A DNA stretch of 64,000 nucleotides from contig JARLIM010000018.1 of the NCBI GenBank assembly GCA_031291725.1, forward strand, positions 1-64,000, read 5' to 3'. The position numbers and the translations under genes were made by a program. Source of the DNA: Acetobacteraceae bacterium (GTDB lineage Bacteria > Pseudomonadota > Alphaproteobacteria > Acetobacterales > Acetobacteraceae). The stretch's first letter is position 1; each line of letters starts with the position of its first letter. Positions 1 to 64,000 of this stretch are shown one piece after another. The notes beneath the pieces were generated by a model. That model had not been told where the DNA came from, did not search any database, and saw nothing but the letters and a program-made list of their open reading frames with translations.

Positions 1-909
1 CAAGGCCATGCCGACGATCTCGCCAGCGCTATCCTGCTTGCGGCGAGCGGACCGGTCCTGCTGGCGCCGGCGATGAACCCATTGATGTGGAATAATGCCG
101 CGACGCGCCGCAACGCCGCGCAGCTTCAGCGCGACGGCATTGGCTTTGTCGGCCCCAATACCGGCGAGATGGCCGAGGCCGGTGAAGCCGGCATCGGGCG
201 GATGGCCGAGCCGCTCGAAATCGCCGCCGCCGCCGAGCGTTTTCTCCGGCCGCCGCAGCCGCACCGGCTCGCGGGCAAGCGCGTGCTGATCACCGCGGGT
301 CCCACGCATGAGCCGATCGACCCCGTGCGCTACATCGCCAACCGCAGTTCCGGCAAGCAGGGCCATGCCATTGCCGCCGCCCTGGCAGGCCTTGGCGCGC
401 GCGTGACGCTGGTCAGCGGCCCGGTTTCGGTGCCGACACCTGTGGGCGTTACGCTCGTGCAGGTCGAGACCGCCCGCGAGATGCTGGCCGCCTGCACGCA
501 GGCGCTGCCTGCCGACATCGCCGTCTTCGCCGCGGCCGTTGCCGATTGGCGCACGGAGGAGGCTGGGTTGAAGATGAAAAAAGCCCTCGGCGCACCGCCG
601 CCTTCGCTGGCACTGACCACCAATCCCGACATTCTCGCCACCATCGCCCACGGCACGCCGCGCCCGCGCCTCGTCGTTGGCTTTGCTGCCGAGACGCATG
701 ACGTGATCGCCCATGCCCAAGACAAACGCGCCCGCAAGGGCTGTGACTGGATCGTGGCCAATGATGTCGGCCATGGCACCGGCATCATGGGCGGGGCGGA
801 AAACGAGGTGCATCTCGTCACCGCCGATGGCGTTGAGGACTGGCCGCGACTGGCCAAGGATGAAGTGGCGCGTCGTCTGGCCGTCCGTATTGCTGAGGTT
901 TTTCAATGA
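1..909 (+). CDS. coaBC: CoaBC phosphopantothenoylcysteine decarboxylase / phosphopantothenate-cysteine ligase (5' end missing)
   Basis: This is the 3' part of the bifunctional coenzyme A biosynthesis enzyme. It couples 4'-phosphopantothenate to cysteine (CoaB) and decarboxylates the product (CoaC). The frame is open from base 1. The first visible residues (DDLASAIL, then [10 protein letters not shown]) are the end of the CoaC flavoprotein domain with its PAMN motif, so the ATG at 73 is internal and not the start. The CoaB domain follows from about position 270, with [22 protein letters not shown] and the KMKK motif near 570. The stop overlaps the dut start by 4 bases (ATGA), which suggests translational coupling of the two cofactor and nucleotide housekeeping genes. 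The identification is secure. About the first quarter of the protein lies outside the window. Confidence 0.95.
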
Positions 910-1361
910 GTGCGAGCCACCCCATCCGCGTCGTCCGCCTGCCGCATGCCGAGGGGCTGGCGCTGCCGAGCTACGCCACGTCGGGCGCCGCCGGGATGGA
1001 TCTGCTCGCCGCCGTCACCTCTGATCTGATCATCCCGCCCGGTGGTCGCGCCTTGGTGCCGACCGGATTGACGATTGCATTGCCACCCGGATTTGAGTTG
1101 CAGCTGCGTCCGCGCTCAGGCCTTGCGCTGAAAAACGGCATCACCTTGCCCAACAGCCCTGGCACGATTGATGAGGATTATCGTGGGGAGGTGGGCGTGA
1201 TCGTGCTCAACACCGACGCTGAGCCCTTCACCGTCACACGTGGGATGCGCATTGCCCAGGCCGTGCTGGCGCCGGTGGTGCGCGGATATTGGGAGGAAGT
1301 GGCCAGCCTGGACGACACGGATCGTGGCGCAGGCGGCTTCGGCTCCACCGGTCATCGTTGA
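906..1361 (+). CDS. dut: dUTP diphosphatase (dUTPase)
   Basis: This enzyme hydrolyses dUTP to dUMP and pyrophosphate, keeping uracil out of DNA and supplying the dTMP precursor. The 151-residue product is the usual length for the trimeric dUTPase family. The family motifs are visible in order: AAGMDLLAA (motif 1), RPRSGLA (motif 2), [13 protein letters not shown] (motif 3), RIAQ (motif 4) and the C-terminal glycine-rich [10 protein letters not shown] (motif 5) that closes over the nucleotide. It overlaps coaBC by 4 bases, an arrangement common in proteobacteria, where coaBC and dut are often neighbours. Nothing is odd about the sequence. Confidence 0.97.
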
Positions 1362-1456
1362 TCCGAACGTTCTGTCACAAAAACTCAACTTACTGTGCGG
1401 GTGACAGGGCTAGACGATTGGGATAACAGCCACGGCATTCTGCCGGATGCATCCTG

Positions 1457-3184
1457 ATGTCGCGTTCCCTGCCATCTTCCCTGACATCCTCCCGTCGCCT
1501 GCCCAATGTGTGGGACGTGGTAGCCTCTGCCTGCGTACTCGCGGGGATCGTGGCCCTGGTTCACGTCACGCCAGAGACGTTCCAGCCGATTGATGCACCC
1601 GAGGCGGTTGCGGTCTCGCTCGACCCGGCCAATTTGCCGGAATACGCGCTGCGCACCACGTTGCGCATGTTCGCTGCCCTGTTCGCCTCGCTGGTGTTCA
1701 CCTTCACCGTCGCTCCTTTGGCCGCCAAAAGCCGCCGCGCCGGGCTGCTCATCGTGCCGATCCTGGACATTCTCCAATCAGTGCCGATTTTGGGCTTCCT
1801 GACCTTCACCACCGCGTTTTTCATGGGCTTGTTCCCTGGAAAAGTCGCCGGGTTGGAGTTGGCTGCGATCTTTGCCGTGTTCACCAGCCAAGCCTGGAAC
1901 ATGGCGTTCTCGATGTATCAATCCCTGACCACGCTGCCCGCCGATCTGGTCGAAGCCGCGCGCGCGTTCCGATTGACGCCGTGGCAACGGTTCTGGCGGC
2001 TGGAAGTGCCGTATTCGATGCCGGGGCTGGTATGGAATATGATGCTGTCGATGTCCGGTGGCTGGTTCTTCGTCGTGGCATCCGAAGCGATCACGCTGGG
2101 CGACAAAAGCTGGACGCTGCCGGGCATCGGCTCCTACGTCTCCGTCGCCCTCGATCAACGCTCGATGCCGAGCGTGTGGTGGGCGATTCTGGCGATGTTC
2201 ATCGTCATTCTCGCGTATGACCAATTGCTGTTTCGCCCGCTGGTGGCGTGGTCGGCGAAATTCCGCATGGAATTGACGGCCGGTGCCGTGGCTGAAGACC
2301 CATGGGTGCTGAAGCTGATGCGCCGCACGCGCGTGCTCAGCGTGATCATGGATGTGATCGGCGACGGCCTGGCCACCATCGCACGCCTGCGGCTGTCATT
2401 GCCGATGGCCAAGGGCGAACGCCATGCGCAGCCACCATCCAAACTCGCCGACCTGCTATTCTATGTCGCAGCAGCACTCGTCGCTGGCTGGGCGGTTTGG
2501 CTGATCGTCAACTACGTCGCCTCGAACGATGTCGGGTTGAGCGATGTGGGCGAGGTGGTGGTGCTGGGCATGTTCACAATGGTGCGGGTGATCGTGCTGA
2601 TCGCCCTGGCGGCGCTGGTGTGGGTGCCGGTGGGGGTGTGGATCGGGCTGCGACCGGAATGGGCGCGGCGCGTGCAGGTGGTGGCGCAATTCGCGGCGGC
2701 CTTCCCGGCCAATCTGTTCTTCCCGATTTTCGTCATCCTGATTGTGAAGTTCCACGGCAATTCCGATATCTGGCTGACGCCGCTGATGATCCTCGGCACG
2801 CAGTGGTATATCCTGTTCAACGTGATCGCCGGCGCGTCGGCGTTTCCGGGCGATTTGCAGGAGGCGGCGAAAAACCTTCAGGTGCGCGGCTGGCTGTGGT
2901 GGCGGCGGGTGATCTTGCCCGGCATTTTCCCCTATTTCGTCACCGGCGCGATCACCGCCTCCGGTGGCTCCTGGAACGCCTCGATTGTCGCCGAAGTGGC
3001 CAGTTGGGGTGATGACAAACTGCAGGCACACGGGCTCGGCGCCTATATCGCCCAGGCCACCACAGACGGGAATTTCGCCCGCGTGGTGCTGGGTGTGGCG
3101 GTGATGTCGGTCTTTGTGCTCGGTTTCAACCGCGTGCTGTGGCGCCCGCTTTATGCGTACGCCACCCGCCGCCTGACGCTCTGA
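1457..3184 (+). CDS. ABC transporter permease, NitT/TauT type, two fused permease domains
   Basis: This 575-residue inner-membrane protein carries two BPD_transp_1 permease domains in tandem, at roughly residues 70-280 and 360-570. Each has its own EAA loop for contacting the ATPase: one starts EAARAFRLTPWQRF, the other EAAKNLQVRGWLWW. Hydrophobic membrane segments are clear throughout. Most NitT/TauT importers use a permease homodimer, so this fusion supplies both halves in one chain. The ATPase gene follows 18 bases downstream. No substrate-binding protein gene is nearby, so the substrate (nitrate, sulfonate, bicarbonate or another small anion) cannot be told. The start at 1457 is the first in-frame ATG after the dut intergenic gap. 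Confidence 0.88.
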   Translation: MSRSLPSSLTSSRRLPNVWDVVASACVLAGIVALVHVTPETFQPIDAPEAVAVSLDPANLPEYALRTTLRMFAALFASLVFTFTVAPLAAKSRRAGLLIVPILDILQSVPILGFLTFTTAFFMGLFPGKVAGLELAAIFAVFTSQAWNMAFSMYQSLTTLPADLVEAARAFRLTPWQRFWRLEVPYSMPGLVWNMMLSMSGGWFFVVASEAITLGDKSWTLPGIGSYVSVALDQRSMPSVWWAILAMFIVILAYDQLLFRPLVAWSAKFRMELTAGAVAEDPWVLKLMRRTRVLSVIMDVIGDGLATIARLRLSLPMAKGERHAQPPSKLADLLFYVAAALVAGWAVWLIVNYVASNDVGLSDVGEVVVLGMFTMVRVIVLIALAALVWVPVGVWIGLRPEWARRVQVVAQFAAAFPANLFFPIFVILIVKFHGNSDIWLTPLMILGTQWYILFNVIAGASAFPGDLQEAAKNLQVRGWLWWRRVILPGIFPYFVTGAITASGGSWNASIVAEVASWGDDKLQAHGLGAYIAQATTDGNFARVVLGVAVMSVFVLGFNRVLWRPLYAYATRRLTL

Positions 3185-3202
3185 CCAGCGAGGATTTCGA
3201 CC

Positions 3203-4534
3203 ATGGACGGAACCTTTTCCCCGGCCCCGCTGATGCAGGTCACCGGCTGCCGCCAAGCCTATCATAAGGACAGCGCCGCCGATCTGGTGGTGCTGGACGA
3301 TGTGAATTTGACGCTCAAAGTCGGCGAGATGGTCGGCCTGCTCGGCCGGTCCGGCTCTGGCAAATCCACCTTGCTGCGCATCGTGGCAGGTCTGCTCAAG
3401 CCCACCGCCGGCGAGGTGAAATGGCGCGGCCAGCAGATCGACGGCCCGGCGGACGGTATCGCGATGGTGTTCCAGAGCTTCGCGTTGTTCCCCTGGCTGA
3501 CGGTGCGTGAGAACGTGGAACTCGGCCTGGAGGCTCTCGGCATCGCCAAGGATGAGCGCGAGAAGCGGGCCGAAGATGCGATCGATCTGATCGGTCTGGG
3601 CGGCTATGAAAGTGCGTATCCGAAAGAACTCTCCGGCGGCATGCGCCAACGTGTGGGCCTTGCCCGCGCGCTGGTGGTGCATCCCGATTTGTTGCTGATG
3701 GACGAGCCGTTCTCCGCACTCGACGTGCTGACTGCCGAGACGCTGCGCACCGATTTGATCGATCTGTGGTCGGAGCAGAAACTGCCGATCAAATCGATCA
3801 TGATGGTCACGCACAACATCGAGGAAGCGGTGCTGATGTGCGACCGCATTCTGGTGTTTTCGTCCAATCCGGGCCGCGTGGCGCATGAATTGGTGGTGCC
3901 GTTCCCGCATCCGCGCAATCGCCTGGACCCCGCCTTCCGCGAATTGGTGGACAATATCTACGCCGTGATGACCCGGCGCCCGCAAAAGCCCGCGACGAGC
4001 GTGCAGACCCCGGCCGCGGAAGCAGGCGTTGCCACGCCGCTGGTCTCGGTCTCCACCAATTTGCTCGCCGGTCTGATCGAAGCGCTCGCCGTCCCGCCTT
4101 ATGACGGTCGCGCCGACCTTCCCGCCTTGGCGGCTGGCTTGCAGTTGGAAGCGGATGAGCTGCTGCCGATGGGCGAGGCGCTGCAACAACTGCGTCTGGC
4201 CGATCTGGCCGATGGCGACTTGGCATTAACTGATTCGGGCAAGAAATTCGCCCTCGCCGACACCGATGGCCGCAAGACAATCTTCGCCGCCGCCTTGCGC
4301 AATCACGTTCCCCTGGTTGCCGCCATTCGCCGCACGCTGGACGAACGCTGGAACCATCGCGCCTCATCCGTGCGCTTCCTGGACGAGTTGGAGGACCACA
4401 TGTCACCCGACTATGCCGAAGAGACTCTGCGCACGGCGATCATGTGGGGCCGCTACGCCGAGCTCTACGCCTATGACGAAGAGGCGGCTCAATTCAGCCT
4501 GGAAGACATTGAAGACGCCAAACCGGCTGAATAA
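3203..4534 (+). CDS. ABC transporter ATP-binding protein with C-terminal AAA-associated domain
   Basis: This 443-residue ATPase energises the preceding permease. The N-terminal 260 residues form a canonical ABC domain: Walker A GRSGSGKST, signature LSGGMRQRVGLARAL, Walker B LLLMDEPFSALD and the H-loop in MMVTHNIEEAV. Domain style matches the NitT/TauT ATPases (SsuB, TauB, NrtD). Roughly residues 285-443 form an extra C-terminal region like the AAA-associated domain found on a subset of these ATPases. Its role is unknown and may be regulatory. An AGGAT ribosome-binding site sits at about 3190 before the ATG. Substrate remains unassigned. Confidence 0.88.
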   Translation: MDGTFSPAPLMQVTGCRQAYHKDSAADLVVLDDVNLTLKVGEMVGLLGRSGSGKSTLLRIVAGLLKPTAGEVKWRGQQIDGPADGIAMVFQSFALFPWLTVRENVELGLEALGIAKDEREKRAEDAIDLIGLGGYESAYPKELSGGMRQRVGLARALVVHPDLLLMDEPFSALDVLTAETLRTDLIDLWSEQKLPIKSIMMVTHNIEEAVLMCDRILVFSSNPGRVAHELVVPFPHPRNRLDPAFRELVDNIYAVMTRRPQKPATSVQTPAAEAGVATPLVSVSTNLLAGLIEALAVPPYDGRADLPALAAGLQLEADELLPMGEALQQLRLADLADGDLALTDSGKKFALADTDGRKTIFAAALRNHVPLVAAIRRTLDERWNHRASSVRFLDELEDHMSPDYAEETLRTAIMWGRYAELYAYDEEAAQFSLEDIEDAKPAE

Positions 4535-4646
4535 TCGGTCACACAGCAACGAATTCGCGGTTTTTTGGGGCACGTGCTAGCGTTGCGTGAAGATTTTGCT
4601 ATCTTCAGAGTCCCGATTCGTTGGCCGTGGCCCAAAGGAAACAGAG

Positions 4647-5771
4647 ATGAAGTTCAAGGCCGACCGCGCAGTGCTCCTCAAGGCGCTGGCTCATGTTCAG
4701 AGCGTGGTCGAGAAGCGCAACACCATCCCGATTCTCGCGAACGTGATGATCGCGGTGCGCGACGTGAAACTCACCTTGACTGCGACCGATATGGAAATCG
4801 CGGTGGTCGAGGATGTGACCGCCACTTCGATCCGCAATGGCGCCTGCACAGCCCCCGCCGCGACGCTCTATGAGATCGTCCGCCGCCTGCCGGAAGGTGC
4901 CGAGGTTGAGTTCGACCATCCGGGCGGAGAAGCGCCGCTGGCCGTGCGCGCCGGTCGTTATGCCACCAGCCTTGTCGTGCTGCCGATCGAGGATTTCCCC
5001 TCGATGACGGCGGGTACGTTGCCGCATAAATTCCCGGTCGATGCGCAGGATCTGCGTGGCCTGATCGACCGCACCCGTTTCGCGATCTCCACCGAAGAGA
5101 CGCGCTATTACCTCAACGGCATCTATTTGCACGCTGCCGAGTCCGATGGCGTGCGCGTTCTGCGTGCGGTGGCCACTGACGGGCATCGTCTGGCGCGCGT
5201 GCAGGTTGATCTGCCCGAGGGTGCCGTTGGCATGCCCGGCGTGATCATCCCACGCAAGACGGTCGCCGAGCTGCGCAAGCTGCTCGATGAGGCCACTGGC
5301 GGCGTGGAAGTGGCGCTCAGCGACACCCGCATTCAGTTCACCGTCGGCAGCATCACGCTGACAAGCAAGCTCATCGACGGCACCTTCCCGGAATATGATC
5401 GCGTCATCCCGCGTGACAACGACAAGGTGTTGCGCGTCGGCTGCAAGGATTTCGAAGCCGCCGTCGCCCGCGTGTCGGCGATTTCGTCCGAACGGTCGCG
5501 CCCGGTGAAGCTCAGCTTGGCCAAGGATCTGCTGGTGATCTCCGCCTCCTCTCCCGAGCAGGGCACGGCAAGCGAGGAACTGGATGGCGAGCGCGTCACC
5601 TACACCGCCGGTCCGCTGGAGATCGGCTTCCAGGCGCGTTACCTGAACGACATCACCGCGCAGATCCCGACCTCGCTGGAATTCCGCTTCTCCGACGGCT
5701 CCGCGCCGACGGTGGTGCAGGATTCCGCCGATAGCAGCGCGCTGTATGTTCTGATGCCGATGCGGGTGTGA
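4647..5771 (+). CDS. dnaN: DNA polymerase III subunit beta (sliding clamp)
   Basis: The beta clamp is a ring-shaped homodimer that tethers DNA polymerase III to DNA. The start is placed at 4647 because MKFKADRAVLLKAL matches the family N-terminus and an AAAGGAAA ribosome-binding site lies just upstream. The longer frame from 4587 adds 20 residues that do not look like DnaN. The product of 374 residues is the usual length, with three clamp domains. Family landmarks include NTIPILANV near the start, TDGHRLA mid-protein and the terminal MPMRV that forms part of the peptide-binding pocket. It begins a dnaN-recF-gyrB group. dnaA is not in the window. Confidence 0.97.
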   Translation: MKFKADRAVLLKALAHVQSVVEKRNTIPILANVMIAVRDVKLTLTATDMEIAVVEDVTATSIRNGACTAPAATLYEIVRRLPEGAEVEFDHPGGEAPLAVRAGRYATSLVVLPIEDFPSMTAGTLPHKFPVDAQDLRGLIDRTRFAISTEETRYYLNGIYLHAAESDGVRVLRAVATDGHRLARVQVDLPEGAVGMPGVIIPRKTVAELRKLLDEATGGVEVALSDTRIQFTVGSITLTSKLIDGTFPEYDRVIPRDNDKVLRVGCKDFEAAVARVSAISSERSRPVKLSLAKDLLVISASSPEQGTASEELDGERVTYTAGPLEIGFQARYLNDITAQIPTSLEFRFSDGSAPTVVQDSADSSALYVLMPMRV

Positions 5772-5777
5772 CCAATT

Positions 5778-5826
5778 GTCGTAGGGTGGGATGGTGGGAT
5801 GACATTGCGCCATCCCACCCTACGAC
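5778..5826. repeat. Perfect 17-bp-stem palindromic element between dnaN and recF
   Basis: Bases 5778-5794 and 5810-5826 are perfect reverse complements, separated by a 15-base loop. The arms contain the GTAGGGTGGG core seen in REP-like palindromes of many proteobacteria (recalled, not searched). The element fills almost the whole dnaN-recF gap and its right arm ends at the base before the recF ATG. In mRNA the hairpin would lie against the recF start, and no separate Shine-Dalgarno sequence is visible. Confidence 0.85.
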
Positions 5827-6942
5827 ATGACCATCCTCACCCGCCTCACCCTCGGCCGCTTCCGCAATTACGAAAGCCTGTCCTGGTCACCGGGCGGGCG
5901 GATTGTGGTGATTTCCGGCCCGAACGGCTCGGGCAAAACCAATCTTCTCGAAGCCATCTCCCTGCTCGCCCCCGGTCGCGGTTTGCGCGGGGCGAAAATA
6001 GCGGAGCTGGCGCAAGGCGGCTCCGGCGCATGGGCGGTGCATGGGCGGTTGGAGACAAGCGACGGCCCGAGCGAGATCGGCACCGGCACCACGGATGAAG
6101 CCCCGGAACGTCGCATCTTCAGGCTTGACGGCACGCCACCGCGCAATCAGGCCGAGATCGCCGCCCGCATCGCCACCGTCTGGCTCACGCCGCAAATGGA
6201 TCGGCTGTTTCAGGAAAGTGCCTCGGGACGCAGGCGGTTTCTGGATCGGCTGGTCTACGCCATCGAACCCGGCCATGCGCGCGAAGTGTCGTCCTATGAA
6301 ACGGCGATGGCCAATCGCAACCGGCTGCTCGCCGAAGGGCGGCGCGATCCGGCATGGCTGGCCGGGCTGGAAGATGCGATGGCGCGGCATGGCGTGGCGG
6401 CCACCGTCGCGCGCCGCCATCTGATCGGCGCGCTGAATGCGGCCCTGGCCGGTGGCATTGCAGGTGCGTTCCCTGCCGCCCGGCTCGATTTGCTCTCCCC
6501 CATTGCCGACCACCTGTCCGATGCACCGGCCCTTGCGGTGGAGGATTGGCTGCGCGCTGAACTCCAAGCCACCCGTGTGCGGGATGCCGCTGCCGGATCG
6601 GCTCAACTCGGCGCGCATCGTGACGATCTCGCTTTGTTCGACGTCGCCAGCGGCCGTCCGGCCTCGGTGTGCAGCACTGGCGAGCAGAAATCGCTGTTGA
6701 TCGGCACCATCCTCGGCCATGCCAGCCTGATCGCCACGGGTCGCGGTATCCCGCCGCTGCTGCTGCTGGATGAACCCGCCACGCATCTGGACACCGCCCG
6801 CCGTGTCGCCCTGTTCGATGCGCTGCGAACCCTCCCCGCCCAGGTGTTTCTCACCGGCACCGACGCCGAGATTTTCGCCCCTCTCAAGGGGGGGGCCATG
6901 TTCTGGCGGACGGGCGAGAATGCGCTGCACGCGGCCAGTTAA
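5827..6942 (+). CDS. recF: DNA replication and repair protein RecF
   Basis: RecF is an SMC-like ATPase that with RecO and RecR loads RecA at single-strand gaps. The 371-residue product has the N-terminal MTILTRLTLGRFRNY typical of RecF, Walker A GPNGSGKTNLLEAI, the ABC-type signature STGEQKSLL and Walker B LLLLDEPATHLD. Position between dnaN and gyrB is the classical one. The start ATG at 5827 directly abuts a strong hairpin (5778-5826), so translation initiation here is probably weak or structure-controlled. That would fit a protein needed in few copies, but it is an inference. Confidence 0.96.
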   Translation: MTILTRLTLGRFRNYESLSWSPGGRIVVISGPNGSGKTNLLEAISLLAPGRGLRGAKIAELAQGGSGAWAVHGRLETSDGPSEIGTGTTDEAPERRIFRLDGTPPRNQAEIAARIATVWLTPQMDRLFQESASGRRRFLDRLVYAIEPGHAREVSSYETAMANRNRLLAEGRRDPAWLAGLEDAMARHGVAATVARRHLIGALNAALAGGIAGAFPAARLDLLSPIADHLSDAPALAVEDWLRAELQATRVRDAAAGSAQLGAHRDDLALFDVASGRPASVCSTGEQKSLLIGTILGHASLIATGRGIPPLLLLDEPATHLDTARRVALFDALRTLPAQVFLTGTDAEIFAPLKGGAMFWRTGENALHAAS

Positions 6943-6994
6943 TTGCCCAGAATCGCCCGCGTTCTGTGGCTTCGGCGCGCATGAGCGACTATAA

Positions 6995-9484
<2,490 letters not shown>

Positions 9485-9531
9485 GATGTGCCCTCACCCC
9501 GTCATTTCGATGTCATGAATCTGGCACAATC

Positions 9532-9547
9532 AGTGCTTATATCTGTC
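9532..9547 (+). promoter_or_regulatory. Candidate sigma-54 promoter upstream of the RcnB-like gene
   Basis: TGGCAC, 5 bases, then GTGCT fits the sigma-54 consensus TGGCAC-N5-TTGCW except for one base. The GG (9533) and GC (9545) dinucleotides have the required 12-base offset. It lies about 60 bases before the start of the 9609 gene. No enhancer-binding protein or upstream activator site is recognised here, so this is only a pattern match. Confidence 0.3.
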
Positions 9548-9608
9548 GTGTCGGATGGAAGCGGGCAAAATCGTTCACCAACAGACCGACAATAGACTGG
9601 GAACTCCG

Positions 9609-9983
9609 ATGAAGCGCATCGTTCACACGGCACTCGCCGCTTCCTTCCTCCTCTCCTCTTTCGCCACCGCGATGGCGCAGCCCTATCAGCAGGACCAGCG
9701 CCACGATGAGCCTCGGCACGAGGAGCAACGCCGTCCGGAACAGCGCGCCCCGGAACAGCGCGCGCCTGAACGCCATTATCAGGAAGTGCAACGCCATGGC
9801 GGCTATCGCCAGGGTGAGGCGATGCACCGCGAAGATTGGGATCGCGGTCGTCGTCTGGATTACCGCGAATACGGCCTGCGCGAGCCACCTTACGGCTATG
9901 AATGGCGCGATGTTGGTGGCGTGTTCATCCTCGGCGCCATCGCCACCGGAATCATCGCCACCATCATGATGGCGCCGCAATAA
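9609..9983 (+). CDS. RcnB-like small periplasmic protein
   Basis: This is a 124-residue secreted protein. The start at 9609 gives a clean signal peptide (MKRIVHTALAAS... ending ATAMA|Q), whereas the longer frame from 9555 would bury it. The middle is rich in Gln, Glu, Arg and His (two QRAPE repeats). The C-terminal part, LDYREYGLREPPYGYEW followed by a hydrophobic glycine-containing tail, matches the RcnB family, whose E. coli member is a periplasmic protein tuning nickel and cobalt efflux. No rcnA-type exporter is adjacent, so a metal role is only suggested by family. It stands alone, convergent with the radical SAM gene. Confidence 0.75.
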   Translation: MKRIVHTALAASFLLSSFATAMAQPYQQDQRHDEPRHEEQRRPEQRAPEQRAPERHYQEVQRHGGYRQGEAMHREDWDRGRRLDYREYGLREPPYGYEWRDVGGVFILGAIATGIIATIMMAPQ

Positions 9984-9992
9984 CTTGGGCAA

Positions 9993-11228
9993 TTAGAACA
10001 ACGACATCTGCGTCTCGGCCAATGCTGCTTCAGCGGCCGGGGCGCGGAAATCGGTGCAAGTCAGATCCTGCCGTTCGGACAACCCCAACGCCCGTGCCGC
10101 ACGGGTGAATCTGCGTGCCAGCAAATCGGCATAGACGCCGGTGCCGGTGAACCGCTTGCCAAAGCGCGAATCACTCAGGCCGCCCCCACGGGTTTCGCGG
10201 ATCAATTCCAACACATGACGCGCCCGGTCGGGAAAATGTTGATGTAGCCAATCCTCGAAAATCTGACGCAATTCATGCGGCAGACGCAGCAGGATATAGC
10301 CCGCATTCGTTGCCCCCGCCTTGGCGCAGGCCTCCAAAATCCGCTCCATTTCGGCATCGTTCAGTCCGGGAATCATCGGAGCCGCCAACACGCCGGTGGG
10401 AATACCTGCCGCCGTCAACTGCTCGATGGCTTGCAAACGCCGAAATGGCGTTGCCGCACGCGGCTCCATCCGACGGGCAAGCGTCGCATCCAGCGTGGTG
10501 ACAGAGATGTAGACGCGCACCAGATTGCGCCCAGCAAGTTCCTGCAAAATGTCGATATCGCGCAGCACGCCGGCCGATTTGGTGACGATGCTGACCGGGT
10601 GACTGAAGCGCTCCATCACCTCCAACACCTCGCGCGTCAGCTTCATTGTGCGTTCAATGGGTTGGTACGGATCGGTGTTCGAGCCTAATGCCAAAGTGCG
10701 CGCCACATAGCCGGGCTTGCGCAATTCCTTCTCCAGCAATGCGGCCACATCGGGCTTGTAAAGCAACTTGGATTCGAAATCCAAGCCCGGCGAGTAACCG
10801 AGATAGGCGTGGCTTGGCCGGGCATAGCAATACACGCAGCCATGCTCACAGCCACGATACGGATTGACCGCGCGATCGAAGCCCACATCCGGGCTTTGGT
10901 TCCACGCAATGGCCGTGCGGCTGGAATCGCGAATGGTGGTGGTGCGCAGCGGCGGGAGACCGGCCAGATCGGCGGTCAACGTGTCCCAGCCATCGTCGAA
11001 CACACTCGGAGTCTGCGCATCGAAACGCGGCGGCGGGTTGAACGTGGCGCCACGGCCACGGGCGGTGACGGCCAAACGCGGATCGCGCGGCGGGGCCGTG
11101 AAGGGCGGCGCGCGGCGGCCGCGATGGTCCGGGATTTCGGATCGTTCGAAAGCCTGAACCTCATCAAAATCGATTTCACGCGCCAGATCGAAATCGTGAT
11201 ACGGGCGGATGGCTTCCTGCGCACGCAT
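9993..11228 (-). CDS. PA0069-type radical SAM protein
   Basis: This 411-residue protein belongs to the radical SAM superfamily. The [4Fe-4S] cluster motif is C-x3-C-x2-C in CEHGCVYCYARP, followed by the HAYLGYSPGLDFESK segment typical of the PA0069/SplB-like family. The reaction is unknown. Relationship to spore photoproduct lyase has led to suggestions of a nucleic-acid role, which is not proven. The start is set at 11228 because AAGGAG lies 9 bases upstream. The frame from 11291 would add 21 residues with no ribosome-binding site. It is the last gene of a minus-strand block after moaB. Confidence 0.88.
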   Translation of the reverse strand: MRAQEAIRPYHDFDLAREIDFDEVQAFERSEIPDHRGRRAPPFTAPPRDPRLAVTARGRGATFNPPPRFDAQTPSVFDDGWDTLTADLAGLPPLRTTTIRDSSRTAIAWNQSPDVGFDRAVNPYRGCEHGCVYCYARPSHAYLGYSPGLDFESKLLYKPDVAALLEKELRKPGYVARTLALGSNTDPYQPIERTMKLTREVLEVMERFSHPVSIVTKSAGVLRDIDILQELAGRNLVRVYISVTTLDATLARRMEPRAATPFRRLQAIEQLTAAGIPTGVLAAPMIPGLNDAEMERILEACAKAGATNAGYILLRLPHELRQIFEDWLHQHFPDRARHVLELIRETRGGGLSDSRFGKRFTGTGVYADLLARRFTRAARALGLSERQDLTCTDFRAPAAEAALAETQMSLF

Positions 11229-11328
11229 GACGTTGATCTCCTTTTGTTCCCATGACACGATGCCGACAGGAACGGAGAACGTCAAGAACAAATTAAGAAC
11301 ATTAACTCTTCATGCCCGTTGAAGCGGG

Positions 11329-11874
<546 letters not shown>

Positions 11875-11898
11875 GGGCCTCTCCAATGCAGAGCCGCC

Positions 11899-13767
11899 TC
11901 AATGCACGGTGTCTGAGGCGTCCTGCGGCAAGGGATGATAGCGCGGCCACGCGCCGGCGGCGAGTTCATCCAGGCTGGGTGTGGGCAGGTTCATCCGGGT
12001 CGCATAGATCCAGGTGAAGGTCAGCGCGCGCGGCACGAACACGCGGGTCTCGTCGATGGGAATCGATTCGATGAACAGCAACGGATCGCCCATATCCTGC
12101 ACTTGCGGTGCCCATTTGCCGAAATTGCCTGGCCCGCTGTTATAGGCGGCCAGCATATGCACCAGATTGGGACCGACAATCTCCGGCTGCGCCAGATACG
12201 ACACATAGCGTTGGCCAAGATCGAGATTGACGCCCGGATCGCGCAACTCACCCCGCAGCGAGCCACCGGCATCGCGCCCGGTCAGAAAGCCCGCCGTCTC
12301 GGGCATGATCTGCATCAGCCCGGTCGCTCCAGCCCCGGAGACCAGACCGGAGTCGAAATTCGATTCCGTACGGGTGATGCCATAGACCATCGCCGGATCG
12401 AGGCGGAAGCCGCTGGCGGGCAACAGACGGGGAATGGGGAAACGCGTGGCGTCGCGCGGTTGACCGTCACTGGCCTGCACAAGATCGGCCAATTGTCCGG
12501 CGAAGGCGAGCAGACCGGCCTGTTTGGCCACCAACATCACCGCGCGCCCCAACTCTGGCCGGCTGGTGGCAAGTGGCCATAATTGACGCAATTCCGCCTC
12601 GGCCCGCGCACGCTGGCCGAGTTGCAGCAGCGCGAAGGCACGCAGCCCCTGCGGCGTGCTGGAGACCGCATCGATATCGGCCACCGTCAGCAAATCGCGC
12701 GCATCACGCCCGCCCGCGGCAAAACCATATCCAAGCCCGAGAATGCGGCGGGCCAGGAAGCCATAGAAAGTCTGGCTCTCACTGGCAGCCCGTTGCATCC
12801 AGGGCTGATAGGCGCTGGCGTGTCCGGTGCGCAGCTGTGCCCGCGCAGCCCAGAACGCCGACGCCGCCCGCAAGGCGGACGTGGTCAGATTCGCACGCCA
12901 TGCCGCTTCAAACATCGGCCGCGCCAAATCGGGCCGCCCCATGCGCCACGCCGCAAGTCCAGCCATTTGACCGGCCAAGGAGGACGCCTCACAGGAAGTC
13001 TCGCCGCACCCCTTCGCGCCGGCCACGCCAAGCAAATAGGAATCGCCGTCACGATTGAGGGTGAAGAGAATCTGTGCGGCCTCTCCGCGCAGCTGCGAGG
13101 CATAAGCGAGGCTGAGGCCGGACGTGCTGGCCAGCAACTTCTCCACCCCCTCGGCCCCACGCGCCCGCGCGGTGTCATGCACCGAACGGTCCAGCATCGG
13201 GTTGCGGGCAAAGGTGAAATTCGTGGGCTCGGATTCTTCCGGCACCGGTCCCAAAGCCGGTGCACCATCCGGGGCCAGACCGGGTTGAACCGGAACGGGC
13301 GGCGGCGTCATGCCCGCGGGCAGACGGGTGAGCAGCAATGCGTGCAGCGCCGGGGCATCCGGCAGCGACGGGTACGTTTTCAGCCACGACACCAATTCAT
13401 CGGCACTCGGTCGCGTGGTGCGGCCAAGATATCGCTGGGCGAGCAGATGGCCGAGCATGTCGTGCACCAGCGGGGAGTCGAGATCCAACGCCGCCAGCTC
13501 GCGCCCGGCGGTGTCCATCTCTTCCCTGCCCTGCAACGCAAAGATGCGCGCAAGCTTCGCCGCGTCGCTGGGCGGCAACGGCCTTGGCAGAGCGATGCCC
13601 GAAGCGCCACGCGGATCCAAACGCGGAACCGCGAACGCTGTTTCGTCCATCGCCGTTACAGTCTGTGCGTCCGCCCGATTGACCGAAGCACCGGCCAGGA
13701 GAGCTGCCCCGGCCAACAAGGCACGGGCGGCAGGGAGGCGGCGGAACGCTAATCCGAACCCTCGCAT
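11899..13767 (-). CDS. Soluble-type lytic murein transglycosylase
   Basis: This periplasmic enzyme cleaves the MurNAc-GlcNAc bond of peptidoglycan, forming 1,6-anhydromuramyl ends. The start at 13767 gives a 622-residue protein with an N-terminal signal peptide (basic MRGFGLAFRR, hydrophobic stretch, then ADA|Q). The long middle region is alpha-helical and Ala/Leu-rich, as in the U-shaped domain of Slt70. The catalytic SLT domain lies at roughly residues 460-580, with the motif TRTESNFDSGLVSGAGATG holding the catalytic Glu and then LMQIMP and AAYNSGPGN. It is downstream of the uracil-DNA glycosylase gene, separated by 124 bases. Confidence 0.9.
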   Translation of the reverse strand: MRGFGLAFRRLPAARALLAGAALLAGASVNRADAQTVTAMDETAFAVPRLDPRGASGIALPRPLPPSDAAKLARIFALQGREEMDTAGRELAALDLDSPLVHDMLGHLLAQRYLGRTTRPSADELVSWLKTYPSLPDAPALHALLLTRLPAGMTPPPVPVQPGLAPDGAPALGPVPEESEPTNFTFARNPMLDRSVHDTARARGAEGVEKLLASTSGLSLAYASQLRGEAAQILFTLNRDGDSYLLGVAGAKGCGETSCEASSLAGQMAGLAAWRMGRPDLARPMFEAAWRANLTTSALRAASAFWAARAQLRTGHASAYQPWMQRAASESQTFYGFLARRILGLGYGFAAGGRDARDLLTVADIDAVSSTPQGLRAFALLQLGQRARAEAELRQLWPLATSRPELGRAVMLVAKQAGLLAFAGQLADLVQASDGQPRDATRFPIPRLLPASGFRLDPAMVYGITRTESNFDSGLVSGAGATGLMQIMPETAGFLTGRDAGGSLRGELRDPGVNLDLGQRYVSYLAQPEIVGPNLVHMLAAYNSGPGNFGKWAPQVQDMGDPLLFIESIPIDETRVFVPRALTFTWIYATRMNLPTPSLDELAAGAWPRYHPLPQDASDTVH

Positions 13768-13891
13768 GACACTCTGATTACACGACCCGCCGCGGTCGCG
13801 CAACCCTAAGTGGTGAGTGCAGTGCAGCACCTGCGACCTGGACGGGAATTTCCCTTTTTTGCCAAGGAGCTAGGGCAATTTCACAATTCGG

Positions 13892-14701
13892 TTAGGCGCC
13901 CTCCGAATCCAGATGCCGACGCAATGTCAGCACATCGCGCCATGCATCGCGCTTGGCCCCAGGGCTGCGCAGCAGATAGGCCGGGTGCAACATCGGCAGC
14001 GCCGGGATCGGCTGATCCAACCCCGGAATGCCGATCATATTCCAACGACCACGCAGCCGCGTGATGCCGGTTTTCACCCCCAGCACCGATTGCGCCGCCA
14101 TGCCGCCCATCAGCACGATGCGCTGTGGCTTGACCAACGCGATGTGACGCAGCAGGAACGGCAGGCATAGTGCCACTTCGCTGTCCGTGGGATTGCGATT
14201 GCCGGGCGGCCGCCAGGGAACGAGGTTGGTGATCAGATACTGCGTCCGGTCGAGACCCACGCTGGCGAGCATGCGGTCGAGGAACATGCCGGACGGGCCA
14301 ACGAACGGCTTGCCCACCCGATCCTCTTCAGCTCCGGGAGCCTCGCCGATGATCATCAGCCCCGATTCGGGGTTGCCATCGGAAAAGACGAGCTGGGTTG
14401 CGGTGGCCGCCAAAGCGCAGCCATCGAAGGCCGCCATCGCCGCCCGCAATTCGCCCAACGTATTGGCCGCATTCGCCACCTCCTGCGCCCGCGCCTGTGG
14501 GGCCTGGAGTGGCGCCGGCGCGGCGGGCGGAGATCGAACGGCCGCCACCGGGGCGTTTTCCGCCGCTGTCCGGGATTGCGGCATGGCCTGCGCGATCGCC
14601 TGCGACACCGCGCGCGCCACCATCCGGTCGATCGGCAGATCGTCCAGCGCCTCGTCGGCACCCCATTCCAGTTGCAGTCGCAAAGCCGCGAAATCGTCCA
14701 T
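13892..14701 (-). CDS. Uracil-DNA glycosylase, family 4-like, without iron-sulfur cysteines
   Basis: The protein removes uracil from DNA to start base-excision repair. In 269 residues the UDG-fold motifs are present: [17 protein letters not shown] (motif A region), [11 protein letters not shown] and the C-terminal [10 protein letters not shown]. The first 95 residues form a low-complexity Ala/Pro/Gln-rich linker. Canonical family 4 enzymes hold a [4Fe-4S] cluster with four cysteines. This protein has only two cysteines in total (in DGCALAAT and ALCLPF), so it cannot form that cluster in the usual way. Loss of the cysteines appears to be a feature of an alphaproteobacterial subgroup, from memory. 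Confidence 0.85.
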
Positions 14702-14804
14702 GCTGTATGAATCCCCGCGCCGCGATTTTGCGCAACCGGCAGTCTCGGCCTAATTTCACTTCAGCGTTGGGGGACGCACCCGGTTGGGTTGAGGGAGAGT
14801 TAAA

Positions 14805-16433
14805 ATGAGCGTCGAACGCGAGCAGATGGAATTCGATGTCGTGGTGGTCGGAGCCGGACCATCCGGCTTGGCCGCGGCGATTCGGCTGAAGCAATTGGCC
14901 CCGGATGCCGCTATCTGCGTCGTCGAAAAAGCCGCCGAGGTTGGCGCGCATATTCTCTCCGGCGTGGTGCTGGAACCGCGCGCGCTCGATGAATTGCTGC
15001 CGCATTGGCGTGAGATGGACCCGCCGGAATTCACCCCGGCCAAGGAAGATCGCTTCTTCTACCTCACCCCAGTCGCCTCCATCCGCATGCCCACGCCGCC
15101 GCAGATGCACAATGAGGGAAATTACATCGGCTCGCTCGGCAATCTCTGCCGCTGGCTCGGCACCCAGGCCGAGTCGCTGGGGGTGGAAATCTACCCTGGT
15201 TTCGCCGCCGCCGATCTGATCGAGGAAGACGGCCGCATTGTCGGCATCGTCACCGGCGATATGGGTGTGGGCCGCGATGGCGCGCCGACAGCGAATTACG
15301 CACCGGGCATGGAGTTGCGCGCCGCTTACACCATCTTCGCCGAGGGCTGCCGTGGCAGCCTGACCAAGAAGCTCTCCGCCCGGTTTGGGCTGGCGAAAGA
15401 CAGCCAGACGCAAACCTATGGCATCGGCATTAAAGAGCTGTGGGAGATCCCGGCCGAGAATCACAAGCCCGGCTATATCGCCCACACCACCGGCTGGCCG
15501 CTGAAAAGCGATACCTATGGCGGCTCGTGGCTCTATCACTGGGGCAAAAACCTCGTCTCCTACGGCATGGTGATCGGGCTGGATTACAAAAACCCGTATC
15601 TGTCGCCCTTCGAGGAAATGCAGCGCCTGAAGACGCATGTGGAGATGCGCACGCATTTCGAAGGCGGCCGCCGCATTGCCTATGGCGCCCGCGCCCTGGT
15701 GGAAGGCGGCTTCCAGTCGATCCCCAAACTCACCTTCCCCGGCGGCTGTCTGGTGGGCGACACGGCGGGCTTCATGAACGTGCCGAAAATCAAGGGCACC
15801 CACACCGCGATGAAATCCGGCATGCTCGCCGCCGAATCCGTCGCTGCCGCCCTGACGGGCGCGCGTCCGGCGGAGCCTGCGGGCTATCGCGAGGCGCTCG
15901 ATGCCAGCTGGCTGTCGGCGGAATTGCACAAAGTGCGCAACATCCGCCCCGGTTTCTCGAATTTCGGCCAACTCGGCGGGCTGATCAACGCGGCCCTAGA
16001 GACCTACATCTTCCGCGGCAAGGCCCCCTGGACGCTCAAACATCCGCATCCCGACAACGAATCGCTGCGCAAGGCCGCCGACAGCAAGCCGATCGGCTAT
16101 CCGAAAGCGGATGGCAAGCTGACCTTCGACCGGTTGTCCTCGGTGTTCATCAGCAACACCAATCATGAGGAACATCAGCCGATCCATCTGAAGCTGCGCG
16201 ATCCGTCACGGGCCATTGCGGTGAACTGGACGGAGTATCGCAGCCCGGAGACACGTTATTGCCCGGCCGGGGTGTATGAAATCGTCGGTGCCGACACCGA
16301 TACGCCGAGCCTGCAGATCAATGCGCAGAACTGCGTGCACTGCAAAACCTGCGACATTAAAGACCCGACGCAGAATATCGATTGGTGCACGCCGGAGGGC
16401 GGCGGTGGGCCGGTGTATCCGGGTGGGATGTAG
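14805..16433 (+). CDS. Electron-transfer flavoprotein-ubiquinone oxidoreductase
   Basis: ETF-QO is an inner-membrane-associated enzyme that passes electrons from ETF (loaded by acyl-CoA and similar dehydrogenases) to ubiquinone. The 542-residue product is standard length. It starts with the FAD dinucleotide-binding motif VVVGAGPSGLAAAI and ends with a [4Fe-4S] site, CVHCKTCDIKDPTQNIDWC, within the last 40 residues. GAGGGAGAG provides a ribosome-binding site. It is divergent from the uracil-DNA glycosylase gene across a 103-base gap. No etfAB genes are present in the window. Confidence 0.95.
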   Translation: MSVEREQMEFDVVVVGAGPSGLAAAIRLKQLAPDAAICVVEKAAEVGAHILSGVVLEPRALDELLPHWREMDPPEFTPAKEDRFFYLTPVASIRMPTPPQMHNEGNYIGSLGNLCRWLGTQAESLGVEIYPGFAAADLIEEDGRIVGIVTGDMGVGRDGAPTANYAPGMELRAAYTIFAEGCRGSLTKKLSARFGLAKDSQTQTYGIGIKELWEIPAENHKPGYIAHTTGWPLKSDTYGGSWLYHWGKNLVSYGMVIGLDYKNPYLSPFEEMQRLKTHVEMRTHFEGGRRIAYGARALVEGGFQSIPKLTFPGGCLVGDTAGFMNVPKIKGTHTAMKSGMLAAESVAAALTGARPAEPAGYREALDASWLSAELHKVRNIRPGFSNFGQLGGLINAALETYIFRGKAPWTLKHPHPDNESLRKAADSKPIGYPKADGKLTFDRLSSVFISNTNHEEHQPIHLKLRDPSRAIAVNWTEYRSPETRYCPAGVYEIVGADTDTPSLQINAQNCVHCKTCDIKDPTQNIDWCTPEGGGGPVYPGGM

Positions 16434-16511
16434 AATTCGTCATCTCCTCTGGCGATGCTGGCCAGCACGCCCAAGATGCACCAAGGTGAATCGTTGTCTT
16501 TGGGATCGCTC

Positions 16512-18233
16512 ATGACCGGTCTTCTGCCCCTGCGCCGTATCGTGCTTCTCAGCCTGACCATGCTGTCAGCCTGTGGTGCTGCTGATTTTGGAAAAACCAC
16601 GCCGTCCGCCACTGCCGAAGCTGCCTCGATGGCGGTGGATGAGCCGAGTGGTGCCTATCTGTCCGGGCGCAGCGCCCTGGCAAGCGGGGATGCCAATGCG
16701 GCGGCAAGCCTGTTCCTCAAAGGGCTGGCGCTGGAGCCAGACAACGAGGATTTGCAGAATGCCGCCTTCATGGCGTCCCTGCGCGCCGGTCGTCCAGAAG
16801 CGACCATGCTGGCCAAGCAGGTGCCGGGCGGCGTGGCGGCGCAGTTACTGCTCGCCAATGACGATGCCAAGCATGGCAATTGGTCGGCTGCTGAGCGGCA
16901 TTTCGCTGGCATTGTGCAGAAAGGCCCCATTCAGATCCTGCTGCCAATCCTGGTGGCATGGTCGCAATATGGCGATGGCCGGGTGGACGCCGCGCTGGCC
17001 ACATTGCTGCCATTGACTGAAAACCAGCGTTTCCGAGGCCTTTACGCCCTGCATGCCGGCCTGATCGCCGACCTGGCTGGGCGGGCGCCTCTTGCTGGGC
17101 GGATGTATACCATCGCCGAAACCGGCTCGGGCGGCACCAACGCCCAACTCGCCCGCATTCTGGCCAGTTGGTATGTCCGCTCCGGTAAATCCGCCGAAGC
17201 GCAACGTGCCTTCGCACCGTTTCAGGACAATGCCGGCAGCTTCGCCCTTGTGGTACCCAATCTCTACCGCGCCTCGGCCGAGATCCCGGTTCACTCGGCC
17301 GCCGAAGGCCTTGCCGAGGCCTATTTCGCGCTAGCCGGTGCCCTGCGAGGGCAAGACGGCAATGACATGACGGATCTGCTGATCAAACTCGCACTCGACC
17401 TGCATCCAGACATGACGATGGCCCGACTGCTCGAAGCCGAAATCATGGATGAAGGTGGACGCTCCGATGCGGCACTGGACGTGCTGAAGCCGGTGCGCGA
17501 TTCGGATCCGCTGATGCCGCTGGTAGAACTGCGTCAGGCCGCACTGTACTCCAAGATCGCCCGGACCGACAAAGCGCTGTCGGCTTTGGATGCGGTGCAG
17601 AAATTCGCCCCAGACCGGCCGGAATCCTACACACTGCGCGCCGATATTCTGCGCGACGCCAAACGTTACCCCGAAGCGGTGCAAGCCTATTCCGATGCAA
17701 TCGCCCGTATCGGCACGCCGAATGGTGGCAGTTGGGCGCTGTTCTATCAGCGCGGCATTGCCTATGACCAATCCAAGCAATCGGACAAAGCCGAGAAGGA
17801 TTTCCTGCACGCCCTCAAACTCGCGCCGGATCAGCCATATGTGCTGAATTATCTTGGCTACTCATGGACGGAGCAGGGGCGCAATCTGGACCGGGCGCAT
17901 AAGATGATCGAGCGCGCCGTGGCTCTACGACCGGACGATGCGGCGATAGTCGATAGTCTGGGTTGGCTGGAACTCAAGCAGGGCAACACCAAGGGCGCGG
18001 TGCAATTGCTGCAACGCGCCGTCGAGTTGGAACCCGCCGACCCGACACTGAACGGCCATCTCGGCGACGCCTACTGGGCTGCCGGACGCAAGCTGGAGGC
18101 ACAATTCCAATGGCGTCGTGCGCTGGTCTTCTCGCCGGAACCCGAGGATGTGCCGAAGCTTGAAGCCAAAGTGGCGCAGAGCGAAGCGGCCCTCGGCAAT
18201 CCGCGTACCACCGCCAAACCGGCGACGCCCTGA
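16512..18233 (+). CDS. TPR-repeat lipoprotein
   Basis: This is a 573-residue protein with a probable lipoprotein signal: the start at 16512 gives MTGLLPLRRIVLLSLTML, followed by the lipobox LSAC. The body is a run of tetratricopeptide repeats, clearest in the C-terminal half (LNYLGYSWTEQGRNLDRA, IVDSLGWLELKQGNTKGA, LNGHLGDAYWAAGRKLEA). Such proteins scaffold envelope assembly complexes. No specific partner is visible. It ends one base before the ispE start, and a TPR protein next to ispE is a recurrent arrangement in related genomes (recalled, not checked). Confidence 0.85.
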   Translation: MTGLLPLRRIVLLSLTMLSACGAADFGKTTPSATAEAASMAVDEPSGAYLSGRSALASGDANAAASLFLKGLALEPDNEDLQNAAFMASLRAGRPEATMLAKQVPGGVAAQLLLANDDAKHGNWSAAERHFAGIVQKGPIQILLPILVAWSQYGDGRVDAALATLLPLTENQRFRGLYALHAGLIADLAGRAPLAGRMYTIAETGSGGTNAQLARILASWYVRSGKSAEAQRAFAPFQDNAGSFALVVPNLYRASAEIPVHSAAEGLAEAYFALAGALRGQDGNDMTDLLIKLALDLHPDMTMARLLEAEIMDEGGRSDAALDVLKPVRDSDPLMPLVELRQAALYSKIARTDKALSALDAVQKFAPDRPESYTLRADILRDAKRYPEAVQAYSDAIARIGTPNGGSWALFYQRGIAYDQSKQSDKAEKDFLHALKLAPDQPYVLNYLGYSWTEQGRNLDRAHKMIERAVALRPDDAAIVDSLGWLELKQGNTKGAVQLLQRAVELEPADPTLNGHLGDAYWAAGRKLEAQFQWRRALVFSPEPEDVPKLEAKVAQSEAALGNPRTTAKPATP

Positions 18234-18234
18234 C

Positions 18235-19101
18235 ATGAGCGCTGCGCCCACTCTGCGCGAGGCCGCGCGGGCGAAGGTCAATCTGTGTCTGCATGTGGTG
18301 GGCAAACGGGCGGATGGCTATCATCTGCTCGACAGTCTGGCCGTCTTTCCGCAGACCGGGGATTGGCTGGAGGTTGGCGAATCGGATGGGTTGAGCTTGG
18401 AATTGACCGGCCGATTCGGCGCCAATCTCCGGGCCGAGCCGGACAATCTGGTGGTGCGCGCCGCACGTGGCTTGGCTGAGCTGGCGGCGGTTCCGGCGCG
18501 TGCACGGCTTGTGCTGGAGAAAAACCTGCCCGTCTCATCCGGCATTGGTGGCGGCTCGGCGGATGCGGCTGCGGCCTTGCGCGTGTTGGCGCGGCTCTGG
18601 GGTGTGCAGCTGGATGCCGGCGAACTGGCGGCGCTGGCCTTGCGACTCGGCGCGGATGTGCCGGTCTGCCTGGCTCAGCGCCCGACTCGCATGCAGGGGA
18701 TCGGCGAAATTCTCGCCCCTGCCCCGCGCCTGCCGGAGTGCGGCATGGTGCTGATCAATCCATTGGTGGCGGTGGCAACCCCGGCTGTGTTCAAAGCGCG
18801 GCGCGGCGGCTATTCTCCTGCGCCGATTCTGCCGGATAGCTGGGCCGATGCCGCCACGATGGCGGCGGATTTGGCCGGGTTGACCAATGATCTGCAAGCC
18901 CCGGCCATTGCGCTTTGCCCGCAGATTGCCGAGGTTCTGGCCGCCTTGCAGGCCGATTCATCGTGCCTGTTGGCGCGGATGAGCGGCTCGGGGGCGACGT
19001 GTTTTGGCCTATATGCAACCGCCGACATCGCAGCCGCTGCAGCCGCCCGGATGGCGCGCTCTGCGTGGTGGGTATGGGGCGGTGCGCTGTCTGCTGACTG
19101 A
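18235..19101 (+). CDS. ispE: 4-diphosphocytidyl-2-C-methyl-D-erythritol kinase
   Basis: IspE phosphorylates CDP-ME in the non-mevalonate isoprenoid pathway. The start at 18235 gives 288 residues beginning MSAAPTLREAARAKVNL, where AKVNL is the family's conserved N-terminal strand. The long frame from 18118 overlaps the TPR gene and its extra residues are unrelated. The GHMP-kinase ATP loop is LPVSSGIGGGSADAAAAL and the C-terminal motif is ARMSGSGATCFGLY. It is translationally tied to the TPR gene (ATG one base past the stop). tRNA-Gln follows about 50 bases later. Confidence 0.96.
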   Translation: MSAAPTLREAARAKVNLCLHVVGKRADGYHLLDSLAVFPQTGDWLEVGESDGLSLELTGRFGANLRAEPDNLVVRAARGLAELAAVPARARLVLEKNLPVSSGIGGGSADAAAALRVLARLWGVQLDAGELAALALRLGADVPVCLAQRPTRMQGIGEILAPAPRLPECGMVLINPLVAVATPAVFKARRGGYSPAPILPDSWADAATMAADLAGLTNDLQAPAIALCPQIAEVLAALQADSSCLLARMSGSGATCFGLYATADIAAAAAARMARSAWWVWGGALSAD

Positions 19102-19150
19102 ACGGGCTTGCCAGACAGCACCTTGTCGCCTTAATCAGGCGCTCCGCGAT

Positions 19151-19225
19151 TGGGACGTCGCCAAGCGGTAAGGCAGCGGATTTTGATTCCGCCATTCGGA
19201 GGTTCGATCCCTCCCGTCCCAGCCA
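19151..19225 (+). tRNA. tRNA-Gln (anticodon UUG)
   Basis: The 75-base cloverleaf has a perfect 7-bp acceptor stem (TGGGACG with CGTCCCA), discriminator G and an encoded CCA at 19223-19225. The anticodon stem GCGGA/TCCGC encloses the loop TTTTGAT, giving anticodon TTG (Gln, CAA). The T-arm is GGAGG-TTCGATC-CCTCC. Confidence 0.96.
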
Positions 19226-19242
19226 TCGCCGCAGCTTAGAAA

Positions 19243-19320
19243 CTGTCGTGAAGTGACAGAGAAAAACGGAATGGACACAGTTATCTGGAATCAGTGACAC
19301 AGAAATGTGGAATCGGTGAT
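19243..19320. repeat. Imperfect direct repeats and a small palindrome just after tRNA-Gln, possible insertion-element remnant
   Basis: The non-coding stretch after the tRNA contains CTGTC-N7-GACAG (19243-19259). It also holds two related blocks, around 19253-19273 and 19298-19318, each reading GTGACA.AGAAA followed by GGAAT. Repeated short blocks of this kind are typical of transposase-binding ends of IS21-like elements, but no transposase remains. The assignment is speculative. Composition is lower in GC than the surroundings. Confidence 0.3.
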
Positions 19321-19369
19321 CTGAATGACCGCCTTAGTGGGCCGTGGGTGACGGAGGCAAACAGGTAAG

Positions 19370-19966
19370 GTGTCAAAGCTGATTTGGGCCTCGATAATGC
19401 TGACGTGCCTGACTATTTCATCGATGGCGGAAGTGGTGCCGGGAGCCCTCCAACTGCCCGATCCAGATTGCCTGATTGCATTAAGCGCAGTTTCTTCGCC
19501 CGTTCCGAACTTTGAAGCATTCCACGAAAAATCCGTATGGAACAATAAGCCTGCTGAAGTCGATTTGAAGTCCGATCCTGAAGCATCGAGGTTCCGGACC
19601 GTCTTATCCGAGGGCGCGAAGCGTGGGCCAAACTTCGCTGGCCACTACACGATTGTTGGCTGGGGATGTGGAACCTCCTGCCTAAATCTCGCTCTCGTCG
19701 ACGCGAAGTCTGGAAAAGTTAATTTTTTGACCGCGCTCGGAGTCCTCTCAGAGATGTACGTGGATCCGAGCGCGGACCACGATGTCGGTATAAACGACGA
19801 GTTCCTTGGATTGAGGTTCCGGCGCGACAGCAGCCTTCTGGTGGTTCTGGGTTCCACCAGTGGTAGCGGACGGGGTGACGGTATCTCGTTCTACCAATGG
19901 ACAGGGGTTGATTTGAAGCTCTTAACGTTCGTGCCACGCAGCGAAGCCTGCCGCCGAGAACATTAG
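19370..19966 (+). CDS. Hypothetical secreted protein, lower GC than its neighbours
   Basis: I do not recognise a family. The frame opens at a GTG (19370), with GGAGG about 12 bases upstream, and encodes 198 residues. An ATG at 19397 is an alternative. The first 20 residues (MSKLIWASIMLTCLTISSMA) look like a signal peptide, so the product is probably periplasmic. The mature part has a GWGCGTSC segment with two close cysteines and ends in a Ser/Gly-rich loop and WTGVDLKLL, resembling a small beta-sheet protein. Codon use is less GC-rich than in flanking genes, and it follows tRNA-Gln and repeat-like sequence, so recent acquisition is likely. Confidence 0.6.
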   Translation: MSKLIWASIMLTCLTISSMAEVVPGALQLPDPDCLIALSAVSSPVPNFEAFHEKSVWNNKPAEVDLKSDPEASRFRTVLSEGAKRGPNFAGHYTIVGWGCGTSCLNLALVDAKSGKVNFLTALGVLSEMYVDPSADHDVGINDEFLGLRFRRDSSLLVVLGSTSGSGRGDGISFYQWTGVDLKLLTFVPRSEACRREH

Positions 19967-20074
19967 TGAGCGGATATTCCTCCGAGTTGTCACCGGATTC
20001 CATTTTTTCGAGTCAGTGCGGTCTATAAAATACAACGGCTTAGCGTAGCTCCCATTCCAGATTTCACTATCACT

Positions 20075-20581
20075 TCACAAGAAGCGTCGAAACCCGCCCA
20101 CCCCGCCCTCGCGGTAGATCAGCGGTGCGCCATTTTCTCCCAATAATACCTTCTCGATCACGCCCACGCAGATCGTATGGGTGCCGTATTCATAGGTGGC
20201 GTCCAGTCGGCAGAACATCGAGGCCGGGGCGTCGGGCAGATAGTTCAGCCCGTCCACATCCTCATGCCAGCCGCCAACGGTGAATCGCTCCGGGCCGCTC
20301 AGCTTACCGCCGAAGGCATCACACACCGGCCCATGCGCCTCACCCAGCAGCGTGACGCAGAACCGCCCGGCACCACGCACCGCCTCATGCATCGCAATCG
20401 AGCGATTGATGCAGACCAGCAGTGACGGCGGTTGGAAAGAAAGTGAGCTGACAGAGGTTGCCGCCATGCCGTGATGGACGTCACCATTGCGCGTGGTTAT
20501 CACGCTGACACTGCTGGCCATCCGGCGCATTGCCGTGCGGAAGCCGTCCATCACGGGCGTTTCAATCTTGATCTCGCTCAT
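20075..20581 (-). CDS. Flavin reductase family protein
   Basis: This 168-residue protein matches the flavin reductase-like (DIM6/HpaC) family, which uses NAD(P)H to reduce FMN or FAD for partner monooxygenases. Family features are FRTAMRRMASSVSVITT at the N-terminus, GMAATSVSSLSFQPPSLL (flavin binding) and FCVTLLGEAH. The gene is divergent from the crotonase gene with a 108-base gap. A luciferase-like monooxygenase (28778-29776) is a possible but distant partner. Confidence 0.85.
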   Translation of the reverse strand: MSEIKIETPVMDGFRTAMRRMASSVSVITTRNGDVHHGMAATSVSSLSFQPPSLLVCINRSIAMHEAVRGAGRFCVTLLGEAHGPVCDAFGGKLSGPERFTVGGWHEDVDGLNYLPDAPASMFCRLDATYEYGTHTICVGVIEKVLLGENGAPLIYREGGVGGFRRFL

Positions 20582-20689
20582 ACGGGCACTTCCCCAGTTT
20601 TGCAGCCCGGTCTAACTGGGCCTGTTCGGCGTGACAATCAGTTGATAAATTGACCGCGTTTTGCGCCACACAACAAGGGGACACGCCAT

Positions 20690-21484
20690 ATGACCACGCA
20701 TTACGCCGACGGCAAAATGCTCGCCGAGGTGGATCAGGGCATCGGCCTGATCACCTTCAACCAGCCCGAGAAGCGCAACGCCATGTCGGTTGCGATGTGG
20801 GACGGGCTGACGCAGATTCTCGATGTCTTCGAGGCCGATGACACTGTGCGTGTGGTGGTGCTCACCGGCGCCGGACCGAAAGCGTTTGTCTCGGGCGCCG
20901 ATATCAGCCAGTTCGACCAACAGCGCGGTTCGGCGAATGCCCAGTTGGAATATGACCGTCTGACCAGCGCGGGTCGCGCCAAGCTGGCCAGCTTCCCCAA
21001 GCCGGTGATCGCCCGCATTCGTGGCTTCTGCCTCGGTGGCGGGCTGGGCATCGCCTTGCAGGCCGATATCCGCATCGCGGCCGTGGACAGCGAATTCGGC
21101 ATCCCGGCCGCCAAGCTCGGCATCGCCTATGGGTATGACATGACAAAGAAGCTCGTCGATCTCGTCGGCCCTGCCCATGCGGCGACGATGCTCTACACCG
21201 GCAGCCGCTTTGACGCCCATGAGGCAGCCCGAATCGGGTTGGTCAACCGGGTGGTGCCGGATGAAGATTTGTCGGACGTGGTGATCGAGATGGCCCGCAC
21301 GATGGCGGACAACGCGCCGCGCTCGCTGCGCATCGGCAAGATGGTCATCGCCGAGACGCTGAAGAGCGATCCGAAGCTTGACCTGATCCGCACGGAAGTG
21401 GCGGGCTGCTTCGACACCGAGGACTACAAGGAAGGCCGCCGCGCCTTTGCCGAGAAGCGTCGTCCGGTGTTCACGGGCACATAA
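20690..21484 (+). CDS. Enoyl-CoA hydratase/isomerase family protein lacking both usual glutamates
   Basis: The 264-residue product has the crotonase fold: N-terminal ITFNQPEKRNAMS, the oxyanion-hole segments VVVLTGAGPKAFVSGAD and GFCLGGGLGIALQADIRI. In crotonase the two catalytic glutamates lie at GGGCE and FGQPE. Aligned by eye, this protein has GGGLG and FGIPA, so both are replaced. It is therefore unlikely to be a classical hydratase, and the CoA substrate and reaction remain open. GGGGA at about 20675 is a good ribosome-binding site. The gene is convergent with the pseudouridine synthase gene. Confidence 0.85.
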   Translation: MTTHYADGKMLAEVDQGIGLITFNQPEKRNAMSVAMWDGLTQILDVFEADDTVRVVVLTGAGPKAFVSGADISQFDQQRGSANAQLEYDRLTSAGRAKLASFPKPVIARIRGFCLGGGLGIALQADIRIAAVDSEFGIPAAKLGIAYGYDMTKKLVDLVGPAHAATMLYTGSRFDAHEAARIGLVNRVVPDEDLSDVVIEMARTMADNAPRSLRIGKMVIAETLKSDPKLDLIRTEVAGCFDTEDYKEGRRAFAEKRRPVFTGT

Positions 21485-21490
21485 TCGAAA

Positions 21491-22270
21491 TCAGCGCGGC
21501 CGGATCACCTTCGGCCGCGCTTCCACCGAGAGCTGTTCGCGCAGCACCTTCGGCGAAATCTCGTCCACAGCGCCGCGTGCCAGCGTGCCGAGTTGGAACG
21601 GACCGTACGCCACGCGGATCAGGCGCGTCACCTGCCAGCCCAGATGCTGCATCACGCGGCGAATTTCGCGATTGCGTCCTTCCTGCAAGCCGATGCTCAG
21701 CCAGCAATTATCGCCCTTGCGGCTGTCCAGCGCGGCTTCGATCCCTTTATACCGGATTCCCTCCACCGTGATGCCCTTCGACAACGCGGCCAGTTGTTCC
21801 GGCTGCGGATTGCCGAACACGCGCACACGGTAACGCCGGATCCAATCATTGGACGGCAATTCCAACCGCCGCGCCAGGCTGCCGTCATTGGTGAGCAGCA
21901 GCAGCCCCTCGGAATTCAGATCCAACCGCCCCACACTGACCACGCGCGGCAGATGCGGCGGCAGTTTTTCGAACACCGTCGGGCGGCCCTGCGGGTCACG
22001 ATGGGTTGTCACCAGGCCGTCCGGCTTGTTGTAGCGCCAAAGCCTTGTGCGCTCGGGTTGATCGACGAGCTTGCCATCGACCACCACCAGATCGTCGTTC
22101 TGCACGAAGAAGGCGGGTTGCGTGACGGTTTCGTTGTTCACCCGCACGCGGCCCTCGGCGATGAGCTTTTCAGCATCCCGCCTGCTGGCCACCCCCGCAC
22201 GGGCAAGATATTTCGCGATACGTTCGCCCCGCAGGATGTCGCCGGGGGTATTGTGTTCAAGGTCGCTCAT
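21491..22270 (-). CDS. 23S rRNA pseudouridine synthase, RsuA/RluB type
   Basis: The enzyme isomerises uridine to pseudouridine in rRNA. The 259-residue product has an N-terminal S4 RNA-binding domain (RIAKYLARAGVASRRDAEKL) and the catalytic motif GRLDLNSEGLLLLTNDG with the nucleophilic Asp. The C-terminal QEGRNREIRRVMQHLGW is characteristic of the RsuA/RluB/E/F group, and RluB is the likeliest member. It overlaps the next minus-strand gene (a glutamine amidotransferase) by 4 bases. Confidence 0.9.
   Translation of the reverse strand: MSDLEHNTPGDILRGERIAKYLARAGVASRRDAEKLIAEGRVRVNNETVTQPAFFVQNDDLVVVDGKLVDQPERTRLWRYNKPDGLVTTHRDPQGRPTVFEKLPPHLPRVVSVGRLDLNSEGLLLLTNDGSLARRLELPSNDWIRRYRVRVFGNPQPEQLAALSKGITVEGIRYKGIEAALDSRKGDNCWLSIGLQEGRNREIRRVMQHLGWQVTRLIRVAYGPFQLGTLARGAVDEISPKVLREQLSVEARPKVIRPR
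21493..21521. terminator. Candidate bidirectional terminator between convergent genes
   Basis: A perfect 10-bp GC-rich stem (21493-21502 with 21512-21521, 9-base loop) lies at the convergent ends of the crotonase and pseudouridine synthase genes. It overlaps the last codons of the latter. There is no strong T-run, so intrinsic termination is plausible but unproven. Confidence 0.4.
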
Positions 22271-22989
22271 GCACAGGCCGCAATCATGGCGTCGAAGATC
22301 GCACGATCTCCGGCGCTGAGGTGAAATTCAGGATGCCACTGCACACCGAGGCAGTAGCGGTAACGCGGATCTTCGATTCCCTCGATCACACCGTCCGACG
22401 CGACAGCGTTGACGATGGCGTGCGGGCCGGGGCTGCGCACGGCCTGATGATGCGAGGAATTCACCGCCAGCGTATCGGTGCCGACGATGCGGTGCAGCAG
22501 CGTGCCGGGCGTGATGGTGATGCTATGCCCCGGTTCGTGGCGCGGGTTGGGTTGGCTGTGCGCCAGCGCGTTCGGCACGGTGTCGGGGATGTGCTGAATG
22601 AGCGAGCCGCCCAGGATCACCGCCAGCAATTGCTCGCCACCGCAAATCCCCAGCACCGGCTTGCCACGCGCCAACGCCCCGTTGACCAGCGCCAGTTCCG
22701 CCGCCGTGCGCTTGGGTTTCAGGCTGACCGTCTCATGCGTGCTGGCATCGCCATACATCGCCGGATCGACATCGAAGCCACCGCCGGTGACGACCAGAGC
22801 GTCGACGATGTCCAGATAGGCATCGGCGAAATCATTATGTGGTAACACCACCGGCACCCCGCCCGCCGCCTCGATGGCGCCCGCGTAATTCTGGCGCAGG
22901 GCGTACCAGGGATAGCGTGAATAGCCGGGCGGTTCGGCGGGCGCTTCGGCATCCAGCGTGACGCCGATCCGGGGCAGTGTGCTGTTCAT
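22267..22989 (-). CDS. Class I glutamine amidotransferase-like hydrolase (gamma-glutamyl-GABA hydrolase type)
   Basis: The 240-residue protein resembles PuuD-type hydrolases, which release glutamate from gamma-glutamyl amides. The catalytic triad is visible: Cys in LGICGGEQLLAV, His in GVQWHPEF and the Glu two residues later. The start is placed at 22989, giving MNSTLPRIGVTLDAEA. The longer frame to 23067 overlaps the divergent tadA gene and adds unrelated residues. No putrescine-utilisation genes are adjacent, so the substrate is uncertain. Confidence 0.85.
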   Translation of the reverse strand: MNSTLPRIGVTLDAEAPAEPPGYSRYPWYALRQNYAGAIEAAGGVPVVLPHNDFADAYLDIVDALVVTGGGFDVDPAMYGDASTHETVSLKPKRTAAELALVNGALARGKPVLGICGGEQLLAVILGGSLIQHIPDTVPNALAHSQPNPRHEPGHSITITPGTLLHRIVGTDTLAVNSSHHQAVRSPGPHAIVNAVASDGVIEGIEDPRYRYCLGVQWHPEFHLSAGDRAIFDAMIAACA

Positions 22990-23033
22990 GGGGTGTGCTG
23001 GCGCTCGATCAGAAATCCAGGCAATTCTATCGC

Positions 23034-23474
23034 ATGGATGCGATGGAAATGGCACTGGAAGAAGCACGCAAGGCTCGCCTGCGTGGAGAGGTGCCGGTGG
23101 GCGCCATTCTGCGCGACGGCAGCGGCCGCGTGCTGGCGGCTGACGGCAACCGCACCGAGGAACTGCACGACGCCTCCGCCCATGCGGAAATGTTGGTGCT
23201 GCGGGCGGCGGCAGGATTGCGCGGCTCGGCCCGATTGCCGGATTGCGACATCGTCGTCACGCTGGAGCCCTGCCCGATGTGTGCGGCGGCCATCTCCGCC
23301 TTTCGCCTCAAACGGGTGATCTTCGGTGCCTATGACCCGAAAGGCGGCGGCATCGAGCATGGGCCACAGCTCTATCGTGCCCCCGGAAGTCATTGCAGGC
23401 CCGAGGTGATTGGCGGGGTGCGTGAGCAAGAAGCCGGACAAATTCTGAAAGATTTCTTTGCCGCCCTCAGGTGA
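23034..23474 (+). CDS. tadA: tRNA-specific adenosine deaminase TadA
   Basis: TadA converts A34 to inosine in tRNA-Arg(ACG). The 146-residue product carries the zinc and catalytic site HAE in SAHAEML and PCPMC in LEPCPMCAAAIS. The start at 23034 (MDAMEMALEEARKARL) matches family N-termini. An upstream frame to 22977 overlaps the amidotransferase start and is less likely. The two genes are divergent, with 44 bases between start codons. Confidence 0.95.
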   Translation: MDAMEMALEEARKARLRGEVPVGAILRDGSGRVLAADGNRTEELHDASAHAEMLVLRAAAGLRGSARLPDCDIVVTLEPCPMCAAAISAFRLKRVIFGAYDPKGGGIEHGPQLYRAPGSHCRPEVIGGVREQEAGQILKDFFAALR

Positions 23475-23553
23475 CGAGTGCCCCCAAGCTCTGCCATAGG
23501 GTTTTGAGATCGGAACAACATGCCGGACCGGCGGCGGCAAAGGAAAAAGCGCG

Positions 23554-24360
23554 ATGATCCTGGTTCAGCTGACCGATTTGCACATTCAGCCCAAGCGACT
23601 GGCGCTCTATCGGACGGCAGAAACCAACATGCTCACCGAGCGCGCCTTGCGGGCGGTGGCGCGGTTGCAGATGCGACCGGATGCGGTGGTCATTTCCGGC
23701 GATCTCGTCGATCGCGGCTCGGCGGAGGAATATCGGATTTTGGCCGACATGCTGCGCCGCCATATCAGCGCGCCGGTCTATGTCATCCCCGGCAATCATG
23801 ATCGCCGCGAGACGCTCAAAGCCGAGCTTGGCCATTTGCCGGGCGTATTGTCACACCCCGATTTCGTGCAATACGCCATCGACGATCATCCGGTGCGTCT
23901 GGTGATGCTCGATACCGTCATCCCCGGCAGCGGCGCGGGCGAACTCTGCGCCGCCCGGTTGGCTTGGCTGGACTCGACGCTTGCCGCCGCACCCGACAAG
24001 CCGACGATTGTGGCGATGCATCATCCGCCCTTCGTCACCGGGGTGGCGCATATGGACGCTATCGGACTGCGCAACCCGGCAGAGTTTGAGGCGATGATCG
24101 CGCGGCACGCACAGGTCAAACGCATTCTGTGCGGCCATGTGCATCGCCCGATCAGCACAACAGTTGCCCACGCCATCGCCAGCGTCTCACCGTCGGCGGC
24201 GCATCAGATTGAATTCACCCTTGGCGACGAGCCTGGTTTCTGGAATTTGGAACCCGCCGCCTTCCAGGTGCTCACCGCCCATCCGGGGGCGGCGATTGTG
24301 GCGCACACCGTCTATGTGGAGGATTTCCCCGGCCCGTTCCCCTTCGGCCCGGCCGGCTAA
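23554..24360 (+). CDS. Calcineurin-like phosphodiesterase, CpdA type
   Basis: This 268-residue metallophosphoesterase resembles the cyclic-AMP phosphodiesterase CpdA. All metal-binding motifs are present: DLH in QLTDLHIQ, GDLVDRG, GNHDRR, the HH of AMHHPPF and GHVHRP. AAAGGAAA precedes the ATG at 23554. Activity on 3',5'-cAMP is inferred from the family. Other cyclic nucleotides or phosphodiesters are possible. It stands alone between tadA and a DUF6489-like gene. Confidence 0.88.
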   Translation: MILVQLTDLHIQPKRLALYRTAETNMLTERALRAVARLQMRPDAVVISGDLVDRGSAEEYRILADMLRRHISAPVYVIPGNHDRRETLKAELGHLPGVLSHPDFVQYAIDDHPVRLVMLDTVIPGSGAGELCAARLAWLDSTLAAAPDKPTIVAMHHPPFVTGVAHMDAIGLRNPAEFEAMIARHAQVKRILCGHVHRPISTTVAHAIASVSPSAAHQIEFTLGDEPGFWNLEPAAFQVLTAHPGAAIVAHTVYVEDFPGPFPFGPAG

Positions 24361-24470
24361 CCTCGCAAGGCCGCTGCGGGCGAACTGCGACGTTTCGATG
24401 ACAGGCGATCCGTGCTAGGGCTTGGAACACAGAGGCAATTTCGCCGTCACCGTCCTCGGAGCGTGCCAGG

Positions 24471-24713
24471 TTGAAAGTCAATATCGAGATAGATTGCACG
24501 CCGGACGAAGCGCGCACCTTCATGGGATTGCCGGACGTCAAGCCGATGCAGGCCGCTGTGATGGCCAAGTTGGAACAGCAGATGCTGGACGGCATCTCCG
24601 CCATGGCCCCCGATTCGCTGCTCAAAAGCTGGTTCGGCATGATGCCCGGCACCGAGCAGATGCGCGACGCCTTCGTGGGATTGATGAAAACCGGCTTCAA
24701 CGCACCGCGTTAG
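24471..24713 (+). CDS. DUF6489-like small conserved protein, TTG start
   Basis: This 80-residue protein begins at a TTG codon (24471), with GGAG 9 bases upstream. No ATG fits, and the resulting MKVNIEIDCTPDEAR N-terminus matches small alphaproteobacterial proteins annotated as DUF6489 (recalled, not searched). The function is unknown. It is acidic at the N-terminus with a C-terminal helix pair containing LLKSWFGMMPG. Some such proteins resemble phasin-like fragments, but I would not assign that. Confidence 0.7.
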   Translation: MKVNIEIDCTPDEARTFMGLPDVKPMQAAVMAKLEQQMLDGISAMAPDSLLKSWFGMMPGTEQMRDAFVGLMKTGFNAPR

Positions 24714-24765
24714 AGATGCGGCTCGATCGTCAGTGCGAGCGCAGATATCCGCCCCACCCCACCCC

Positions 24766-24844
24766 GTCATTGTGGCGCACAGCGCCGCAATCCACCGCGA
24801 TGCCGCCAGCTCAGCGGTGGATTGCTGCAATTCGTACGCATGAC
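24766..24844. repeat. Palindromic intergenic repeat, copy A
   Basis: GCAATCCACCGC (24787-24798) and GCGGTGGATTGC (24814-24825) are perfect inverted arms, bounded outside by GTCAT (24766) and ATGAC (24840). The layout and the GTCATTGTGGC and GCCGCAATCCA segments recur at 36633-36719 and more loosely at 30789-30885 and 55105-55177. Confidence 0.75.
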
Positions 24845-24856
24845 CAGGACGATGTA

Positions 24857-26080
24857 TCAGGCCTTCACCAGCGGACACACCGATTCGCTCAACGGGCGAT
24901 AGGCATCCTCGCCCTTCACGGTCTGGACAATTTCCAGGTAATCCCAGGCATATTTCGACGCCTGCGGTGATTTGACCCGTGCCAGATACATATCGCGCAC
25001 CACACGGCCATCGCGACGCAGCGTGGCGGATTTGGTGAAGATGTCGCTGATCGGCAAAGCCCGCATCTGCTCCATCACCGCCCCGGCATCAGCGGTCTTG
25101 GCCGCCGCGATCGCCTTGAGGTAATGCCGCACCGCGCCATAGGTGCCGGTTTGCAACATCGTCGGCATCAGGCCGACTTCCTTCAGATAGCCCTGCCCCC
25201 AGGCCGATGCCTGCGGGTTCATGTCCCAGTAATCCGCCGTCACCATCATGGCACCCTGCGCCACGGCCAACCCCGCGGCATGCACGTCCGTCAGGAACAT
25301 CGACAAGGCAGCCAGTTTCACACCGCTTTTGGCCAGCCCGAACTCCGCCGCCTGCTTGAGGCAGTTCGTGCAATCCGTGCCGGTGTTGGCGAAGGCAATC
25401 ACATCGGCGCCCGAAGCCTGTGCCTGCAACAGCAGCGACGAGAAATCGCTGTTGCCCGCCGGATGCAGCGATGCGCCGACCACCTTGCCGCCTGATTCCA
25501 GAATGAAGCGCGTGGCATCGGCCTGCAGCGTTTTGCCATAGGCGTAATCGACGGTGATGAAATACCAGTTCTTGCCGCCCTGGGCCGCCACCGCGCGGGC
25601 CATCACCTTGCCCAGCGCATAGGTGTCGTAGGTGAACTGCGCTGTGCGGTCATTGCAGCGGCTGTTGGTGATGTCCGACGAGCCGGGACCGGTCATCAGC
25701 GCGATCCGGTCCTTCTGCTTGCACAGATCGCCGGTGCCGAGCGCGATGGCCGAATGTTCCAGATCGGTGATCGCATGCACGCCTTCGGTGTCCAGCCAGC
25801 GACGGGCGAGGGCGATGCCGACATCGGGCGTCATGCGGTGGTCGCCGACCACAATTTCCACCGGGCGGCCGATGACTTTGCCGCCGAACTCGGCAATCGC
25901 GGATTTGGCGGCATAGACCGAACCCGGCCCGCCATTGTCGCGGCCCCAGCTCGACATATCGGTCAGCACACCGATCTTGATCGGCCCCTGCTCCTCGGCG
26001 TGGGCACGACGGATATTCGGCAGACCCAACAGGGCTGCGGAGCCCACGGCCAGGGCCGCGCGGCGAGTGATTGCGGACAT
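24857..26080 (-). CDS. ABC transporter substrate-binding protein, branched-chain amino-acid type (Tat signal)
   Basis: This 407-residue periplasmic binding protein is of the Leu/Ile/Val (Peripla_BP_6) family. The N-terminus MSAITRRAALAVGSAALLGL with a TRRAAL twin-arginine motif indicates Tat export, cleaved after AHA. The mature protein begins PIKIGVLTDMSSWGRDNGG, typical of the fold. GGAAGGGAA upstream supports the start at 26080 over 26155. Members of this family near catabolic genes often bind aromatic acids rather than amino acids. No cognate permease or ATPase genes are in the window. It is divergent from the SDR gene at 26266. Confidence 0.88.
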   Translation of the reverse strand: MSAITRRAALAVGSAALLGLPNIRRAHAEEQGPIKIGVLTDMSSWGRDNGGPGSVYAAKSAIAEFGGKVIGRPVEIVVGDHRMTPDVGIALARRWLDTEGVHAITDLEHSAIALGTGDLCKQKDRIALMTGPGSSDITNSRCNDRTAQFTYDTYALGKVMARAVAAQGGKNWYFITVDYAYGKTLQADATRFILESGGKVVGASLHPAGNSDFSSLLLQAQASGADVIAFANTGTDCTNCLKQAAEFGLAKSGVKLAALSMFLTDVHAAGLAVAQGAMMVTADYWDMNPQASAWGQGYLKEVGLMPTMLQTGTYGAVRHYLKAIAAAKTADAGAVMEQMRALPISDIFTKSATLRRDGRVVRDMYLARVKSPQASKYAWDYLEIVQTVKGEDAYRPLSESVCPLVKA

Positions 26081-26193
26081 TGGTTGTTCCCTTCCTCTCG
26101 CCGATTGTGTTTCGGCGTGCAGGGGGAGCCTATCCAGCGACAAACCCCTTCGCAACAGACGAATGCATCTTCATGCGATAAAATTCGTTCCTT

Positions 26194-26207
26194 GCGAATG
26201 AATTCGC
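26194..26207. promoter_or_regulatory. Candidate operator palindrome, GCGAAT-N2-ATTCGC
   Basis: A perfect 6-2-6 palindrome lies in the divergent gap between the substrate-binding protein and the SDR gene. A partly overlapping ATTCG-N7-CGAAT (26183-26199) is also present. Which regulator binds is unknown. Confidence 0.4.
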
Positions 26208-26265
26208 TCCATGAAAGATTATCAGGAGACATTGCCGGGAGAGATTGCCGGCGGAGGAACACCAG

Positions 26266-27015
26266 ATGAAACTCACAGGGCGCACCGCACTGATCACCGG
26301 CGCTGGCCAGGGCAACGGGGCCGCCATCGCCATGGGCGTGGCGCGCGAGGGCGCCGTGGTGATTGTCACCGACATGGATGCCAGCACGGCCCAGCGCACG
26401 GCCGAGACAATCAATGGCGAAGGTGGCACGGCACTGGCCTTCGCGCTCGACGTCACCGATGCCGCCGCATGTGTCGCACTCGCCCAGACGCTCGGGGATC
26501 GGGCGGTGGAGGTTTCGATCCTGGTCAACAATGCCGGCATCTGCCCGCGCCACACCATCGACAGCCCCGATCTGGCCCGGCATTGGCAGGCGGCGTTGGA
26601 CGTCAATCTGACCGGTGCGCTCAACATGTGCCACGCCTTCCTCGGCCATCTGCGCCGCACGCGGGGGGCGATTATCAACATCGCCTCCATCGCCTCCTTC
26701 GTCTCCACCGGCACCTCGGTCAGCTACCCGGTCTCCAAGGCGGGGCTGCGGGCATTGACGCAAAGTCTGGCGCAGGAACTGGCTCCGGATGGCGTGCGGG
26801 TCAACGCCATCGCCCCCGGCACCTTCGCCACCGCGATGACGGAGGCCACCCGGCACAACCCGGAACGCTCGGCAAAATTCCTCCAACGCATCCCGATGGG
26901 CCGCTATGGCGCGCCGGAGGAGTTGGTGGGCCCGGTGGTCTTCCTCGCCTCCTCGATGTCCAGCTACGTCACCGGCACCACTTTGGTTGTCGATGGCGGC
27001 TATCTCGCGCTCTGA
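26266..27015 (+). CDS. SDR family NAD(P)-dependent oxidoreductase
   Basis: This 249-residue classical short-chain dehydrogenase has cofactor motif ITGAGQGNGAAIA, NNAG in LVNNAGICPR and catalytic Ser and Tyr-x3-Lys (NIASIASFV, then SYPVSKAG). The start at 26266 is preceded by GGAGGA, whereas the frame from 26245 opens with TTG inside that site. It is the first of four closely spaced genes (SDR, flavoprotein, luciferase-like monooxygenase, MBL-fold protein) that read as an operon. The substrate alcohol or ketone is unknown. Confidence 0.9.
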   Translation: MKLTGRTALITGAGQGNGAAIAMGVAREGAVVIVTDMDASTAQRTAETINGEGGTALAFALDVTDAAACVALAQTLGDRAVEVSILVNNAGICPRHTIDSPDLARHWQAALDVNLTGALNMCHAFLGHLRRTRGAIINIASIASFVSTGTSVSYPVSKAGLRALTQSLAQELAPDGVRVNAIAPGTFATAMTEATRHNPERSAKFLQRIPMGRYGAPEELVGPVVFLASSMSSYVTGTTLVVDGGYLAL

Positions 27016-27025
27016 AGGTCGGATC

Positions 27026-28723
27026 ATGACGAACATTATAGACTGTGACGTGCTGGTGGTCGGCTCCGGGGCGGGTGGCCTTGCGGCGGCGGTGGCGGCG
27101 GCTTCGCGTGGGTTGGATGTGATCCTGGCCGAGAAGACCGAATATGTCGGCGGCACCACGGCGCTCTCGGGTGGCTTTCTGTGGGTGCCGAACAACCCGA
27201 TCTCGCAGGCCGACGGCATTGAAGACACGGTGGACGAGGCTCGGCGCTATCTGCAGCACGAGGCGGGAAACCATTTCAACGCTGCCTGCGTCGATGCGTT
27301 CCTGGCCACCGGCCCGGAGGCCATCGCCTTTTTCCACGAACAGACCGAGACGAAATTCGAAGCCGCCTCGCTGTTCTCCGACTATCACCCGCTGGCTCCG
27401 GGGGGGCGCTCCGGCGGGCGGTCGATCAAGGCGATGCATTATCAGGCGCAGGCCCTGGGCAAGGAATTGGCGCGGCTGCGTCCGCCGCTGCCGGAACTCA
27501 CCTTCGTCGGGCTGATGATCGGCTCCGGCCCCGAATTGAAGCATTTCTTCAACGCCACCCGCTCCATCGCCTCGGCCGCCTATGTCGGCAAGCGCTTGCT
27601 GCAGCACGGGCGCGATCTGTTGATGCATGGGCGCGGCATGTTGCTGACCAATGGCAACGCGCTCGCCGCCCGTCTGTTCCGCAGCGCGCTGGATCGCGGT
27701 GTGCGGGTCTGGACGGAGGCGCCCGCCCTCCGGCTGGAACGTGACGCCAGCGGCGCCGTCACCGGGGCGGTGCTGGGTCGCAAGGAGGGCGAGGTGCAGG
27801 TGCGCACGCGGCGCGGCGTGGTGCTCGCCGCCGGCGGCTTCCCGCAGGACAAGGCCCGCCGGCGCGCGATGTTCCCGCATGATGCGGATAATCAGGGCCA
27901 TTTCTCCCCCGCGCCCGCCACCAACACCGGCGACGGGCTGCGGCTGGGTGAGGAGATCGGCGCGTCCATCGAGACCGGCTATCCGCAGCCTGCCGCCTGG
28001 GTGCCGGTGTCGCGTGTGCCGCGCAAGAACGGCCAATGGGGCGTCTTCCCGCATTTCATCGACCGCGCCAAGCCGGGCCTGATCGCGGTGCTGCCGAATG
28101 GCAAACGCTTCGTCAACGAGGCGAATTCCTATCACGATTTCATGCAGGCTCTGTTCGCCAACACCGCCCCAGGCCAGCGCGCCCATGCCTTCCTGGTGGT
28201 CGATAAGCCGTTCCTGCAACGCTATGGCCTGGGCTTCGTCAAGCCTGCCCCGGTGCCGATTGGCCCTCAACTGCGCTCCGGCTATCTGAAACAGGGCCGC
28301 ACAATTGCCGAACTTGCCCGTGCCTGCGGCATTGATCCGGCCGGGTTGGAAGCGACGATCGCCACCTGGAACAAGGACATGGAGCACGACGAGGATCGGC
28401 AATTCGGCAAAGGCTCCACCGCCTATAACCGCTTCAACGGCGAGCCGGAGAATACCAACAACCCGTGCCTGGCGCCGATTTCCAAAGGCCCGTTCTATGC
28501 GGTGGAAGTCGTCACCGGCGATCTGGGCACCTTCGCCGGTCTGCGCTCGGATGAGCATGCCCGTGTGCTGGATGAGGCAGGCAATGTCATTGTCGGCCTC
28601 TATGCGGCGGGCAATGATATGGCGAGCATCATGGGCGGCAATTACCCTGGCGGTGGCATCACCCTCGGCCCGGCGCTGACCTTCGGCTATATCGCGGCAC
28701 GGCACATGGCTGGCAGGGGCTGA
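27026..28723 (+). CDS. FAD-dependent oxidoreductase, 3-ketosteroid-dehydrogenase/fumarate-reductase-like
   Basis: This 565-residue flavoprotein of the FAD_binding_2 family starts at 27026, 10 bases after the SDR stop. The N-terminal FAD motif is VLVVGSGAGGLAAAVAAA. The C-terminal GGNYPGGGITLGPALTFGY resembles the end of KstD-type dehydrogenases. It probably dehydrogenates or reduces a C-C bond next to a carbonyl. Neighbouring SDR and luciferase-like genes suggest an alicyclic or aromatic-derived ketone. A steroid substrate is not implied, since no other steroid genes are present. Confidence 0.85.
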   Translation: MTNIIDCDVLVVGSGAGGLAAAVAAASRGLDVILAEKTEYVGGTTALSGGFLWVPNNPISQADGIEDTVDEARRYLQHEAGNHFNAACVDAFLATGPEAIAFFHEQTETKFEAASLFSDYHPLAPGGRSGGRSIKAMHYQAQALGKELARLRPPLPELTFVGLMIGSGPELKHFFNATRSIASAAYVGKRLLQHGRDLLMHGRGMLLTNGNALAARLFRSALDRGVRVWTEAPALRLERDASGAVTGAVLGRKEGEVQVRTRRGVVLAAGGFPQDKARRRAMFPHDADNQGHFSPAPATNTGDGLRLGEEIGASIETGYPQPAAWVPVSRVPRKNGQWGVFPHFIDRAKPGLIAVLPNGKRFVNEANSYHDFMQALFANTAPGQRAHAFLVVDKPFLQRYGLGFVKPAPVPIGPQLRSGYLKQGRTIAELARACGIDPAGLEATIATWNKDMEHDEDRQFGKGSTAYNRFNGEPENTNNPCLAPISKGPFYAVEVVTGDLGTFAGLRSDEHARVLDEAGNVIVGLYAAGNDMASIMGGNYPGGGITLGPALTFGYIAARHMAGRG

Positions 28724-28777
28724 TCAGCCTTGGCGCTGACGGGCGCTGCGGCTCATATGCGGCGAGGAGTAAATGCC

Positions 28778-29776
28778 ATGGTCACACTATCCGTTCTCGA
28801 CCTCGCCCCGGTGCCCTTCGGTGGCACGCCGGGTGACGCTTTGCGCCGCGCGCGCGATCTGGTGCGCCATGTGGAGCAATGGGGCTATCAGCGTTATTGG
28901 ATGGCCGAGCATCACAACATGATCGGCATCGCCAGTGCTGCAACCTCGGTGGCGCTGGCCTATGTGGCCGATGGCACATCGACGATCCGCATCGGTGCCG
29001 GCGGCATCATGCTGCCCAACCATGCGCCGCTGGTGATCGCCGAGCAGTTCGGCACGCTCGAATCGCTCTATCCCGGCCGCATCGATCTCGGCGTCGGTCG
29101 CGCCCCCGGCACGGATCAGCGCACCTTGCGCGCCCTGCGCCGCGATCCGTCGGGTGCGGACCGGTTTCCGCAGGATGTGCTGGAATTGCAGGCGCTGTTC
29201 GCACCGGTGCAGCCCGGCCAGATGATCCGCGCCGTGCCGGGCGCCGGGTTGCAGGTGCCGATCTGGATTCTGGGCTCCAGCCTGTTCGGCGCGCAATTGG
29301 GGGCAGCGCTCGGCCTGCCCTACGCCTTCGCCTCGCATTTCGCCCCCGACGCGCTGATGCAGGCGCTGCACGCCTATCGCAGCGGCTTCCGCCCCTCCGC
29401 GCAATTGGCCAAGCCCTATGCTATGGTGGGCGTGAACATCGTTCTCGCCGACACCGATGCCGAGGCGCGTCGCTTGTTCACCTCGATGCAGCAGAGCTTC
29501 ACCGGCATTTTCCGCAACGCCCGTGGCCTGCTGCCGCCGCCGATTGACGACATTGAAAGCTTCTGGTCGCCGTCGGAAAAGGCACAGGTGATGAACATGC
29601 TCGGCTGTTCCTTCGTCGGCTCCCCCGCGACGGTCAAGGCCGACCTCGCCCGCTTCGTGGCGCAGACCGGGGCGGATGAGTTGATGGTGGTGGCCGCCAT
29701 TCACGATCAGGCCGCCCGGCTGCACTCTTACGAACTTCTGGCCGCACTCGGCCCAGATCTCGCCTCACATCATTGA
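28778..29776 (+). CDS. LLM-class flavin-dependent monooxygenase
   Basis: This 332-residue luciferase-like protein probably uses reduced FMN to oxygenate its substrate. Key segments are YWMAEHHNM near residue 45, [15 protein letters not shown] and [13 protein letters not shown], all typical of the LLM class. The start at 28778 has GAGGAG 8 bases upstream. Earlier in-frame codons from 28730 lack one. It would need a flavin reductase, and the HpaC-like protein at 20075-20581 is the only one in the window. Confidence 0.87.
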
Positions 29777-29793
29777 ACAAGGGAAATTCCACC

Positions 29794-30774
29794 ATGTCCG
29801 GCTTTGCCAGCACCAACGATCTTGCCGAGAAAATCGTCTCTTTCGACGAACTCGGCCTCGGCCTGTATGGCTACACCGCCGAGGGCGATCCGAATTCCGG
29901 CGTGGTGATCGGCGATGACAGCGTGCTTGTCGTCGATGCCCAGGCCACCCCGCGTCTGGCGGCGGATGTGATCGCCCGCGTGCGCACCGTCACCGACAAG
30001 CCGATCAAGCATGTGCTGCTGACGCATTATCATGCCGTGCGCGTGCTGGGGGCGTCGGGCTATGAAGGGGCGGAGATCATCGCCTCCGACGCCTGCCGCG
30101 ACATGATCGTCGAGCGCGGCCAGCAGGATATGGACAGCGAGATCGGCCGCTTCCCGCGCCTGTTCCGCGGCAAGGAAAGCATTCCGGGCCTGACTTGGCC
30201 GGGGCTGACCTTCCACAAGAAAATGACGCTGTGGCTGGGCCGCCGCGAAGTGCAGATCATCCATGTCGGCCGCAGCCACACGGCGGGCGACACGGTGGTG
30301 TGGCTGCCGAAGGAGCGCGTGCTGTTCGCCGGTGACACGGTGGAATTCGGCGCCACGCCCTATTGCGGCGACGCGCATTTCGCCGACTGGCCGGCAACGC
30401 TGGATGTGGTGAAGGCCTTTGGGGCCGAAGCCCTGGTTCCCGGCCGTGGCCGCTCGCTGATCGGCAAGGACGACATCGCCGAGGGCATTGCAGGCACCAG
30501 CGCCTTCACCGCCGATCTGTTCGCCATCGCGAAAGCAGGCGTCGCCAAGGGCGCGTCGTTGAAGGATGTGTATGACGAGGCGATGAGCCAGATGCGCCCG
30601 AAATACGGCCATTGGGTGATTTTCGACCACTGCATGCCGTTCGACGTCAGCCGCGCCTATGACGAAGCCAAGGGCCTCGATCATCCCCGCATCTGGACAG
30701 CCGAGCGCGATATCGAATTGTGGCAGGCGCTGGAACGCGCGGGCGGCGCGAAATCGGGTGAGATCACGCCGTAA
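29794..30774 (+). CDS. MBL-fold metallo-hydrolase with half-lost metal site
   Basis: This 326-residue protein has the metallo-beta-lactamase fold (VVDAQATPRLAADV, later GDT and the VPG turn). The signature HxHxDH reads H-Y-H-A-V-R (THYHAVRV). The next ligands are kept as His in SHTAGDT and Asp in FAGDTVEF, while the last His position (usually PGHG) is PGRG. By the standard numbering, site 1 ligands (H116, H118, H196) and the bridging Asp remain, and the site 2 set (D120, H121, H263) is gone. It closes the 26.2-30.8 kb operon. I recall similar sequences in other aromatic-degradation clusters. Substrate unknown. Confidence 0.85.
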   Translation: MSGFASTNDLAEKIVSFDELGLGLYGYTAEGDPNSGVVIGDDSVLVVDAQATPRLAADVIARVRTVTDKPIKHVLLTHYHAVRVLGASGYEGAEIIASDACRDMIVERGQQDMDSEIGRFPRLFRGKESIPGLTWPGLTFHKKMTLWLGRREVQIIHVGRSHTAGDTVVWLPKERVLFAGDTVEFGATPYCGDAHFADWPATLDVVKAFGAEALVPGRGRSLIGKDDIAEGIAGTSAFTADLFAIAKAGVAKGASLKDVYDEAMSQMRPKYGHWVIFDHCMPFDVSRAYDEAKGLDHPRIWTAERDIELWQALERAGGAKSGEITP

Positions 30775-30788
30775 TCGATGTCGCCATC

Positions 30789-30885
30789 GTCATTGCGGGG
30801 CGTGAAACGACACAGCAACCCATCGAGCCAATAGCTCAGCCGATGTTTCGATGGGTTGCTTCGTCACGATGTTCCTCGCAATGAC
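30789..30885. repeat. Palindromic intergenic repeat, copy B
   Basis: Outer arms GTCATTGCG (30789-30797) and CGCAATGAC (30877-30885) enclose inner arms AGCAACCCATCGA (30814-30826) and TCGATGGGTTGCT (30848-30860), all perfect. This is the widespread proteobacterial palindrome of the GTCATTGCG...GCAATCC type. It separates the convergent MBL-fold and fah genes. Confidence 0.8.
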
Positions 30886-30911
30886 GAAGATGAGTGCAAT
30901 GACGACTCTGT

Positions 30912-32201
30912 TTATCCCATAATCGTCCCGCGACATTCGCCGAAGCCGATGGGGGCGAAGCCGTCGCGATGGGCGCGCACGCGCATCAGCACCTCGTCGC
31001 CATCCTCCAGGAAGGTTCGCGTCTCGCCATTCGGCAGGCTGATCGGTGATTTGCCGCCATCCGTCAGTTCCAGCAGGGAGCCGAACCCCTCCCGCTCCGG
31101 CGAAGAGATCGTGCCGGTGCCGAGCAAATCGCCGGGGGCGAGGTTGCAGCCATTGATGGTGTGATGGGCGAGCAACTGCGCCGGCGTCCAATACATGTTC
31201 AACGCCGAGCCCAATGACAGGCGATGTGGGGCCAAGCCTGCCTCGCGCATCTTCGTCGTGGAGATCAACACCTCCAGATCCAGCGCCAACGCGCCGTTCT
31301 GTTGATCGGCCTCGCTCCACAGATAGGGCAATGGCTGTGGGTCGCCGTCGGGGCGCGGGGCCTGGGCGGCGCGGAACGGGGCCAGGGCTTCCGGGGTGAC
31401 GATCCAGGCGGACACGGTGGAATGGAAGCTCTTGGCCAGGAACGGCCCGAGCGGCTGATATTCCCAGGCTTGCAGATCGCGCGCCGACCAATCGTTGAAC
31501 ACCGAATATCCGGCGATGTGCGAAGCCGCCTGATCGATGGCAACCGGCGCGCCCAACGCATTGCCCGCGCCGACCCAGATGCCAAGCTCCATCTCGTAAT
31601 CCAGCCGCTGCGAGGCAGCGAGCACCGGCGCACCCTCGGGCGGCTTGCGCTGGCCCAACGGACGCTTGACCTCCCCACCGGACGGACGCAGCGACGATGC
31701 GCGGCCATGATAGCCAATCGGCACGTATTTATAGTTCGGCAATAGCGGGTTATCGGGGCGGAACAGCTTTCCCACATTGGTGGCGTGGTGAATGCCCGCG
31801 TAGAAATCGGTGTAATCGCCCACCTGTGCGGGCAGGTTCATCGTGCAATCGGCCGCCTTGTGCAGCAATTCCGGGCGGGCGGGTGCGCCTTCGGCCAGCA
31901 ATGCGCTCACCGCCCGGCGCAACGCCCGGCGCGGAGCGGCCCCCAGAGCCAGCAGCGGATTGAGCGTGCCGCCCGCCCCTGCCTCGGCCGCCACTTGCGC
32001 CTCGCCCTGCAACAGGCCGGAGGCGGCGAGGGCTGCGAGGTCGAGGATCTGATCGCCAATGGCAATCCCGCCACGCGGCGGACGGCCCAAGGGGGTGAAG
32101 CTGCCCAAGGGCAGGTTCTGGATCGGGAAATCGGCATGGCCGTTGGCGCTGGCCACCCAGCTGCGCAGCGAAGGGGCGTGGGTTTCGTCTATCTGAAACA
32201 T
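30912..32201 (-). CDS. fah: Fumarylacetoacetase
   Basis: This 429-residue enzyme hydrolyses 4-fumarylacetoacetate to fumarate and acetoacetate, the last step of homogentisate breakdown. It has both the N-terminal FAH domain (HADFPIQNLPLGSF) and the C-terminal catalytic domain (YSVFNDWSARDLQAWEYQ, GTGTISSPE), matching the full-length eukaryote-like enzyme rather than the shorter fumarylpyruvate hydrolases. The start at 32201 (MFQIDETHAPSL) matches the family. It lies 4 bases downstream of hmgA. No maleylacetoacetate isomerase gene is present in the window. Confidence 0.95.
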   Translation of the reverse strand: MFQIDETHAPSLRSWVASANGHADFPIQNLPLGSFTPLGRPPRGGIAIGDQILDLAALAASGLLQGEAQVAAEAGAGGTLNPLLALGAAPRRALRRAVSALLAEGAPARPELLHKAADCTMNLPAQVGDYTDFYAGIHHATNVGKLFRPDNPLLPNYKYVPIGYHGRASSLRPSGGEVKRPLGQRKPPEGAPVLAASQRLDYEMELGIWVGAGNALGAPVAIDQAASHIAGYSVFNDWSARDLQAWEYQPLGPFLAKSFHSTVSAWIVTPEALAPFRAAQAPRPDGDPQPLPYLWSEADQQNGALALDLEVLISTTKMREAGLAPHRLSLGSALNMYWTPAQLLAHHTINGCNLAPGDLLGTGTISSPEREGFGSLLELTDGGKSPISLPNGETRTFLEDGDEVLMRVRAHRDGFAPIGFGECRGTIMG

Positions 32202-32205
32202 CGGG

Positions 32206-33522
32206 TCAGGCCTGGTTCGGGTTGAAATGGCGGCGGAGCTTGGCGCCATAGGTCAGGTAATCCGCCTGCAATTGCGCGGCGCCGGCCGCAAAGGGGGTCA
32301 CACGCTGCGGGAAGCGGGTTTCGAACATGAAGGCGAGGGTGTTTTCCAGCTTATGCGGCTTCAACGTCGCCGCCGACGCCGCTTCGAACGCATCGCGATC
32401 CGGCCCGTGCGGCAGCATGGTGTTGTGCAGGCTGAACCCGCCCGGCACGAACCCGCCGCCGGTCTTGGCATCATAGACCCCGTGAATGAGTCCCATGAAC
32501 TCGCTCATGATGTTCATATGGAACCAGGGCGGACGGAAGGTGTTTTCCGTCACCATCCAGCGCTCGGGGAAGATGACAAAATCGATGTTCGCCGTGCCCG
32601 GCGTTTCGCTGGCCGAGGTCAGCACGGTGAAGATCGACGGATCGGCGTGGTCAAACAACAGCGGGCCGACCGGGGAGAAGCGCTTGAGGTCGTATTTATA
32701 CGGCACGTAATTGCCATGCCACGCCACCACATCGAGCGGCGACTGGCCGATCTGCCCCCGATAGAACACGCCGCCCCATTTCACCGTCATGGTGGAGGGC
32801 ACTTCGCGGTCTTCATAGGCGGCCACCGGCGTGAGGAAATCGCGCGGATTGGCCAGACAATTCGCGCCGATCGGTCCACGCTCCGGCAGAGAGAGGGCGG
32901 CACCGTAATTCTCGCACAGATAGCCGCGTGCCGGGCCGCCGGTCAGTTCCACACGGAATTTCACCCCGCGCGGGATGACGGCAATCTCGCCGGGGCCCGC
33001 ATCGATGATGCCGAACTCGGTGGCCAGGCGCAGCGTGCCCTGCTGCGGCACAAAGAGCAGCTCGCCATCGGCATTGAAGAAATACGCATCCACCATCGAG
33101 CGGGTGATCAGATAGACATGGGCGGCCATACCCGCCTGCGCGTGCGCATCGCCCGCCGTGGTGATGGTGTGCACGCCTTCGACGAAGGAAAGCCCCTGCC
33201 CGCTCGGGATCGGCAGCGGATCCCAACGCAGCGGCGCAAGCGGCGTGGGGGCGATCGGGGCCGGGGCGGTGAGCCAGAGCGGGACTTCCACCGGTGCGAA
33301 TTGCCCCCAATGCGCCACCGTGGGCCGAATGCGGTAGAGCCAGCTGCGCTCGTTTCGCGCGCGCGGCGCGGTGAAGGGGGAGCCGCTCAATTGCTCGGCA
33401 TACAGCCCATAAGCGCAGCGCTGTGGTGAGTTGCGGCCAATCGGCAACGCGCCGGGCAAGGCCTCGCTTTCGAAGCCATTGCCGAAGCCGGATAGATAGC
33501 CGGTGTCATTCTTGATGGTCAT
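32206..33522 (-). CDS. hmgA: Homogentisate 1,2-dioxygenase
   Basis: HmgA is the Fe(II) ring-cleavage dioxygenase turning homogentisate into 4-maleylacetoacetate. The 438-residue product begins after the start at 33522 with [19 protein letters not shown], the conserved N-terminus, and contains the signature [15 protein letters not shown] and the Fe-ligand region [19 protein letters not shown] is a strong ribosome-binding site. It is preceded by a MarR-type regulator and followed by fah, as in many aromatic catabolic clusters. Confidence 0.97.
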
Positions 33523-33558
33523 GTCTCTCCCTCCCTGGAGATCATGGTGGATAGGCAA

Positions 33559-34044
33559 TCAGCCCCGGCGTTCGAGTTCAATCGACCGCGCGAGCAGTGC
33601 TGTGAGTATGCGGTCCAATGCCGCACGGTCCTCGGCGGAGAGGGAGTCGAGCAGATACGCCTCCCGCGCCCGCGCCAGAGGCACGATTCGGACATAGAGC
33701 GCGCGCCCCTGCGGCGTCATTTCCAGAATTTTGTTGCGCCGGTCCTGCGGATCATCGTGACGGCTGAGATAGCCCTTGGCCTCCAGCCCGGCCACCGCGC
33801 GACTGACCGACATCTTATCCAGCGTCGTGTGGCCCGCCACATCGCGCGCCACGATCGGCCCCCTGTCGGCCAAACCCGCCAGAACACGCCATTCCTGGCG
33901 GGTGAGGTCGAAGCGGTCGGTGTAGATCTGCGCCAGGCTGTGCGAGACATGATCGGCCAGAACCGCCAGCCGATAGGGCAGAAAGCCCTGCAACGCGATC
34001 GGCGCATCGTCGGCGTGCGGGCCGCCTTTGGCACTGGCGCTCAT
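33559..34044 (-). CDS. MarR family transcriptional regulator of the homogentisate module
   Basis: This 161-residue winged-helix protein has the MarR pattern: LTRQEWRVLAGLA, the recognition helix LDKMSVSRAVAGLEAKGYL and the wing DDPQDRRNKILEMTPQG. It is transcribed ahead of hmgA-fah and divergent from the VOC-hydroxylase operon, with three palindromes in the gap. A role as ligand-responsive repressor of both directions, with an aromatic acid as inducer, is inferred from position and family behaviour. Confidence 0.9.
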   Translation of the reverse strand: MSASAKGGPHADDAPIALQGFLPYRLAVLADHVSHSLAQIYTDRFDLTRQEWRVLAGLADRGPIVARDVAGHTTLDKMSVSRAVAGLEAKGYLSRHDDPQDRRNKILEMTPQGRALYVRIVPLARAREAYLLDSLSAEDRAALDRILTALLARSIELERRG

Positions 34045-34065
34045 TGTCTCCCCCTTTCGCAGAAA

Positions 34066-34182
34066 TTGATATCAAATGTGAGTTTATGCCGAAATATCTC
34101 CGGCACGTTATCGCATAAACCCACCGAAAACCATTTCAAACTTCATAGATTGCGCTTGACGCCAGTTAGTAACGTCCGTTAC
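34066..34182. promoter_or_regulatory. Divergent control region with three palindromes (candidate MarR operators)
   Basis: Three dyads lie between marR and the VOC gene. TTGATATCAA is perfect at 34066-34075. GTTTATGC and GCATAAAC are arms at 34082-34089 and 34113-34120. GTAACG-TC-CGTTAC is at 34169-34182 and extends to 9-bp arms with one mismatch. A TTGACG hexamer at 34156 could be a -35 element for the rightward genes, placing the last palindrome over the spacer and -10. Confidence 0.5.
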
Positions 34183-34226
34183 CAACAACGGCAATAGCCC
34201 ATACCGGGCATGCCAGGGAGGCCGTC

Positions 34227-34766
34227 ATGAAGATCGAAAAAATCCACCACGTCGCCTATCGTTGCAACGACGCCAAGCAAACCGTTGAGTTCTACAAGAA
34301 CGTGCTGAACATGGATCTGCTGGGGGCGATTGCCGAAGATCGCGTGCCGTCCACCAAGGCGCCGGACCCGTATATGCACATCTTCATCGATGCCGGTGCG
34401 GGCAATATCCTGGCGTTCTTCGAATTGCCGAACTCGCCGCAGATGGGTTTCGACCCCAACACCCCAAGCTGGACGCAGCACATCGCCTTTCAGGTGGCCT
34501 CGGAAGCGGAGTTGAACGAGGCGCGGGATCGTGCCGTGGCGGCAGGGCTTGATGTGGTGGGCCCGACCGATCACAACATCTTCAAATCGATCTATTTCCA
34601 CGACCCAAGCGGCCACCGCCTGGAAGTTGCCACCTGGACCACCACGCCGGAAAAGACCAAAAAGATGACCGACGTGGCCCATGAAATGGTCAATGAATGG
34701 GCGCGAACCAAGAAGCCGCCGCGCCACACCGCATGGCTGCACGAAGCCGAATTCGCCCATAACTGA
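34227..34766 (+). CDS. VOC family protein (glyoxalase/dioxygenase fold)
   Basis: This 179-residue single-domain protein has the vicinal oxygen chelate fold. Likely metal ligands are His in KIHHVAYRC, His in WTQHIAFQV and Glu in HRLEVATW. AGGGAGG precedes the ATG. Similar proteins are often named lactoylglutathione lyase, but here it heads the operon with the FAD hydroxylase and sits opposite hmgA, so a role in the homogentisate route is likely. One possibility is a maleylacetoacetate isomerase substitute, which is a guess. Confidence 0.8.
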   Translation: MKIEKIHHVAYRCNDAKQTVEFYKNVLNMDLLGAIAEDRVPSTKAPDPYMHIFIDAGAGNILAFFELPNSPQMGFDPNTPSWTQHIAFQVASEAELNEARDRAVAAGLDVVGPTDHNIFKSIYFHDPSGHRLEVATWTTTPEKTKKMTDVAHEMVNEWARTKKPPRHTAWLHEAEFAHN

Positions 34767-34782
34767 CGTCTCGGAACCCACG

Positions 34783-36393
34783 ATGTTCAGCACCTATTCC
34801 TATCCGGAATTCGCCTATCGGCAGACCGACGAACAACGCACCGGCATTCCGGTTCGCCACAAGGTGGTGGTGATCGGCGCCGGGCCCATCGGTCTGACCG
34901 CCGCCCTCGATTTCGCCGCGCGCGGGGTTGAGGTGCTGGTGCTGGACGACAACAACTCCGTCTCCATCGGCTCGCGCGCGGTCTGCTACGCCAAGCGGCC
35001 ATTGGAGATTTGGGATCGCCTCGGCGTGGCGGACCGGATGGTGGAAAAGGGCATCAGCTGGAAGGTCGGCAAGGTCTTCCATGGCGACAGCCTGTCCTAC
35101 CAGTTCGACCTGCTGCCCGAGGCCGATCACAAGCAGCCGGCGATGATCAATCTTCAGCAATATTATCTGGAGGAATACATCATCGAACATCTGGCCGATC
35201 AGCCGCGCGCCGATCTGCGCTGGAAGCATAAGGTGATCGGTCTGCTCCAGGCCGAGGACCACGTGGTGCTGACGGTGCAGACGCCGGATGGCGTGTTCAC
35301 CACCGAGGCGGAATGGGTGCTGGCCTGCGATGGGGCGAACAGCGATGTGCGCGGCATGGTCGGCGGCGCGTTCACCGGGCAGTTTTTCCAGGACCGCTTC
35401 CTGATCGCCGACGTGGTGATGAAGGCCGATTATCCCACCGAGCGTTGGTTCTGGTTCGATCCGCCCTTTCACCGCAATCAATCCGTGCTGCTGCATCGGC
35501 AATCGGACGATGTGTGGCGGATCGATTTCCAGCTCGGCTGGGATGCCGACGCCACCGAGGAAAAGAAGCCCGAAAACATCGTCCCGCGCGTGCAAGCCAT
35601 GCTCGGCCAAGGGCGGGAGTTCGAGTTGGAATGGGCGTCGATCTATCAATTCGCCTGCCGCCGCATCGATCAATTCCGCTATGGCCGCGTGCTGTTCGCG
35701 GGCGATTCCGCCCATCAGGTCTCCCCCTTCGGCGCACGGGGGGCCAATACCGGCGTGCAGGATATCGACAATCTCGCCTGGAAGCTCAAGCTGGTGCTGG
35801 ATGGCGCGGCACCCGAGGCGCTGATCGACAGCTACCATGAGGAGCGTGCGTTTGCCGCCGATGACAATCTGCGCGCCTCCACCCGTTCGACGGATTTCAT
35901 CACCCCCAAAAGCCCCACCAGCCGCCGTTATCGCGATGCCGTGCTGGAATTGGCGCGTGAGCATCCCTTCGCCCGGCCGCTGGTGAACAGCGGCAGACTT
36001 TCCACGCCGACACCCTATCTGCTTTCCTCCCTCAACACGCCCGACACGGCATCCTTCGCGGGCAAACTGCTGCCCGGCACCAACGCCGCCGATGCGCCGA
36101 TCGCCCTGGGCGGTGCTGAGGGCTGGCTGCTCAATCTGCTGGGTGAAGGCTTCGTGCTGCTGTGCTTCGGCGATGCGCCTGCCACGCCAGCCGTCACCTT
36201 CGGCGCCGTCAGCGCGCGCGTGCTGGTGGTCGGGCGCGATGTCACCGACAGCAAGGGGCTGGTGGCGGAGCGTTATGATGGACGGCCAGGAACAACCTAT
36301 CTGATCCGTCCCGATCAGCACGTTGCCGCCCGCTGGCGCCATTTCGACCCCGCCGCCATCCAGGCCGCCATCGCCCGCGCCATTGCGGCCTGA
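34783..36393 (+). CDS. FAD-dependent aromatic hydroxylase, possible 3-hydroxyphenylacetate 6-hydroxylase
   Basis: This 536-residue class A flavoprotein monooxygenase has the three family motifs: VVVIGAGPIGLTAAL (FAD), VLACDGANSDVRG (DG motif) and VLFAGDSAHQVSPFG (GD motif). The last third is a thioredoxin-like C-terminal domain as in MhpA and phenol hydroxylases. The start at 34783 matches the family. The frame from 34681 overlaps the VOC gene. Followed 10 bases later by a 63-residue protein and placed beside hmgA-fah, it resembles MhaA, the flavoprotein of the Pseudomonas putida 3-hydroxyphenylacetate hydroxylase that makes homogentisate. The substrate is inferred, not shown. Confidence 0.82.
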   Translation: MFSTYSYPEFAYRQTDEQRTGIPVRHKVVVIGAGPIGLTAALDFAARGVEVLVLDDNNSVSIGSRAVCYAKRPLEIWDRLGVADRMVEKGISWKVGKVFHGDSLSYQFDLLPEADHKQPAMINLQQYYLEEYIIEHLADQPRADLRWKHKVIGLLQAEDHVVLTVQTPDGVFTTEAEWVLACDGANSDVRGMVGGAFTGQFFQDRFLIADVVMKADYPTERWFWFDPPFHRNQSVLLHRQSDDVWRIDFQLGWDADATEEKKPENIVPRVQAMLGQGREFELEWASIYQFACRRIDQFRYGRVLFAGDSAHQVSPFGARGANTGVQDIDNLAWKLKLVLDGAAPEALIDSYHEERAFAADDNLRASTRSTDFITPKSPTSRRYRDAVLELAREHPFARPLVNSGRLSTPTPYLLSSLNTPDTASFAGKLLPGTNAADAPIALGGAEGWLLNLLGEGFVLLCFGDAPATPAVTFGAVSARVLVVGRDVTDSKGLVAERYDGRPGTTYLIRPDQHVAARWRHFDPAAIQAAIARAIAA

Positions 36394-36403
36394 GGAGGAT
36401 CAG

Positions 36404-36595
36404 ATGCCTTTAGAGATCAATCCGAACATCCAAGACCCGGATGGCTTCTATCAGGAACTCATCGACAGCCAGCGCGGCATGAGCGAGGCGGAGGCGGAGT
36501 TGATGAATTGCAAGCTCGTGCTCCTGCTCGCCAACCATATCGGCGATCGCGACGTGCTGCGTGAGGCGATCAGGCGGGCGGGCGGCGCGCCCTGA
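36404..36595 (+). CDS. Small DUF2783-like protein, possible hydroxylase coupling partner (MhaB-like)
   Basis: A 63-residue acidic helical protein starts at 36404 with a GAGGAGGAT ribosome-binding site. The longer frame from 36323 lies inside the hydroxylase gene. It resembles DUF2783 proteins (recalled): IQDPDGFYQELI, then a central helix SEAEAELMNCKLVLLLAN and HIGDRDVL. In P. putida the MhaA hydroxylase needs a tiny coupling protein, MhaB, of about this size encoded next to it. Size, order and context fit that role. Sequence identity to MhaB could not be checked. Confidence 0.65.
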   Translation: MPLEINPNIQDPDGFYQELIDSQRGMSEAEAELMNCKLVLLLANHIGDRDVLREAIRRAGGAP

Positions 36596-36632
36596 CGGGG
36601 GGCATGACGGCGGGATGCGGGTTCAACCCTGC

Positions 36633-36719
36633 CCACCCCAAACCGTCATTGTGGCACGAAGTGCCGCAATCCATCGCGGTGGATGGCTGCGCTGCGCGCG
36701 CCATGACGGATTGGGGTGG
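36633..36719. repeat. Palindromic intergenic repeat, copy C
   Basis: Bases 36633-36649 and 36703-36719 form a 17-bp stem with one mismatch, enclosing GTGGC-N7-GCCGCAATCCATCGC. It separates the convergent hydroxylase and bicupin operons and shares its inner sequence with copy A. Confidence 0.78.
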
Positions 36720-36750
36720 TCCAAGGACGTTGTCCCTGTTGATGCGTGAT

Positions 36751-37701
36751 TCAGGCGCGCTCGAACACCACAGTCTCCGGCTGATCGGTGCCGATCACCG
36801 ACCACACCGTCACCGGACCCGCGCTGTTGTTGCGGAACCAATGCGGACGGCCGGCCGGGTTGAGCACCAGATCGCGCGGGCCGAGTTCCATCTCCACGCG
36901 CTCGTCACCCTCCTGCCACCCCACGGTCAGCGTGCCTTCCAGCACCATGAAGGCATCTTCCACATCGCGCACATACGGCTTCACGCCGACACCGGCCGGC
37001 ACGCCGAGCATCTCCTTGCGGCAGGTGGACGATTGCACACCGCCGGGGCCGACATAGATTTTGCGGTTGAAGCCCGCCGCATCCCAGAGCGTCGGCTGCT
37101 CGGTGTGGCGGATGACCATTTTCGCCATGATCGACTGCAACGGATGCGCGCCCTGCGGATCGAACGGGATCGCCTTGCCGGGCTCGGCACCGAAGCGGCG
37201 CGAGAGTTCAACGTCGTCGCCGTTCTTCGGATGATAGAGATAGACCGGCGGCAGCGGCTTGCCGGCATCGACGGAAATCGACATCAGCACCGGCTCGATG
37301 CCGTCATTGCGAAAGCCGTGGCCGATGTCGCGGGCGTTGAGGATCATGTCCTTCGGGCCAAGCTTGATCTCGACCACCTCGCCCTGCTGTTCCCAGCCCA
37401 CGGTGAGCACGCCGCTGATGATGAGGAAGGATTCCTCCACCTCATGCGAATGGCAGGCGGCGAATTTGCCAACCGGCTTGTGGATCAGGCTGACGGTGAA
37501 ATGCTCGGGCTTGAGCGTGCCCGGCTCACCCACTTTCGGCGACCCGCCCGCGCCGACATAGCGCATCTGGGCGCGGTCGAGATCGGGAAAGCCGACATTG
37601 CCGGGGAAGGCCGCCCAGTCGAACGTCTTGCTGACATGGCGAACCACGTTGCGCTGAAGATCACCGCGCAGTTGAGAGGGAGGTGAGGTCATGATATTCA
37701 C
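36751..37701 (-). CDS. Bicupin protein, gentisate-dioxygenase-like
   Basis: This 316-residue protein has two cupin domains. The N-terminal one (about residues 70-145) keeps a metal motif, HSHEVEESFLIISG with a later His in GHGFRND. The C-terminal one (about 215-300) has YVRDVEDAFMVLEG and lacks the HxH pair, so probably only one domain holds metal. This is the layout of gentisate dioxygenase-like bicupins, but the family is broad and the substrate is not assigned. The start is a GTG at 37701 with AAAGGA 9-10 bases before it. An ATG at 37692 is the alternative. It is the last gene of the 14-gene minus-strand array. Confidence 0.75.
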   Translation of the reverse strand: MNIMTSPPSQLRGDLQRNVVRHVSKTFDWAAFPGNVGFPDLDRAQMRYVGAGGSPKVGEPGTLKPEHFTVSLIHKPVGKFAACHSHEVEESFLIISGVLTVGWEQQGEVVEIKLGPKDMILNARDIGHGFRNDGIEPVLMSISVDAGKPLPPVYLYHPKNGDDVELSRRFGAEPGKAIPFDPQGAHPLQSIMAKMVIRHTEQPTLWDAAGFNRKIYVGPGGVQSSTCRKEMLGVPAGVGVKPYVRDVEDAFMVLEGTLTVGWQEGDERVEMELGPRDLVLNPAGRPHWFRNNSAGPVTVWSVIGTDQPETVVFERA

Positions 37702-37721
37702 GGCAAGGCATCCTTTCTGGG

Positions 37722-38087
37722 TCAGAGGCCGTGTTCATCGACAACGGCGTATTGGAAGAAATTTTCGTGTCGGCTGTCGTAGAGCGTCACCGAGGATCCA
37801 CCGCCCGCACGGCCGCTGAAATGTGCGCCAGCCCCCGGATCGAAGCCGGCAAACCCCACATCATCCTCCAGAATGATCGAGATCGGCGCGGCTGGCTCCG
37901 GCAGAAGGATCGCCCCATCCGTCACCCGGATCCGCATCCCGGTGTGCTGGTCGATGAAACCGTCTGGCGTGGGGGTGATATGGAACGTCTCACCCGTGCC
38001 GAGGGCGTGAATCATCGGCGGGCACGTGCCACTGCGCAGCCGGTGCGCCTCCACGGCGATGATGCGGCGGATGTCGGGCTGGATCAT
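37722..38087 (-). CDS. Uncharacterised 121-residue protein in the Rieske operon
   Basis: I do not recognise a family. The 121-residue protein is soluble, with no signal or membrane segment. It has a Gly-rich beta-strand region (DDVGFAGFDPGAGAHFSG) and a C-terminal LYDSRHENFFQYAVVD. The start overlaps the stop of the extradiol-type VOC gene (ATGA), so the two are translationally coupled. Placement between the VOC enzyme and the bicupin suggests a small subunit or accessory factor for one of them. Confidence 0.7.
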   Translation of the reverse strand: MIQPDIRRIIAVEAHRLRSGTCPPMIHALGTGETFHITPTPDGFIDQHTGMRIRVTDGAILLPEPAAPISIILEDDVGFAGFDPGAGAHFSGRAGGGSSVTLYDSRHENFFQYAVVDEHGL

Positions 38088-39037
38088 GGGTGGCCACGCC
38101 CAGAATCGTCACGGGCGAGGGTCTGGCGGCGGGTGGTGCCGTCGATACCGCCAGCGATGGCCCATTCGGCGAAAAGTTCCGGCGCCCGCACGAAGGATTG
38201 CGCCTGCCAGGCCTCGGTGCAGAAATCGTCGTCGGCATAGTATTCCAGCGGCGCGCAGAGCGGGTTGTGGAAATACCAGAAATAGGCCGAGGAGATCGGG
38301 TGACGGCCCGGCCCGATTTCGGTCTTCCAGCCCTTCTTGCTCATCGCAATCCCGCCGCCGATCACCTCATGCACGTCCGAGACGGTGAACGCCACATGGT
38401 TCACCCCCGGCTTGCCCGCGCGGTTGACGACGAACAGATTGTGATGCTCGCCGCGCAGCTTGCAGCGCAGGAACATCCCAAAGCCGGGATATTGATCGCT
38501 GACCGTGAAGCCCATCAGCCTGGTGTAGAAATCGCACATCGCCTCGAAATCGGCGGCAAACAGCACGACATGGCCGATCTTGACCGGCTCGGCGCGCTCA
38601 TAGACCGGCGAGCGGGCGTCGATCCGGTTGGGCACGCCGGGGCCGTTGGGCAGCGTGGGGGCGACGGCGAGCTTGCGACGACGACTGACGCGCAGCCCGA
38701 CGGACAGACCATTGGGATCGTTCACCCAGGCCGTGCCGTCCGCATCCAGGCGCGGCACGATGCCCGCCGCCTGAAAGCGGACGATGGTGGCGTCCAGACT
38801 GGCTTGATCCTCCGCCCCCCAGACCACCTGCACCACGGTGTTGCCCGCCTCGATGGCCGCGGGCAGATCGGCATCGCCCCGCTTGCGGACGAACACCTCG
38901 CCGCCGTCACGGGTCTGATAGGCAAGGCGATCATCGGCGGCGGAGATCGGCGTGGTGCCCCAATCATCGAGAAAGCGCTGCGCTTCCCCGATATCGGCGA
39001 CACCGAAGGTAATGGCATCGATGCCTGTGAAGCTCAT
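38084..39037 (-). CDS. Extradiol ring-cleavage dioxygenase-like VOC protein, two domains
   Basis: This 317-residue, two-domain vicinal oxygen chelate protein has the organisation of type I extradiol dioxygenases such as BphC. The C-terminal domain keeps a plausible Fe(II) facial triad: His in KIGHVVLFA, His in GVNHVAFTV and Glu in PLEYYAD. It is therefore likely to be an active meta-cleavage or related enzyme acting after the Rieske oxygenase. The start at 39037 (MSFTGIDAITFGVAD) matches the fold. The open frame reaches 39232 but lies in the oxygenase gene. Confidence 0.83.
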   Translation of the reverse strand: MSFTGIDAITFGVADIGEAQRFLDDWGTTPISAADDRLAYQTRDGGEVFVRKRGDADLPAAIEAGNTVVQVVWGAEDQASLDATIVRFQAAGIVPRLDADGTAWVNDPNGLSVGLRVSRRRKLAVAPTLPNGPGVPNRIDARSPVYERAEPVKIGHVVLFAADFEAMCDFYTRLMGFTVSDQYPGFGMFLRCKLRGEHHNLFVVNRAGKPGVNHVAFTVSDVHEVIGGGIAMSKKGWKTEIGPGRHPISSAYFWYFHNPLCAPLEYYADDDFCTEAWQAQSFVRAPELFAEWAIAGGIDGTTRRQTLARDDSGRGHP

Positions 39038-39048
39038 CTGCGTGTTCC

Positions 39049-40125
39049 CTATGCCCGACCCGGCCAAGTCTTGCCCGCCTTGAGGAGGTCCGTCAGTTGG
39101 CCGCGTGCCTGCTGTGCCAAATAGCGGCGCAGACGGATCAGCCCGGCATCGTGCTGATAGAGCATCTCGCCCTTCTCCAGCCCCAAGCCGCAGCCATCCA
39201 TCAACTCGCGATCCTGCTCCAGCACCGCCCAATGGCGCGGCTCCAGCACGGTCTTGTAGAGGAAGCGCCAGGTGTCGCGCTGCCAGCCGGAGAGCTTGCG
39301 GAAGCGGAAGAAGAAATTGGCCGAGTTGGTGTCATCGATGGGGGTTGAAATCGCGACAATGCCGAAATTGCCGCCCGGCCCGCCGGTTTTCGGATAGGGA
39401 ATTTCCAGGCGGACGAACATCACGCTTTGATCGATCAGATCGCTCCAATCGAAATTCACATCGCGCTGGCCGACCTTCTCGAACAGGAAGCCGTTCTCAT
39501 GGTCCTTGGTGGCAAACACCGCCTTGATGTCGCCATTGGCCATCGAATGCGACTTCGCATGCAGGAAGGTGCCGTGCATCGGGTCCATCAGATTGTCATA
39601 GACGTAGCGCCAGGAGGCATTCCAATCGGCGTAGCAGAGGAAGGAGCTGAATTCGTCGCTGTCCAATTGCTCGGGGGCGATGAATGGGGCGGGTTCCAGA
39701 TGCAGCTCGTCGCCGAACCAGACGAAGATCGCACCGGCCACTTCCACGGCTGGGAAGGTTTTCACCGCCTTCTTGCCTTCCAGCGCACAGCCCGGCTGGC
39801 CGGGCACCGAGAGCACGGTGCCATCCTTGCCGATGTCGATGCCGTGATAGATGCAGCGCAGCCGGTCGCCTTCGTTCACACCGCGCGACAGGGCAACGGA
39901 GCGGTGCGGGCAGCGGTCGGTCTGGACGTGTGCGACACCTGCCGCATCGCGCCACACCACGAGTTTTTCGCCGAGACGGACGATGCCCACCGGCTTGCCC
40001 GCCGCCTCGACAAAGCGCGACGGCAGAATGGGCCACCAGCGATTGCGCAGGCCGGTGGCGAGATAGCCCTGAATGTCCTGATCGGTGGGCGCGGGGGCGG
40101 CGGGCGAGAGAGTTGCGGCGCTCAT
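39049..40125 (-). CDS. Rieske non-heme iron aromatic oxygenase, oxygenase component
   Basis: This 358-residue oxygenase has an N-terminal Rieske [2Fe-2S] site CPHR...CIYHG (C-x-H-x17-C-x2-H) and a catalytic Fe site NLMDPMHGTFLH (D-x2-H-x4-H). Size and pattern match the single-component-type oxygenases such as vanillate O-demethylase or phenoxybenzoate dioxygenase, which use a VanB-type reductase. That reductase is encoded two genes upstream. The start at 40125 has GGGAGC upstream. The reaction could be ring hydroxylation or O-demethylation. The substrate is not recognisable from the sequence. Confidence 0.9.
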   Translation of the reverse strand: MSAATLSPAAPAPTDQDIQGYLATGLRNRWWPILPSRFVEAAGKPVGIVRLGEKLVVWRDAAGVAHVQTDRCPHRSVALSRGVNEGDRLRCIYHGIDIGKDGTVLSVPGQPGCALEGKKAVKTFPAVEVAGAIFVWFGDELHLEPAPFIAPEQLDSDEFSSFLCYADWNASWRYVYDNLMDPMHGTFLHAKSHSMANGDIKAVFATKDHENGFLFEKVGQRDVNFDWSDLIDQSVMFVRLEIPYPKTGGPGGNFGIVAISTPIDDTNSANFFFRFRKLSGWQRDTWRFLYKTVLEPRHWAVLEQDRELMDGCGLGLEKGEMLYQHDAGLIRLRRYLAQQARGQLTDLLKAGKTWPGRA

Positions 40126-40129
40126 CGGA

Positions 40130-40357
40130 TTACGCTCCCAGTTCATGCATCAGGGCGGTGAAGTTCTCAGCCGTCCACACGCCGCCCAATTGCGGGCGCA
40201 CGCGGGAATTGTTGAGGGCGGCGATGAGCGCATCGAGTTCGTAATGCCCCTTGCCGAAGGCGGCTTCGAGCACATCGGCCAGCGACATTTCCCAGTCGCT
40301 CGGCGGGCGGGTGCGTGACTGCACCGGGTTCAGGTAGGGGAAACGATATGTCGTCAC
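40130..40357 (-). CDS. Small protein with recombinase-like helix-turn-helix, inside the Rieske operon
   Basis: A 75-residue protein is encoded between the reductase and the oxygenase, 4 bases before the oxygenase start. Its second half, ELDALIAALNNSRVRP then GGVWTAENFTAL, resembles the winged segment of serine recombinases (LN..G...P.GG.W....). A recombination role is very unlikely in this setting. A small accessory or regulatory protein of the oxygenase is more plausible. Similar small proteins next to Rieske oxygenases exist in databases as recombinase-like HTH proteins (recalled). Confidence 0.7.
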   Translation of the reverse strand: MTTYRFPYLNPVQSRTRPPSDWEMSLADVLEAAFGKGHYELDALIAALNNSRVRPQLGGVWTAENFTALMHELGA

Positions 40358-40383
40358 GACGATTTCTCCTGTTCGTTGGGGGG

Positions 40384-41328
40384 TCAGAGATCGAGAACGA
40401 GGCGGGGGGATTTGGCGCGCGAGACACAGACCATCATCGTCTCATTGGCCAGTTGCTCGGCGGTGGACAGGATGCTGTCGCGGTGATCCACCTGCCCCTC
40501 CAGCACCCGGCATTCGCAACTGCCGCAAATGCCCTGCTCGCAGGACAGCGGCACCTGAATGCCGGCATCGTGCAGCACCTGCACCACCGACTTGTCGGGC
40601 GGCACGGTCAGGGTGAGGCGCGAGCGGGCGCAAACCAGTTCGAAGCCGCCGGAGATTTCATCCTCCGGGCGGCTTCGGGCGGCGAACCATTCGAAATGCA
40701 CGCTGCCGTCCGGCCAATGCCGCGAATGGGTTTCCACTTCGAGCATCAGTTTCTCGGGACCGCAGCAATAAATCTGCGTGTCGGGCTCCACTGTGGCGAG
40801 GCGGGCTTCCACGTCCAGGCGGGTGCCGAGGGCGGAGGCGTGCAGCACCACATCGCCACCGAGCGAGCGCGCTTCGGCAAGAAACGGCGCATCCTCATGG
40901 CGGCGGACGCAAAACAGCAGCGTCCATTTCGCCCCGCGCGCGTTGGCCTCGCGCAGCATTGGCAGCATCGGGGTGATGCCGATGCCGCCTGCGATGAACA
41001 GATAATGCGGGGCGGGCAGCAGTGGGAAATTGTTGCGCGGCGTGCTCACGTCGAGCAGCGCGCCGGGGCGCAATTGGCGATGGACCATCGACGTCACAGC
41101 ACCCCCCTCCACCAGACGGATGCCGAGGCGATAGGTCTTGCGATCCGCCGGGTCGCCACACAGCGAATATTGTCGGCTCTGCCCGCCGGGCAGGTGCAGA
41201 TCGACATGCGCACCGGCGCTGAATGCCGGCAGATCGCCGCCATCGGGCGCGCAGAGATCGAGCGACAGCACGCCCTCGGCCTCCCAGGTCATCCGGCGCA
41301 GGCGTAAGGTGAGCAGGTTGTCGGTCAT
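40384..41328 (-). CDS. VanB-type ferredoxin-NAD(P)H reductase of the Rieske oxygenase
   Basis: This 314-residue reductase passes electrons from NAD(P)H through FMN and a plant-type [2Fe-2S] cluster to the oxygenase. Order of domains: flavin-binding (QYSLCGDPADRKTYRL), nucleotide-binding (FIAGGIGITPML) and C-terminal ferredoxin with C-x4-C-x2-C in SCEQGICGSCECRV plus a distal Cys in MMVCVSRAK. This is the phthalate dioxygenase reductase/VanB architecture. The start at 41328 overlaps the aldehyde dehydrogenase stop by 4 bases. Confidence 0.92.
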   Translation of the reverse strand: MTDNLLTLRLRRMTWEAEGVLSLDLCAPDGGDLPAFSAGAHVDLHLPGGQSRQYSLCGDPADRKTYRLGIRLVEGGAVTSMVHRQLRPGALLDVSTPRNNFPLLPAPHYLFIAGGIGITPMLPMLREANARGAKWTLLFCVRRHEDAPFLAEARSLGGDVVLHASALGTRLDVEARLATVEPDTQIYCCGPEKLMLEVETHSRHWPDGSVHFEWFAARSRPEDEISGGFELVCARSRLTLTVPPDKSVVQVLHDAGIQVPLSCEQGICGSCECRVLEGQVDHRDSILSTAEQLANETMMVCVSRAKSPRLVLDL

Positions 41329-42833
41329 GCGCCGTCTTCCTTCAGGCAATCCGCCGCCCAGGGATGCGGGCGCTGGCTCATGTCGAGATAGATCGATTTC
41401 TGGCTCATCCAGGCACGGATGCCCTCGCGGCCCTTCTCGCGCCCCAGCCCGCTCTCCTTCACGCCGCCGAACGGGGTGGCGATGGAGAATTGCTTGTAGG
41501 TGTTGATCCACACCGTGCCCGCCTCAATCGCGCGCCCCACCCGCCAGGCGCGGGTGAAATCGGCGGTGTAGATGCCGCAGGCGAGGCCGTATTCATTGTC
41601 GTTGGCCTGCGCGATCACATCGGCCTCGTCGTCAAACGGCAGCACGACGAGCACCGGGCCAAACACTTCGTCGCGGCAAATCCGCGCCGTGTTGCTCACG
41701 CCCGCGAGGATGGTGGGCAGATAATACGTCCCGGCATCGTATTCCTCACCTGTCGGGCGCCCGCCGCCGGTGAGAAGCTCGGCCCCCTCGGCCAGGGCGC
41801 GGCGGACATGATCCTCCACCTCGGCGCGATGATCGGCGTGAATCAACGGGGCGACCTGGGTGCCCGCCTTGAAGGAGTGGCCAACACGCAGGCGTTTGGT
41901 GGCGGCGATCAGTTTGGCGGTGAATGCGTCATAGACGCGGCGCTGCACGAACAGGCGCGAGCCTGCGATGCAGGATTGCCCGGTGGAGGAAAACACCCCG
42001 AACATCACCCCCGCCACCGCCAGATCCAGATCGGCATCGGCAAAGACGATGGTGGGCGATTTGCCGCCGAGTTCGAGAGAGACGGCCATGAATTTCTCCG
42101 CCGCCTTGCGCGCAATGCCGCGCCCCACCTCGGTGCCGCCGGTGAAGGAGACCTTGCGGATCGCCGCATGCGTGACCAACCGTTCGCCGACAATCGACCC
42201 CGCACCGGGCAATGTGGAGAACAACCCTTTCGGCAGCCCCGCCGCCTCGATGATCCGGGCCAGTTCCAGGCAGACCAGCGGGCTCCAGGAAGCGGGCTTG
42301 AGCAGGATGGCGTTTCCCGCCGCCAAGGCCGGAGCCACCTTCTGTGCGTCTGACGCGATGGGGGAATTCCACGGGGTAATGCCTGCCGTCACCCCCAGCG
42401 GTTCATGCACCGAGAAGGTGAGGTAATCGCCACGCGGCGGGGTCAGCGTGTCTTCCATCGTCTCCAGGGCGGCGGCCATATAGCGGAACGTGCCCGCCGC
42501 ACTCATCGCCAAGGCGCGGGTTTCGGCGATGGTCTTGCCGGTGTCGCGCGATTGCACGAAGGCGATGCGCTCCACCGCCTCGGAAATGCCGTTTGAAATC
42601 CGATACAGATAACCCGCCCGCTCATGCGGTCGCAGACCGCGCCATGCCGGATCGTTGACGGCAGACTGCGCGCGATCGATGGCGAGATCGACATCCTCCA
42701 CTGACGCGCCATGCAGCGTGCGGTTCAGCGTGCCATCGGCGGGGAAATGCGAGCGGATCGGCGCACCACGGCCCTGTCGCCATTCGCCTGCGATATACAA
42801 TTGATCGGCTGGTAGATCGTATGCGCTCACCAT
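41325..42833 (-). CDS. Aldehyde dehydrogenase
   Basis: This 502-residue NAD(P)-dependent aldehyde dehydrogenase has catalytic Glu in SLELGGKSP and catalytic Cys in STGQSCIAGSR, with TPWNSP (oxyanion Asn region) and the end motif FGGVKESGLGRE. It probably oxidises an aldehyde released by the neighbouring ThDP enzyme or after ring cleavage. It lies between the aspartate dehydrogenase-like gene (7-base gap) and the reductase gene (4-base overlap). Confidence 0.93.
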   Translation of the reverse strand: MVSAYDLPADQLYIAGEWRQGRGAPIRSHFPADGTLNRTLHGASVEDVDLAIDRAQSAVNDPAWRGLRPHERAGYLYRISNGISEAVERIAFVQSRDTGKTIAETRALAMSAAGTFRYMAAALETMEDTLTPPRGDYLTFSVHEPLGVTAGITPWNSPIASDAQKVAPALAAGNAILLKPASWSPLVCLELARIIEAAGLPKGLFSTLPGAGSIVGERLVTHAAIRKVSFTGGTEVGRGIARKAAEKFMAVSLELGGKSPTIVFADADLDLAVAGVMFGVFSSTGQSCIAGSRLFVQRRVYDAFTAKLIAATKRLRVGHSFKAGTQVAPLIHADHRAEVEDHVRRALAEGAELLTGGGRPTGEEYDAGTYYLPTILAGVSNTARICRDEVFGPVLVVLPFDDEADVIAQANDNEYGLACGIYTADFTRAWRVGRAIEAGTVWINTYKQFSIATPFGGVKESGLGREKGREGIRAWMSQKSIYLDMSQRPHPWAADCLKEDGA

Positions 42834-42840
42834 CTGCTCC

Positions 42841-43635
42841 TCAGATCAGCACGCGGGCGGCGCGGCTGAGCACCGCATGCGCCACGCTGTAGCCCGCCAT
42901 CAGCGAGGTTTTCGGATTGGCCGCCGAGGCGATGCCTTCCAATTGAATGGAGAAATCGCTGCAACCGGAGCGCACGGCGATCTCGTGCCGGTTGCGGGTG
43001 ATGCCGGGATCGGCCACCAACCGAACCCGCGTGGCATCGAACCCAGCGCCGGCCAGCGCAATCGCCGCCGCCACATTGGCGTTTTGCGGATAAGTGCGTG
43101 CAGCCTCTCGCGCCGAGCCTTCGAAGAAGCACACCGGCGCGGTGAGTCCGGCCAGATCGACAGCCTGCTCGGCCTGGGTGCCACGCCATGCGGCGGGTGG
43201 TTTGCTGCCGGTGTAGACCACGTCCTGCAACCCGCTCAATTTCGCCGCCGCCAGCGCATCCAGCCCGCCCACCGCGCCCGCAGGCAGGATCAGCCGAGAG
43301 CCGCCACGCTGGGCGGCGTTGTGCAATTCCGTCAGCAGGGCGTCATCGGCGAGGGCCCCCACCGAGATCACGATCAGATCGCAGCCGCTCGCCAACACCG
43401 CAGCGCCATGCGCCCGCACCGCCGCATGGCCCGCGCATTCGGCGACCAGATCGGGTTTGGTGGCGAGGAATTCGGCAAGCTCGGTGTGGGCGGTCACTTT
43501 GGTGGCGAACCAAGCCTCAATCGCCTGGCCCGGCGTGCGGCTGAGCACCGCCAGATGATCGAGCGGTAGGCCGGACAGCGCGGCGAGCACCGTCTGTGTC
43601 ATCCCGCCTGCACCGATGATGCCCAGTCTGCGCAT
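42841..43635 (-). CDS. L-aspartate dehydrogenase-like protein (NadX / DUF108 family)
   Basis: This 264-residue protein has an N-terminal nucleotide-binding motif (LGIIGAGGMTQTVL) and the aspartate dehydrogenase domain with GSKPPAAWRGT and the catalytic His in GITRNRHEI. In NAD biosynthesis such enzymes make iminoaspartate from aspartate. Here the gene sits in a catabolic operon between the ThDP enzyme and an aldehyde dehydrogenase, with no nadA or nadC, so a different imine or keto substrate is likely. Its start overlaps the ThDP enzyme stop by one base. Confidence 0.82.
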   Translation of the reverse strand: MRRLGIIGAGGMTQTVLAALSGLPLDHLAVLSRTPGQAIEAWFATKVTAHTELAEFLATKPDLVAECAGHAAVRAHGAAVLASGCDLIVISVGALADDALLTELHNAAQRGGSRLILPAGAVGGLDALAAAKLSGLQDVVYTGSKPPAAWRGTQAEQAVDLAGLTAPVCFFEGSAREAARTYPQNANVAAAIALAGAGFDATRVRLVADPGITRNRHEIAVRSGCSDFSIQLEGIASAANPKTSLMAGYSVAHAVLSRAARVLI

Positions 43636-45317
43636 CAATTCTTGCCCCCCGCAGCCCCGGCTGGCGGGCCAGCGAAGCTTTCGGCGAAGGGGCCGATGGC
43701 GATCATGTCGATTTCGATCATCTGCGGCCCCGACGCCGCCAACGCCGCCGCCAGCGCCGCCGGGAAATCCGCCACATCGCTCACCCGGCGATGCGGCAGG
43801 CCGACGGCTTGGCAGATCAGGCTGAAATCGGGCGTCAGGATATCGGCATAGACGTGCCTGCCGCCATATTGCGCATCCTGAATGTTGCGGATCACGCCAT
43901 AGCCACGGTCATTCATCAGCACGAACACCGCCTCGGCCTGCATCTCCACGGCGGTGGCGAGTTCGCCGATCATCAGCTGCGCCCCGCCATCGCCCAGCAG
44001 CGTGATCGGTTTGCCAACCCCGGCAAGCGCCGCGCCGATGCCCATCGCAATGCCCTGTCCGATGCCGCCGCCAAGGGCATGCACGCCCAGATGCGGGGCG
44101 GCGAGGCGGATATAGCGGTTGCCGAATGTGCTGTTGGAGATCGTCACATCGCGCACCCAAGGATGCCGCCCGGCATGGACGCGCTCGCTCAACGTGTCGG
44201 CAACGCTGGCATAGGGGCCGAGCAGGCGGCGCAGCGCCGCTTCGGAACGCTGCCGGGCGGGTTCGATCTCAGCGAGGAAATCGGCATCGGTGGCAAGCGT
44301 GGCGGGCAGCCGGGCGAGCAGCCCTTCCAGCACCAGCCTCGCATCGCCCTGGATGAAGAAATCCACCGGATAATTGCGTCCGGCCTGACTGCCCTCGGCA
44401 TCCACCTGGGCGAGCAGCTTCGGCAGCTTCATCTTGTTGTTGCGCGTCTCGTTGCCGCGCAGCCGGGAGCCGACAACGAGCATGAAATCGGCGCGGTCAT
44501 AGATCGCCTGCGCCTCGGGCGTCATGTTGAAGGCACCCAGCGAACGCGGATGGCCCTCCGGCACCACGGCGCGGCCATTGGTGCTGGTGACGGCGGCGAA
44601 ACCGCGCGCCACCAATTCCGTTGCCGCCGCCGATGCCATGCGCGCGCCACCGCCGAGCCAGATCAACGGTCGCTTGGACTGCAATACCAGCGCCGCCAAT
44701 TGATCGAGTTGCGCCGGGTCAACCGGGGCAGGCAGCACATTGAGAGTGGCCGGAAAGGCCGGTGCCTTCACCTTCACACGCTGCACATCGACCGGAATTT
44801 CCAACGACACCGGCCCGGTCGGCGCAGCCAGGGCCGCACGGGCGGCGGCGAGCAGGTTGTCCACGGCGGCACTGGGCTCCCACACGCGGATATAGGTTTT
44901 GCTGATGGCTTTCAGCATATCCGGCTGACGCGGCACGTCATGAATGGCCGCCCGGTCGCGATCCATGAAGTCGCGATCGACCTGCGTGGTGATGTGCAGC
45001 ACCGGCGAGCCCGCCGTCAGCGCCTCCACCTGCGAGCCGGCCGCATTGCCCGCCGCCGTGCCGGTGGAGGTGAAGCACACGCCCAGCCCGCCGGTGACGC
45101 GGGCATAGGCGTCGGCCATGTTCATCGCCCCCGCCTCACCGCGCGCCGGCACGAAACGGATGCGGCCCTGGCGCGCGATGGCGTCCAGGATCGGCATGTT
45201 GTGGATCGAGATCACCCCGAATGCGGTGGTGACGCCGATATCGGCCAGCGTGCGGGCGAGCAGATCGCCCACGGCTTCCTCGGCAGCGATGGCGGTGACG
45301 GGGGGGAGGGTGTCCAT
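43635..45317 (-). CDS. Thiamine-diphosphate-dependent enzyme, acetolactate-synthase-like
   Basis: This 560-residue member of the acetolactate synthase/benzoylformate decarboxylase family has catalytic Glu in PARGEAGAMN and the ThDP-Mg motif GDGGAQLMIGELATA ending in MNDRGYG. It is likely a 2-oxoacid decarboxylase or carboligase. The adjacent aldehyde dehydrogenase suggests decarboxylation to an aldehyde. The start is set at 45317 (MDTLPPVTAIAAEEAVGD). The same frame stays open to 46022 through the SDR gene, but that part is not family-like. Confidence 0.87.
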   Translation of the reverse strand: MDTLPPVTAIAAEEAVGDLLARTLADIGVTTAFGVISIHNMPILDAIARQGRIRFVPARGEAGAMNMADAYARVTGGLGVCFTSTGTAAGNAAGSQVEALTAGSPVLHITTQVDRDFMDRDRAAIHDVPRQPDMLKAISKTYIRVWEPSAAVDNLLAAARAALAAPTGPVSLEIPVDVQRVKVKAPAFPATLNVLPAPVDPAQLDQLAALVLQSKRPLIWLGGGARMASAAATELVARGFAAVTSTNGRAVVPEGHPRSLGAFNMTPEAQAIYDRADFMLVVGSRLRGNETRNNKMKLPKLLAQVDAEGSQAGRNYPVDFFIQGDARLVLEGLLARLPATLATDADFLAEIEPARQRSEAALRRLLGPYASVADTLSERVHAGRHPWVRDVTISNSTFGNRYIRLAAPHLGVHALGGGIGQGIAMGIGAALAGVGKPITLLGDGGAQLMIGELATAVEMQAEAVFVLMNDRGYGVIRNIQDAQYGGRHVYADILTPDFSLICQAVGLPHRRVSDVADFPAALAAALAASGPQMIEIDMIAIGPFAESFAGPPAGAAGGKN

Positions 45318-45334
45318 GGATGCTGTCTCTGTCG

Positions 45335-46129
45335 TCAAATGAACCGGGACACGCCGCCGGAAACCTCCAGCGCGGCACCGGTGATGTAGCTGGCGGCGGG
45401 TGAGCCCAGGAAAACCACGGCGCGCGCCGCTTCGTCCGGCTCGCCCAGCCGACCGAGCGGAATGCCCTTGGTCTTGGCCAGAGCGGCGATCCAATCGGCG
45501 CGGCTCTGCGCCTGGTCCGGTCGCGCCTCGAACCGGCGCTGCCACTGCCCGGAATCCACCAGCCCCAGCAGGATCGCATTCACCCGAATATGCGGGGCGA
45601 ATTCGGTGGCGAGCGATTTCAACAGGCTCTGCACCCCTGCCCGTGCCGCCGAGGTGCAGACCATATGCGCCTCCGGTTGGGCTGCGAGCAGCGAGTTCAC
45701 GCCGACAATGGCGGGGGCGGTCGAGGCGTCCAGCAGCGGGCGGAAGGCGCGGATCGGCAGGATCTGGCTGAAGAACTTCAGATCGAGCTCCTGCCGCCAA
45801 TCGTCGTCGGTGGTGCTGGCGAAGGTGGAGACACGGCCTTGCCCTGCATTGTTGACCAGCAGATCCAACCGCCCGCCCGACCAGTCCGACACCGAGGCCG
45901 CGAACGCCGCCACCGCATCGCGGTTCAGCACGTCGCATGGCACCGCCAGCAGATTTTCCGGCGCCGCATCGGCCAGCAGCGCCTGCGTCGCCGCCTCCAA
46001 CCGTGCCAGATCGCGCCCGCAAATGGCCACCTTGGCACCTTCGGCGAGCAGGATGCGGGCGGTGGCGAGGCCGATGCCCGATGTGCCGCCGGTGACCACC
46101 GCAGAGCGGCCGGAATATCCCAGATTCAT
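45335..46129 (-). CDS. SDR-fold protein with replaced catalytic Tyr and Lys
   Basis: This 264-residue short-chain dehydrogenase-fold protein has an intact cofactor loop (VVTGGTSGIGLATA) and NNAG motif (LLVNNAGQG). Where classical enzymes have Y-x3-K it reads T-S-A-A-R (VCTSAARAG), followed in register by LLKSLATEF. The catalytic Ser region is GVNSLLAAQ. Loss of Tyr and Lys makes normal alcohol dehydrogenation doubtful. It could bind cofactor and catalyse another step, or regulate. It overlaps IclR by 4 bases. Confidence 0.83.
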   Translation of the reverse strand: MNLGYSGRSAVVTGGTSGIGLATARILLAEGAKVAICGRDLARLEAATQALLADAAPENLLAVPCDVLNRDAVAAFAASVSDWSGGRLDLLVNNAGQGRVSTFASTTDDDWRQELDLKFFSQILPIRAFRPLLDASTAPAIVGVNSLLAAQPEAHMVCTSAARAGVQSLLKSLATEFAPHIRVNAILLGLVDSGQWQRRFEARPDQAQSRADWIAALAKTKGIPLGRLGEPDEAARAVVFLGSPAASYITGAALEVSGGVSRFI

Positions 46130-46950
46130 GCCACCACCTTCAAATTCGGATGTGGATTGCGTCGGCTCCAGCCGAGCTGTCGTGAAATTTCCTCGGCCGC
46201 CGCCACCACCGCCCGACCGATCTCGGCACGGCGCTCCTCGCCCGCGAAGGCCGCCACCTGACCGCTGATATTGATCGCCGCCACCGGCTGCCCGGCGGCA
46301 TCCAGAATGGGTGCTGCGACGGAGCTGATGCCGGCTTCGAAGAACTCATCGCTCCAGGCAAGCCCGGCCTCACGGTCCTGATCCAGGCGCAGACGCAGTT
46401 GCGGCAGATTGACCGCCGTGTGCGCGGTGACGGCCTCCAGCGGCTGATCGGCGAAGATCCGCGCCACGTCCTGCTGCGGCATATGCGCCAGAATGATGCG
46501 GCCCATCGTGGTCGCATGCGCGGGCAGACGGCTGCCGACGCGGATATTGCTCACGAAACTCAGATTGGGCGTGCGGCGAACGAGATAGACGATCTCCCGC
46601 CCGTCCAACTGCCCCAGATGGGTGGACAGGCCCAAAGTCTCGGCCAGATGGGTCAGCACCGGAATGGCCGCCTGCACCATGTCGTCGGAATAAAAGGCGT
46701 GGGCCGCCAGAGCGATCAGGCCGCGCCCGATGCGCCAGCCCGGAATGTCGCTGCCTCGCGGCTCGATCAGCCGCTCCGCCTCCAGCGTGTGCAGCAGACG
46801 CAGCAAGGTGGTGCGGTTGATGTCCAAGGCACGGGCGGTGCGCGCCATGTTCGTCACCGGATCGCCATCGGCAATCTGCCGCAACAGCCGGGCGGCGCGT
46901 TGCACCGGCGGGGAGAGATAGTCGCTGTCGGAGGTCGGGGTGTCAGACAT
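46126..46950 (-). CDS. IclR family transcriptional regulator, embedded in the catabolic array
   Basis: This 274-residue regulator has an N-terminal winged helix (NMARTARALDINRTTLLRLLHTLE) and the C-terminal effector domain (SVAAPILDAAGQPVAAINISG). It overlaps both neighbours (alpha/beta hydrolase by 8 bases, SDR by 4), so it is co-transcribed with the pathway it probably controls. The likely operator region is the MFS/2-oxoacid oxidoreductase gap near 49921-49977. Confidence 0.9.
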   Translation of the reverse strand: MSDTPTSDSDYLSPPVQRAARLLRQIADGDPVTNMARTARALDINRTTLLRLLHTLEAERLIEPRGSDIPGWRIGRGLIALAAHAFYSDDMVQAAIPVLTHLAETLGLSTHLGQLDGREIVYLVRRTPNLSFVSNIRVGSRLPAHATTMGRIILAHMPQQDVARIFADQPLEAVTAHTAVNLPQLRLRLDQDREAGLAWSDEFFEAGISSVAAPILDAAGQPVAAINISGQVAAFAGEERRAEIGRAVVAAAEEISRQLGWSRRNPHPNLKVVA

Positions 46951-47752
46951 GCTGTGCCTCCATCACCAATGCGCCAAGCAGCCGCGCGACGGCTGCGGGA
47001 TCTTCCTGCGGCAGGGCATGGCCTGCGCCGGGGACCAGGGTGAAGCTGTGTTTGTTCGGGGCGGCGCCATAGGTGGCCTGCGCATTGGCGGGCGGTGTGA
47101 CCGCATCCTCGGCCCCGACGGCGACCAGCACGGGTGCGGCGATCTGCGCCACATCGGCCAGCAGCGTGCCGGCGCCCAATGCGCGGACTGCCTGCCCGTA
47201 GCCCGGCATCCGCACAGCCGCCATCGCCCGACGCACGCCCGCCAGAATGTCCGGCTTGTCGTCTGGCTGAAAGACCAGCTTGGCAGCCCGGGTGGCGGCG
47301 AATGCGGTGGGGCCGAGGCGCACGAGGTCGTCCACCCGCCCCTGCACCGCCGCTGGCAGCGCCTCGCCGGGCGGGATGCCGTAGCCCAAGGCGGGCGAGA
47401 GCAATGCCAACGCCGCCACGCGCTGCGGAAAGCGCTGCGCAAACCGGGCGGCGAACAACGTGCCGAGCGAATGCCCGGCCAGTACCACGCGCGGCATTCC
47501 CAGCGCGTCGAGCAGGGCCGCGAGGCTGCTGGCGTAGTCGTCCGGCGTCGGCGACGGATTGGCCAAGGCCGCCGACGAATCATAGCCCGGTGCGTTCCAG
47601 GCGATGACGTCGATGGCGGGAGGCAGCGCGGACATCATCCGCACCCAACTCTGCGCATCGCTGCCAATGCCGTGCAGCAGGATCAGCGGCAGTGACGTGC
47701 CGGGGCGACGCAGGGCAAACAGGCCCGCGCGATGAAGATGCTGCGGCGTCAT
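46943..47752 (-). CDS. Alpha/beta hydrolase
   Basis: This 269-residue alpha/beta hydrolase has oxyanion strand LILLHGIGSD, nucleophile elbow GHSLG, acid in VGAEDAVTPP and His in GAGHALPQ. In aromatic pathways such enzymes hydrolyse meta-cleavage products (MhpC, BphD) or enol lactones. With an extradiol-like enzyme in the same array, C-C bond hydrolysis of a ring-fission product is a reasonable inference. It starts within the end of the upstream SDR gene (4-base overlap). Confidence 0.85.
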   Translation of the reverse strand: MTPQHLHRAGLFALRRPGTSLPLILLHGIGSDAQSWVRMMSALPPAIDVIAWNAPGYDSSAALANPSPTPDDYASSLAALLDALGMPRVVLAGHSLGTLFAARFAQRFPQRVAALALLSPALGYGIPPGEALPAAVQGRVDDLVRLGPTAFAATRAAKLVFQPDDKPDILAGVRRAMAAVRMPGYGQAVRALGAGTLLADVAQIAAPVLVAVGAEDAVTPPANAQATYGAAPNKHSFTLVPGAGHALPQEDPAAVARLLGALVMEAQHV

Positions 47753-48516
47753 GTGAACACGAACCCCGCCGCCACCGGCAGCGTCTGCCCGGTGAGCGCC
47801 AAGGCTCCTTCGGTGAGAAGAAACACGATGGTCGCCGTGATGTCTTCCGGCATTTGCGGCCCCGGCACGGCGCGGCCGTTTTCATAGAAGGCGTGGCGCT
47901 CGGCGGGCACGTATGCGGTGGCCTCGTTGCGCATGATGCCGGGGGCCACCGCCGTGATCCCAACGCCGCGCGGCCCGAGTTCACGCGACAATGATCGTGT
48001 CATCGCCATCACGGCCCCCTTGCTGGCGACATAGGCGAGCAGGCGCGGCGCCCCCCACAAGGCGGTGTCCGACGCCAGATTGACGATGCGCCCGCCACCG
48101 GATTGCACCAGCAACGGCGCCATCGCGCGCGTCATCAGCCAGGTGCCGCGCACATTGACCTGCTGCACGCGATCCCAGGTTTCCAGTGTGATCTCGTCGA
48201 ACATCGGCCCGCCAATGCCGGTGGCGATGGCGGCGTTGTTGACCAGACCGTGCAGCACGCCCTCATGCGCCGCGATGTTGTCAGCCAAGGCGGTGATGCT
48301 GTCCGGATCGGCGAGATCGACCGGCACGAAGCGCACCGCAGCGCCGGTCGCTGCCAACGCCGCCGTGGTGGCATGGCCTGCTTCGGCGAGGATATCGGCC
48401 AGGATCAACCGCGCCCCCGCCGCCGCACAGGCCTCGGCAATCGCCCGCCCCACGCCACGGGCAGCGCCGGTGACGAGGACGGTTCGCCCGGCCAGGGACT
48501 GCACCGGATTAAGCAT
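47749..48516 (-). CDS. SDR family oxidoreductase
   Basis: This 255-residue classical SDR has all catalytic elements: LVTGAARGVGRAIAE, LVNNAAIA, Ser in NLASDTAL and YVASK. The start at 48516 (MLNPVQSLAGRTVLV) is chosen because the longer frame lies within the MFS gene. It overlaps the MFS stop by 8 bases. Unlike the second SDR in this array it should be an active dehydrogenase, for example on a dihydrodiol or a side-chain alcohol. Confidence 0.9.
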   Translation of the reverse strand: MLNPVQSLAGRTVLVTGAARGVGRAIAEACAAAGARLILADILAEAGHATTAALAATGAAVRFVPVDLADPDSITALADNIAAHEGVLHGLVNNAAIATGIGGPMFDEITLETWDRVQQVNVRGTWLMTRAMAPLLVQSGGGRIVNLASDTALWGAPRLLAYVASKGAVMAMTRSLSRELGPRGVGITAVAPGIMRNEATAYVPAERHAFYENGRAVPGPQMPEDITATIVFLLTEGALALTGQTLPVAAGFVFT

Positions 48517-49765
48517 TCCGCTCACCCCGCAGCAGAATGCCACCACAGACAAAGACCAGCGCCTGCGTGCCGATGAGGGCGGCGAAACCGGCATAGAACC
48601 CCGCCGCCGAACCGCTGGAGGCGGTGACGCTGCCGATCACGCTGCCCATCACCGCGGGCATCAGCCCGGCGGCAAGGCTGCCGATGCCGTTGACCACGCC
48701 AAAGGCGCTGCCCGCATGTTCAGGCCGTGCGCAATATTGCACCGTGCTCGGGAAAGCCGGGCTGGCCAGACCCCAGCAGAAATTCGCACCGATCAGACAA
48801 TAGGTCGCCACATAGGGGTCTGCCACATTGATCGCCCCCATCACACAGGCCGACACACCGACAGCGGACGCCATGAAGATCAGCGGCACCTGACGGCGTT
48901 CCAGCTTGTCGATGATGAAGCCACCGATCAGCACCGCCACCATCGCGGCATATTGCGGCAGCGAGGCAAGCCAGCCCATTTCACGCAGCGAGAAGCCGCG
49001 CGCTTCCTTCAGGTAGCTCGGCAACCAGCTGCTGCTGCCCCAGAGATAGGCGAGGAAGGCGCAGGTCATCACCGTCATCAGCCAGACATGGCGCGTGTGT
49101 GTGGCGCCACGGAAAATCTCCGCCACCCGCCCGAACGCATCGCCCAGCGAGCGCGGCTTGCTGTCATATTTCGGACCGAAATGCGGCATGCGGATAAAGG
49201 CCAGCACCAGCGGCACACCGACGATAATGTTCAGCGCGCCCAGCAGCACGAACGACATTTCCCAGTGATAGCTCGCCATGATCAGCCCCACGAAGGGAAA
49301 GCCGATCGCCAGGCCCAGCCCGGTGCCCATATTGACGAACGAATTCGGCCGCCCGTTCTCATGGTCCTCGAAATGCGACTTGATGTAGGACGAGGCGAGC
49401 GAGAACAACGGCCCCTCGGCAAAGCCGAGCAACAGGCGCGAGACCAGCAGAGTCTCGTAATTGGTGAACAACGGCGACATCGCCGTCACACCGCCCCAGA
49501 CCACCAATCCGCCGATCAACCCTTTGCGCACACCGAACAGCGTCACGCAGAACGGGGTGAACAGGAAAGCCGAGATGCCGTAGCCCAGCATGAACGCGGT
49601 GGCCAAAAAGCCCTGGCTGGCACGATCGCTGGCAGCGATGTGCATATGCTCCAGAAACGATTTATCGGTGATCAGAACCGCGATGTTGATTCGGTCTATA
49701 TAAGAAATCGTCACCAACAGCAGCATTGTAACAGCACCGGCCCAGCGCAGCTCTTTCGTTATCAT
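48509..49765 (-). CDS. MFS transporter, anion:cation symporter type
   Basis: This 418-residue transporter with about 12 hydrophobic segments starts at 49765 behind AAAGGAGGGGGC. The N-terminus TISYIDRINIAVL and the loop YIKSHFEDHENGRPNS are typical of the ACS family (hexuronate, phthalate and hydroxyphenylacetate importers). As first gene of the 14-gene array it probably imports the starting compound. The in-frame ATG at 49828 has no ribosome-binding site. Confidence 0.88.
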   Translation of the reverse strand: MITKELRWAGAVTMLLLVTISYIDRINIAVLITDKSFLEHMHIAASDRASQGFLATAFMLGYGISAFLFTPFCVTLFGVRKGLIGGLVVWGGVTAMSPLFTNYETLLVSRLLLGFAEGPLFSLASSYIKSHFEDHENGRPNSFVNMGTGLGLAIGFPFVGLIMASYHWEMSFVLLGALNIIVGVPLVLAFIRMPHFGPKYDSKPRSLGDAFGRVAEIFRGATHTRHVWLMTVMTCAFLAYLWGSSSWLPSYLKEARGFSLREMGWLASLPQYAAMVAVLIGGFIIDKLERRQVPLIFMASAVGVSACVMGAINVADPYVATYCLIGANFCWGLASPAFPSTVQYCARPEHAGSAFGVVNGIGSLAAGLMPAVMGSVIGSVTASSGSAAGFYAGFAALIGTQALVFVCGGILLRGERNA

Positions 49766-50313
49766 GCCCCCTCCTTTGCGCCGATTCAGCGCGTATTTAT
49801 ACCGACACACTGCGCAGATATACTTCAACCCGCCACCGCACCGTCAGCGGAGGAAGCACGCATCACGCGATCAAGACGCACAAGAAGAACCAGTCAGCCC
49901 CACATGAACGTAGACAGATCAGCGGCAGAATAGTTCATATATGAACGTATCGTTCGTATATTATAAACTCTGCCGCTGTGGCTGCATTGCTGTCAAGTGG
50001 ATTGTGGGCATGTACTCATCGACGCCATACGCACGCCCAAGCGCCCGACAGCGCACCGCTTCGAGATCGAGGCCGCAATGATGCTGAACGATCAGTGTCT
50101 GCCATCATCAAGCGCGTGACGATGGCCACATGGCAGCGCATCGCCGCCCCGTTCACGCCGAAATTCCGCGCCTCAGCGCGCCGATATTTCAGAGTGCTTG
50201 CGGTCCGCTATGGTCTGCCGCCAAGGATTTGCACCTACCGGCCCGCCCAAACCGGGGGCATAGTGCGCAATCCCTCTCGAACTGGGGAACGAAGGGGCTG
50301 GGAGAACAAGAAC
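49766..50313. other. 548-base intergenic control region between the divergent catabolic operons
   Basis: No gene is supported here. The plus-strand frame stays open from 49978, but its 112 extra residues are Arg/Ala/Pro-rich with no domain. The left part (49921-49977) holds an array of palindromes described separately. The right part (50000-50300) has no clear feature beyond the GGAG ribosome-binding site at 50301. The length leaves room for a leader transcript. Confidence 0.6.
49921..49977. promoter_or_regulatory. Nested palindromic operator region
   Basis: Outer 9-bp arms AGCGGCAGA (49921-49929) and TCTGCCGCT (49969-49977) are perfect. Inside lie GTTCATATATGAAC (49933-49946, perfect 14-bp palindrome) and GAACG-TAT-CGTTC (49943-49955), sharing a half-site. 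TATATT at 49957 with TTCATA at 49934 (17-base spacer) could be a rightward promoter. The embedded IclR regulator is the obvious candidate binder. Confidence 0.5.
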
Positions 50314-52116
50314 TTGCAGTCAACCGATATCCGCAATCCTGACTATTTTCACAAAGTCGTCGATTGCCAATATGCCTGCCCGGCGCATACGCCGGTCCCC
50401 GCATACATTCGCGAAATCGCCGCCGGACGCTACGCGGACGCCTATATGATCAATTGGCGATCCAACCTGTTTCCAGGCATTCTCGGCCGCGTCTGCGATC
50501 GCCCGTGCGAGCCAGCCTGTCGTCGTGGCCGTGTGGAAGATGAGCCCGTGGCGATCTGCCGCCTCAAGCGCGTCGCCGCCGACAACAAGGGCGATGTGCT
50601 GGAGCTGATGCCCGACCCCGCCCCGCTGAACGGCAAGAGGATCGCCTGCGTCGGAGCGGGCCCTGCCTCGCTGGCCGTGGCGCGGGACTTGGCGATGGCG
50701 GGTTACACGGTGGTGGTGTTCGACGGCAACGCCGAAGCCGGCGGCTTCGTGCGGCAGCAGATTCCGAAATTCCGCCTGCCCAATGAGGTGATCGACGAGG
50801 AGGTGTCCTACATCACGCGCCTTGGCGTCGAGATTCGAACGAACACCTATATTCAGTCGATGCGCACACTGCTCGATGAAGGCTTCGATGCGGTCTTCGT
50901 CGGCTCCGGCGCGCCGCGCGGGCGTGACCTGGATGCGCCGGGCCGCTGGGAGGCGGCCGCCAACATCCATATCGGCATCGATTGGCTCGCCTCGGTCTCG
51001 TTCGGCCACACCAAGAGTGTCGGTCGCCGCGTGATCGTGCTCGGCGGCGGCAACACCGCGATGGATTGCTGCCGCTCCGCCCGCCGCCTGGGCGGCGAGG
51101 ATGTCAAGGTGATCGTCCGCTCCGGCTATGAGGAAATGAAGGCCTCGCCATGGGAGAAAGAGGACGCGATCAAGGAGGATATCCCGATCCTCAATTTCCG
51201 CGTGCCGAAAAGCGTTGTGCATGAGGATGGCAAGCTTGTCGGCATGAATTTCGAGATCGTGCGCGCCGAATATGACGACAAGGGCCGCCGTTCGTTGATT
51301 CCCACCGGCGAGCCGGACGAGTTCCATGCCGCCGACGACGTGATTGTCGCCATCGGCCAGGAAAACGCCTTCCCGTGGATCGAGCCGGATTGCGGGATCG
51401 CCTTCGACCGCTGGGGCTTGCCGCGCCTGAACCCGGACACGCTGCAATCCACCCTGCCGCAGGTCTTCTTCGGTGGTGACGCGGCATTCGGTCCGAAGAA
51501 TGTCATCTGGGCTGTGGCCCATGGCCATCAGGCGGCGATTTCGATCGATAAGTTCTGCCAGGGCGAAGACGTCACCGAGCGTCCGCCGCAGGGCATGACG
51601 CTGGTCAGCCAGAAGATGGGCATCCACGAATGGTCGTATGACAATGCGGTGTCCATCGATTTGCGGTTCAAGGTGCCGCACGCCGAAAAGGACGTCGTGC
51701 TGCGCGACATCTATGCCGAGGTTGAGCTCGGGTATGATCGCGAGATGGCCTTCAAGGAAGCGCAACGCTGCCTGAACTGCGATGTGGAAACCGTCTTCAC
51801 ACCGAAGCTGTGCATCGAATGCGATGCCTGCGTCGATATCTGCCCGGTGGACTGCCTGACCTTCACGCCGGATGCGCAATCCGAGGCCGAGCTGCGCACG
51901 CATCTCAACGCGCCTTCGCATAATCTGGAGCAGGCGCTCTACGTCGCCTCCGGGCTGAAAACCGGCAATGTCATGGTCAAGGATGAGGATGTCTGCCTGC
52001 ATTGCGGCTTGTGTGCCGAGCGTTGCCCCACCGGTGCGTGGGACATGCAGCGCTTCCTGCTCGACCAGCCACAAGTGGTTGACATCAAGAAGAAGTGCCA
52101 AGGAGTTCCGGCATGA
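50314..52116 (+). CDS. FAD/iron-sulfur NAD(P)H oxidoreductase subunit of a 2-oxoacid oxidoreductase (GltD-like, KorC-type)
   Basis: This 600-residue electron-transfer subunit starts at a TTG (50314), 9 bases after GGAG, giving MQSTDIRNPDYFHKVVDC. An in-frame extension to 49978 has no homology-like content. The N-terminal GltD-type Fe-S region is CQYACPAHTPVPAYI and CDRPCEPACRRG. Two nucleotide folds follow (IACVGAGPASLAVA, VIVLGGGNTAMDC). The C-terminus holds two [4Fe-4S] motifs, CIECDACVDICPVDC and CLHCGLCAERCP. It probably transfers electrons between the alpha-beta core and NADP. It overlaps the alpha gene by 4 bases. Confidence 0.85.
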   Translation: MQSTDIRNPDYFHKVVDCQYACPAHTPVPAYIREIAAGRYADAYMINWRSNLFPGILGRVCDRPCEPACRRGRVEDEPVAICRLKRVAADNKGDVLELMPDPAPLNGKRIACVGAGPASLAVARDLAMAGYTVVVFDGNAEAGGFVRQQIPKFRLPNEVIDEEVSYITRLGVEIRTNTYIQSMRTLLDEGFDAVFVGSGAPRGRDLDAPGRWEAAANIHIGIDWLASVSFGHTKSVGRRVIVLGGGNTAMDCCRSARRLGGEDVKVIVRSGYEEMKASPWEKEDAIKEDIPILNFRVPKSVVHEDGKLVGMNFEIVRAEYDDKGRRSLIPTGEPDEFHAADDVIVAIGQENAFPWIEPDCGIAFDRWGLPRLNPDTLQSTLPQVFFGGDAAFGPKNVIWAVAHGHQAAISIDKFCQGEDVTERPPQGMTLVSQKMGIHEWSYDNAVSIDLRFKVPHAEKDVVLRDIYAEVELGYDREMAFKEAQRCLNCDVETVFTPKLCIECDACVDICPVDCLTFTPDAQSEAELRTHLNAPSHNLEQALYVASGLKTGNVMVKDEDVCLHCGLCAERCPTGAWDMQRFLLDQPQVVDIKKKCQGVPA

Positions 52117-53948
52117 AACCGATTGAGGCAATCAACGACTTTGTTGTCAAAGTCGCCAACGTGAATGGCTCTGGTTCGGCATCGGCCAACCAGATGTTTG
52201 CAAAATCCATCCTGCGCATGGGCGTGCCCGCCACACCACGCAACATCTTCCCCTCCAACATCCAGGGCCTACCAACCTGGTATGAAATCCGGGTCTCTGA
52301 GGCCGGGTATCGTGGGGCGCGAGGCGGCGTGGATCTGATGGTGCAGATGAACCCGCAGACCTGGAATCAGGATGTGGCGTCCATCGTGCCGGGTGGTTAT
52401 CTGTTCTACGACAACACCCGCGCCTTGCCGCCGGGGCGTCTGCGCGACGACATCACCGTGATCGGCGTGCCGCTTACCCAGATCACCAACGCCACCTACA
52501 CGCTCGCCCGCGAGCGCCAATTGTTCAAGAACATCATCTATGTCGGCGTGCTCTCCGCCCTGCTGGATATTGAGCCTGCGGTGGTTGAGCAATTGCTGGC
52601 CGAGCAGTTCAAGGGCAAGGACAAACTGATCGCCGCCAATGTGCAGGCCTTCCAGCTTGGACGGCATTATGCGCTCGACCATTTGCAATGCCCCATCGGT
52701 CTGCGCGTGCGGCGTTCGGACAAGGTGGGCGATGCGATTTTCGTTGAAGGCAACGCCGCTGTCGGTCTGGGCATGGTGTATGGCGGTGCCACGGTCTGCG
52801 CCTGGTATCCGATCACGCCATCGACCTCGGTGGTGGAAGGCTTCACCAAATGGGCAAGCCGCTATCGGGTGGATGCGCAGACCGGTGAGAAGACATTCGC
52901 CACCATTCAGGCGGAGGACGAACTGGCATCCATCGGCATGGTCATCGGTGCCGGCTGGAACGGTGCGCGCGCCTTCACCGCCACCTCAGGCCCCGGCATC
53001 TCGCTGATGCAGGAATTTATCGGTCTGGCCTATTTCGCTGAAATTCCAGCCGTGCTGGTCGATGTGCAACGCGCAGGCCCCTCGACAGGCATGCCGACCA
53101 AAACACAGCAATGCGACGTGCTGCTCTGCGCCTATGCCAGCCATGGCGACACCAAGCATGTGCTGCTCTTGCCGCGCGATGCCAATGAGTGCTTCGAATT
53201 CGGTGCCGCCTCGCTCGATCTCGCGGACCGGCTGCAAACGCCGATCTTCCTGTTGACCGACCTTGATATCGGTATGAACGAACGCCTCGTGGCCCCGTTT
53301 GCCTGGGATGACAGCCGAAAGCTGGATCGCGGCAAGGTGATGACGGCAGAGGAGTTGGAGGCCGGGCGTGATTTCGGCCGATATACCGACGTCGATGGCG
53401 ATGGCATTCCCTATCGCACCTATCCGGGCACCCACCCAACGCGCGGCAGCTTCTTCACCCGTGGCACCTCGCGTGACCGTCGGGCGATCTACACCGAAGA
53501 CGGTGCGGCCTATCAGGACAACATGGAGCGCCTGCTGCGCAAGTTCGAGACGGCAAAATCCTATGTGCCCGCGCCGGTGCAGAAGAACGCCGCCACATCG
53601 ACCAAGCTCGGTGCGATCTATTACGGCTCGACGTCCGACTCGATGGAAGAGGCCGCCGACCTCCTGGCTGCCGAGGGCGTGGAGATCGATTTGCTGCGCG
53701 TGCGTGCCTTCCCCTTCAACAACACGGTGGACGCTTTCATCGAACAGCATGAACAGGTGTTCGTTGTTGAACAAAACCGGGATGCGCAGCTGCGCACATT
53801 GCTGATCAACGAAGGCGATCTCAACCCGCGCCAGCTTGTCCGCATCCTGCATTATGACGGCACGCCGATCACCGCGCGCCAAATTGCCGGTCAAATCCGC
53901 GCATCACTTGGCCTCGACAAGGCCGCCCAGAAGGAGGCCGCAGAATGA
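52113..53948 (+). CDS. korA: 2-oxoacid:acceptor oxidoreductase subunit alpha (with fused gamma domain)
   Basis: This 611-residue subunit has the gamma domain at the N-terminus (GSGSASANQMFAKSILRMG) fused to the alpha pyrimidine-binding domain (GLGMVYGGATVCAWYPITP, QAEDELASIGMVIGAGW, TATSGPGISLMQEF). This is the KorA layout of two-gene 2-oxoglutarate:ferredoxin oxidoreductases. It acts with the beta subunit to decarboxylate a 2-oxoacid and form an acyl-CoA. AAGGAG precedes the ATG. 2-Oxoglutarate is the default guess, and another 2-oxoacid from the catabolic pathway is possible. Confidence 0.87.
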   Translation: MKPIEAINDFVVKVANVNGSGSASANQMFAKSILRMGVPATPRNIFPSNIQGLPTWYEIRVSEAGYRGARGGVDLMVQMNPQTWNQDVASIVPGGYLFYDNTRALPPGRLRDDITVIGVPLTQITNATYTLARERQLFKNIIYVGVLSALLDIEPAVVEQLLAEQFKGKDKLIAANVQAFQLGRHYALDHLQCPIGLRVRRSDKVGDAIFVEGNAAVGLGMVYGGATVCAWYPITPSTSVVEGFTKWASRYRVDAQTGEKTFATIQAEDELASIGMVIGAGWNGARAFTATSGPGISLMQEFIGLAYFAEIPAVLVDVQRAGPSTGMPTKTQQCDVLLCAYASHGDTKHVLLLPRDANECFEFGAASLDLADRLQTPIFLLTDLDIGMNERLVAPFAWDDSRKLDRGKVMTAEELEAGRDFGRYTDVDGDGIPYRTYPGTHPTRGSFFTRGTSRDRRAIYTEDGAAYQDNMERLLRKFETAKSYVPAPVQKNAATSTKLGAIYYGSTSDSMEEAADLLAAEGVEIDLLRVRAFPFNNTVDAFIEQHEQVFVVEQNRDAQLRTLLINEGDLNPRQLVRILHYDGTPITARQIAGQIRASLGLDKAAQKEAAE

Positions 53949-55000
53949 CTTACCTCCCGAAGCCGAAACTGCATCACCCGGAACTGCCGAAGAACGATCT
54001 CGGCTATACCCGCCGCGATTATGAAGGCTCGATCTCGACGCTGTGCGCCGGATGCGGGCATGACTCGATCTCGGCGGCGATCATCCACGCCTGCTACGAA
54101 TTGTCGCTGCCGCCGCACCGCATCGCCAAGCTGTCCGGCATTGGCTGTTCGTCCAAAACGCCGACGTATTTTCTCGGAGCCTCGCACGGATTCAACTCGG
54201 TGCATGGCCGCATGCCGTCGGTTCTCACCGGCGCCGCCGCCGCCAACCGCGACCTGATCTATCTGGGCGTCTCCGGTGACGGCGACAGTGCCTCGATCGG
54301 TCTGGGCCAATTCGCGCACGCCATGCGGCGCGGGGTGAACATGACCTATATCGTCGAGAATAACGGCGTCTATGGCCTCACCAAAGGGCAGTTCTCCGCC
54401 ACCGCCGACCGTGGTGCGAAGAATAAGAAGGGCGCGACCAACCAGGATGCACCCATCGACCTGATCTCGATGGCCATGCTGATGGGGGCCAGCTTCGTCG
54501 GTCGGTCTTTCTCGGGCGACAAACCGCAACTGGTGCCACTGCTCAAAGCCGCCCTGGCCCATAAAGGCCCGGCCTTTATCGACGTTATCAGCCCCTGTGT
54601 GACCTTCAACAACCACGAAGGCTCCACCAAGAGCTATGACTATGTGCGCGAGCACAACGAGGCGGTCAATTTCCTGGATGTGATCATGAGTCGTCAGGAA
54701 ATCACCGTGGATTATGCACCGGGCACGGTCGAAGTGGTCCGCCAGCATGACGGTTCGCTGATCAAGTTGCGCAAAAAGGCCGATGAATACGATGTGCACG
54801 ATAAGATCGCCGCGATGGAATATGTGCAAAAACATCAAGCACATGGCGAGATCGTCACTGGCCTGCTCTACGTGGACACGGACAGCCAGGACATGCACGA
54901 CCATCTCGGCACGTGCAGCACCCCACTCAACGCCCTGGAGGGTGAGACTCTGGTGCCCGGTTCAGCCGCGTTGGCAAAACTGAACGCCTCACTGCGCTAA
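53945..55000 (+). CDS. korB: 2-oxoacid:acceptor oxidoreductase subunit beta
   Basis: This 351-residue ThDP-binding subunit has ThDP motif SGDGDSASIGLGQF ending in ENNGVYGLTKGQ. The four cysteines for a [4Fe-4S] cluster are in TLCAGCGHD, SGIGCSSKT and ISPCVTF. It overlaps korA by 4 bases and completes a three-gene operon (FAD/Fe-S subunit, alpha, beta), comparable to KorABC-type 2-oxoglutarate:NADP+ oxidoreductases known from aromatic-degrading Thauera and Azoarcus. A hairpin overlaps the stop codon. Confidence 0.9.
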   Translation: MTYLPKPKLHHPELPKNDLGYTRRDYEGSISTLCAGCGHDSISAAIIHACYELSLPPHRIAKLSGIGCSSKTPTYFLGASHGFNSVHGRMPSVLTGAAAANRDLIYLGVSGDGDSASIGLGQFAHAMRRGVNMTYIVENNGVYGLTKGQFSATADRGAKNKKGATNQDAPIDLISMAMLMGASFVGRSFSGDKPQLVPLLKAALAHKGPAFIDVISPCVTFNNHEGSTKSYDYVREHNEAVNFLDVIMSRQEITVDYAPGTVEVVRQHDGSLIKLRKKADEYDVHDKIAAMEYVQKHQAHGEIVTGLLYVDTDSQDMHDHLGTCSTPLNALEGETLVPGSAALAKLNASLR

Positions 55001-55065
55001 AAACATACGATTTTAGCGCGCCTTAGCCCAACCTGACTGACCGCGCAGCGGTTCGGTCAGGTTGG
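54994..55065 (+). terminator. Two consecutive hairpins after korB
   Basis: GCGCTAAAA (54994-55002) pairs with TTTTAGCGC (55011-55019), taking in the korB stop codon. A second stem pairs CCAACCTGAC (55028-55037) with GTCAGGTTGG (55056-55065). Together they are a likely transcription end, though neither is followed by a long T-run. Confidence 0.5.
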
Positions 55066-55104
55066 AATTACCCTGGAGCGTTATGATCGAGGGTTAAAAC
55101 TTGA

Positions 55105-55177
55105 CCACCCCACTCCATCGCTGATGTGGCGCGCATCGCGATGGATGGCCGCGCCACCCGCGCCATGACGGGGGGGG
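55105..55177. repeat. Palindromic intergenic repeat, copy D (degenerate)
   Basis: It contains GTGGCGCG (55126-55133) and CGCGCCAC (55150-55157), plus CCACCCCA at the left and GCCATGACGG at the right as in copy C. It is less symmetric than copies A to C, so probably decayed. Confidence 0.55.
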
Positions 55178-55277
55178 TGTTGGTGCGATCCTGACGCCGA
55201 TGGATCGTGGAAAGCCACCACCCTCTGTCATCGTATTTTCATTTGCCGCGCCATTATATTACGGCATACATGGAAAT

Positions 55278-56138
55278 ATGGAATCTTCAGATGCCGCTCA
55301 CATCCTCGGCGCCCTCGCACAGGAAACCCGCCTGTCCATCCTTCGCCTGCTGGTGGGGGCTGGGCCGAATGGATTGCCAGCGGGGGAGATTGCCGAGCGG
55401 GTCGCGGTCCCTGCCTCGACGGCCTCGTTTCATCTGACGGCGCTGGAGCGGGCTGGCGTTACTCTCTCCACGCGGCAGTCGCGCCAAATCTGGCACGCCG
55501 TACGTTACGCGAAATTGCGCGAACTTATCGTCTTTCTCACCGAGACATGCTGCGGTGGCCAGCCTGAATTATGCGGCGACATCGCGGCGTTGTTTCCACA
55601 TCCGCCAGAGGAGAGTGCTGCCATGACGCCGGCGTTCAATGTGCTGTTCCTGTGCACGAAAAATTCCGGCCGCTCGATCATCGCTGAGGCAATTCTTCAG
55701 AAGATTGGGCAAGGCCGCTTCAATGCCTATTCCGCCGGCTCTGCCCCTGCGGATGCACCGATCCCGGAAGTGCTGGAAAAGCTGACATCGCTTGGCCATG
55801 ACGTCGCGCAGCTGCGCAGCAAGTCGTGGGACACGTTCACCGGCCCCTCCGCGCCGCAGATGGATTTCGTCATCGCATTGTGTGACACGCTGGATGGTCA
55901 GTTGTGCCCGGATTTCGGCGCTCGGGCGGTCACCGGGGCATGGCCCCTGCCGGACCCGGCGAAATTCTCCGGCAATGCCGCCGAACGCTCGACAATGCTC
56001 AATGAGCTTTACGCGAGCCTGCACCGCCGCATTTCGATCTTCACCAGCCTGCCCTTCGCCGCTCTCGACCGTATCGCCGCACGCGCCCGGTTGGACGAAA
56101 TCGGAGCCGGGCCGGTGGCCACGATGGGAGGGCGCTGA
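55278..56138 (+). CDS. ArsR-ArsC fusion: arsenic-responsive repressor fused to LMW-phosphatase-type arsenate reductase
   Basis: This 286-residue fusion starts at 55278 (MESSDAAHILG). Residues 1-100 are an ArsR winged helix (LSILRLLVGAG, STASFHLTALERAG). Cys91, Cys92 and Cys99 lie just after it, in TETCCGGQPELCG, similar in place to the As(III) ligands Cys95/96/102 of Acidithiobacillus ferrooxidans ArsR. Residues 120-286 are an LMW phosphatase-like domain with the CX5R loop CTKNSGR (Cys126, Arg132). It likely represses the operon and may also reduce arsenate. It is followed 3 bases later by GAPDH and then ArsJ. Confidence 0.87.
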   Translation: MESSDAAHILGALAQETRLSILRLLVGAGPNGLPAGEIAERVAVPASTASFHLTALERAGVTLSTRQSRQIWHAVRYAKLRELIVFLTETCCGGQPELCGDIAALFPHPPEESAAMTPAFNVLFLCTKNSGRSIIAEAILQKIGQGRFNAYSAGSAPADAPIPEVLEKLTSLGHDVAQLRSKSWDTFTGPSAPQMDFVIALCDTLDGQLCPDFGARAVTGAWPLPDPAKFSGNAAERSTMLNELYASLHRRISIFTSLPFAALDRIAARARLDEIGAGPVATMGGR

Positions 56139-56141
56139 GCG

Positions 56142-57185
56142 ATGGCCATCGGCATCAACGGCCTGGGCCGCATCGGGCGTCTGGCGTTTCGCGCGGCCCT
56201 CGGCGGCGTGCTGCGCGATCCCTCCGACACACGGCAGGGCAGTGCGTTGGAGATTGTGCATGTCAACGAACTGAAGGGGGGAGCCGCCACGGCGGCGCAT
56301 CTGCTGGAGTTCGACAGCATTCACGGACGGTGGCGCGGCGGTCTTGGCCATGAGGGCGAGGATGCGATCACCGTGGACAACCGCCGCATCGGCTTCACCG
56401 CGGCGGCCCTGCCGGGCGATGTGCCGTGGGGCGATCTTGGATGCGATGTCGTGCTGGAATGCACCGGCAAATTCCTCACGCCTGCTGCCTTGCAGGGCTA
56501 TTTCGACCGTGGGGTGAAGCGGGTGATCGTCGCGGCCCCGGTGAAGGATCCGGCGGCGCTCAATGTGGTGGTCGGCGTGAACGATCATCTCTACGACCCG
56601 GCACAGCATCGCCTGCTGACGGCGGCCTCCTGCACGACGAACTGCCTCGCCCCGGTGGTCAAGGTGGTGCATGAGGCGATCGGCATCCGCCACGGCCAGA
56701 TCACCACCATTCACGACCCGACCAACACCAATGTGGTCATCGACAGCCCACACAAGGATCTGCGCCGCGCCCGTTCGGCGATGCTGTCCCTGCAGCCGAC
56801 GACAACTGGCAGTGCGACGGCGATCGCGTTGATCTATCCCGAGCTGAAGGGCCGCCTGAACGGCCACGCGGTTCGCGCCCCGGTGCTCAACGCCTCGCTG
56901 ACCGATTGCGTGTTCGAGATGCAACGGCCCACCAGTGCGGAGGAGGTCAACGCGCTGTTTCGGGCCGCCGCTGCCGGGAAGCTGGCGGGTATTCTGGGCT
57001 ATGAAACCCGCCCGCTGGTCTCAGCCGATTACGCCAACGACACGCGCTCTTCCATCGTCGATGCGCCGAGCACGATGGTGACGGATGAGACGCTGCTGAA
57101 GATCTACGCCTGGTATGACAACGAGATGGGCTATGCCTGCCGGATGGTGGATCTGGCCAATATCGTCCTCGCGGCGGGCGTGTGA
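56142..57185 (+). CDS. Glyceraldehyde-3-phosphate dehydrogenase of the ArsJ arsenate-efflux pathway
   Basis: This 347-residue GAPDH has the NAD motif [13 protein letters not shown] and catalytic Cys in SCTTNCLAP, with DNEMGYACR near the C-terminus. Placed between the ArsR-ArsC fusion and arsJ (the ATG overlaps by one base), it should use arsenate in place of phosphate to form the unstable 1-arseno-3-phosphoglycerate. ArsJ then exports that compound. This pairing is established knowledge for arsJ operons. A general glycolytic role is less likely given the operon. Confidence 0.92.
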
Positions 57186-58399
57186 TGTCAGCCGCACGGA
57201 ACTACGCCATCGTGACGGCAAGCTATATGAGCTTCACGCTCACCGATGGCGCGTTGCGGATGTTGGTGCTGCTGCATTTCTACCAACTCGGCTACACGCC
57301 GTTCACGCTGGCAGCCCTGTTCCTGCTGTATGAGACGGCGGGGATATTCGCCAATCTCGGCGGCGGATGGCTGGCGCTGCGCTTTGGCATTCCGCGCATG
57401 CTGGCCGTTGGGATGAGCCTGCAGATCACCGGATTGCTGCTGCTCTCAGCACTGCAGGCGGCATGGAGCCCGGCGCTGTCGGTGGCCTGGGTGGTGTTGG
57501 CGCAGGGCATCGCGGGGGTGGCGAAGGATCTGACCAAGACCGCATCGAAATCCGCCATCAAGGCGTCGTCTCAGCAGGGGGCGGGGCAGTTGTTCAGATG
57601 GGTGGCGTTCTTCACCGGATCGAAGAATGCGATGAAGGGCATTGGCTTCTTCCTTGGCGGCGCGCTGTTGCAATTTGTAGGCTTTCAAGCGGCGTTGTGG
57701 CTGATGGCGGCGATGCTGGCCGTGCCGCTGATCGGCGTGAGCCTCAGCCTGCCGCGCACGCTGGGCCGCGCGAAATCCTCCAAGAGCTTCTCTGAATTGT
57801 TCGCCAAATCCCGCGCCATCAATCTGATCGCCGCCGCGCGCATCTTCATGTTCGGCTCGCGTGATGTATGGTTCGTGGTTGGGCTGCCGGTGTTTCTCTA
57901 TGCCCAAGGCTGGCACTATATCGAAGTCGCTGGCTTTCTTGCCGCGTGGACGATTGGCTATGGTGGCGTACAGGCCATCGCCCCGATGGTTGTCAGCCGC
58001 AGCCCCGATGGGCTCTCCCGCGAAGTGCCCGCCGCCCGGATCTGGGGAGCGGTTTTGACGGCGATTCCCATGCTGATCGCGCTGTTGCTTGCCACCCAGC
58101 CTGCCATGCGACCGGATCTGATCGTCACGGTCGGGCTGGCGGTGTTCGGCTTTGCCTTTGCGGTGATCTCCTCGCTGCATTCCTACCTGATCCTGGCCTA
58201 TGCCGGATCGGAGAAACTGGCCGAGGATGTCGGCTTTTACTACGCCGCCAACGCCGCCGGGCGGCTGCTTGGCATTATACTCTCCGGCCTGCTGACCCAG
58301 GCAGGCGGGCTATCCGCCTGTCTGTGGGGGGCTGCAATGATGCTTGCGGTGTGTTTGGCACTGACTCTTTTGTTGCCTCTGCCCCCGTCATCCAGTTGA
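57185..58399 (+). CDS. arsJ: ArsJ, MFS exporter of 1-arseno-3-phosphoglycerate
   Basis: This 404-residue MFS-like membrane protein has about 11-12 hydrophobic segments and the ArsJ-type sequences SFTLTDGALRMLVLLHFYQ and GVAKDLTKTASKSAIK. The start at 57185 overlaps the GAPDH stop (TGATG). With the adjacent GAPDH it forms the organoarsenical efflux route for arsenate, where the exported ester breaks down outside the cell. It is convergent with the following IclR gene, overlapping it by 12 bases at the 3' ends. Confidence 0.93.
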   Translation: MSAARNYAIVTASYMSFTLTDGALRMLVLLHFYQLGYTPFTLAALFLLYETAGIFANLGGGWLALRFGIPRMLAVGMSLQITGLLLLSALQAAWSPALSVAWVVLAQGIAGVAKDLTKTASKSAIKASSQQGAGQLFRWVAFFTGSKNAMKGIGFFLGGALLQFVGFQAALWLMAAMLAVPLIGVSLSLPRTLGRAKSSKSFSELFAKSRAINLIAAARIFMFGSRDVWFVVGLPVFLYAQGWHYIEVAGFLAAWTIGYGGVQAIAPMVVSRSPDGLSREVPAARIWGAVLTAIPMLIALLLATQPAMRPDLIVTVGLAVFGFAFAVISSLHSYLILAYAGSEKLAEDVGFYYAANAAGRLLGIILSGLLTQAGGLSACLWGAAMMLAVCLALTLLLPLPPSSS

Positions 58400-59209
58400 C
58401 GCTCCTCCACTGGCCTCCAGTCCGCGAGCGATCATTTTCGCTGCGTTGCGCAATGGATCCAGCGCGCGGGCGAGAAGTTCATCCGGCTTCATGCGGATGC
58501 TTGGGGCCGCCACGCTGATACCTGCCACCGGATAGCCGTCTCTATCCGTGATGGCTACCGCCAGCACCGTAAGGCCGCTTGAAATTTTCGATGGGCTGAG
58601 CGCGTAGCCCTGGGCGCGGGTGAGCGCCAATCGATCGATGAGATCTGCCGGCGGAGGCACGTCGCGAAAATCGCGTTGGCGCGATTCCTGGTGGAGGACA
58701 TGGTCGCGCTCAGCCTCTGGCAGCATCGCCAGAATGCACCAACCGATCATTGTGGTCGCCGCCGGAATCAAGGTGCCAACCCGGATATCGACGCCCAAAC
58801 GAGTCACACCCGCACGCATCCGCTCGACATAGAGCACGTCCCCCCCGGTCAACACGCCCACCGAAGCCGCCTCACTCACCTCACCGACGAGAGAGCGGAG
58901 CAGCGGGCGTGCGAGGCTGCGCAGGTCTTGACGGCCAATCGCATGGAAGCCGAGGTCGAGCACTTTGAGGGTCAGCCTGAACCGCTTGCCGTCCAGACGG
59001 GCGATATAGCCAAGATCGATCATCGTGTTGAGCATGCGATGCGTGGTGCCCGGATCAAGCTCTGAAGCGGCTGCGATCTCGCTCAAACTCATCTCGAATT
59101 CGCTCGCGGCGATGGCCTCCAGCACACGAAACGCCTTGGCCAGCGATTGCACCGAGCTTTTCTTATCCGCCGCATCTGCGGTTGCGCCATCTGTCACGCG
59201 CTTCGCCAT
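58388..59209 (-). CDS. IclR family transcriptional regulator of the hyu cluster
   Basis: This 273-residue regulator has an IclR winged helix (LSEIAAASELDPGTTHRMLNTM) and effector domain (LDLGFHAIGR, GTLIPAATTMIGW, VAITDRDGYPVAGISVAAP). The start at 59209 has a GGGAA site. The frame to 59251 is an alternative. It is divergent from the MFS-hyuA-hyuB genes, with the perfect palindrome CGAAAATATTTTCG in between, so local control is likely. Confidence 0.9.
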   Translation of the reverse strand: MAKRVTDGATADAADKKSSVQSLAKAFRVLEAIAASEFEMSLSEIAAASELDPGTTHRMLNTMIDLGYIARLDGKRFRLTLKVLDLGFHAIGRQDLRSLARPLLRSLVGEVSEAASVGVLTGGDVLYVERMRAGVTRLGVDIRVGTLIPAATTMIGWCILAMLPEAERDHVLHQESRQRDFRDVPPPADLIDRLALTRAQGYALSPSKISSGLTVLAVAITDRDGYPVAGISVAAPSIRMKPDELLARALDPLRNAAKMIARGLEASGGASTG

Positions 59210-59261
59210 CAGCCGATTCCCGCCTTGACACCCAATCCTGAATTGCGCCATCGTATTTTAT

Positions 59262-59275
59262 CGAAAATATTTTCG
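59262..59275. promoter_or_regulatory. Perfect 14-bp palindrome, candidate IclR operator
   Basis: CGAAAATATTTTCG lies midway between the divergent iclR and MFS starts, in a locally AT-rich stretch. IclR-family operators are typically AT-rich dyads of this size. Confidence 0.5.
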
Positions 59276-59305
59276 CAATCCGAAAAATAAGCGCCCGGGG
59301 GGAAA

Positions 59306-60682
59306 ATGTCACGGCACACGGAAGCGGTCACCGCGGGGGCAGATCGGTTGATCGCCAGGCTGGAGCGCCTGCCCGTCAGCGGATTGTTGGTGTGGACGCG
59401 GGTGGTGGTGGGAACGGCGACGTTCTTTGATGGCTACACCACGCTGGCCATCGCCTTCGTGCTGCCGGTGCTGTCGAAGACATGGCATCTCTCGCCGGTG
59501 GAAATCGGCTGGATCATTTCGTCCGGCTATCTCGGGCAGCTCATCGGCGCACTGGCCTGTAGCTGGCTGGCGGAGCGTTACGGTCGGCTGAAAATCCTGG
59601 GGGCCACCATCGCCATTTACACTCTGATGAGCCTGCTGTGCATTTTCTCATGGAGTGCGACATCGCTGATGATCTTCCGCTGTGTGCAGGGGATCGGCAC
59701 CGGCGGTGAGGTGCCGGTGGCCAGCGCCTATATCAACGAATTCGCCTCGGCCAAGCGGCGCGGGCGGTTCTTCCTACTCTATGAGGTTCTCTTCGTCGTC
59801 GGCCTCGCCTTTGCGGCCATTCTTGGGCGATTGCTGGTGCCTGTTTTGGGGTGGCAGTCGCTGTTCTATATCGGCCTTGCACCGGCCTTGCTCACCCTGC
59901 CGATGCGCTTCCTGCTGCCAGAAAGCCCGCGCTGGCTGATCGCCAATGGCAGGCTGGCGCAGGGTGAGGCGGTGATCGCACGTCTTGAGCGGGACGCCGA
60001 GAAGCACGGCCATGCCCTCCCGGCCCCGGCAGCGGTCGTGTTGCGCCCCCTCGCCACGCCCCCGCGCGGTGGCTGGCGTGAATTGTTCAGCCCGCTTTAC
60101 CGCAGCCGCACGCTGATGGTCTGGGCTTTGTGGTTCACCGCCTACACCGTCAACAACGGCCTGGTGACGTGGCTGCCGACGCTTTATGTGAAACTGTTCA
60201 ACCTACCGCTGCAATTGGCGCTGAGCTACGGCCTGGCCACCAATATATTCGGTGTGGCGACCTCGATCCTCTGCGCCCTGCTGATTGACCGGGTGGGCCG
60301 CAAACGCTGGTATGTCTCGGCCTTTTTCCTGGGCATTTTCCCACTGCTGACCCTGTTCGCACTCGGCGCCACCTCGGCGATGGAAGTTCTGATTCTGGCC
60401 ACACTGGCCTATGGCACAATCCAGACGATCACCTATTCGCTCTACCTCTACACCGCCGAACTCTACCCAACCCGCATACGCGCTCTCGGCTCCGGCGCTG
60501 GCAGCGCGTGGCTGCGCATCGGCTCCTCCGTCGGGCCGTTGATTGTAGCCCAGGTGGTGAGCGGGCTTGGCGTCAGCTGGGTGTTCGCAGTCTTCGCAGG
60601 CATTCTCGCCATCGGCGGAAGCATCTGCGCCGCCTTCGCCATTGAGACGCGGCAGCGCGTGCTCGAAGACCTGTCTCCCTGA
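59306..60682 (+). CDS. MFS transporter, aromatic acid/sugar:H+ symporter type
   Basis: This 458-residue transporter with 12 predicted hydrophobic segments has the family features TFFDGYTTLAIAFVLP, the A-motif-like loop SWLAERYGRLK and the mid-protein LLPESPRWLIANGRL. It belongs to the sugar/AAHS group. As first gene ahead of hyuA and hyuB and divergent from iclR it probably imports their substrate. GGGGGGAA precedes the ATG. Confidence 0.88.
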   Translation: MSRHTEAVTAGADRLIARLERLPVSGLLVWTRVVVGTATFFDGYTTLAIAFVLPVLSKTWHLSPVEIGWIISSGYLGQLIGALACSWLAERYGRLKILGATIAIYTLMSLLCIFSWSATSLMIFRCVQGIGTGGEVPVASAYINEFASAKRRGRFFLLYEVLFVVGLAFAAILGRLLVPVLGWQSLFYIGLAPALLTLPMRFLLPESPRWLIANGRLAQGEAVIARLERDAEKHGHALPAPAAVVLRPLATPPRGGWRELFSPLYRSRTLMVWALWFTAYTVNNGLVTWLPTLYVKLFNLPLQLALSYGLATNIFGVATSILCALLIDRVGRKRWYVSAFFLGIFPLLTLFALGATSAMEVLILATLAYGTIQTITYSLYLYTAELYPTRIRALGSGAGSAWLRIGSSVGPLIVAQVVSGLGVSWVFAVFAGILAIGGSICAAFAIETRQRVLEDLSP

Positions 60683-60713
60683 TCATTCCTTCCGCAACAG
60701 GATCACGCAGATC

Positions 60714-62801
60714 ATGAATGCTCACTCACGTCCGCAGGTCGCCAACGGCTTGCGCATCGCCGTCGATATTGGCGGCACCTTCACCGACCTCGCGGCCTTT
60801 GATGAAACCACCGGCGCGTTGCATTTCGGCAAGGCGCTCTCCACCCACGGTCATCTGGTGGATGGCATCGAGGACACGCTGCGCGGGGCCCGGATCGAGG
60901 CGAAGGACGCCTATCTGTTCCTGCACGGCTCGACGATTGCCATCAACACGCTGCTCGAACGCACGGGCGCAGAGACGGCGCTGCTGATCACCGAAGGCTT
61001 CCGCGACATCTACGAAATCGGGCGGGTGAACCGGCCGGATGCCTATAATTTGTTTTTCTCCAAGCACCAGCCGCTGATCCGCCGCTCGCTGCGTTTCGAA
61101 GTGCCGGAGCGCCTGCTCGCCGATGGCACCGTTTACAAGAAACTCGACGAGGACGCGGTGCGCGAGATCGTACGGGGCCTGAAGGGGCGCGGCGTTGAGT
61201 CGGTGGCGATCCTGCTTCTGCACTCCTACCGCAATGCCGCGCATGAAAGCCGGGTGAAGGCGATCGTGCTGGAGGAACTGCCCGGCACCTTCGTCTCTGC
61301 CTCGCACGAACTCAGCCAGGAATATCGCGAGTTCGAGCGCGTCTCCACCGTTGCCGCCAACGCCTATGTCGGCCCGCGCGTGGCGGCCTATCTGGGCGCG
61401 TTGGAATCCCATCTCTCCAACGCGGGTTTTCGCGGCAGCTTCTACGCCGTGCAATCCACCGGCGGCCTGTTCCCGGTCAGCCATGCACGGCGCGATTGCG
61501 TGCGCATGTTGGAATCCGGCCCCGCTGCCGGGGTGATCGGTGCCCAGGCGATCTGCGCGCAGATGGGCCTGGGCGATGCGATCGCCTTCGACATGGGCGG
61601 CACCACGGCCAAGGCGGGCGTGATCTCCAATGGCCAGCCGCTCACCACCGGATCAGCCTTGATCGGTGGCTATGAGAAGGCATTGCCGATCCAGATTCCG
61701 ATGATCGACATCTTCGAGGTCGGCACCGGCGGCGGCTCCATCGCCCGCATCGGCGAGGGCAACTCGCTGCGTGTCGGCCCGCAATCGGCAGGCTCGATGC
61801 CTGGCCCTGCCGCCTATGGGCGCGGCGGCTCGGAGCCCACGGTGACGGATGCCAATCTGCTGCTCGGCAGGCTGGATGAGCAGAACTTCCTCGGCGGTGA
61901 GATGCCGCTCGACAAGGCGGCGGCCCTGCGCGCGATGGAGAGCGTGGCCGGGCCGCTCGGGCTGGATGCGATCCAGATGGCCGACGGCATTTTGCGCATT
62001 GCCATCACCGCGATGTCGCACGCGGTCAAAGCCGTCACCACCGAGCGCGGCCTGGATGCGGGCGCCTTCACCATGGTGGTCTATGGCGGCGCCGGGCCGC
62101 TGCACGCCTCGGGCATTGCGCGCGAGATCGGTATTCGCCGCGTGCTGATCCCGTTCTCGCCGGGGCATTTCTCGGCTTACGGCATGCTGTTCAGCGATCT
62201 GCGCTACGACTATGTGCGCTCCTGCTTCAAGCCGCTCGATGACGCGCACTTTGACGAACTCGGCGCGATGTTCGCCGAAATGGAGCGCGAAGGCCGCGCG
62301 GCGATTGCCGATTCAGCCGTGAAACCCTCCGAAATCCGCATCTCACTGGCCGCCGACATGCGCTATGTCGGCCAGGAACATGCGGTGACGGTCGATCTGC
62401 CAAGCGAAGTCTTCGCCCATCAGGACAGGGCGGCGATCAAGGCGCATTTCGATCAGGTGCACAAAATCCGCTACGGCACCTCCGCCCCCGCCGAGCCTGC
62501 CGATCTGGTCAGCCTGCGGATGACCGTCACCGGGCTGATGCAAAAGCCGAAGCCGCGCGAGGTGCCGCAAGGCAATGCGGTGCCGGAGCCGGATGCCCTG
62601 TTGCGCACCAAGCCGGTCTATTTCGGCAGCCTCGGCGATTTCACCCCAACCCCTGTCTACGCCCGCACCAAGCTGCGCCGCGACAATGTGCTCGCAGGCC
62701 CGGCGCTGATCGAGGAACACGCCTCCACCACCGTCATTGCCCCCGGCGATAAGCTGGTGGTCGATGCGTTTGGCAACCTCATTATCGAGATCGGGAGCTG
62801 A
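60714..62801 (+). CDS. Hydantoinase/oxoprolinase family protein, subunit A (HyuA)
   Basis: This 695-residue subunit has the N-terminal AVDIGGTFTDLAAFD, an acetate/sugar kinase-like nucleotide site, and central GSTIAINTLLERTGA and FDMGGTTAKAG. It acts with the B subunit in ATP-dependent opening of hydantoin or 5-oxoproline-like rings, or in carboxylation (acetone and acetophenone carboxylases are relatives). The start at 60714 matches the family. The frame from 60567 lies in the MFS gene. No third carboxylase-type subunit can be seen before the window ends. Confidence 0.9.
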   Translation: MNAHSRPQVANGLRIAVDIGGTFTDLAAFDETTGALHFGKALSTHGHLVDGIEDTLRGARIEAKDAYLFLHGSTIAINTLLERTGAETALLITEGFRDIYEIGRVNRPDAYNLFFSKHQPLIRRSLRFEVPERLLADGTVYKKLDEDAVREIVRGLKGRGVESVAILLLHSYRNAAHESRVKAIVLEELPGTFVSASHELSQEYREFERVSTVAANAYVGPRVAAYLGALESHLSNAGFRGSFYAVQSTGGLFPVSHARRDCVRMLESGPAAGVIGAQAICAQMGLGDAIAFDMGGTTAKAGVISNGQPLTTGSALIGGYEKALPIQIPMIDIFEVGTGGGSIARIGEGNSLRVGPQSAGSMPGPAAYGRGGSEPTVTDANLLLGRLDEQNFLGGEMPLDKAAALRAMESVAGPLGLDAIQMADGILRIAITAMSHAVKAVTTERGLDAGAFTMVVYGGAGPLHASGIAREIGIRRVLIPFSPGHFSAYGMLFSDLRYDYVRSCFKPLDDAHFDELGAMFAEMEREGRAAIADSAVKPSEIRISLAADMRYVGQEHAVTVDLPSEVFAHQDRAAIKAHFDQVHKIRYGTSAPAEPADLVSLRMTVTGLMQKPKPREVPQGNAVPEPDALLRTKPVYFGSLGDFTPTPVYARTKLRRDNVLAGPALIEEHASTTVIAPGDKLVVDAFGNLIIEIGS

Positions 62802-62806
62802 GTCCC

Positions 62807-64000
62807 ATGTCCGCACAGCCCAAAATCGACGCCGTCACCGTTGAGGTGATCCGCAACGGCCTCCTCGCCATCACCGAGGAGATGAAGACCAATCTGATGC
62901 GCACGGCGTATAACCTCATCATCTATGAGGCGCTGGATTTCACCGTGGGCCTGTTCACCGCCACTGGAGAGACGATCTCCATCGGCCTCGGCCTGCCGAT
63001 GTTCATCCGTGGCATGGCCGAGACGGTGAAGGCGAAGATCAAGCATTACGGGCTGGAGGGCATCCATCCCGGCGACATTCTCGTCACCAACGACGCCTAC
63101 ACCACCGGCAGCCATCTCAACCACTTCACCTTCACCCAGCCGATCTATCATCAGGGTGAGATCATCGCTTTCGCCTGCTGCATGGCGCATTGGCTCGATG
63201 TCGGCGGCACGCTGGGACAGGTGACGACGGATATCTTCTCCGAGGGCATCCAGATCCCGATTGTGAAGTATCAGCGCGCCGGCGTGGTGAACCAGGAATT
63301 GGTGGACATCATCGCGATGAATGTCCGCCTGCCGGAACGCGCGATGGGTGATCTGCGCGCGCAGATCACCGCTGTCACCACGGGCGAGCGTCGTTTTGCC
63401 GAGTTGGTCAACCGCTACGGCAAGCAGGCCGTGCTGGGGGCGGTTGCGGTGATCATGGACCATTCGGAGGCCATCGCACGCCGCAACACCCGCAACATCC
63501 CCGACGGCATCTATGAGGCCGAGTCCTACATGGATGATGACGGGGTGGAGATCGGCGCGCGCATCCCGATCAAGGTGCGCGTCGAGGTCCGCGGCGAGGA
63601 GATGACGATCGATCTCTCCGACGTCTCCAGACAGGTGCGCGGCTTCTACAATTCCGGCTTCACCACCGGCATTGCCTGCGCCCAGGTGGCCTATAAATGC
63701 CTGACCACACCGACCGATTATCCGGTCAATGACGGCTCGTTCCGCTCGCTGAAGGTGATCATGCCGATGGGCACGGTGATCAGCGCCGAGCGGCCCTTCC
63801 CGATGCGGGTGTGGATGACCTTCCCGATGACGGTGATCGACACCATCTTCAAGGCACTCTCCAACGCCATCCCGGACCGGGTGGTGGCGGGGCATCACGC
63901 CGATCTGGTGTTCCCCAACATTCACGGGCTTTCCCCGAAAGATGGCCGCCTGTTCATCGTCGGCATCGGCCCGCTCGGCGGTGGCTGGGGTGCCAAGATG
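62807..64000 (+). CDS. Hydantoinase/oxoprolinase family protein, subunit B (HyuB), 3' end cut by the window
   Basis: The frame is open from the ATG at 62807 to the last base (398 codons). The N-terminus (IDAVTVEVIRNGLLAITEEM, then MRTAYNLIIYEALDF) and the later GDILVTNDAYTTGSHLNHF are characteristic of the hydantoinase B domain. It follows hyuA by 5 bases. Roughly the last quarter to third of a typical HyuB is missing, so any downstream subunit is unseen. Confidence 0.9.
   Translation, partial: MSAQPKIDAVTVEVIRNGLLAITEEMKTNLMRTAYNLIIYEALDFTVGLFTATGETISIGLGLPMFIRGMAETVKAKIKHYGLEGIHPGDILVTNDAYTTGSHLNHFTFTQPIYHQGEIIAFACCMAHWLDVGGTLGQVTTDIFSEGIQIPIVKYQRAGVVNQELVDIIAMNVRLPERAMGDLRAQITAVTTGERRFAELVNRYGKQAVLGAVAVIMDHSEAIARRNTRNIPDGIYEAESYMDDDGVEIGARIPIKVRVEVRGEEMTIDLSDVSRQVRGFYNSGFTTGIACAQVAYKCLTTPTDYPVNDGSFRSLKVIMPMGTVISAERPFPMRVWMTFPMTVIDTIFKALSNAIPDRVVAGHHADLVFPNIHGLSPKDGRLFIVGIGPLGGGWGAKM

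What the first reader, a model, noticed from the sequence alone, without database searches (positions are those of the whole stretch)
36751..49765. Fourteen-gene catabolic array with Rieske oxygenase, extradiol-type VOC enzyme, ThDP enzyme and NadX-like dehydrogenase: no known pathway fits
All 14 minus-strand genes overlap or lie within 26 bases, so they should be one unit. The enzyme set is importer, active SDR, C-C hydrolase, degenerate SDR, ThDP enzyme, aspartate-dehydrogenase-like protein, aldehyde dehydrogenase, Rieske oxygenase with VanB-type reductase, 75-aa HTH-like protein, extradiol VOC, 121-aa unknown and bicupin. I cannot match this combination to any pathway I know. It could degrade an unrecognised aromatic, perhaps with an amino or 2-oxo side chain (NadX-like plus ThDP enzyme plus ALDH).
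Basis: partly seen in the sequence, partly recalled or inferred. Interest (0 to 1): 0.72.

Follow-up and report, generated by a model that had tools for sequence, protein, structure and literature searches.

The report
Candidate kynurenic acid degradation gene cluster
This block of 14 bacterial genes is found, reshuffled, in soil, marine and hospital bacteria, and it likely encodes the long-missing genes for breaking down kynurenic acid, a tryptophan waste product that acts on the nervous and immune systems of animals; the substrate is predicted from enzyme chemistry and has not been tested.

Summary
In detail: 14 minus-strand genes, 36751-49765, never more than 26 bases apart; the unnamed 14th is an IclR regulator. 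The set is not unique. Its core (alpha/beta hydrolase, VOC dioxygenase, unusual SDR, ThDP enzyme, aspartate dehydrogenase, aldehyde dehydrogenase, usually a cupin) recurs in Alpha-, Beta- and Gammaproteobacteria and one Streptomyces. Rieske oxygenase, SDR1 and HTH_62 form a module: of 51 fetched loci 44 have the Rieske gene in or just outside the stretch, 41 of them with a full SDR1; SDR1 never occurs without it. Five genomes and one plasmid have the core without a close Rieske but with a NicC-like flavin monooxygenase. The 'degenerate' SDR is conserved, R163 in 73 of 73. My best reading is kynurenate (and xanthurenate) catabolism: dihydroxylation, extradiol cleavage, side-chain reduction, ThDP decarboxylation, aldehyde oxidation, pyridone opening, with aspartate dehydrogenase saving the ring nitrogen. 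That route was described biochemically around 1960; I recall no assigned genes, and ten literature searches showed none in what they listed. The substrate is inferred. Confidence 0.5, lowered from 0.55 after a control weakened the two-entry argument.

The parts
48509..49765 (-). MFS importer, first gene of the array (418 aa); substrate entry predicted
   Evidence: coordinates; NCBIfam best match TIGR00893, 147 bits, below its cut-off of 395
47749..48516 (-). SDR1 (255 aa), intact S149/Y162/K166; predicted cis-dihydrodiol dehydrogenase
   Evidence: best NCBIfam: pyridoxal 4-dehydrogenase, 195.6 bits, below cut-off 325; residues in 48 of 48 aligned sequences; in 51 loci never without the Rieske gene
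46943..47752 (-). alpha/beta hydrolase (269 aa), triad S95/D216/H245; predicted C-C or amide hydrolase that opens the pyridone
   Evidence: Pfam Abhydrolase_1 91.5 bits; triad in 74 of 74; nearest solved: esterase 4uhc, then HsaD; 3-oxoadipate enol-lactonase ranks tenth
46126..46950 (-). IclR-family regulator (274 aa), not named in the finding
   Evidence: NCBIfam PcaR/PcaU/PobR subfamily 147 bits, below cut-off 284.75
45335..46129 (-). SDR2 (264 aa), TGxxxGIG motif but T159/R163 in place of YxxxK; predicted reductase of the ring-fission product's side-chain C=C
   Evidence: NCBIfam PRK07062 386 bits, cut-off 266; R163 in 73 of 73, T159 in 72 of 73
43635..45317 (-). ThDP enzyme (560 aa), PRK07064 family; predicted 2-oxo-acid decarboxylase
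   Evidence: 751 bits, cut-off 495; E61, GDG 442-444 and N469 in 92 of 92
42841..43638 (-). aspartate dehydrogenase, NadX-like (265 aa); predicted to convert iminoaspartate to aspartate
   Evidence: 291 bits, cut-off 177; N216 and H218 in 71 of 71; the only copy found in the assembly
41325..42833 (-). aldehyde dehydrogenase (502 aa), E254/C288; predicted to oxidise the formylethyl intermediate
   Evidence: Pfam Aldedh 529 bits; best NCBIfam matches, all below cut-off, include BADH 467.8 and HpaE 455.8 bits; residues in 57 of 57
40384..41328 (-). VanB-type FAD/NAD/2Fe-2S reductase (314 aa) for the oxygenase
   Evidence: Fer2, NAD_binding_1, FAD_binding_6
40130..40357 (-). HTH_62 protein (75 aa), accessory of the Rieske module
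   Evidence: Pfam PF20552 87.3 bits; with loci extended, present in 43 of 44 Rieske-positive and 1 of 7 Rieske-less loci
39049..40146 (-). Rieske oxygenase alpha subunit, VanA_C type (365 aa); predicted kynurenate 7,8-dioxygenase
   Evidence: Rieske 60.1 and VanA_C 41.1 bits; CPH/CxYH, N185/D188/H191/H196/D312 in 79 of 79
38084..39037 (-). two-domain VOC extradiol dioxygenase (317 aa); predicted 7,8-dihydroxykynurenate ring-cleavage enzyme
   Evidence: Glyoxalase 52.4 bits; H156/H214/E265 in 65 of 65 homologues, H199, H246 and Y255 in 64 of 65 each
37722..38087 (-). 121-aa protein, no known family; predicted small beta barrel
   Evidence: no Pfam/NCBIfam match; model pLDDT 90.8; no PDB match at E <= 0.001
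36751..37701 (-). bicupin (316 aa); H84/H86/E90/H128 set in the first domain, second domain without HxH; predicted role in pyridone ring opening
   Evidence: Cupin_2 62 bits; H84, E90 and H128 invariant and H86 nearly so in 17 sequences; model pLDDT 86, nearest folds MncA, oxalate decarboxylase and quercetin 2,4-dioxygenase, TM 0.5-0.6
49920..49978 (.). imperfect 28-nt inverted repeat, possible operator between the array and the divergent genes
   Evidence: 79% complementary arms, 3 nt apart; inner GTTCATATATGAAC found once in the window, 0.01 expected

Best explanation
The 14 genes are one version of a conserved gene cluster that likely degrades kynurenate (4-hydroxyquinoline-2-carboxylate), and in its flavin-monooxygenase versions likely xanthurenate, by way of 7,8-dihydroxykynurenate. 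Shown here: gene content, enzyme families, conserved catalytic residues, the Rieske-SDR1-HTH_62 module, core-only genomes without it, and co-inheritance. Inferred, each step: (1) MFS imports the acid. (2) The Rieske oxygenase with the VanB-type reductase, helped by HTH_62, makes the 7,8-cis-dihydrodiol. (3) SDR1 re-aromatises it to 7,8-dihydroxykynurenate. (4) The VOC enzyme cleaves the benzene ring next to the ring fusion (8,8a), giving 5-(3-carboxy-3-oxopropenyl)-4,6-dihydroxypicolinate. (5) SDR2, which lacks the ketone-reducing Tyr/Lys pair, reduces the side-chain C=C. (6) The ThDP enzyme decarboxylates the resulting 2-oxo acid to the formylethyl compound. (7) ALDH oxidises it to 5-(2-carboxyethyl)-4,6-dihydroxypicolinate. 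(8) The alpha/beta hydrolase and the metal-binding cupin open the pyridone; atoms N1-C2(COOH)-C3-C4 leave as iminoaspartate, the rest as a five-carbon diacid. (9) Aspartate dehydrogenase reduces iminoaspartate to aspartate, saving the nitrogen. IclR controls the unit. Steps 5 and 8 are the least certain.
For: Every core enzyme finds one place in the route, and the route needs a 2-oxo-acid decarboxylase and an aldehyde dehydrogenase; here the order is ThDP-AspDH-ALDH. Rieske and SDR1 go together as a dioxygenase and its dihydrodiol dehydrogenase should: in 51 loci with at least 7 kb on both sides, both lie inside the stretch in 37; in 4 more (L051, L055, L075, L078) the Rieske lies just outside it with SDR1 beside it; in 3 (L003-L005) an SDR1 fragment lies at the very edge of the stretch; SDR1 alone in 0. 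Six core loci (five genomes searched whole and one Vibrio plasmid: L033, L036, L042, L050, L056, L084) have no close Rieske but a flavin monooxygenase, a family whose nearest solved relatives are tropone 2-monooxygenase and 6-hydroxynicotinate 3-monooxygenase, so a substrate already carrying one hydroxyl could skip the dihydrodiol step. VOC metal and catalytic residues are kept. SDR2 has a conserved non-standard site. AspDH is not there for NAD synthesis: no NadA was found in the assembly, and the two best NadB-like hits, whose ORFs I read, look like SdhA (a third hit of 276 bits was not read). RidA, an imine-deaminase family (recalled), sits in 5 of 51 loci, two of which (L003, L004) lack AspDH, and in L091 and weakly L154. 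Caballeronia NK8 plasmid pNK84 carries the cluster followed by a second Rieske-ThDP-VOC set with a three-subunit molybdenum hydroxylase, the enzyme class that turns quinaldate into kynurenate (class role recalled). No 2-hydroxypentadienoate hydratase or aldolase is listed inside the cluster in 11 annotated records (these gene tables are incomplete).
Against: No experiment, paper or named sequence links any of these genes to kynurenate. The idea of two alternative entries is weaker than it first looked: four of the ten loci that seemed Rieske-less have the Rieske module about 1.3-2.5 kb beyond the fetched stretch, and the monooxygenase is in 23 of 44 Rieske-positive against 6 of 7 Rieske-less loci (p 0.12), so it may serve a later step; its best NCBIfam match, below cut-off, is 3-hydroxybenzoate 6-monooxygenase. 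SDR1 distances follow ThDP (0.75) better than Rieske (0.56). The classical organism was Pseudomonas, yet no Pseudomonas cluster turned up: none among the 31 plasmid records with a close SDR2, none among the organism names shown for 120 listed of 2166 homologues, and of 599 records with a Rieske match 16 were Pseudomonas but none was among the 30 best listed; Pseudomonas chromosomes were not searched by name. No tryptophan dioxygenase was found in the window's assembly, so the acid would have to come from outside. The nearest solved relative of the NK8 molybdenum enzyme is 4-hydroxybenzoyl-CoA reductase; quinoline 2-oxidoreductase ranks fourth. The alpha/beta hydrolase resembles meta-cleavage hydrolases, and on pCAR3 a hydrolase-SDR2-SDR remnant lies beside hydratase, aldolase and acetaldehyde dehydrogenase genes. 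AspDH is absent in-stretch from 8, ALDH from 7 and VOC from 6 of 51 loci, some possibly by truncation or by my ORF calls. The RidA/AspDH swap is not significant (p 0.17). Loci are related and were chosen by similarity to the window's ThDP, so p values are optimistic.
Confidence: 0.5

Rival explanations
1. The cluster degrades another bicyclic nitrogen heteroaromatic acid (for example a quinaldate, hydroxyquinoline-carboxylate or related plant alkaloid) by the same logic of dihydroxylation, extradiol cleavage, ThDP decarboxylation and aldehyde oxidation, with kynurenate not the true substrate.
For: All enzyme assignments carry over; the NicC-like monooxygenase and the molybdenum hydroxylase next to the second set on pNK84 suggest more than one substrate; the VOC exists in two divergent types.
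Against: An aspartate-shaped fragment requires N, carboxylate on C2 and oxygen on C4, which kynurenate and xanthurenate have as they stand.
Confidence: 0.2
2. A monocyclic aromatic with an amino-acid side chain is degraded by ordinary meta-cleavage: Rieske+SDR1 or the flavin monooxygenase gives a catechol, VOC cleaves it, the alpha/beta hydrolase releases aspartate, and AspDH deaminates it.
For: The layout resembles hca/mhp (recalled); the hydrolase is near HsaD/BphD-type hydrolases and enol-lactonases; AspDH would act on its named substrate; on pCAR3 a hydrolase-SDR2-SDR remnant lies beside hydratase, aldolase and acetaldehyde dehydrogenase genes.
Against: No hydratase or aldolase for the five-carbon product is listed in the cluster in 11 annotated records (tables incomplete); ThDP enzyme, SDR2 and ALDH have no job.
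Confidence: 0.15
3. The ThDP enzyme is a carboligase or lyase rather than a decarboxylase and the array handles a non-aromatic or methoxylated compound, with the Rieske enzyme acting as an O- or N-demethylase like VanA.
For: Rieske belongs to the VanA_C group, which holds demethylases (recalled for the group); nearest ThDP structures are BbmA and acetolactate-synthase-like enzymes.
Against: A demethylase does not need SDR1, yet Rieske and SDR1 travel together; the VOC enzyme keeps the full extradiol site.
Confidence: 0.08
4. AspDH makes NAD precursors and is only a neighbour of a smaller aromatic operon.
For: It passes the aspartate dehydrogenase equivalog model PRK13303.1-2 (234 bits, cut-off 226).
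Against: No NadA found in the assembly, 92% complete; AspDH distances track those of ThDP, SDR2, hydrolase and ALDH, rho 0.77-0.82; present in 43 of 51 loci.
Confidence: 0.04

Closest known systems
Classical Pseudomonas kynurenate degradation (Taniuchi and Hayaishi 1963; Horibata et al. 1961; titles seen in reference lists, papers not read)
   Same: Predicted intermediates and order of reactions; recalled products include glutamate, alanine, acetate and CO2, compatible with a five-carbon diacid plus aspartate/oxaloacetate.
   Different: That pathway is defined by activities in Pseudomonas extracts without genes (EC 1.14.99.2, 1.3.1.18, 1.13.11.10 recalled as orphan activities); this is a gene set without activities.
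lum cluster for lumichrome degradation (commentary PMC12752717, first of two parts read)
   Same: N-heterocycle route joining a ThDP decarboxylase, a multicomponent Rieske dioxygenase and an extradiol dioxygenase.
   Different: lum starts with P450 LumU and hydrolases LumH/I/M, uses a heterodimeric ThDP enzyme and a molybdoprotein before ring opening; the 14 genes hold no P450, no molybdoprotein and one ThDP chain.
hca/mhp 3-phenylpropionate pathway (recalled)
   Same: Rieske plus dihydrodiol dehydrogenase, or flavin monooxygenase, into one extradiol enzyme and an alpha/beta hydrolase.
   Different: mhp continues with hydratase, aldolase and acylating aldehyde dehydrogenase; here ThDP enzyme, SDR2, AspDH and ALDH.
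VanAB vanillate O-demethylase
   Same: Domain make-up of oxygenase (Rieske + VanA_C) and reductase.
   Different: SDR1 travels with the Rieske gene, which a demethylase would not require.

Membership tests
Kynurenate degradation pathway | Ring dioxygenase plus cis-dihydrodiol dehydrogenase in one module | tested here: met
   of 51 loci 44 have the Rieske in or just outside the stretch, 41 with full SDR1 and 3 with an SDR1 fragment at the edge; SDR1 without Rieske in 0; residues intact. Activity not tested.
Kynurenate degradation pathway | Fe(II)/Mn(II) extradiol dioxygenase with intact site | tested here: met
   H156/H214/E265 in 65 of 65 homologues; H199, H246, Y255 in 64 of 65 each
Kynurenate degradation pathway | 2-oxo-acid decarboxylase and aldehyde dehydrogenase | tested here: inconclusive
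   PRK07064 ThDP enzyme and ALDH families present; that the ThDP enzyme decarboxylates is inferred
Kynurenate degradation pathway | Conversion of kynurenate to 7,8-dihydroxykynurenate, and growth on kynurenate | not testable with these tools
   needs enzyme assay or growth test
Classical meta-cleavage pathway (mhp/bph type) | 2-hydroxypentadienoate hydratase and 4-hydroxy-2-oxovalerate aldolase in the cluster | tested here: not met
   absent among the 14 genes and not listed in the clusters of 11 annotated records; the pCAR3 remnant does lie beside such genes
lum lumichrome cluster | P450 first step, heterodimeric ThDP enzyme, molybdoprotein | tested here: not met
   none of the 14 proteins matched a P450 or molybdoprotein family in the tables shown; one ThDP chain carries all three domains
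NadX of NAD biosynthesis | Works with quinolinate synthase NadA | tested here: not met
   NadA model found in 0 of 1 (own genome), while it rings in 12 of 14 control genomes; assembly 92% complete
VanA O-demethylase | Rieske + VanA_C domains | tested here: met
VanA O-demethylase | Methoxyarene demethylation | not testable with these tools
   needs assay

The most novel reading that the evidence does not exclude
This cluster family is the missing genetic basis of bacterial kynurenate and xanthurenate breakdown: kynurenate 7,8-dioxygenase (with HTH_62 as a new oxygenase subunit), the 8,8a-extradiol enzyme, an SDR turned enoyl reductase by loss of its Tyr/Lys pair, a pyridone-opening cupin/hydrolase pair, and a NadX turned into an iminoaspartate-salvaging enzyme. 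It lets Klebsiella, Acinetobacter, Commensalibacter and marine bacteria remove a neuroactive host metabolite.
Probability: 0.42. Interest if true: 0.85.

Novelty: new variant of a known kind. Interest (0 to 1): 0.6.

Why it matters
If right, it gives genes to enzyme activities described around 1960, turns an uncurated gene neighbourhood in common pathogens and environmental bacteria into a testable route for removing kynurenate and xanthurenate, and explains three odd proteins at once: a consistently altered SDR, a NadX without NadA, and a small HTH_62 protein that tracks a Rieske oxygenase. Even if the substrate is wrong, a widespread and, as far as my searches listed, uncharacterised catabolic cluster is described.

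Tried and rejected
Ring_hydroxyl_A search of the own genome for the Rieske found two other genes, not this one, which is of the VanA_C type. IAA (iac/iad), trigonelline, homarine, stachydrine and caffeine routes were considered from memory and dropped because, as recalled, they lack the ThDP + VOC + AspDH combination. The lum route was considered after and dropped. Mining A. baumannii locus tags gave expression hints, no substrate. An E. coli search with the Klebsiella cluster found nothing at megablast sensitivity. The fold search of the 121-aa protein gave no significant match; for the bicupin only the general bicupin fold. The two fused frames P0156 and P0179 were looked at as linkage evidence and set aside: one lacks the SDR N-terminus, the other part of HTH_62, so they may be frame errors. 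My first table of entry modules (11 Rieske-less loci, 10 with the monooxygenase, p 0.015) was corrected: whole-genome searches and new stretches showed that L051, L055, L075 and L078 carry the Rieske module just outside the first stretch; the Rieske/monooxygenase contrast is then not significant (p 0.12). Literature: ten paper searches. The closest ones, kynurenic acid + Rieske + degradation + gene cluster (0 papers) and kynuren + Rieske + extradiol (3 papers, 2 listed, neither on this by title), gave nothing; one search listed 6 of 7, 25 of 51 and 15 of 385 papers, seen as listings, with passages of two. Subscription papers are mostly not in that library.

Full report
1. The observation. Fourteen minus-strand genes fill 36751-49765; successive genes overlap or lie at most 26 bases apart. 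The finding's inventory is right for 13 of them. The fourteenth, at 46126-46950, is an IclR-family regulator. The 75-aa protein is a match to Pfam HTH_62, 87.3 bits against a cut-off of 27. The SDR called active has S149/Y162/K166 in 48 of 48 aligned sequences; the SDR called degenerate lacks YxxxK in all of the 73 sequences aligned (window included, 200 bits or more) but carries its own invariant set, N145, Q151, P152, E153, A162, R163, so it is altered, not decayed.

2. It is a conserved cluster. One scan of 84,980 species genomes with the ThDP enzyme found 113 relatives and returned the best 80 loci; with six annotated plasmid-collection records I mapped 86 loci by phmmer against the window's proteins and some of their neighbours'. 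Further records were read. Of 11 annotated records with the cluster, 10 show SDR, ThDP, AspDH, ALDH, VOC, cupin and hydrolase; the eleventh (L091) is cut by the end of the record, though its frames show AspDH. They include Klebsiella pneumoniae (L088, a record that also holds metK and speAB), Acinetobacter baumannii (L087), Caballeronia, Novosphingobium, Paracoccus and Vibrio nigripulchritudo (L084, no Rieske on the plasmid). Streptomyces chartreusis (L089) has ALDH, VOC, AspDH, hydrolase, cupin, SDR1, SDR2, ThDP, reductase, HTH_62 and Rieske in one run. Identity of the window's Rieske to those of L088, L087 and L089 is 44, 50 and 49%. In an even sample of the phylum HTH_62 matched in 29 of 398 genomes, the window's own included, 22 over the cut-off. 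Of 27 over-cut-off places other than the window I fetched 20, leaving out 7 of the weaker ones; all 20 stretches carry a Rieske match. Some of these stretches lie on contigs already among the 86 loci (for example L156 and L079). Within the window's own genus 2 of 7 other genomes have an over-cut-off HTH_62, so the cluster is patchy.

3. Core and Rieske module. I first counted 51 loci with at least 7 kb on both sides of the ThDP gene (the other loci were dropped as too short): Rieske+SDR1 in 37, Rieske without a full SDR1 in 3 (L003-L005, where an SDR1 fragment lies at the edge of the stretch), SDR1 without Rieske in 0, neither in 11. A control over the genomes or records of those 11 showed that four of them (L051, L055, L075, L078) have a close Rieske (69-73% to the Paracoccus one) about 1.3-2.5 kb beyond the stretch, each in a block bicupin-HTH_62-Rieske-SDR1. 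Corrected: 44 Rieske-positive loci (41 with full SDR1, 3 with an edge fragment) and 7 without a close Rieske: L033, L036, L042, L050, L056 and L010 (whole genomes) and L084 (plasmid only). Of these 7, 6 carry the flavin monooxygenase and L010 shows only ThDP and IclR matches and is unexplained. The monooxygenase is in 23 of the 44, so the contrast is not significant (p 0.12). HTH_62 is in 43 of 44 and 1 of 7; the one is L033, seen by its similarity to the Paracoccus protein, while the Pfam model found none in that genome. Distances of core genes correlate at 0.73-0.90, Rieske with the rest only at 0.36-0.56, SDR1 with the core at 0.56-0.75. The loci are related and picked by similarity to the window, so p values are optimistic. 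Counts inside the 51 stretches: ThDP 51 (by selection), SDR2 49, hydrolase 49, VOC 45, ALDH 44, AspDH 43, some cupin 38.

4. What the enzymes say. The VOC comes in two divergent types that keep the same metal and catalytic residues; the window's was aligned to catechol 2,3- and homoprotocatechuate 2,3-dioxygenases. The flavin monooxygenase (tested on the L093 copy) is nearest to tropone 2-monooxygenase and 6-hydroxynicotinate 3-monooxygenase among solved structures and, below cut-off, to 3-hydroxybenzoate 6-monooxygenase in NCBIfam. Rieske, ThDP, AspDH, hydrolase and ALDH keep their catalytic residues (that these are the catalytic ones is recalled). AspDH cannot feed quinolinate synthesis as far as the 92%-complete assembly shows: no NadA, and the two best NadB-like hits, read, look like SdhA (my reading; the third was not read). 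It is the only AspDH found there.

5. Mechanism. Rieske plus dehydrogenase, followed by an extradiol enzyme, means a dihydroxylated aromatic (inference). The ThDP enzyme and ALDH suggest that a 2-oxo acid made by ring cleavage loses CO2 and becomes an acid. That happens when the cleaved ring is fused to a second one, so that the fission product carries a 2-oxo-butenoate side chain. AspDH points to a nitrogen ring whose N, C2-carboxylate, C3 and oxygenated C4 have the shape of aspartate. Kynurenate meets all of this, and its known bacterial route, as I recall it, runs through 7,8-dihydroxykynurenate, an 8,8a ring fission, side-chain reduction, a formylethyl and a carboxyethyl dihydroxypicolinate. 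Xanthurenate, the 8-hydroxy analogue, would need only one hydroxylation, matching the versions with a monooxygenase and no Rieske. In held papers I saw only titles of the classical work (reference lists) and one sentence that a degradation pathway was suggested in Pseudomonas fluorescens (passage of PMC5610271). The ring-opening step and the sharing of work between hydrolase, cupin and bicupin are guesses.

6. Supporting and opposing context. Caballeronia NK8 pNK84 has the whole cluster and next to it a second ferredoxin-HTH_62-Rieske-ThDP-VOC set followed by a three-subunit molybdenum hydroxylase and an SRPBCC protein. Molybdenum hydroxylases start quinaldate and quinoline degradation (recalled), but this one's nearest solved relative is 4-hydroxybenzoyl-CoA reductase. 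In A. baumannii the matching genes, by order about A1S_0945 to A1S_0958 (my matching), are reported as expressed only in biofilm for A1S_0945, 0946 and 0956 (passages of PMC3758355), with values of 2.18-2.44 under mucin for A1S_0956-0958 (passage of PMC5757984), and a lux insertion in A1S_0947 served for promoter capture (passages of PMC4328036); no substrate is given in these passages. Against the reading: no Pseudomonas cluster was seen, no tryptophan dioxygenase in the own assembly, the hydrolase looks like a meta-cleavage hydrolase, and a hydrolase-SDR2-SDR remnant on pCAR3 lies beside meta-cleavage hydratase and aldolase genes.

7. Verdict. An ordinary kind of thing, an aromatic catabolic operon, with a combination that no source listed by my searches names and a specific, testable substrate hypothesis. 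I rate it a new variant of a known kind, interest 0.60. The odds were lowered (best reading 0.55 to 0.50, novel case 0.45 to 0.42, meta-cleavage rival raised from 0.13 to 0.15) because the control weakened the two-entry argument.

Noticed in passing
window 49978-55000, plus strand: Divergent from the array: a GltD-like Fe-S/NAD(P) oxidoreductase and a 2-oxoacid:acceptor oxidoreductase (alpha 566 bits to TIGR03710, cut-off 483; beta below the cut-offs), sharing the intergenic region with the 28-nt palindrome. Possibly co-regulated.
   Followed up: partly
window 34681-36393, plus strand: FAD monooxygenase of NCBIfam PRK08132 (834 bits, cut-off 416), convergent with the end of the array. Could be a peripheral hydroxylase; not compared with the NicC-like enzyme of the related loci.
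   Followed up: no
window 40130-40357 and stretches L139-L158, L167-L170: HTH_62 (PF20552), named as a recombinase-like HTH, tracks the Rieske oxygenase (43 of 44 versus 1 of 7 loci; 20 of 20 fetched of 27 over-cut-off places have a Rieske). It may be an oxygenase partner rather than a DNA-binding protein.
   Followed up: partly
L090 13281-22512 / L165: Second ferredoxin and HTH_62 (same protein accessions as the first copy), Rieske, ThDP and VOC set beside a three-subunit molybdenum hydroxylase and an SRPBCC protein on pNK84.
   Followed up: partly
L149, L150, L152, L167-L170: In some genomes (L075's contig among them) the block bicupin-HTH_62-Rieske-SDR1 sits as a separate unit next to a TRAP transporter and the monooxygenase-type core, as if added to it.
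   Followed up: partly
window 37722-38087: 121-aa protein with a confident predicted barrel (pLDDT 90.8) and no PDB match at E <= 0.001; beside the window-type VOC in the 6 aligned relatives.
   Followed up: partly
CAKLQH020000010.1 and CAKLQF020000014.1 (phage collection): Contigs labelled Acinetobacter phage MD-2021a carry a Rieske gene 51% identical to the window's; they may be bacterial contigs filed as phage.
   Followed up: no
L164 11157-13609 (pCAR3, Novosphingobium KA1): A hydrolase-SDR2-SDR remnant with no ThDP or AspDH listed nearby, beside hydratase, aldolase and acetaldehyde dehydrogenase genes.
   Followed up: no
L010: High-scoring ThDP homologue (910 bits) with only IclR recognised around it and no close Rieske or HTH_62 in its genome; not explained.
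   Followed up: partly
P0156 and P0179: Single predicted proteins that join the Rieske oxygenase to a truncated SDR and to a truncated HTH_62; possibly frame or deletion artefacts.
   Followed up: partly
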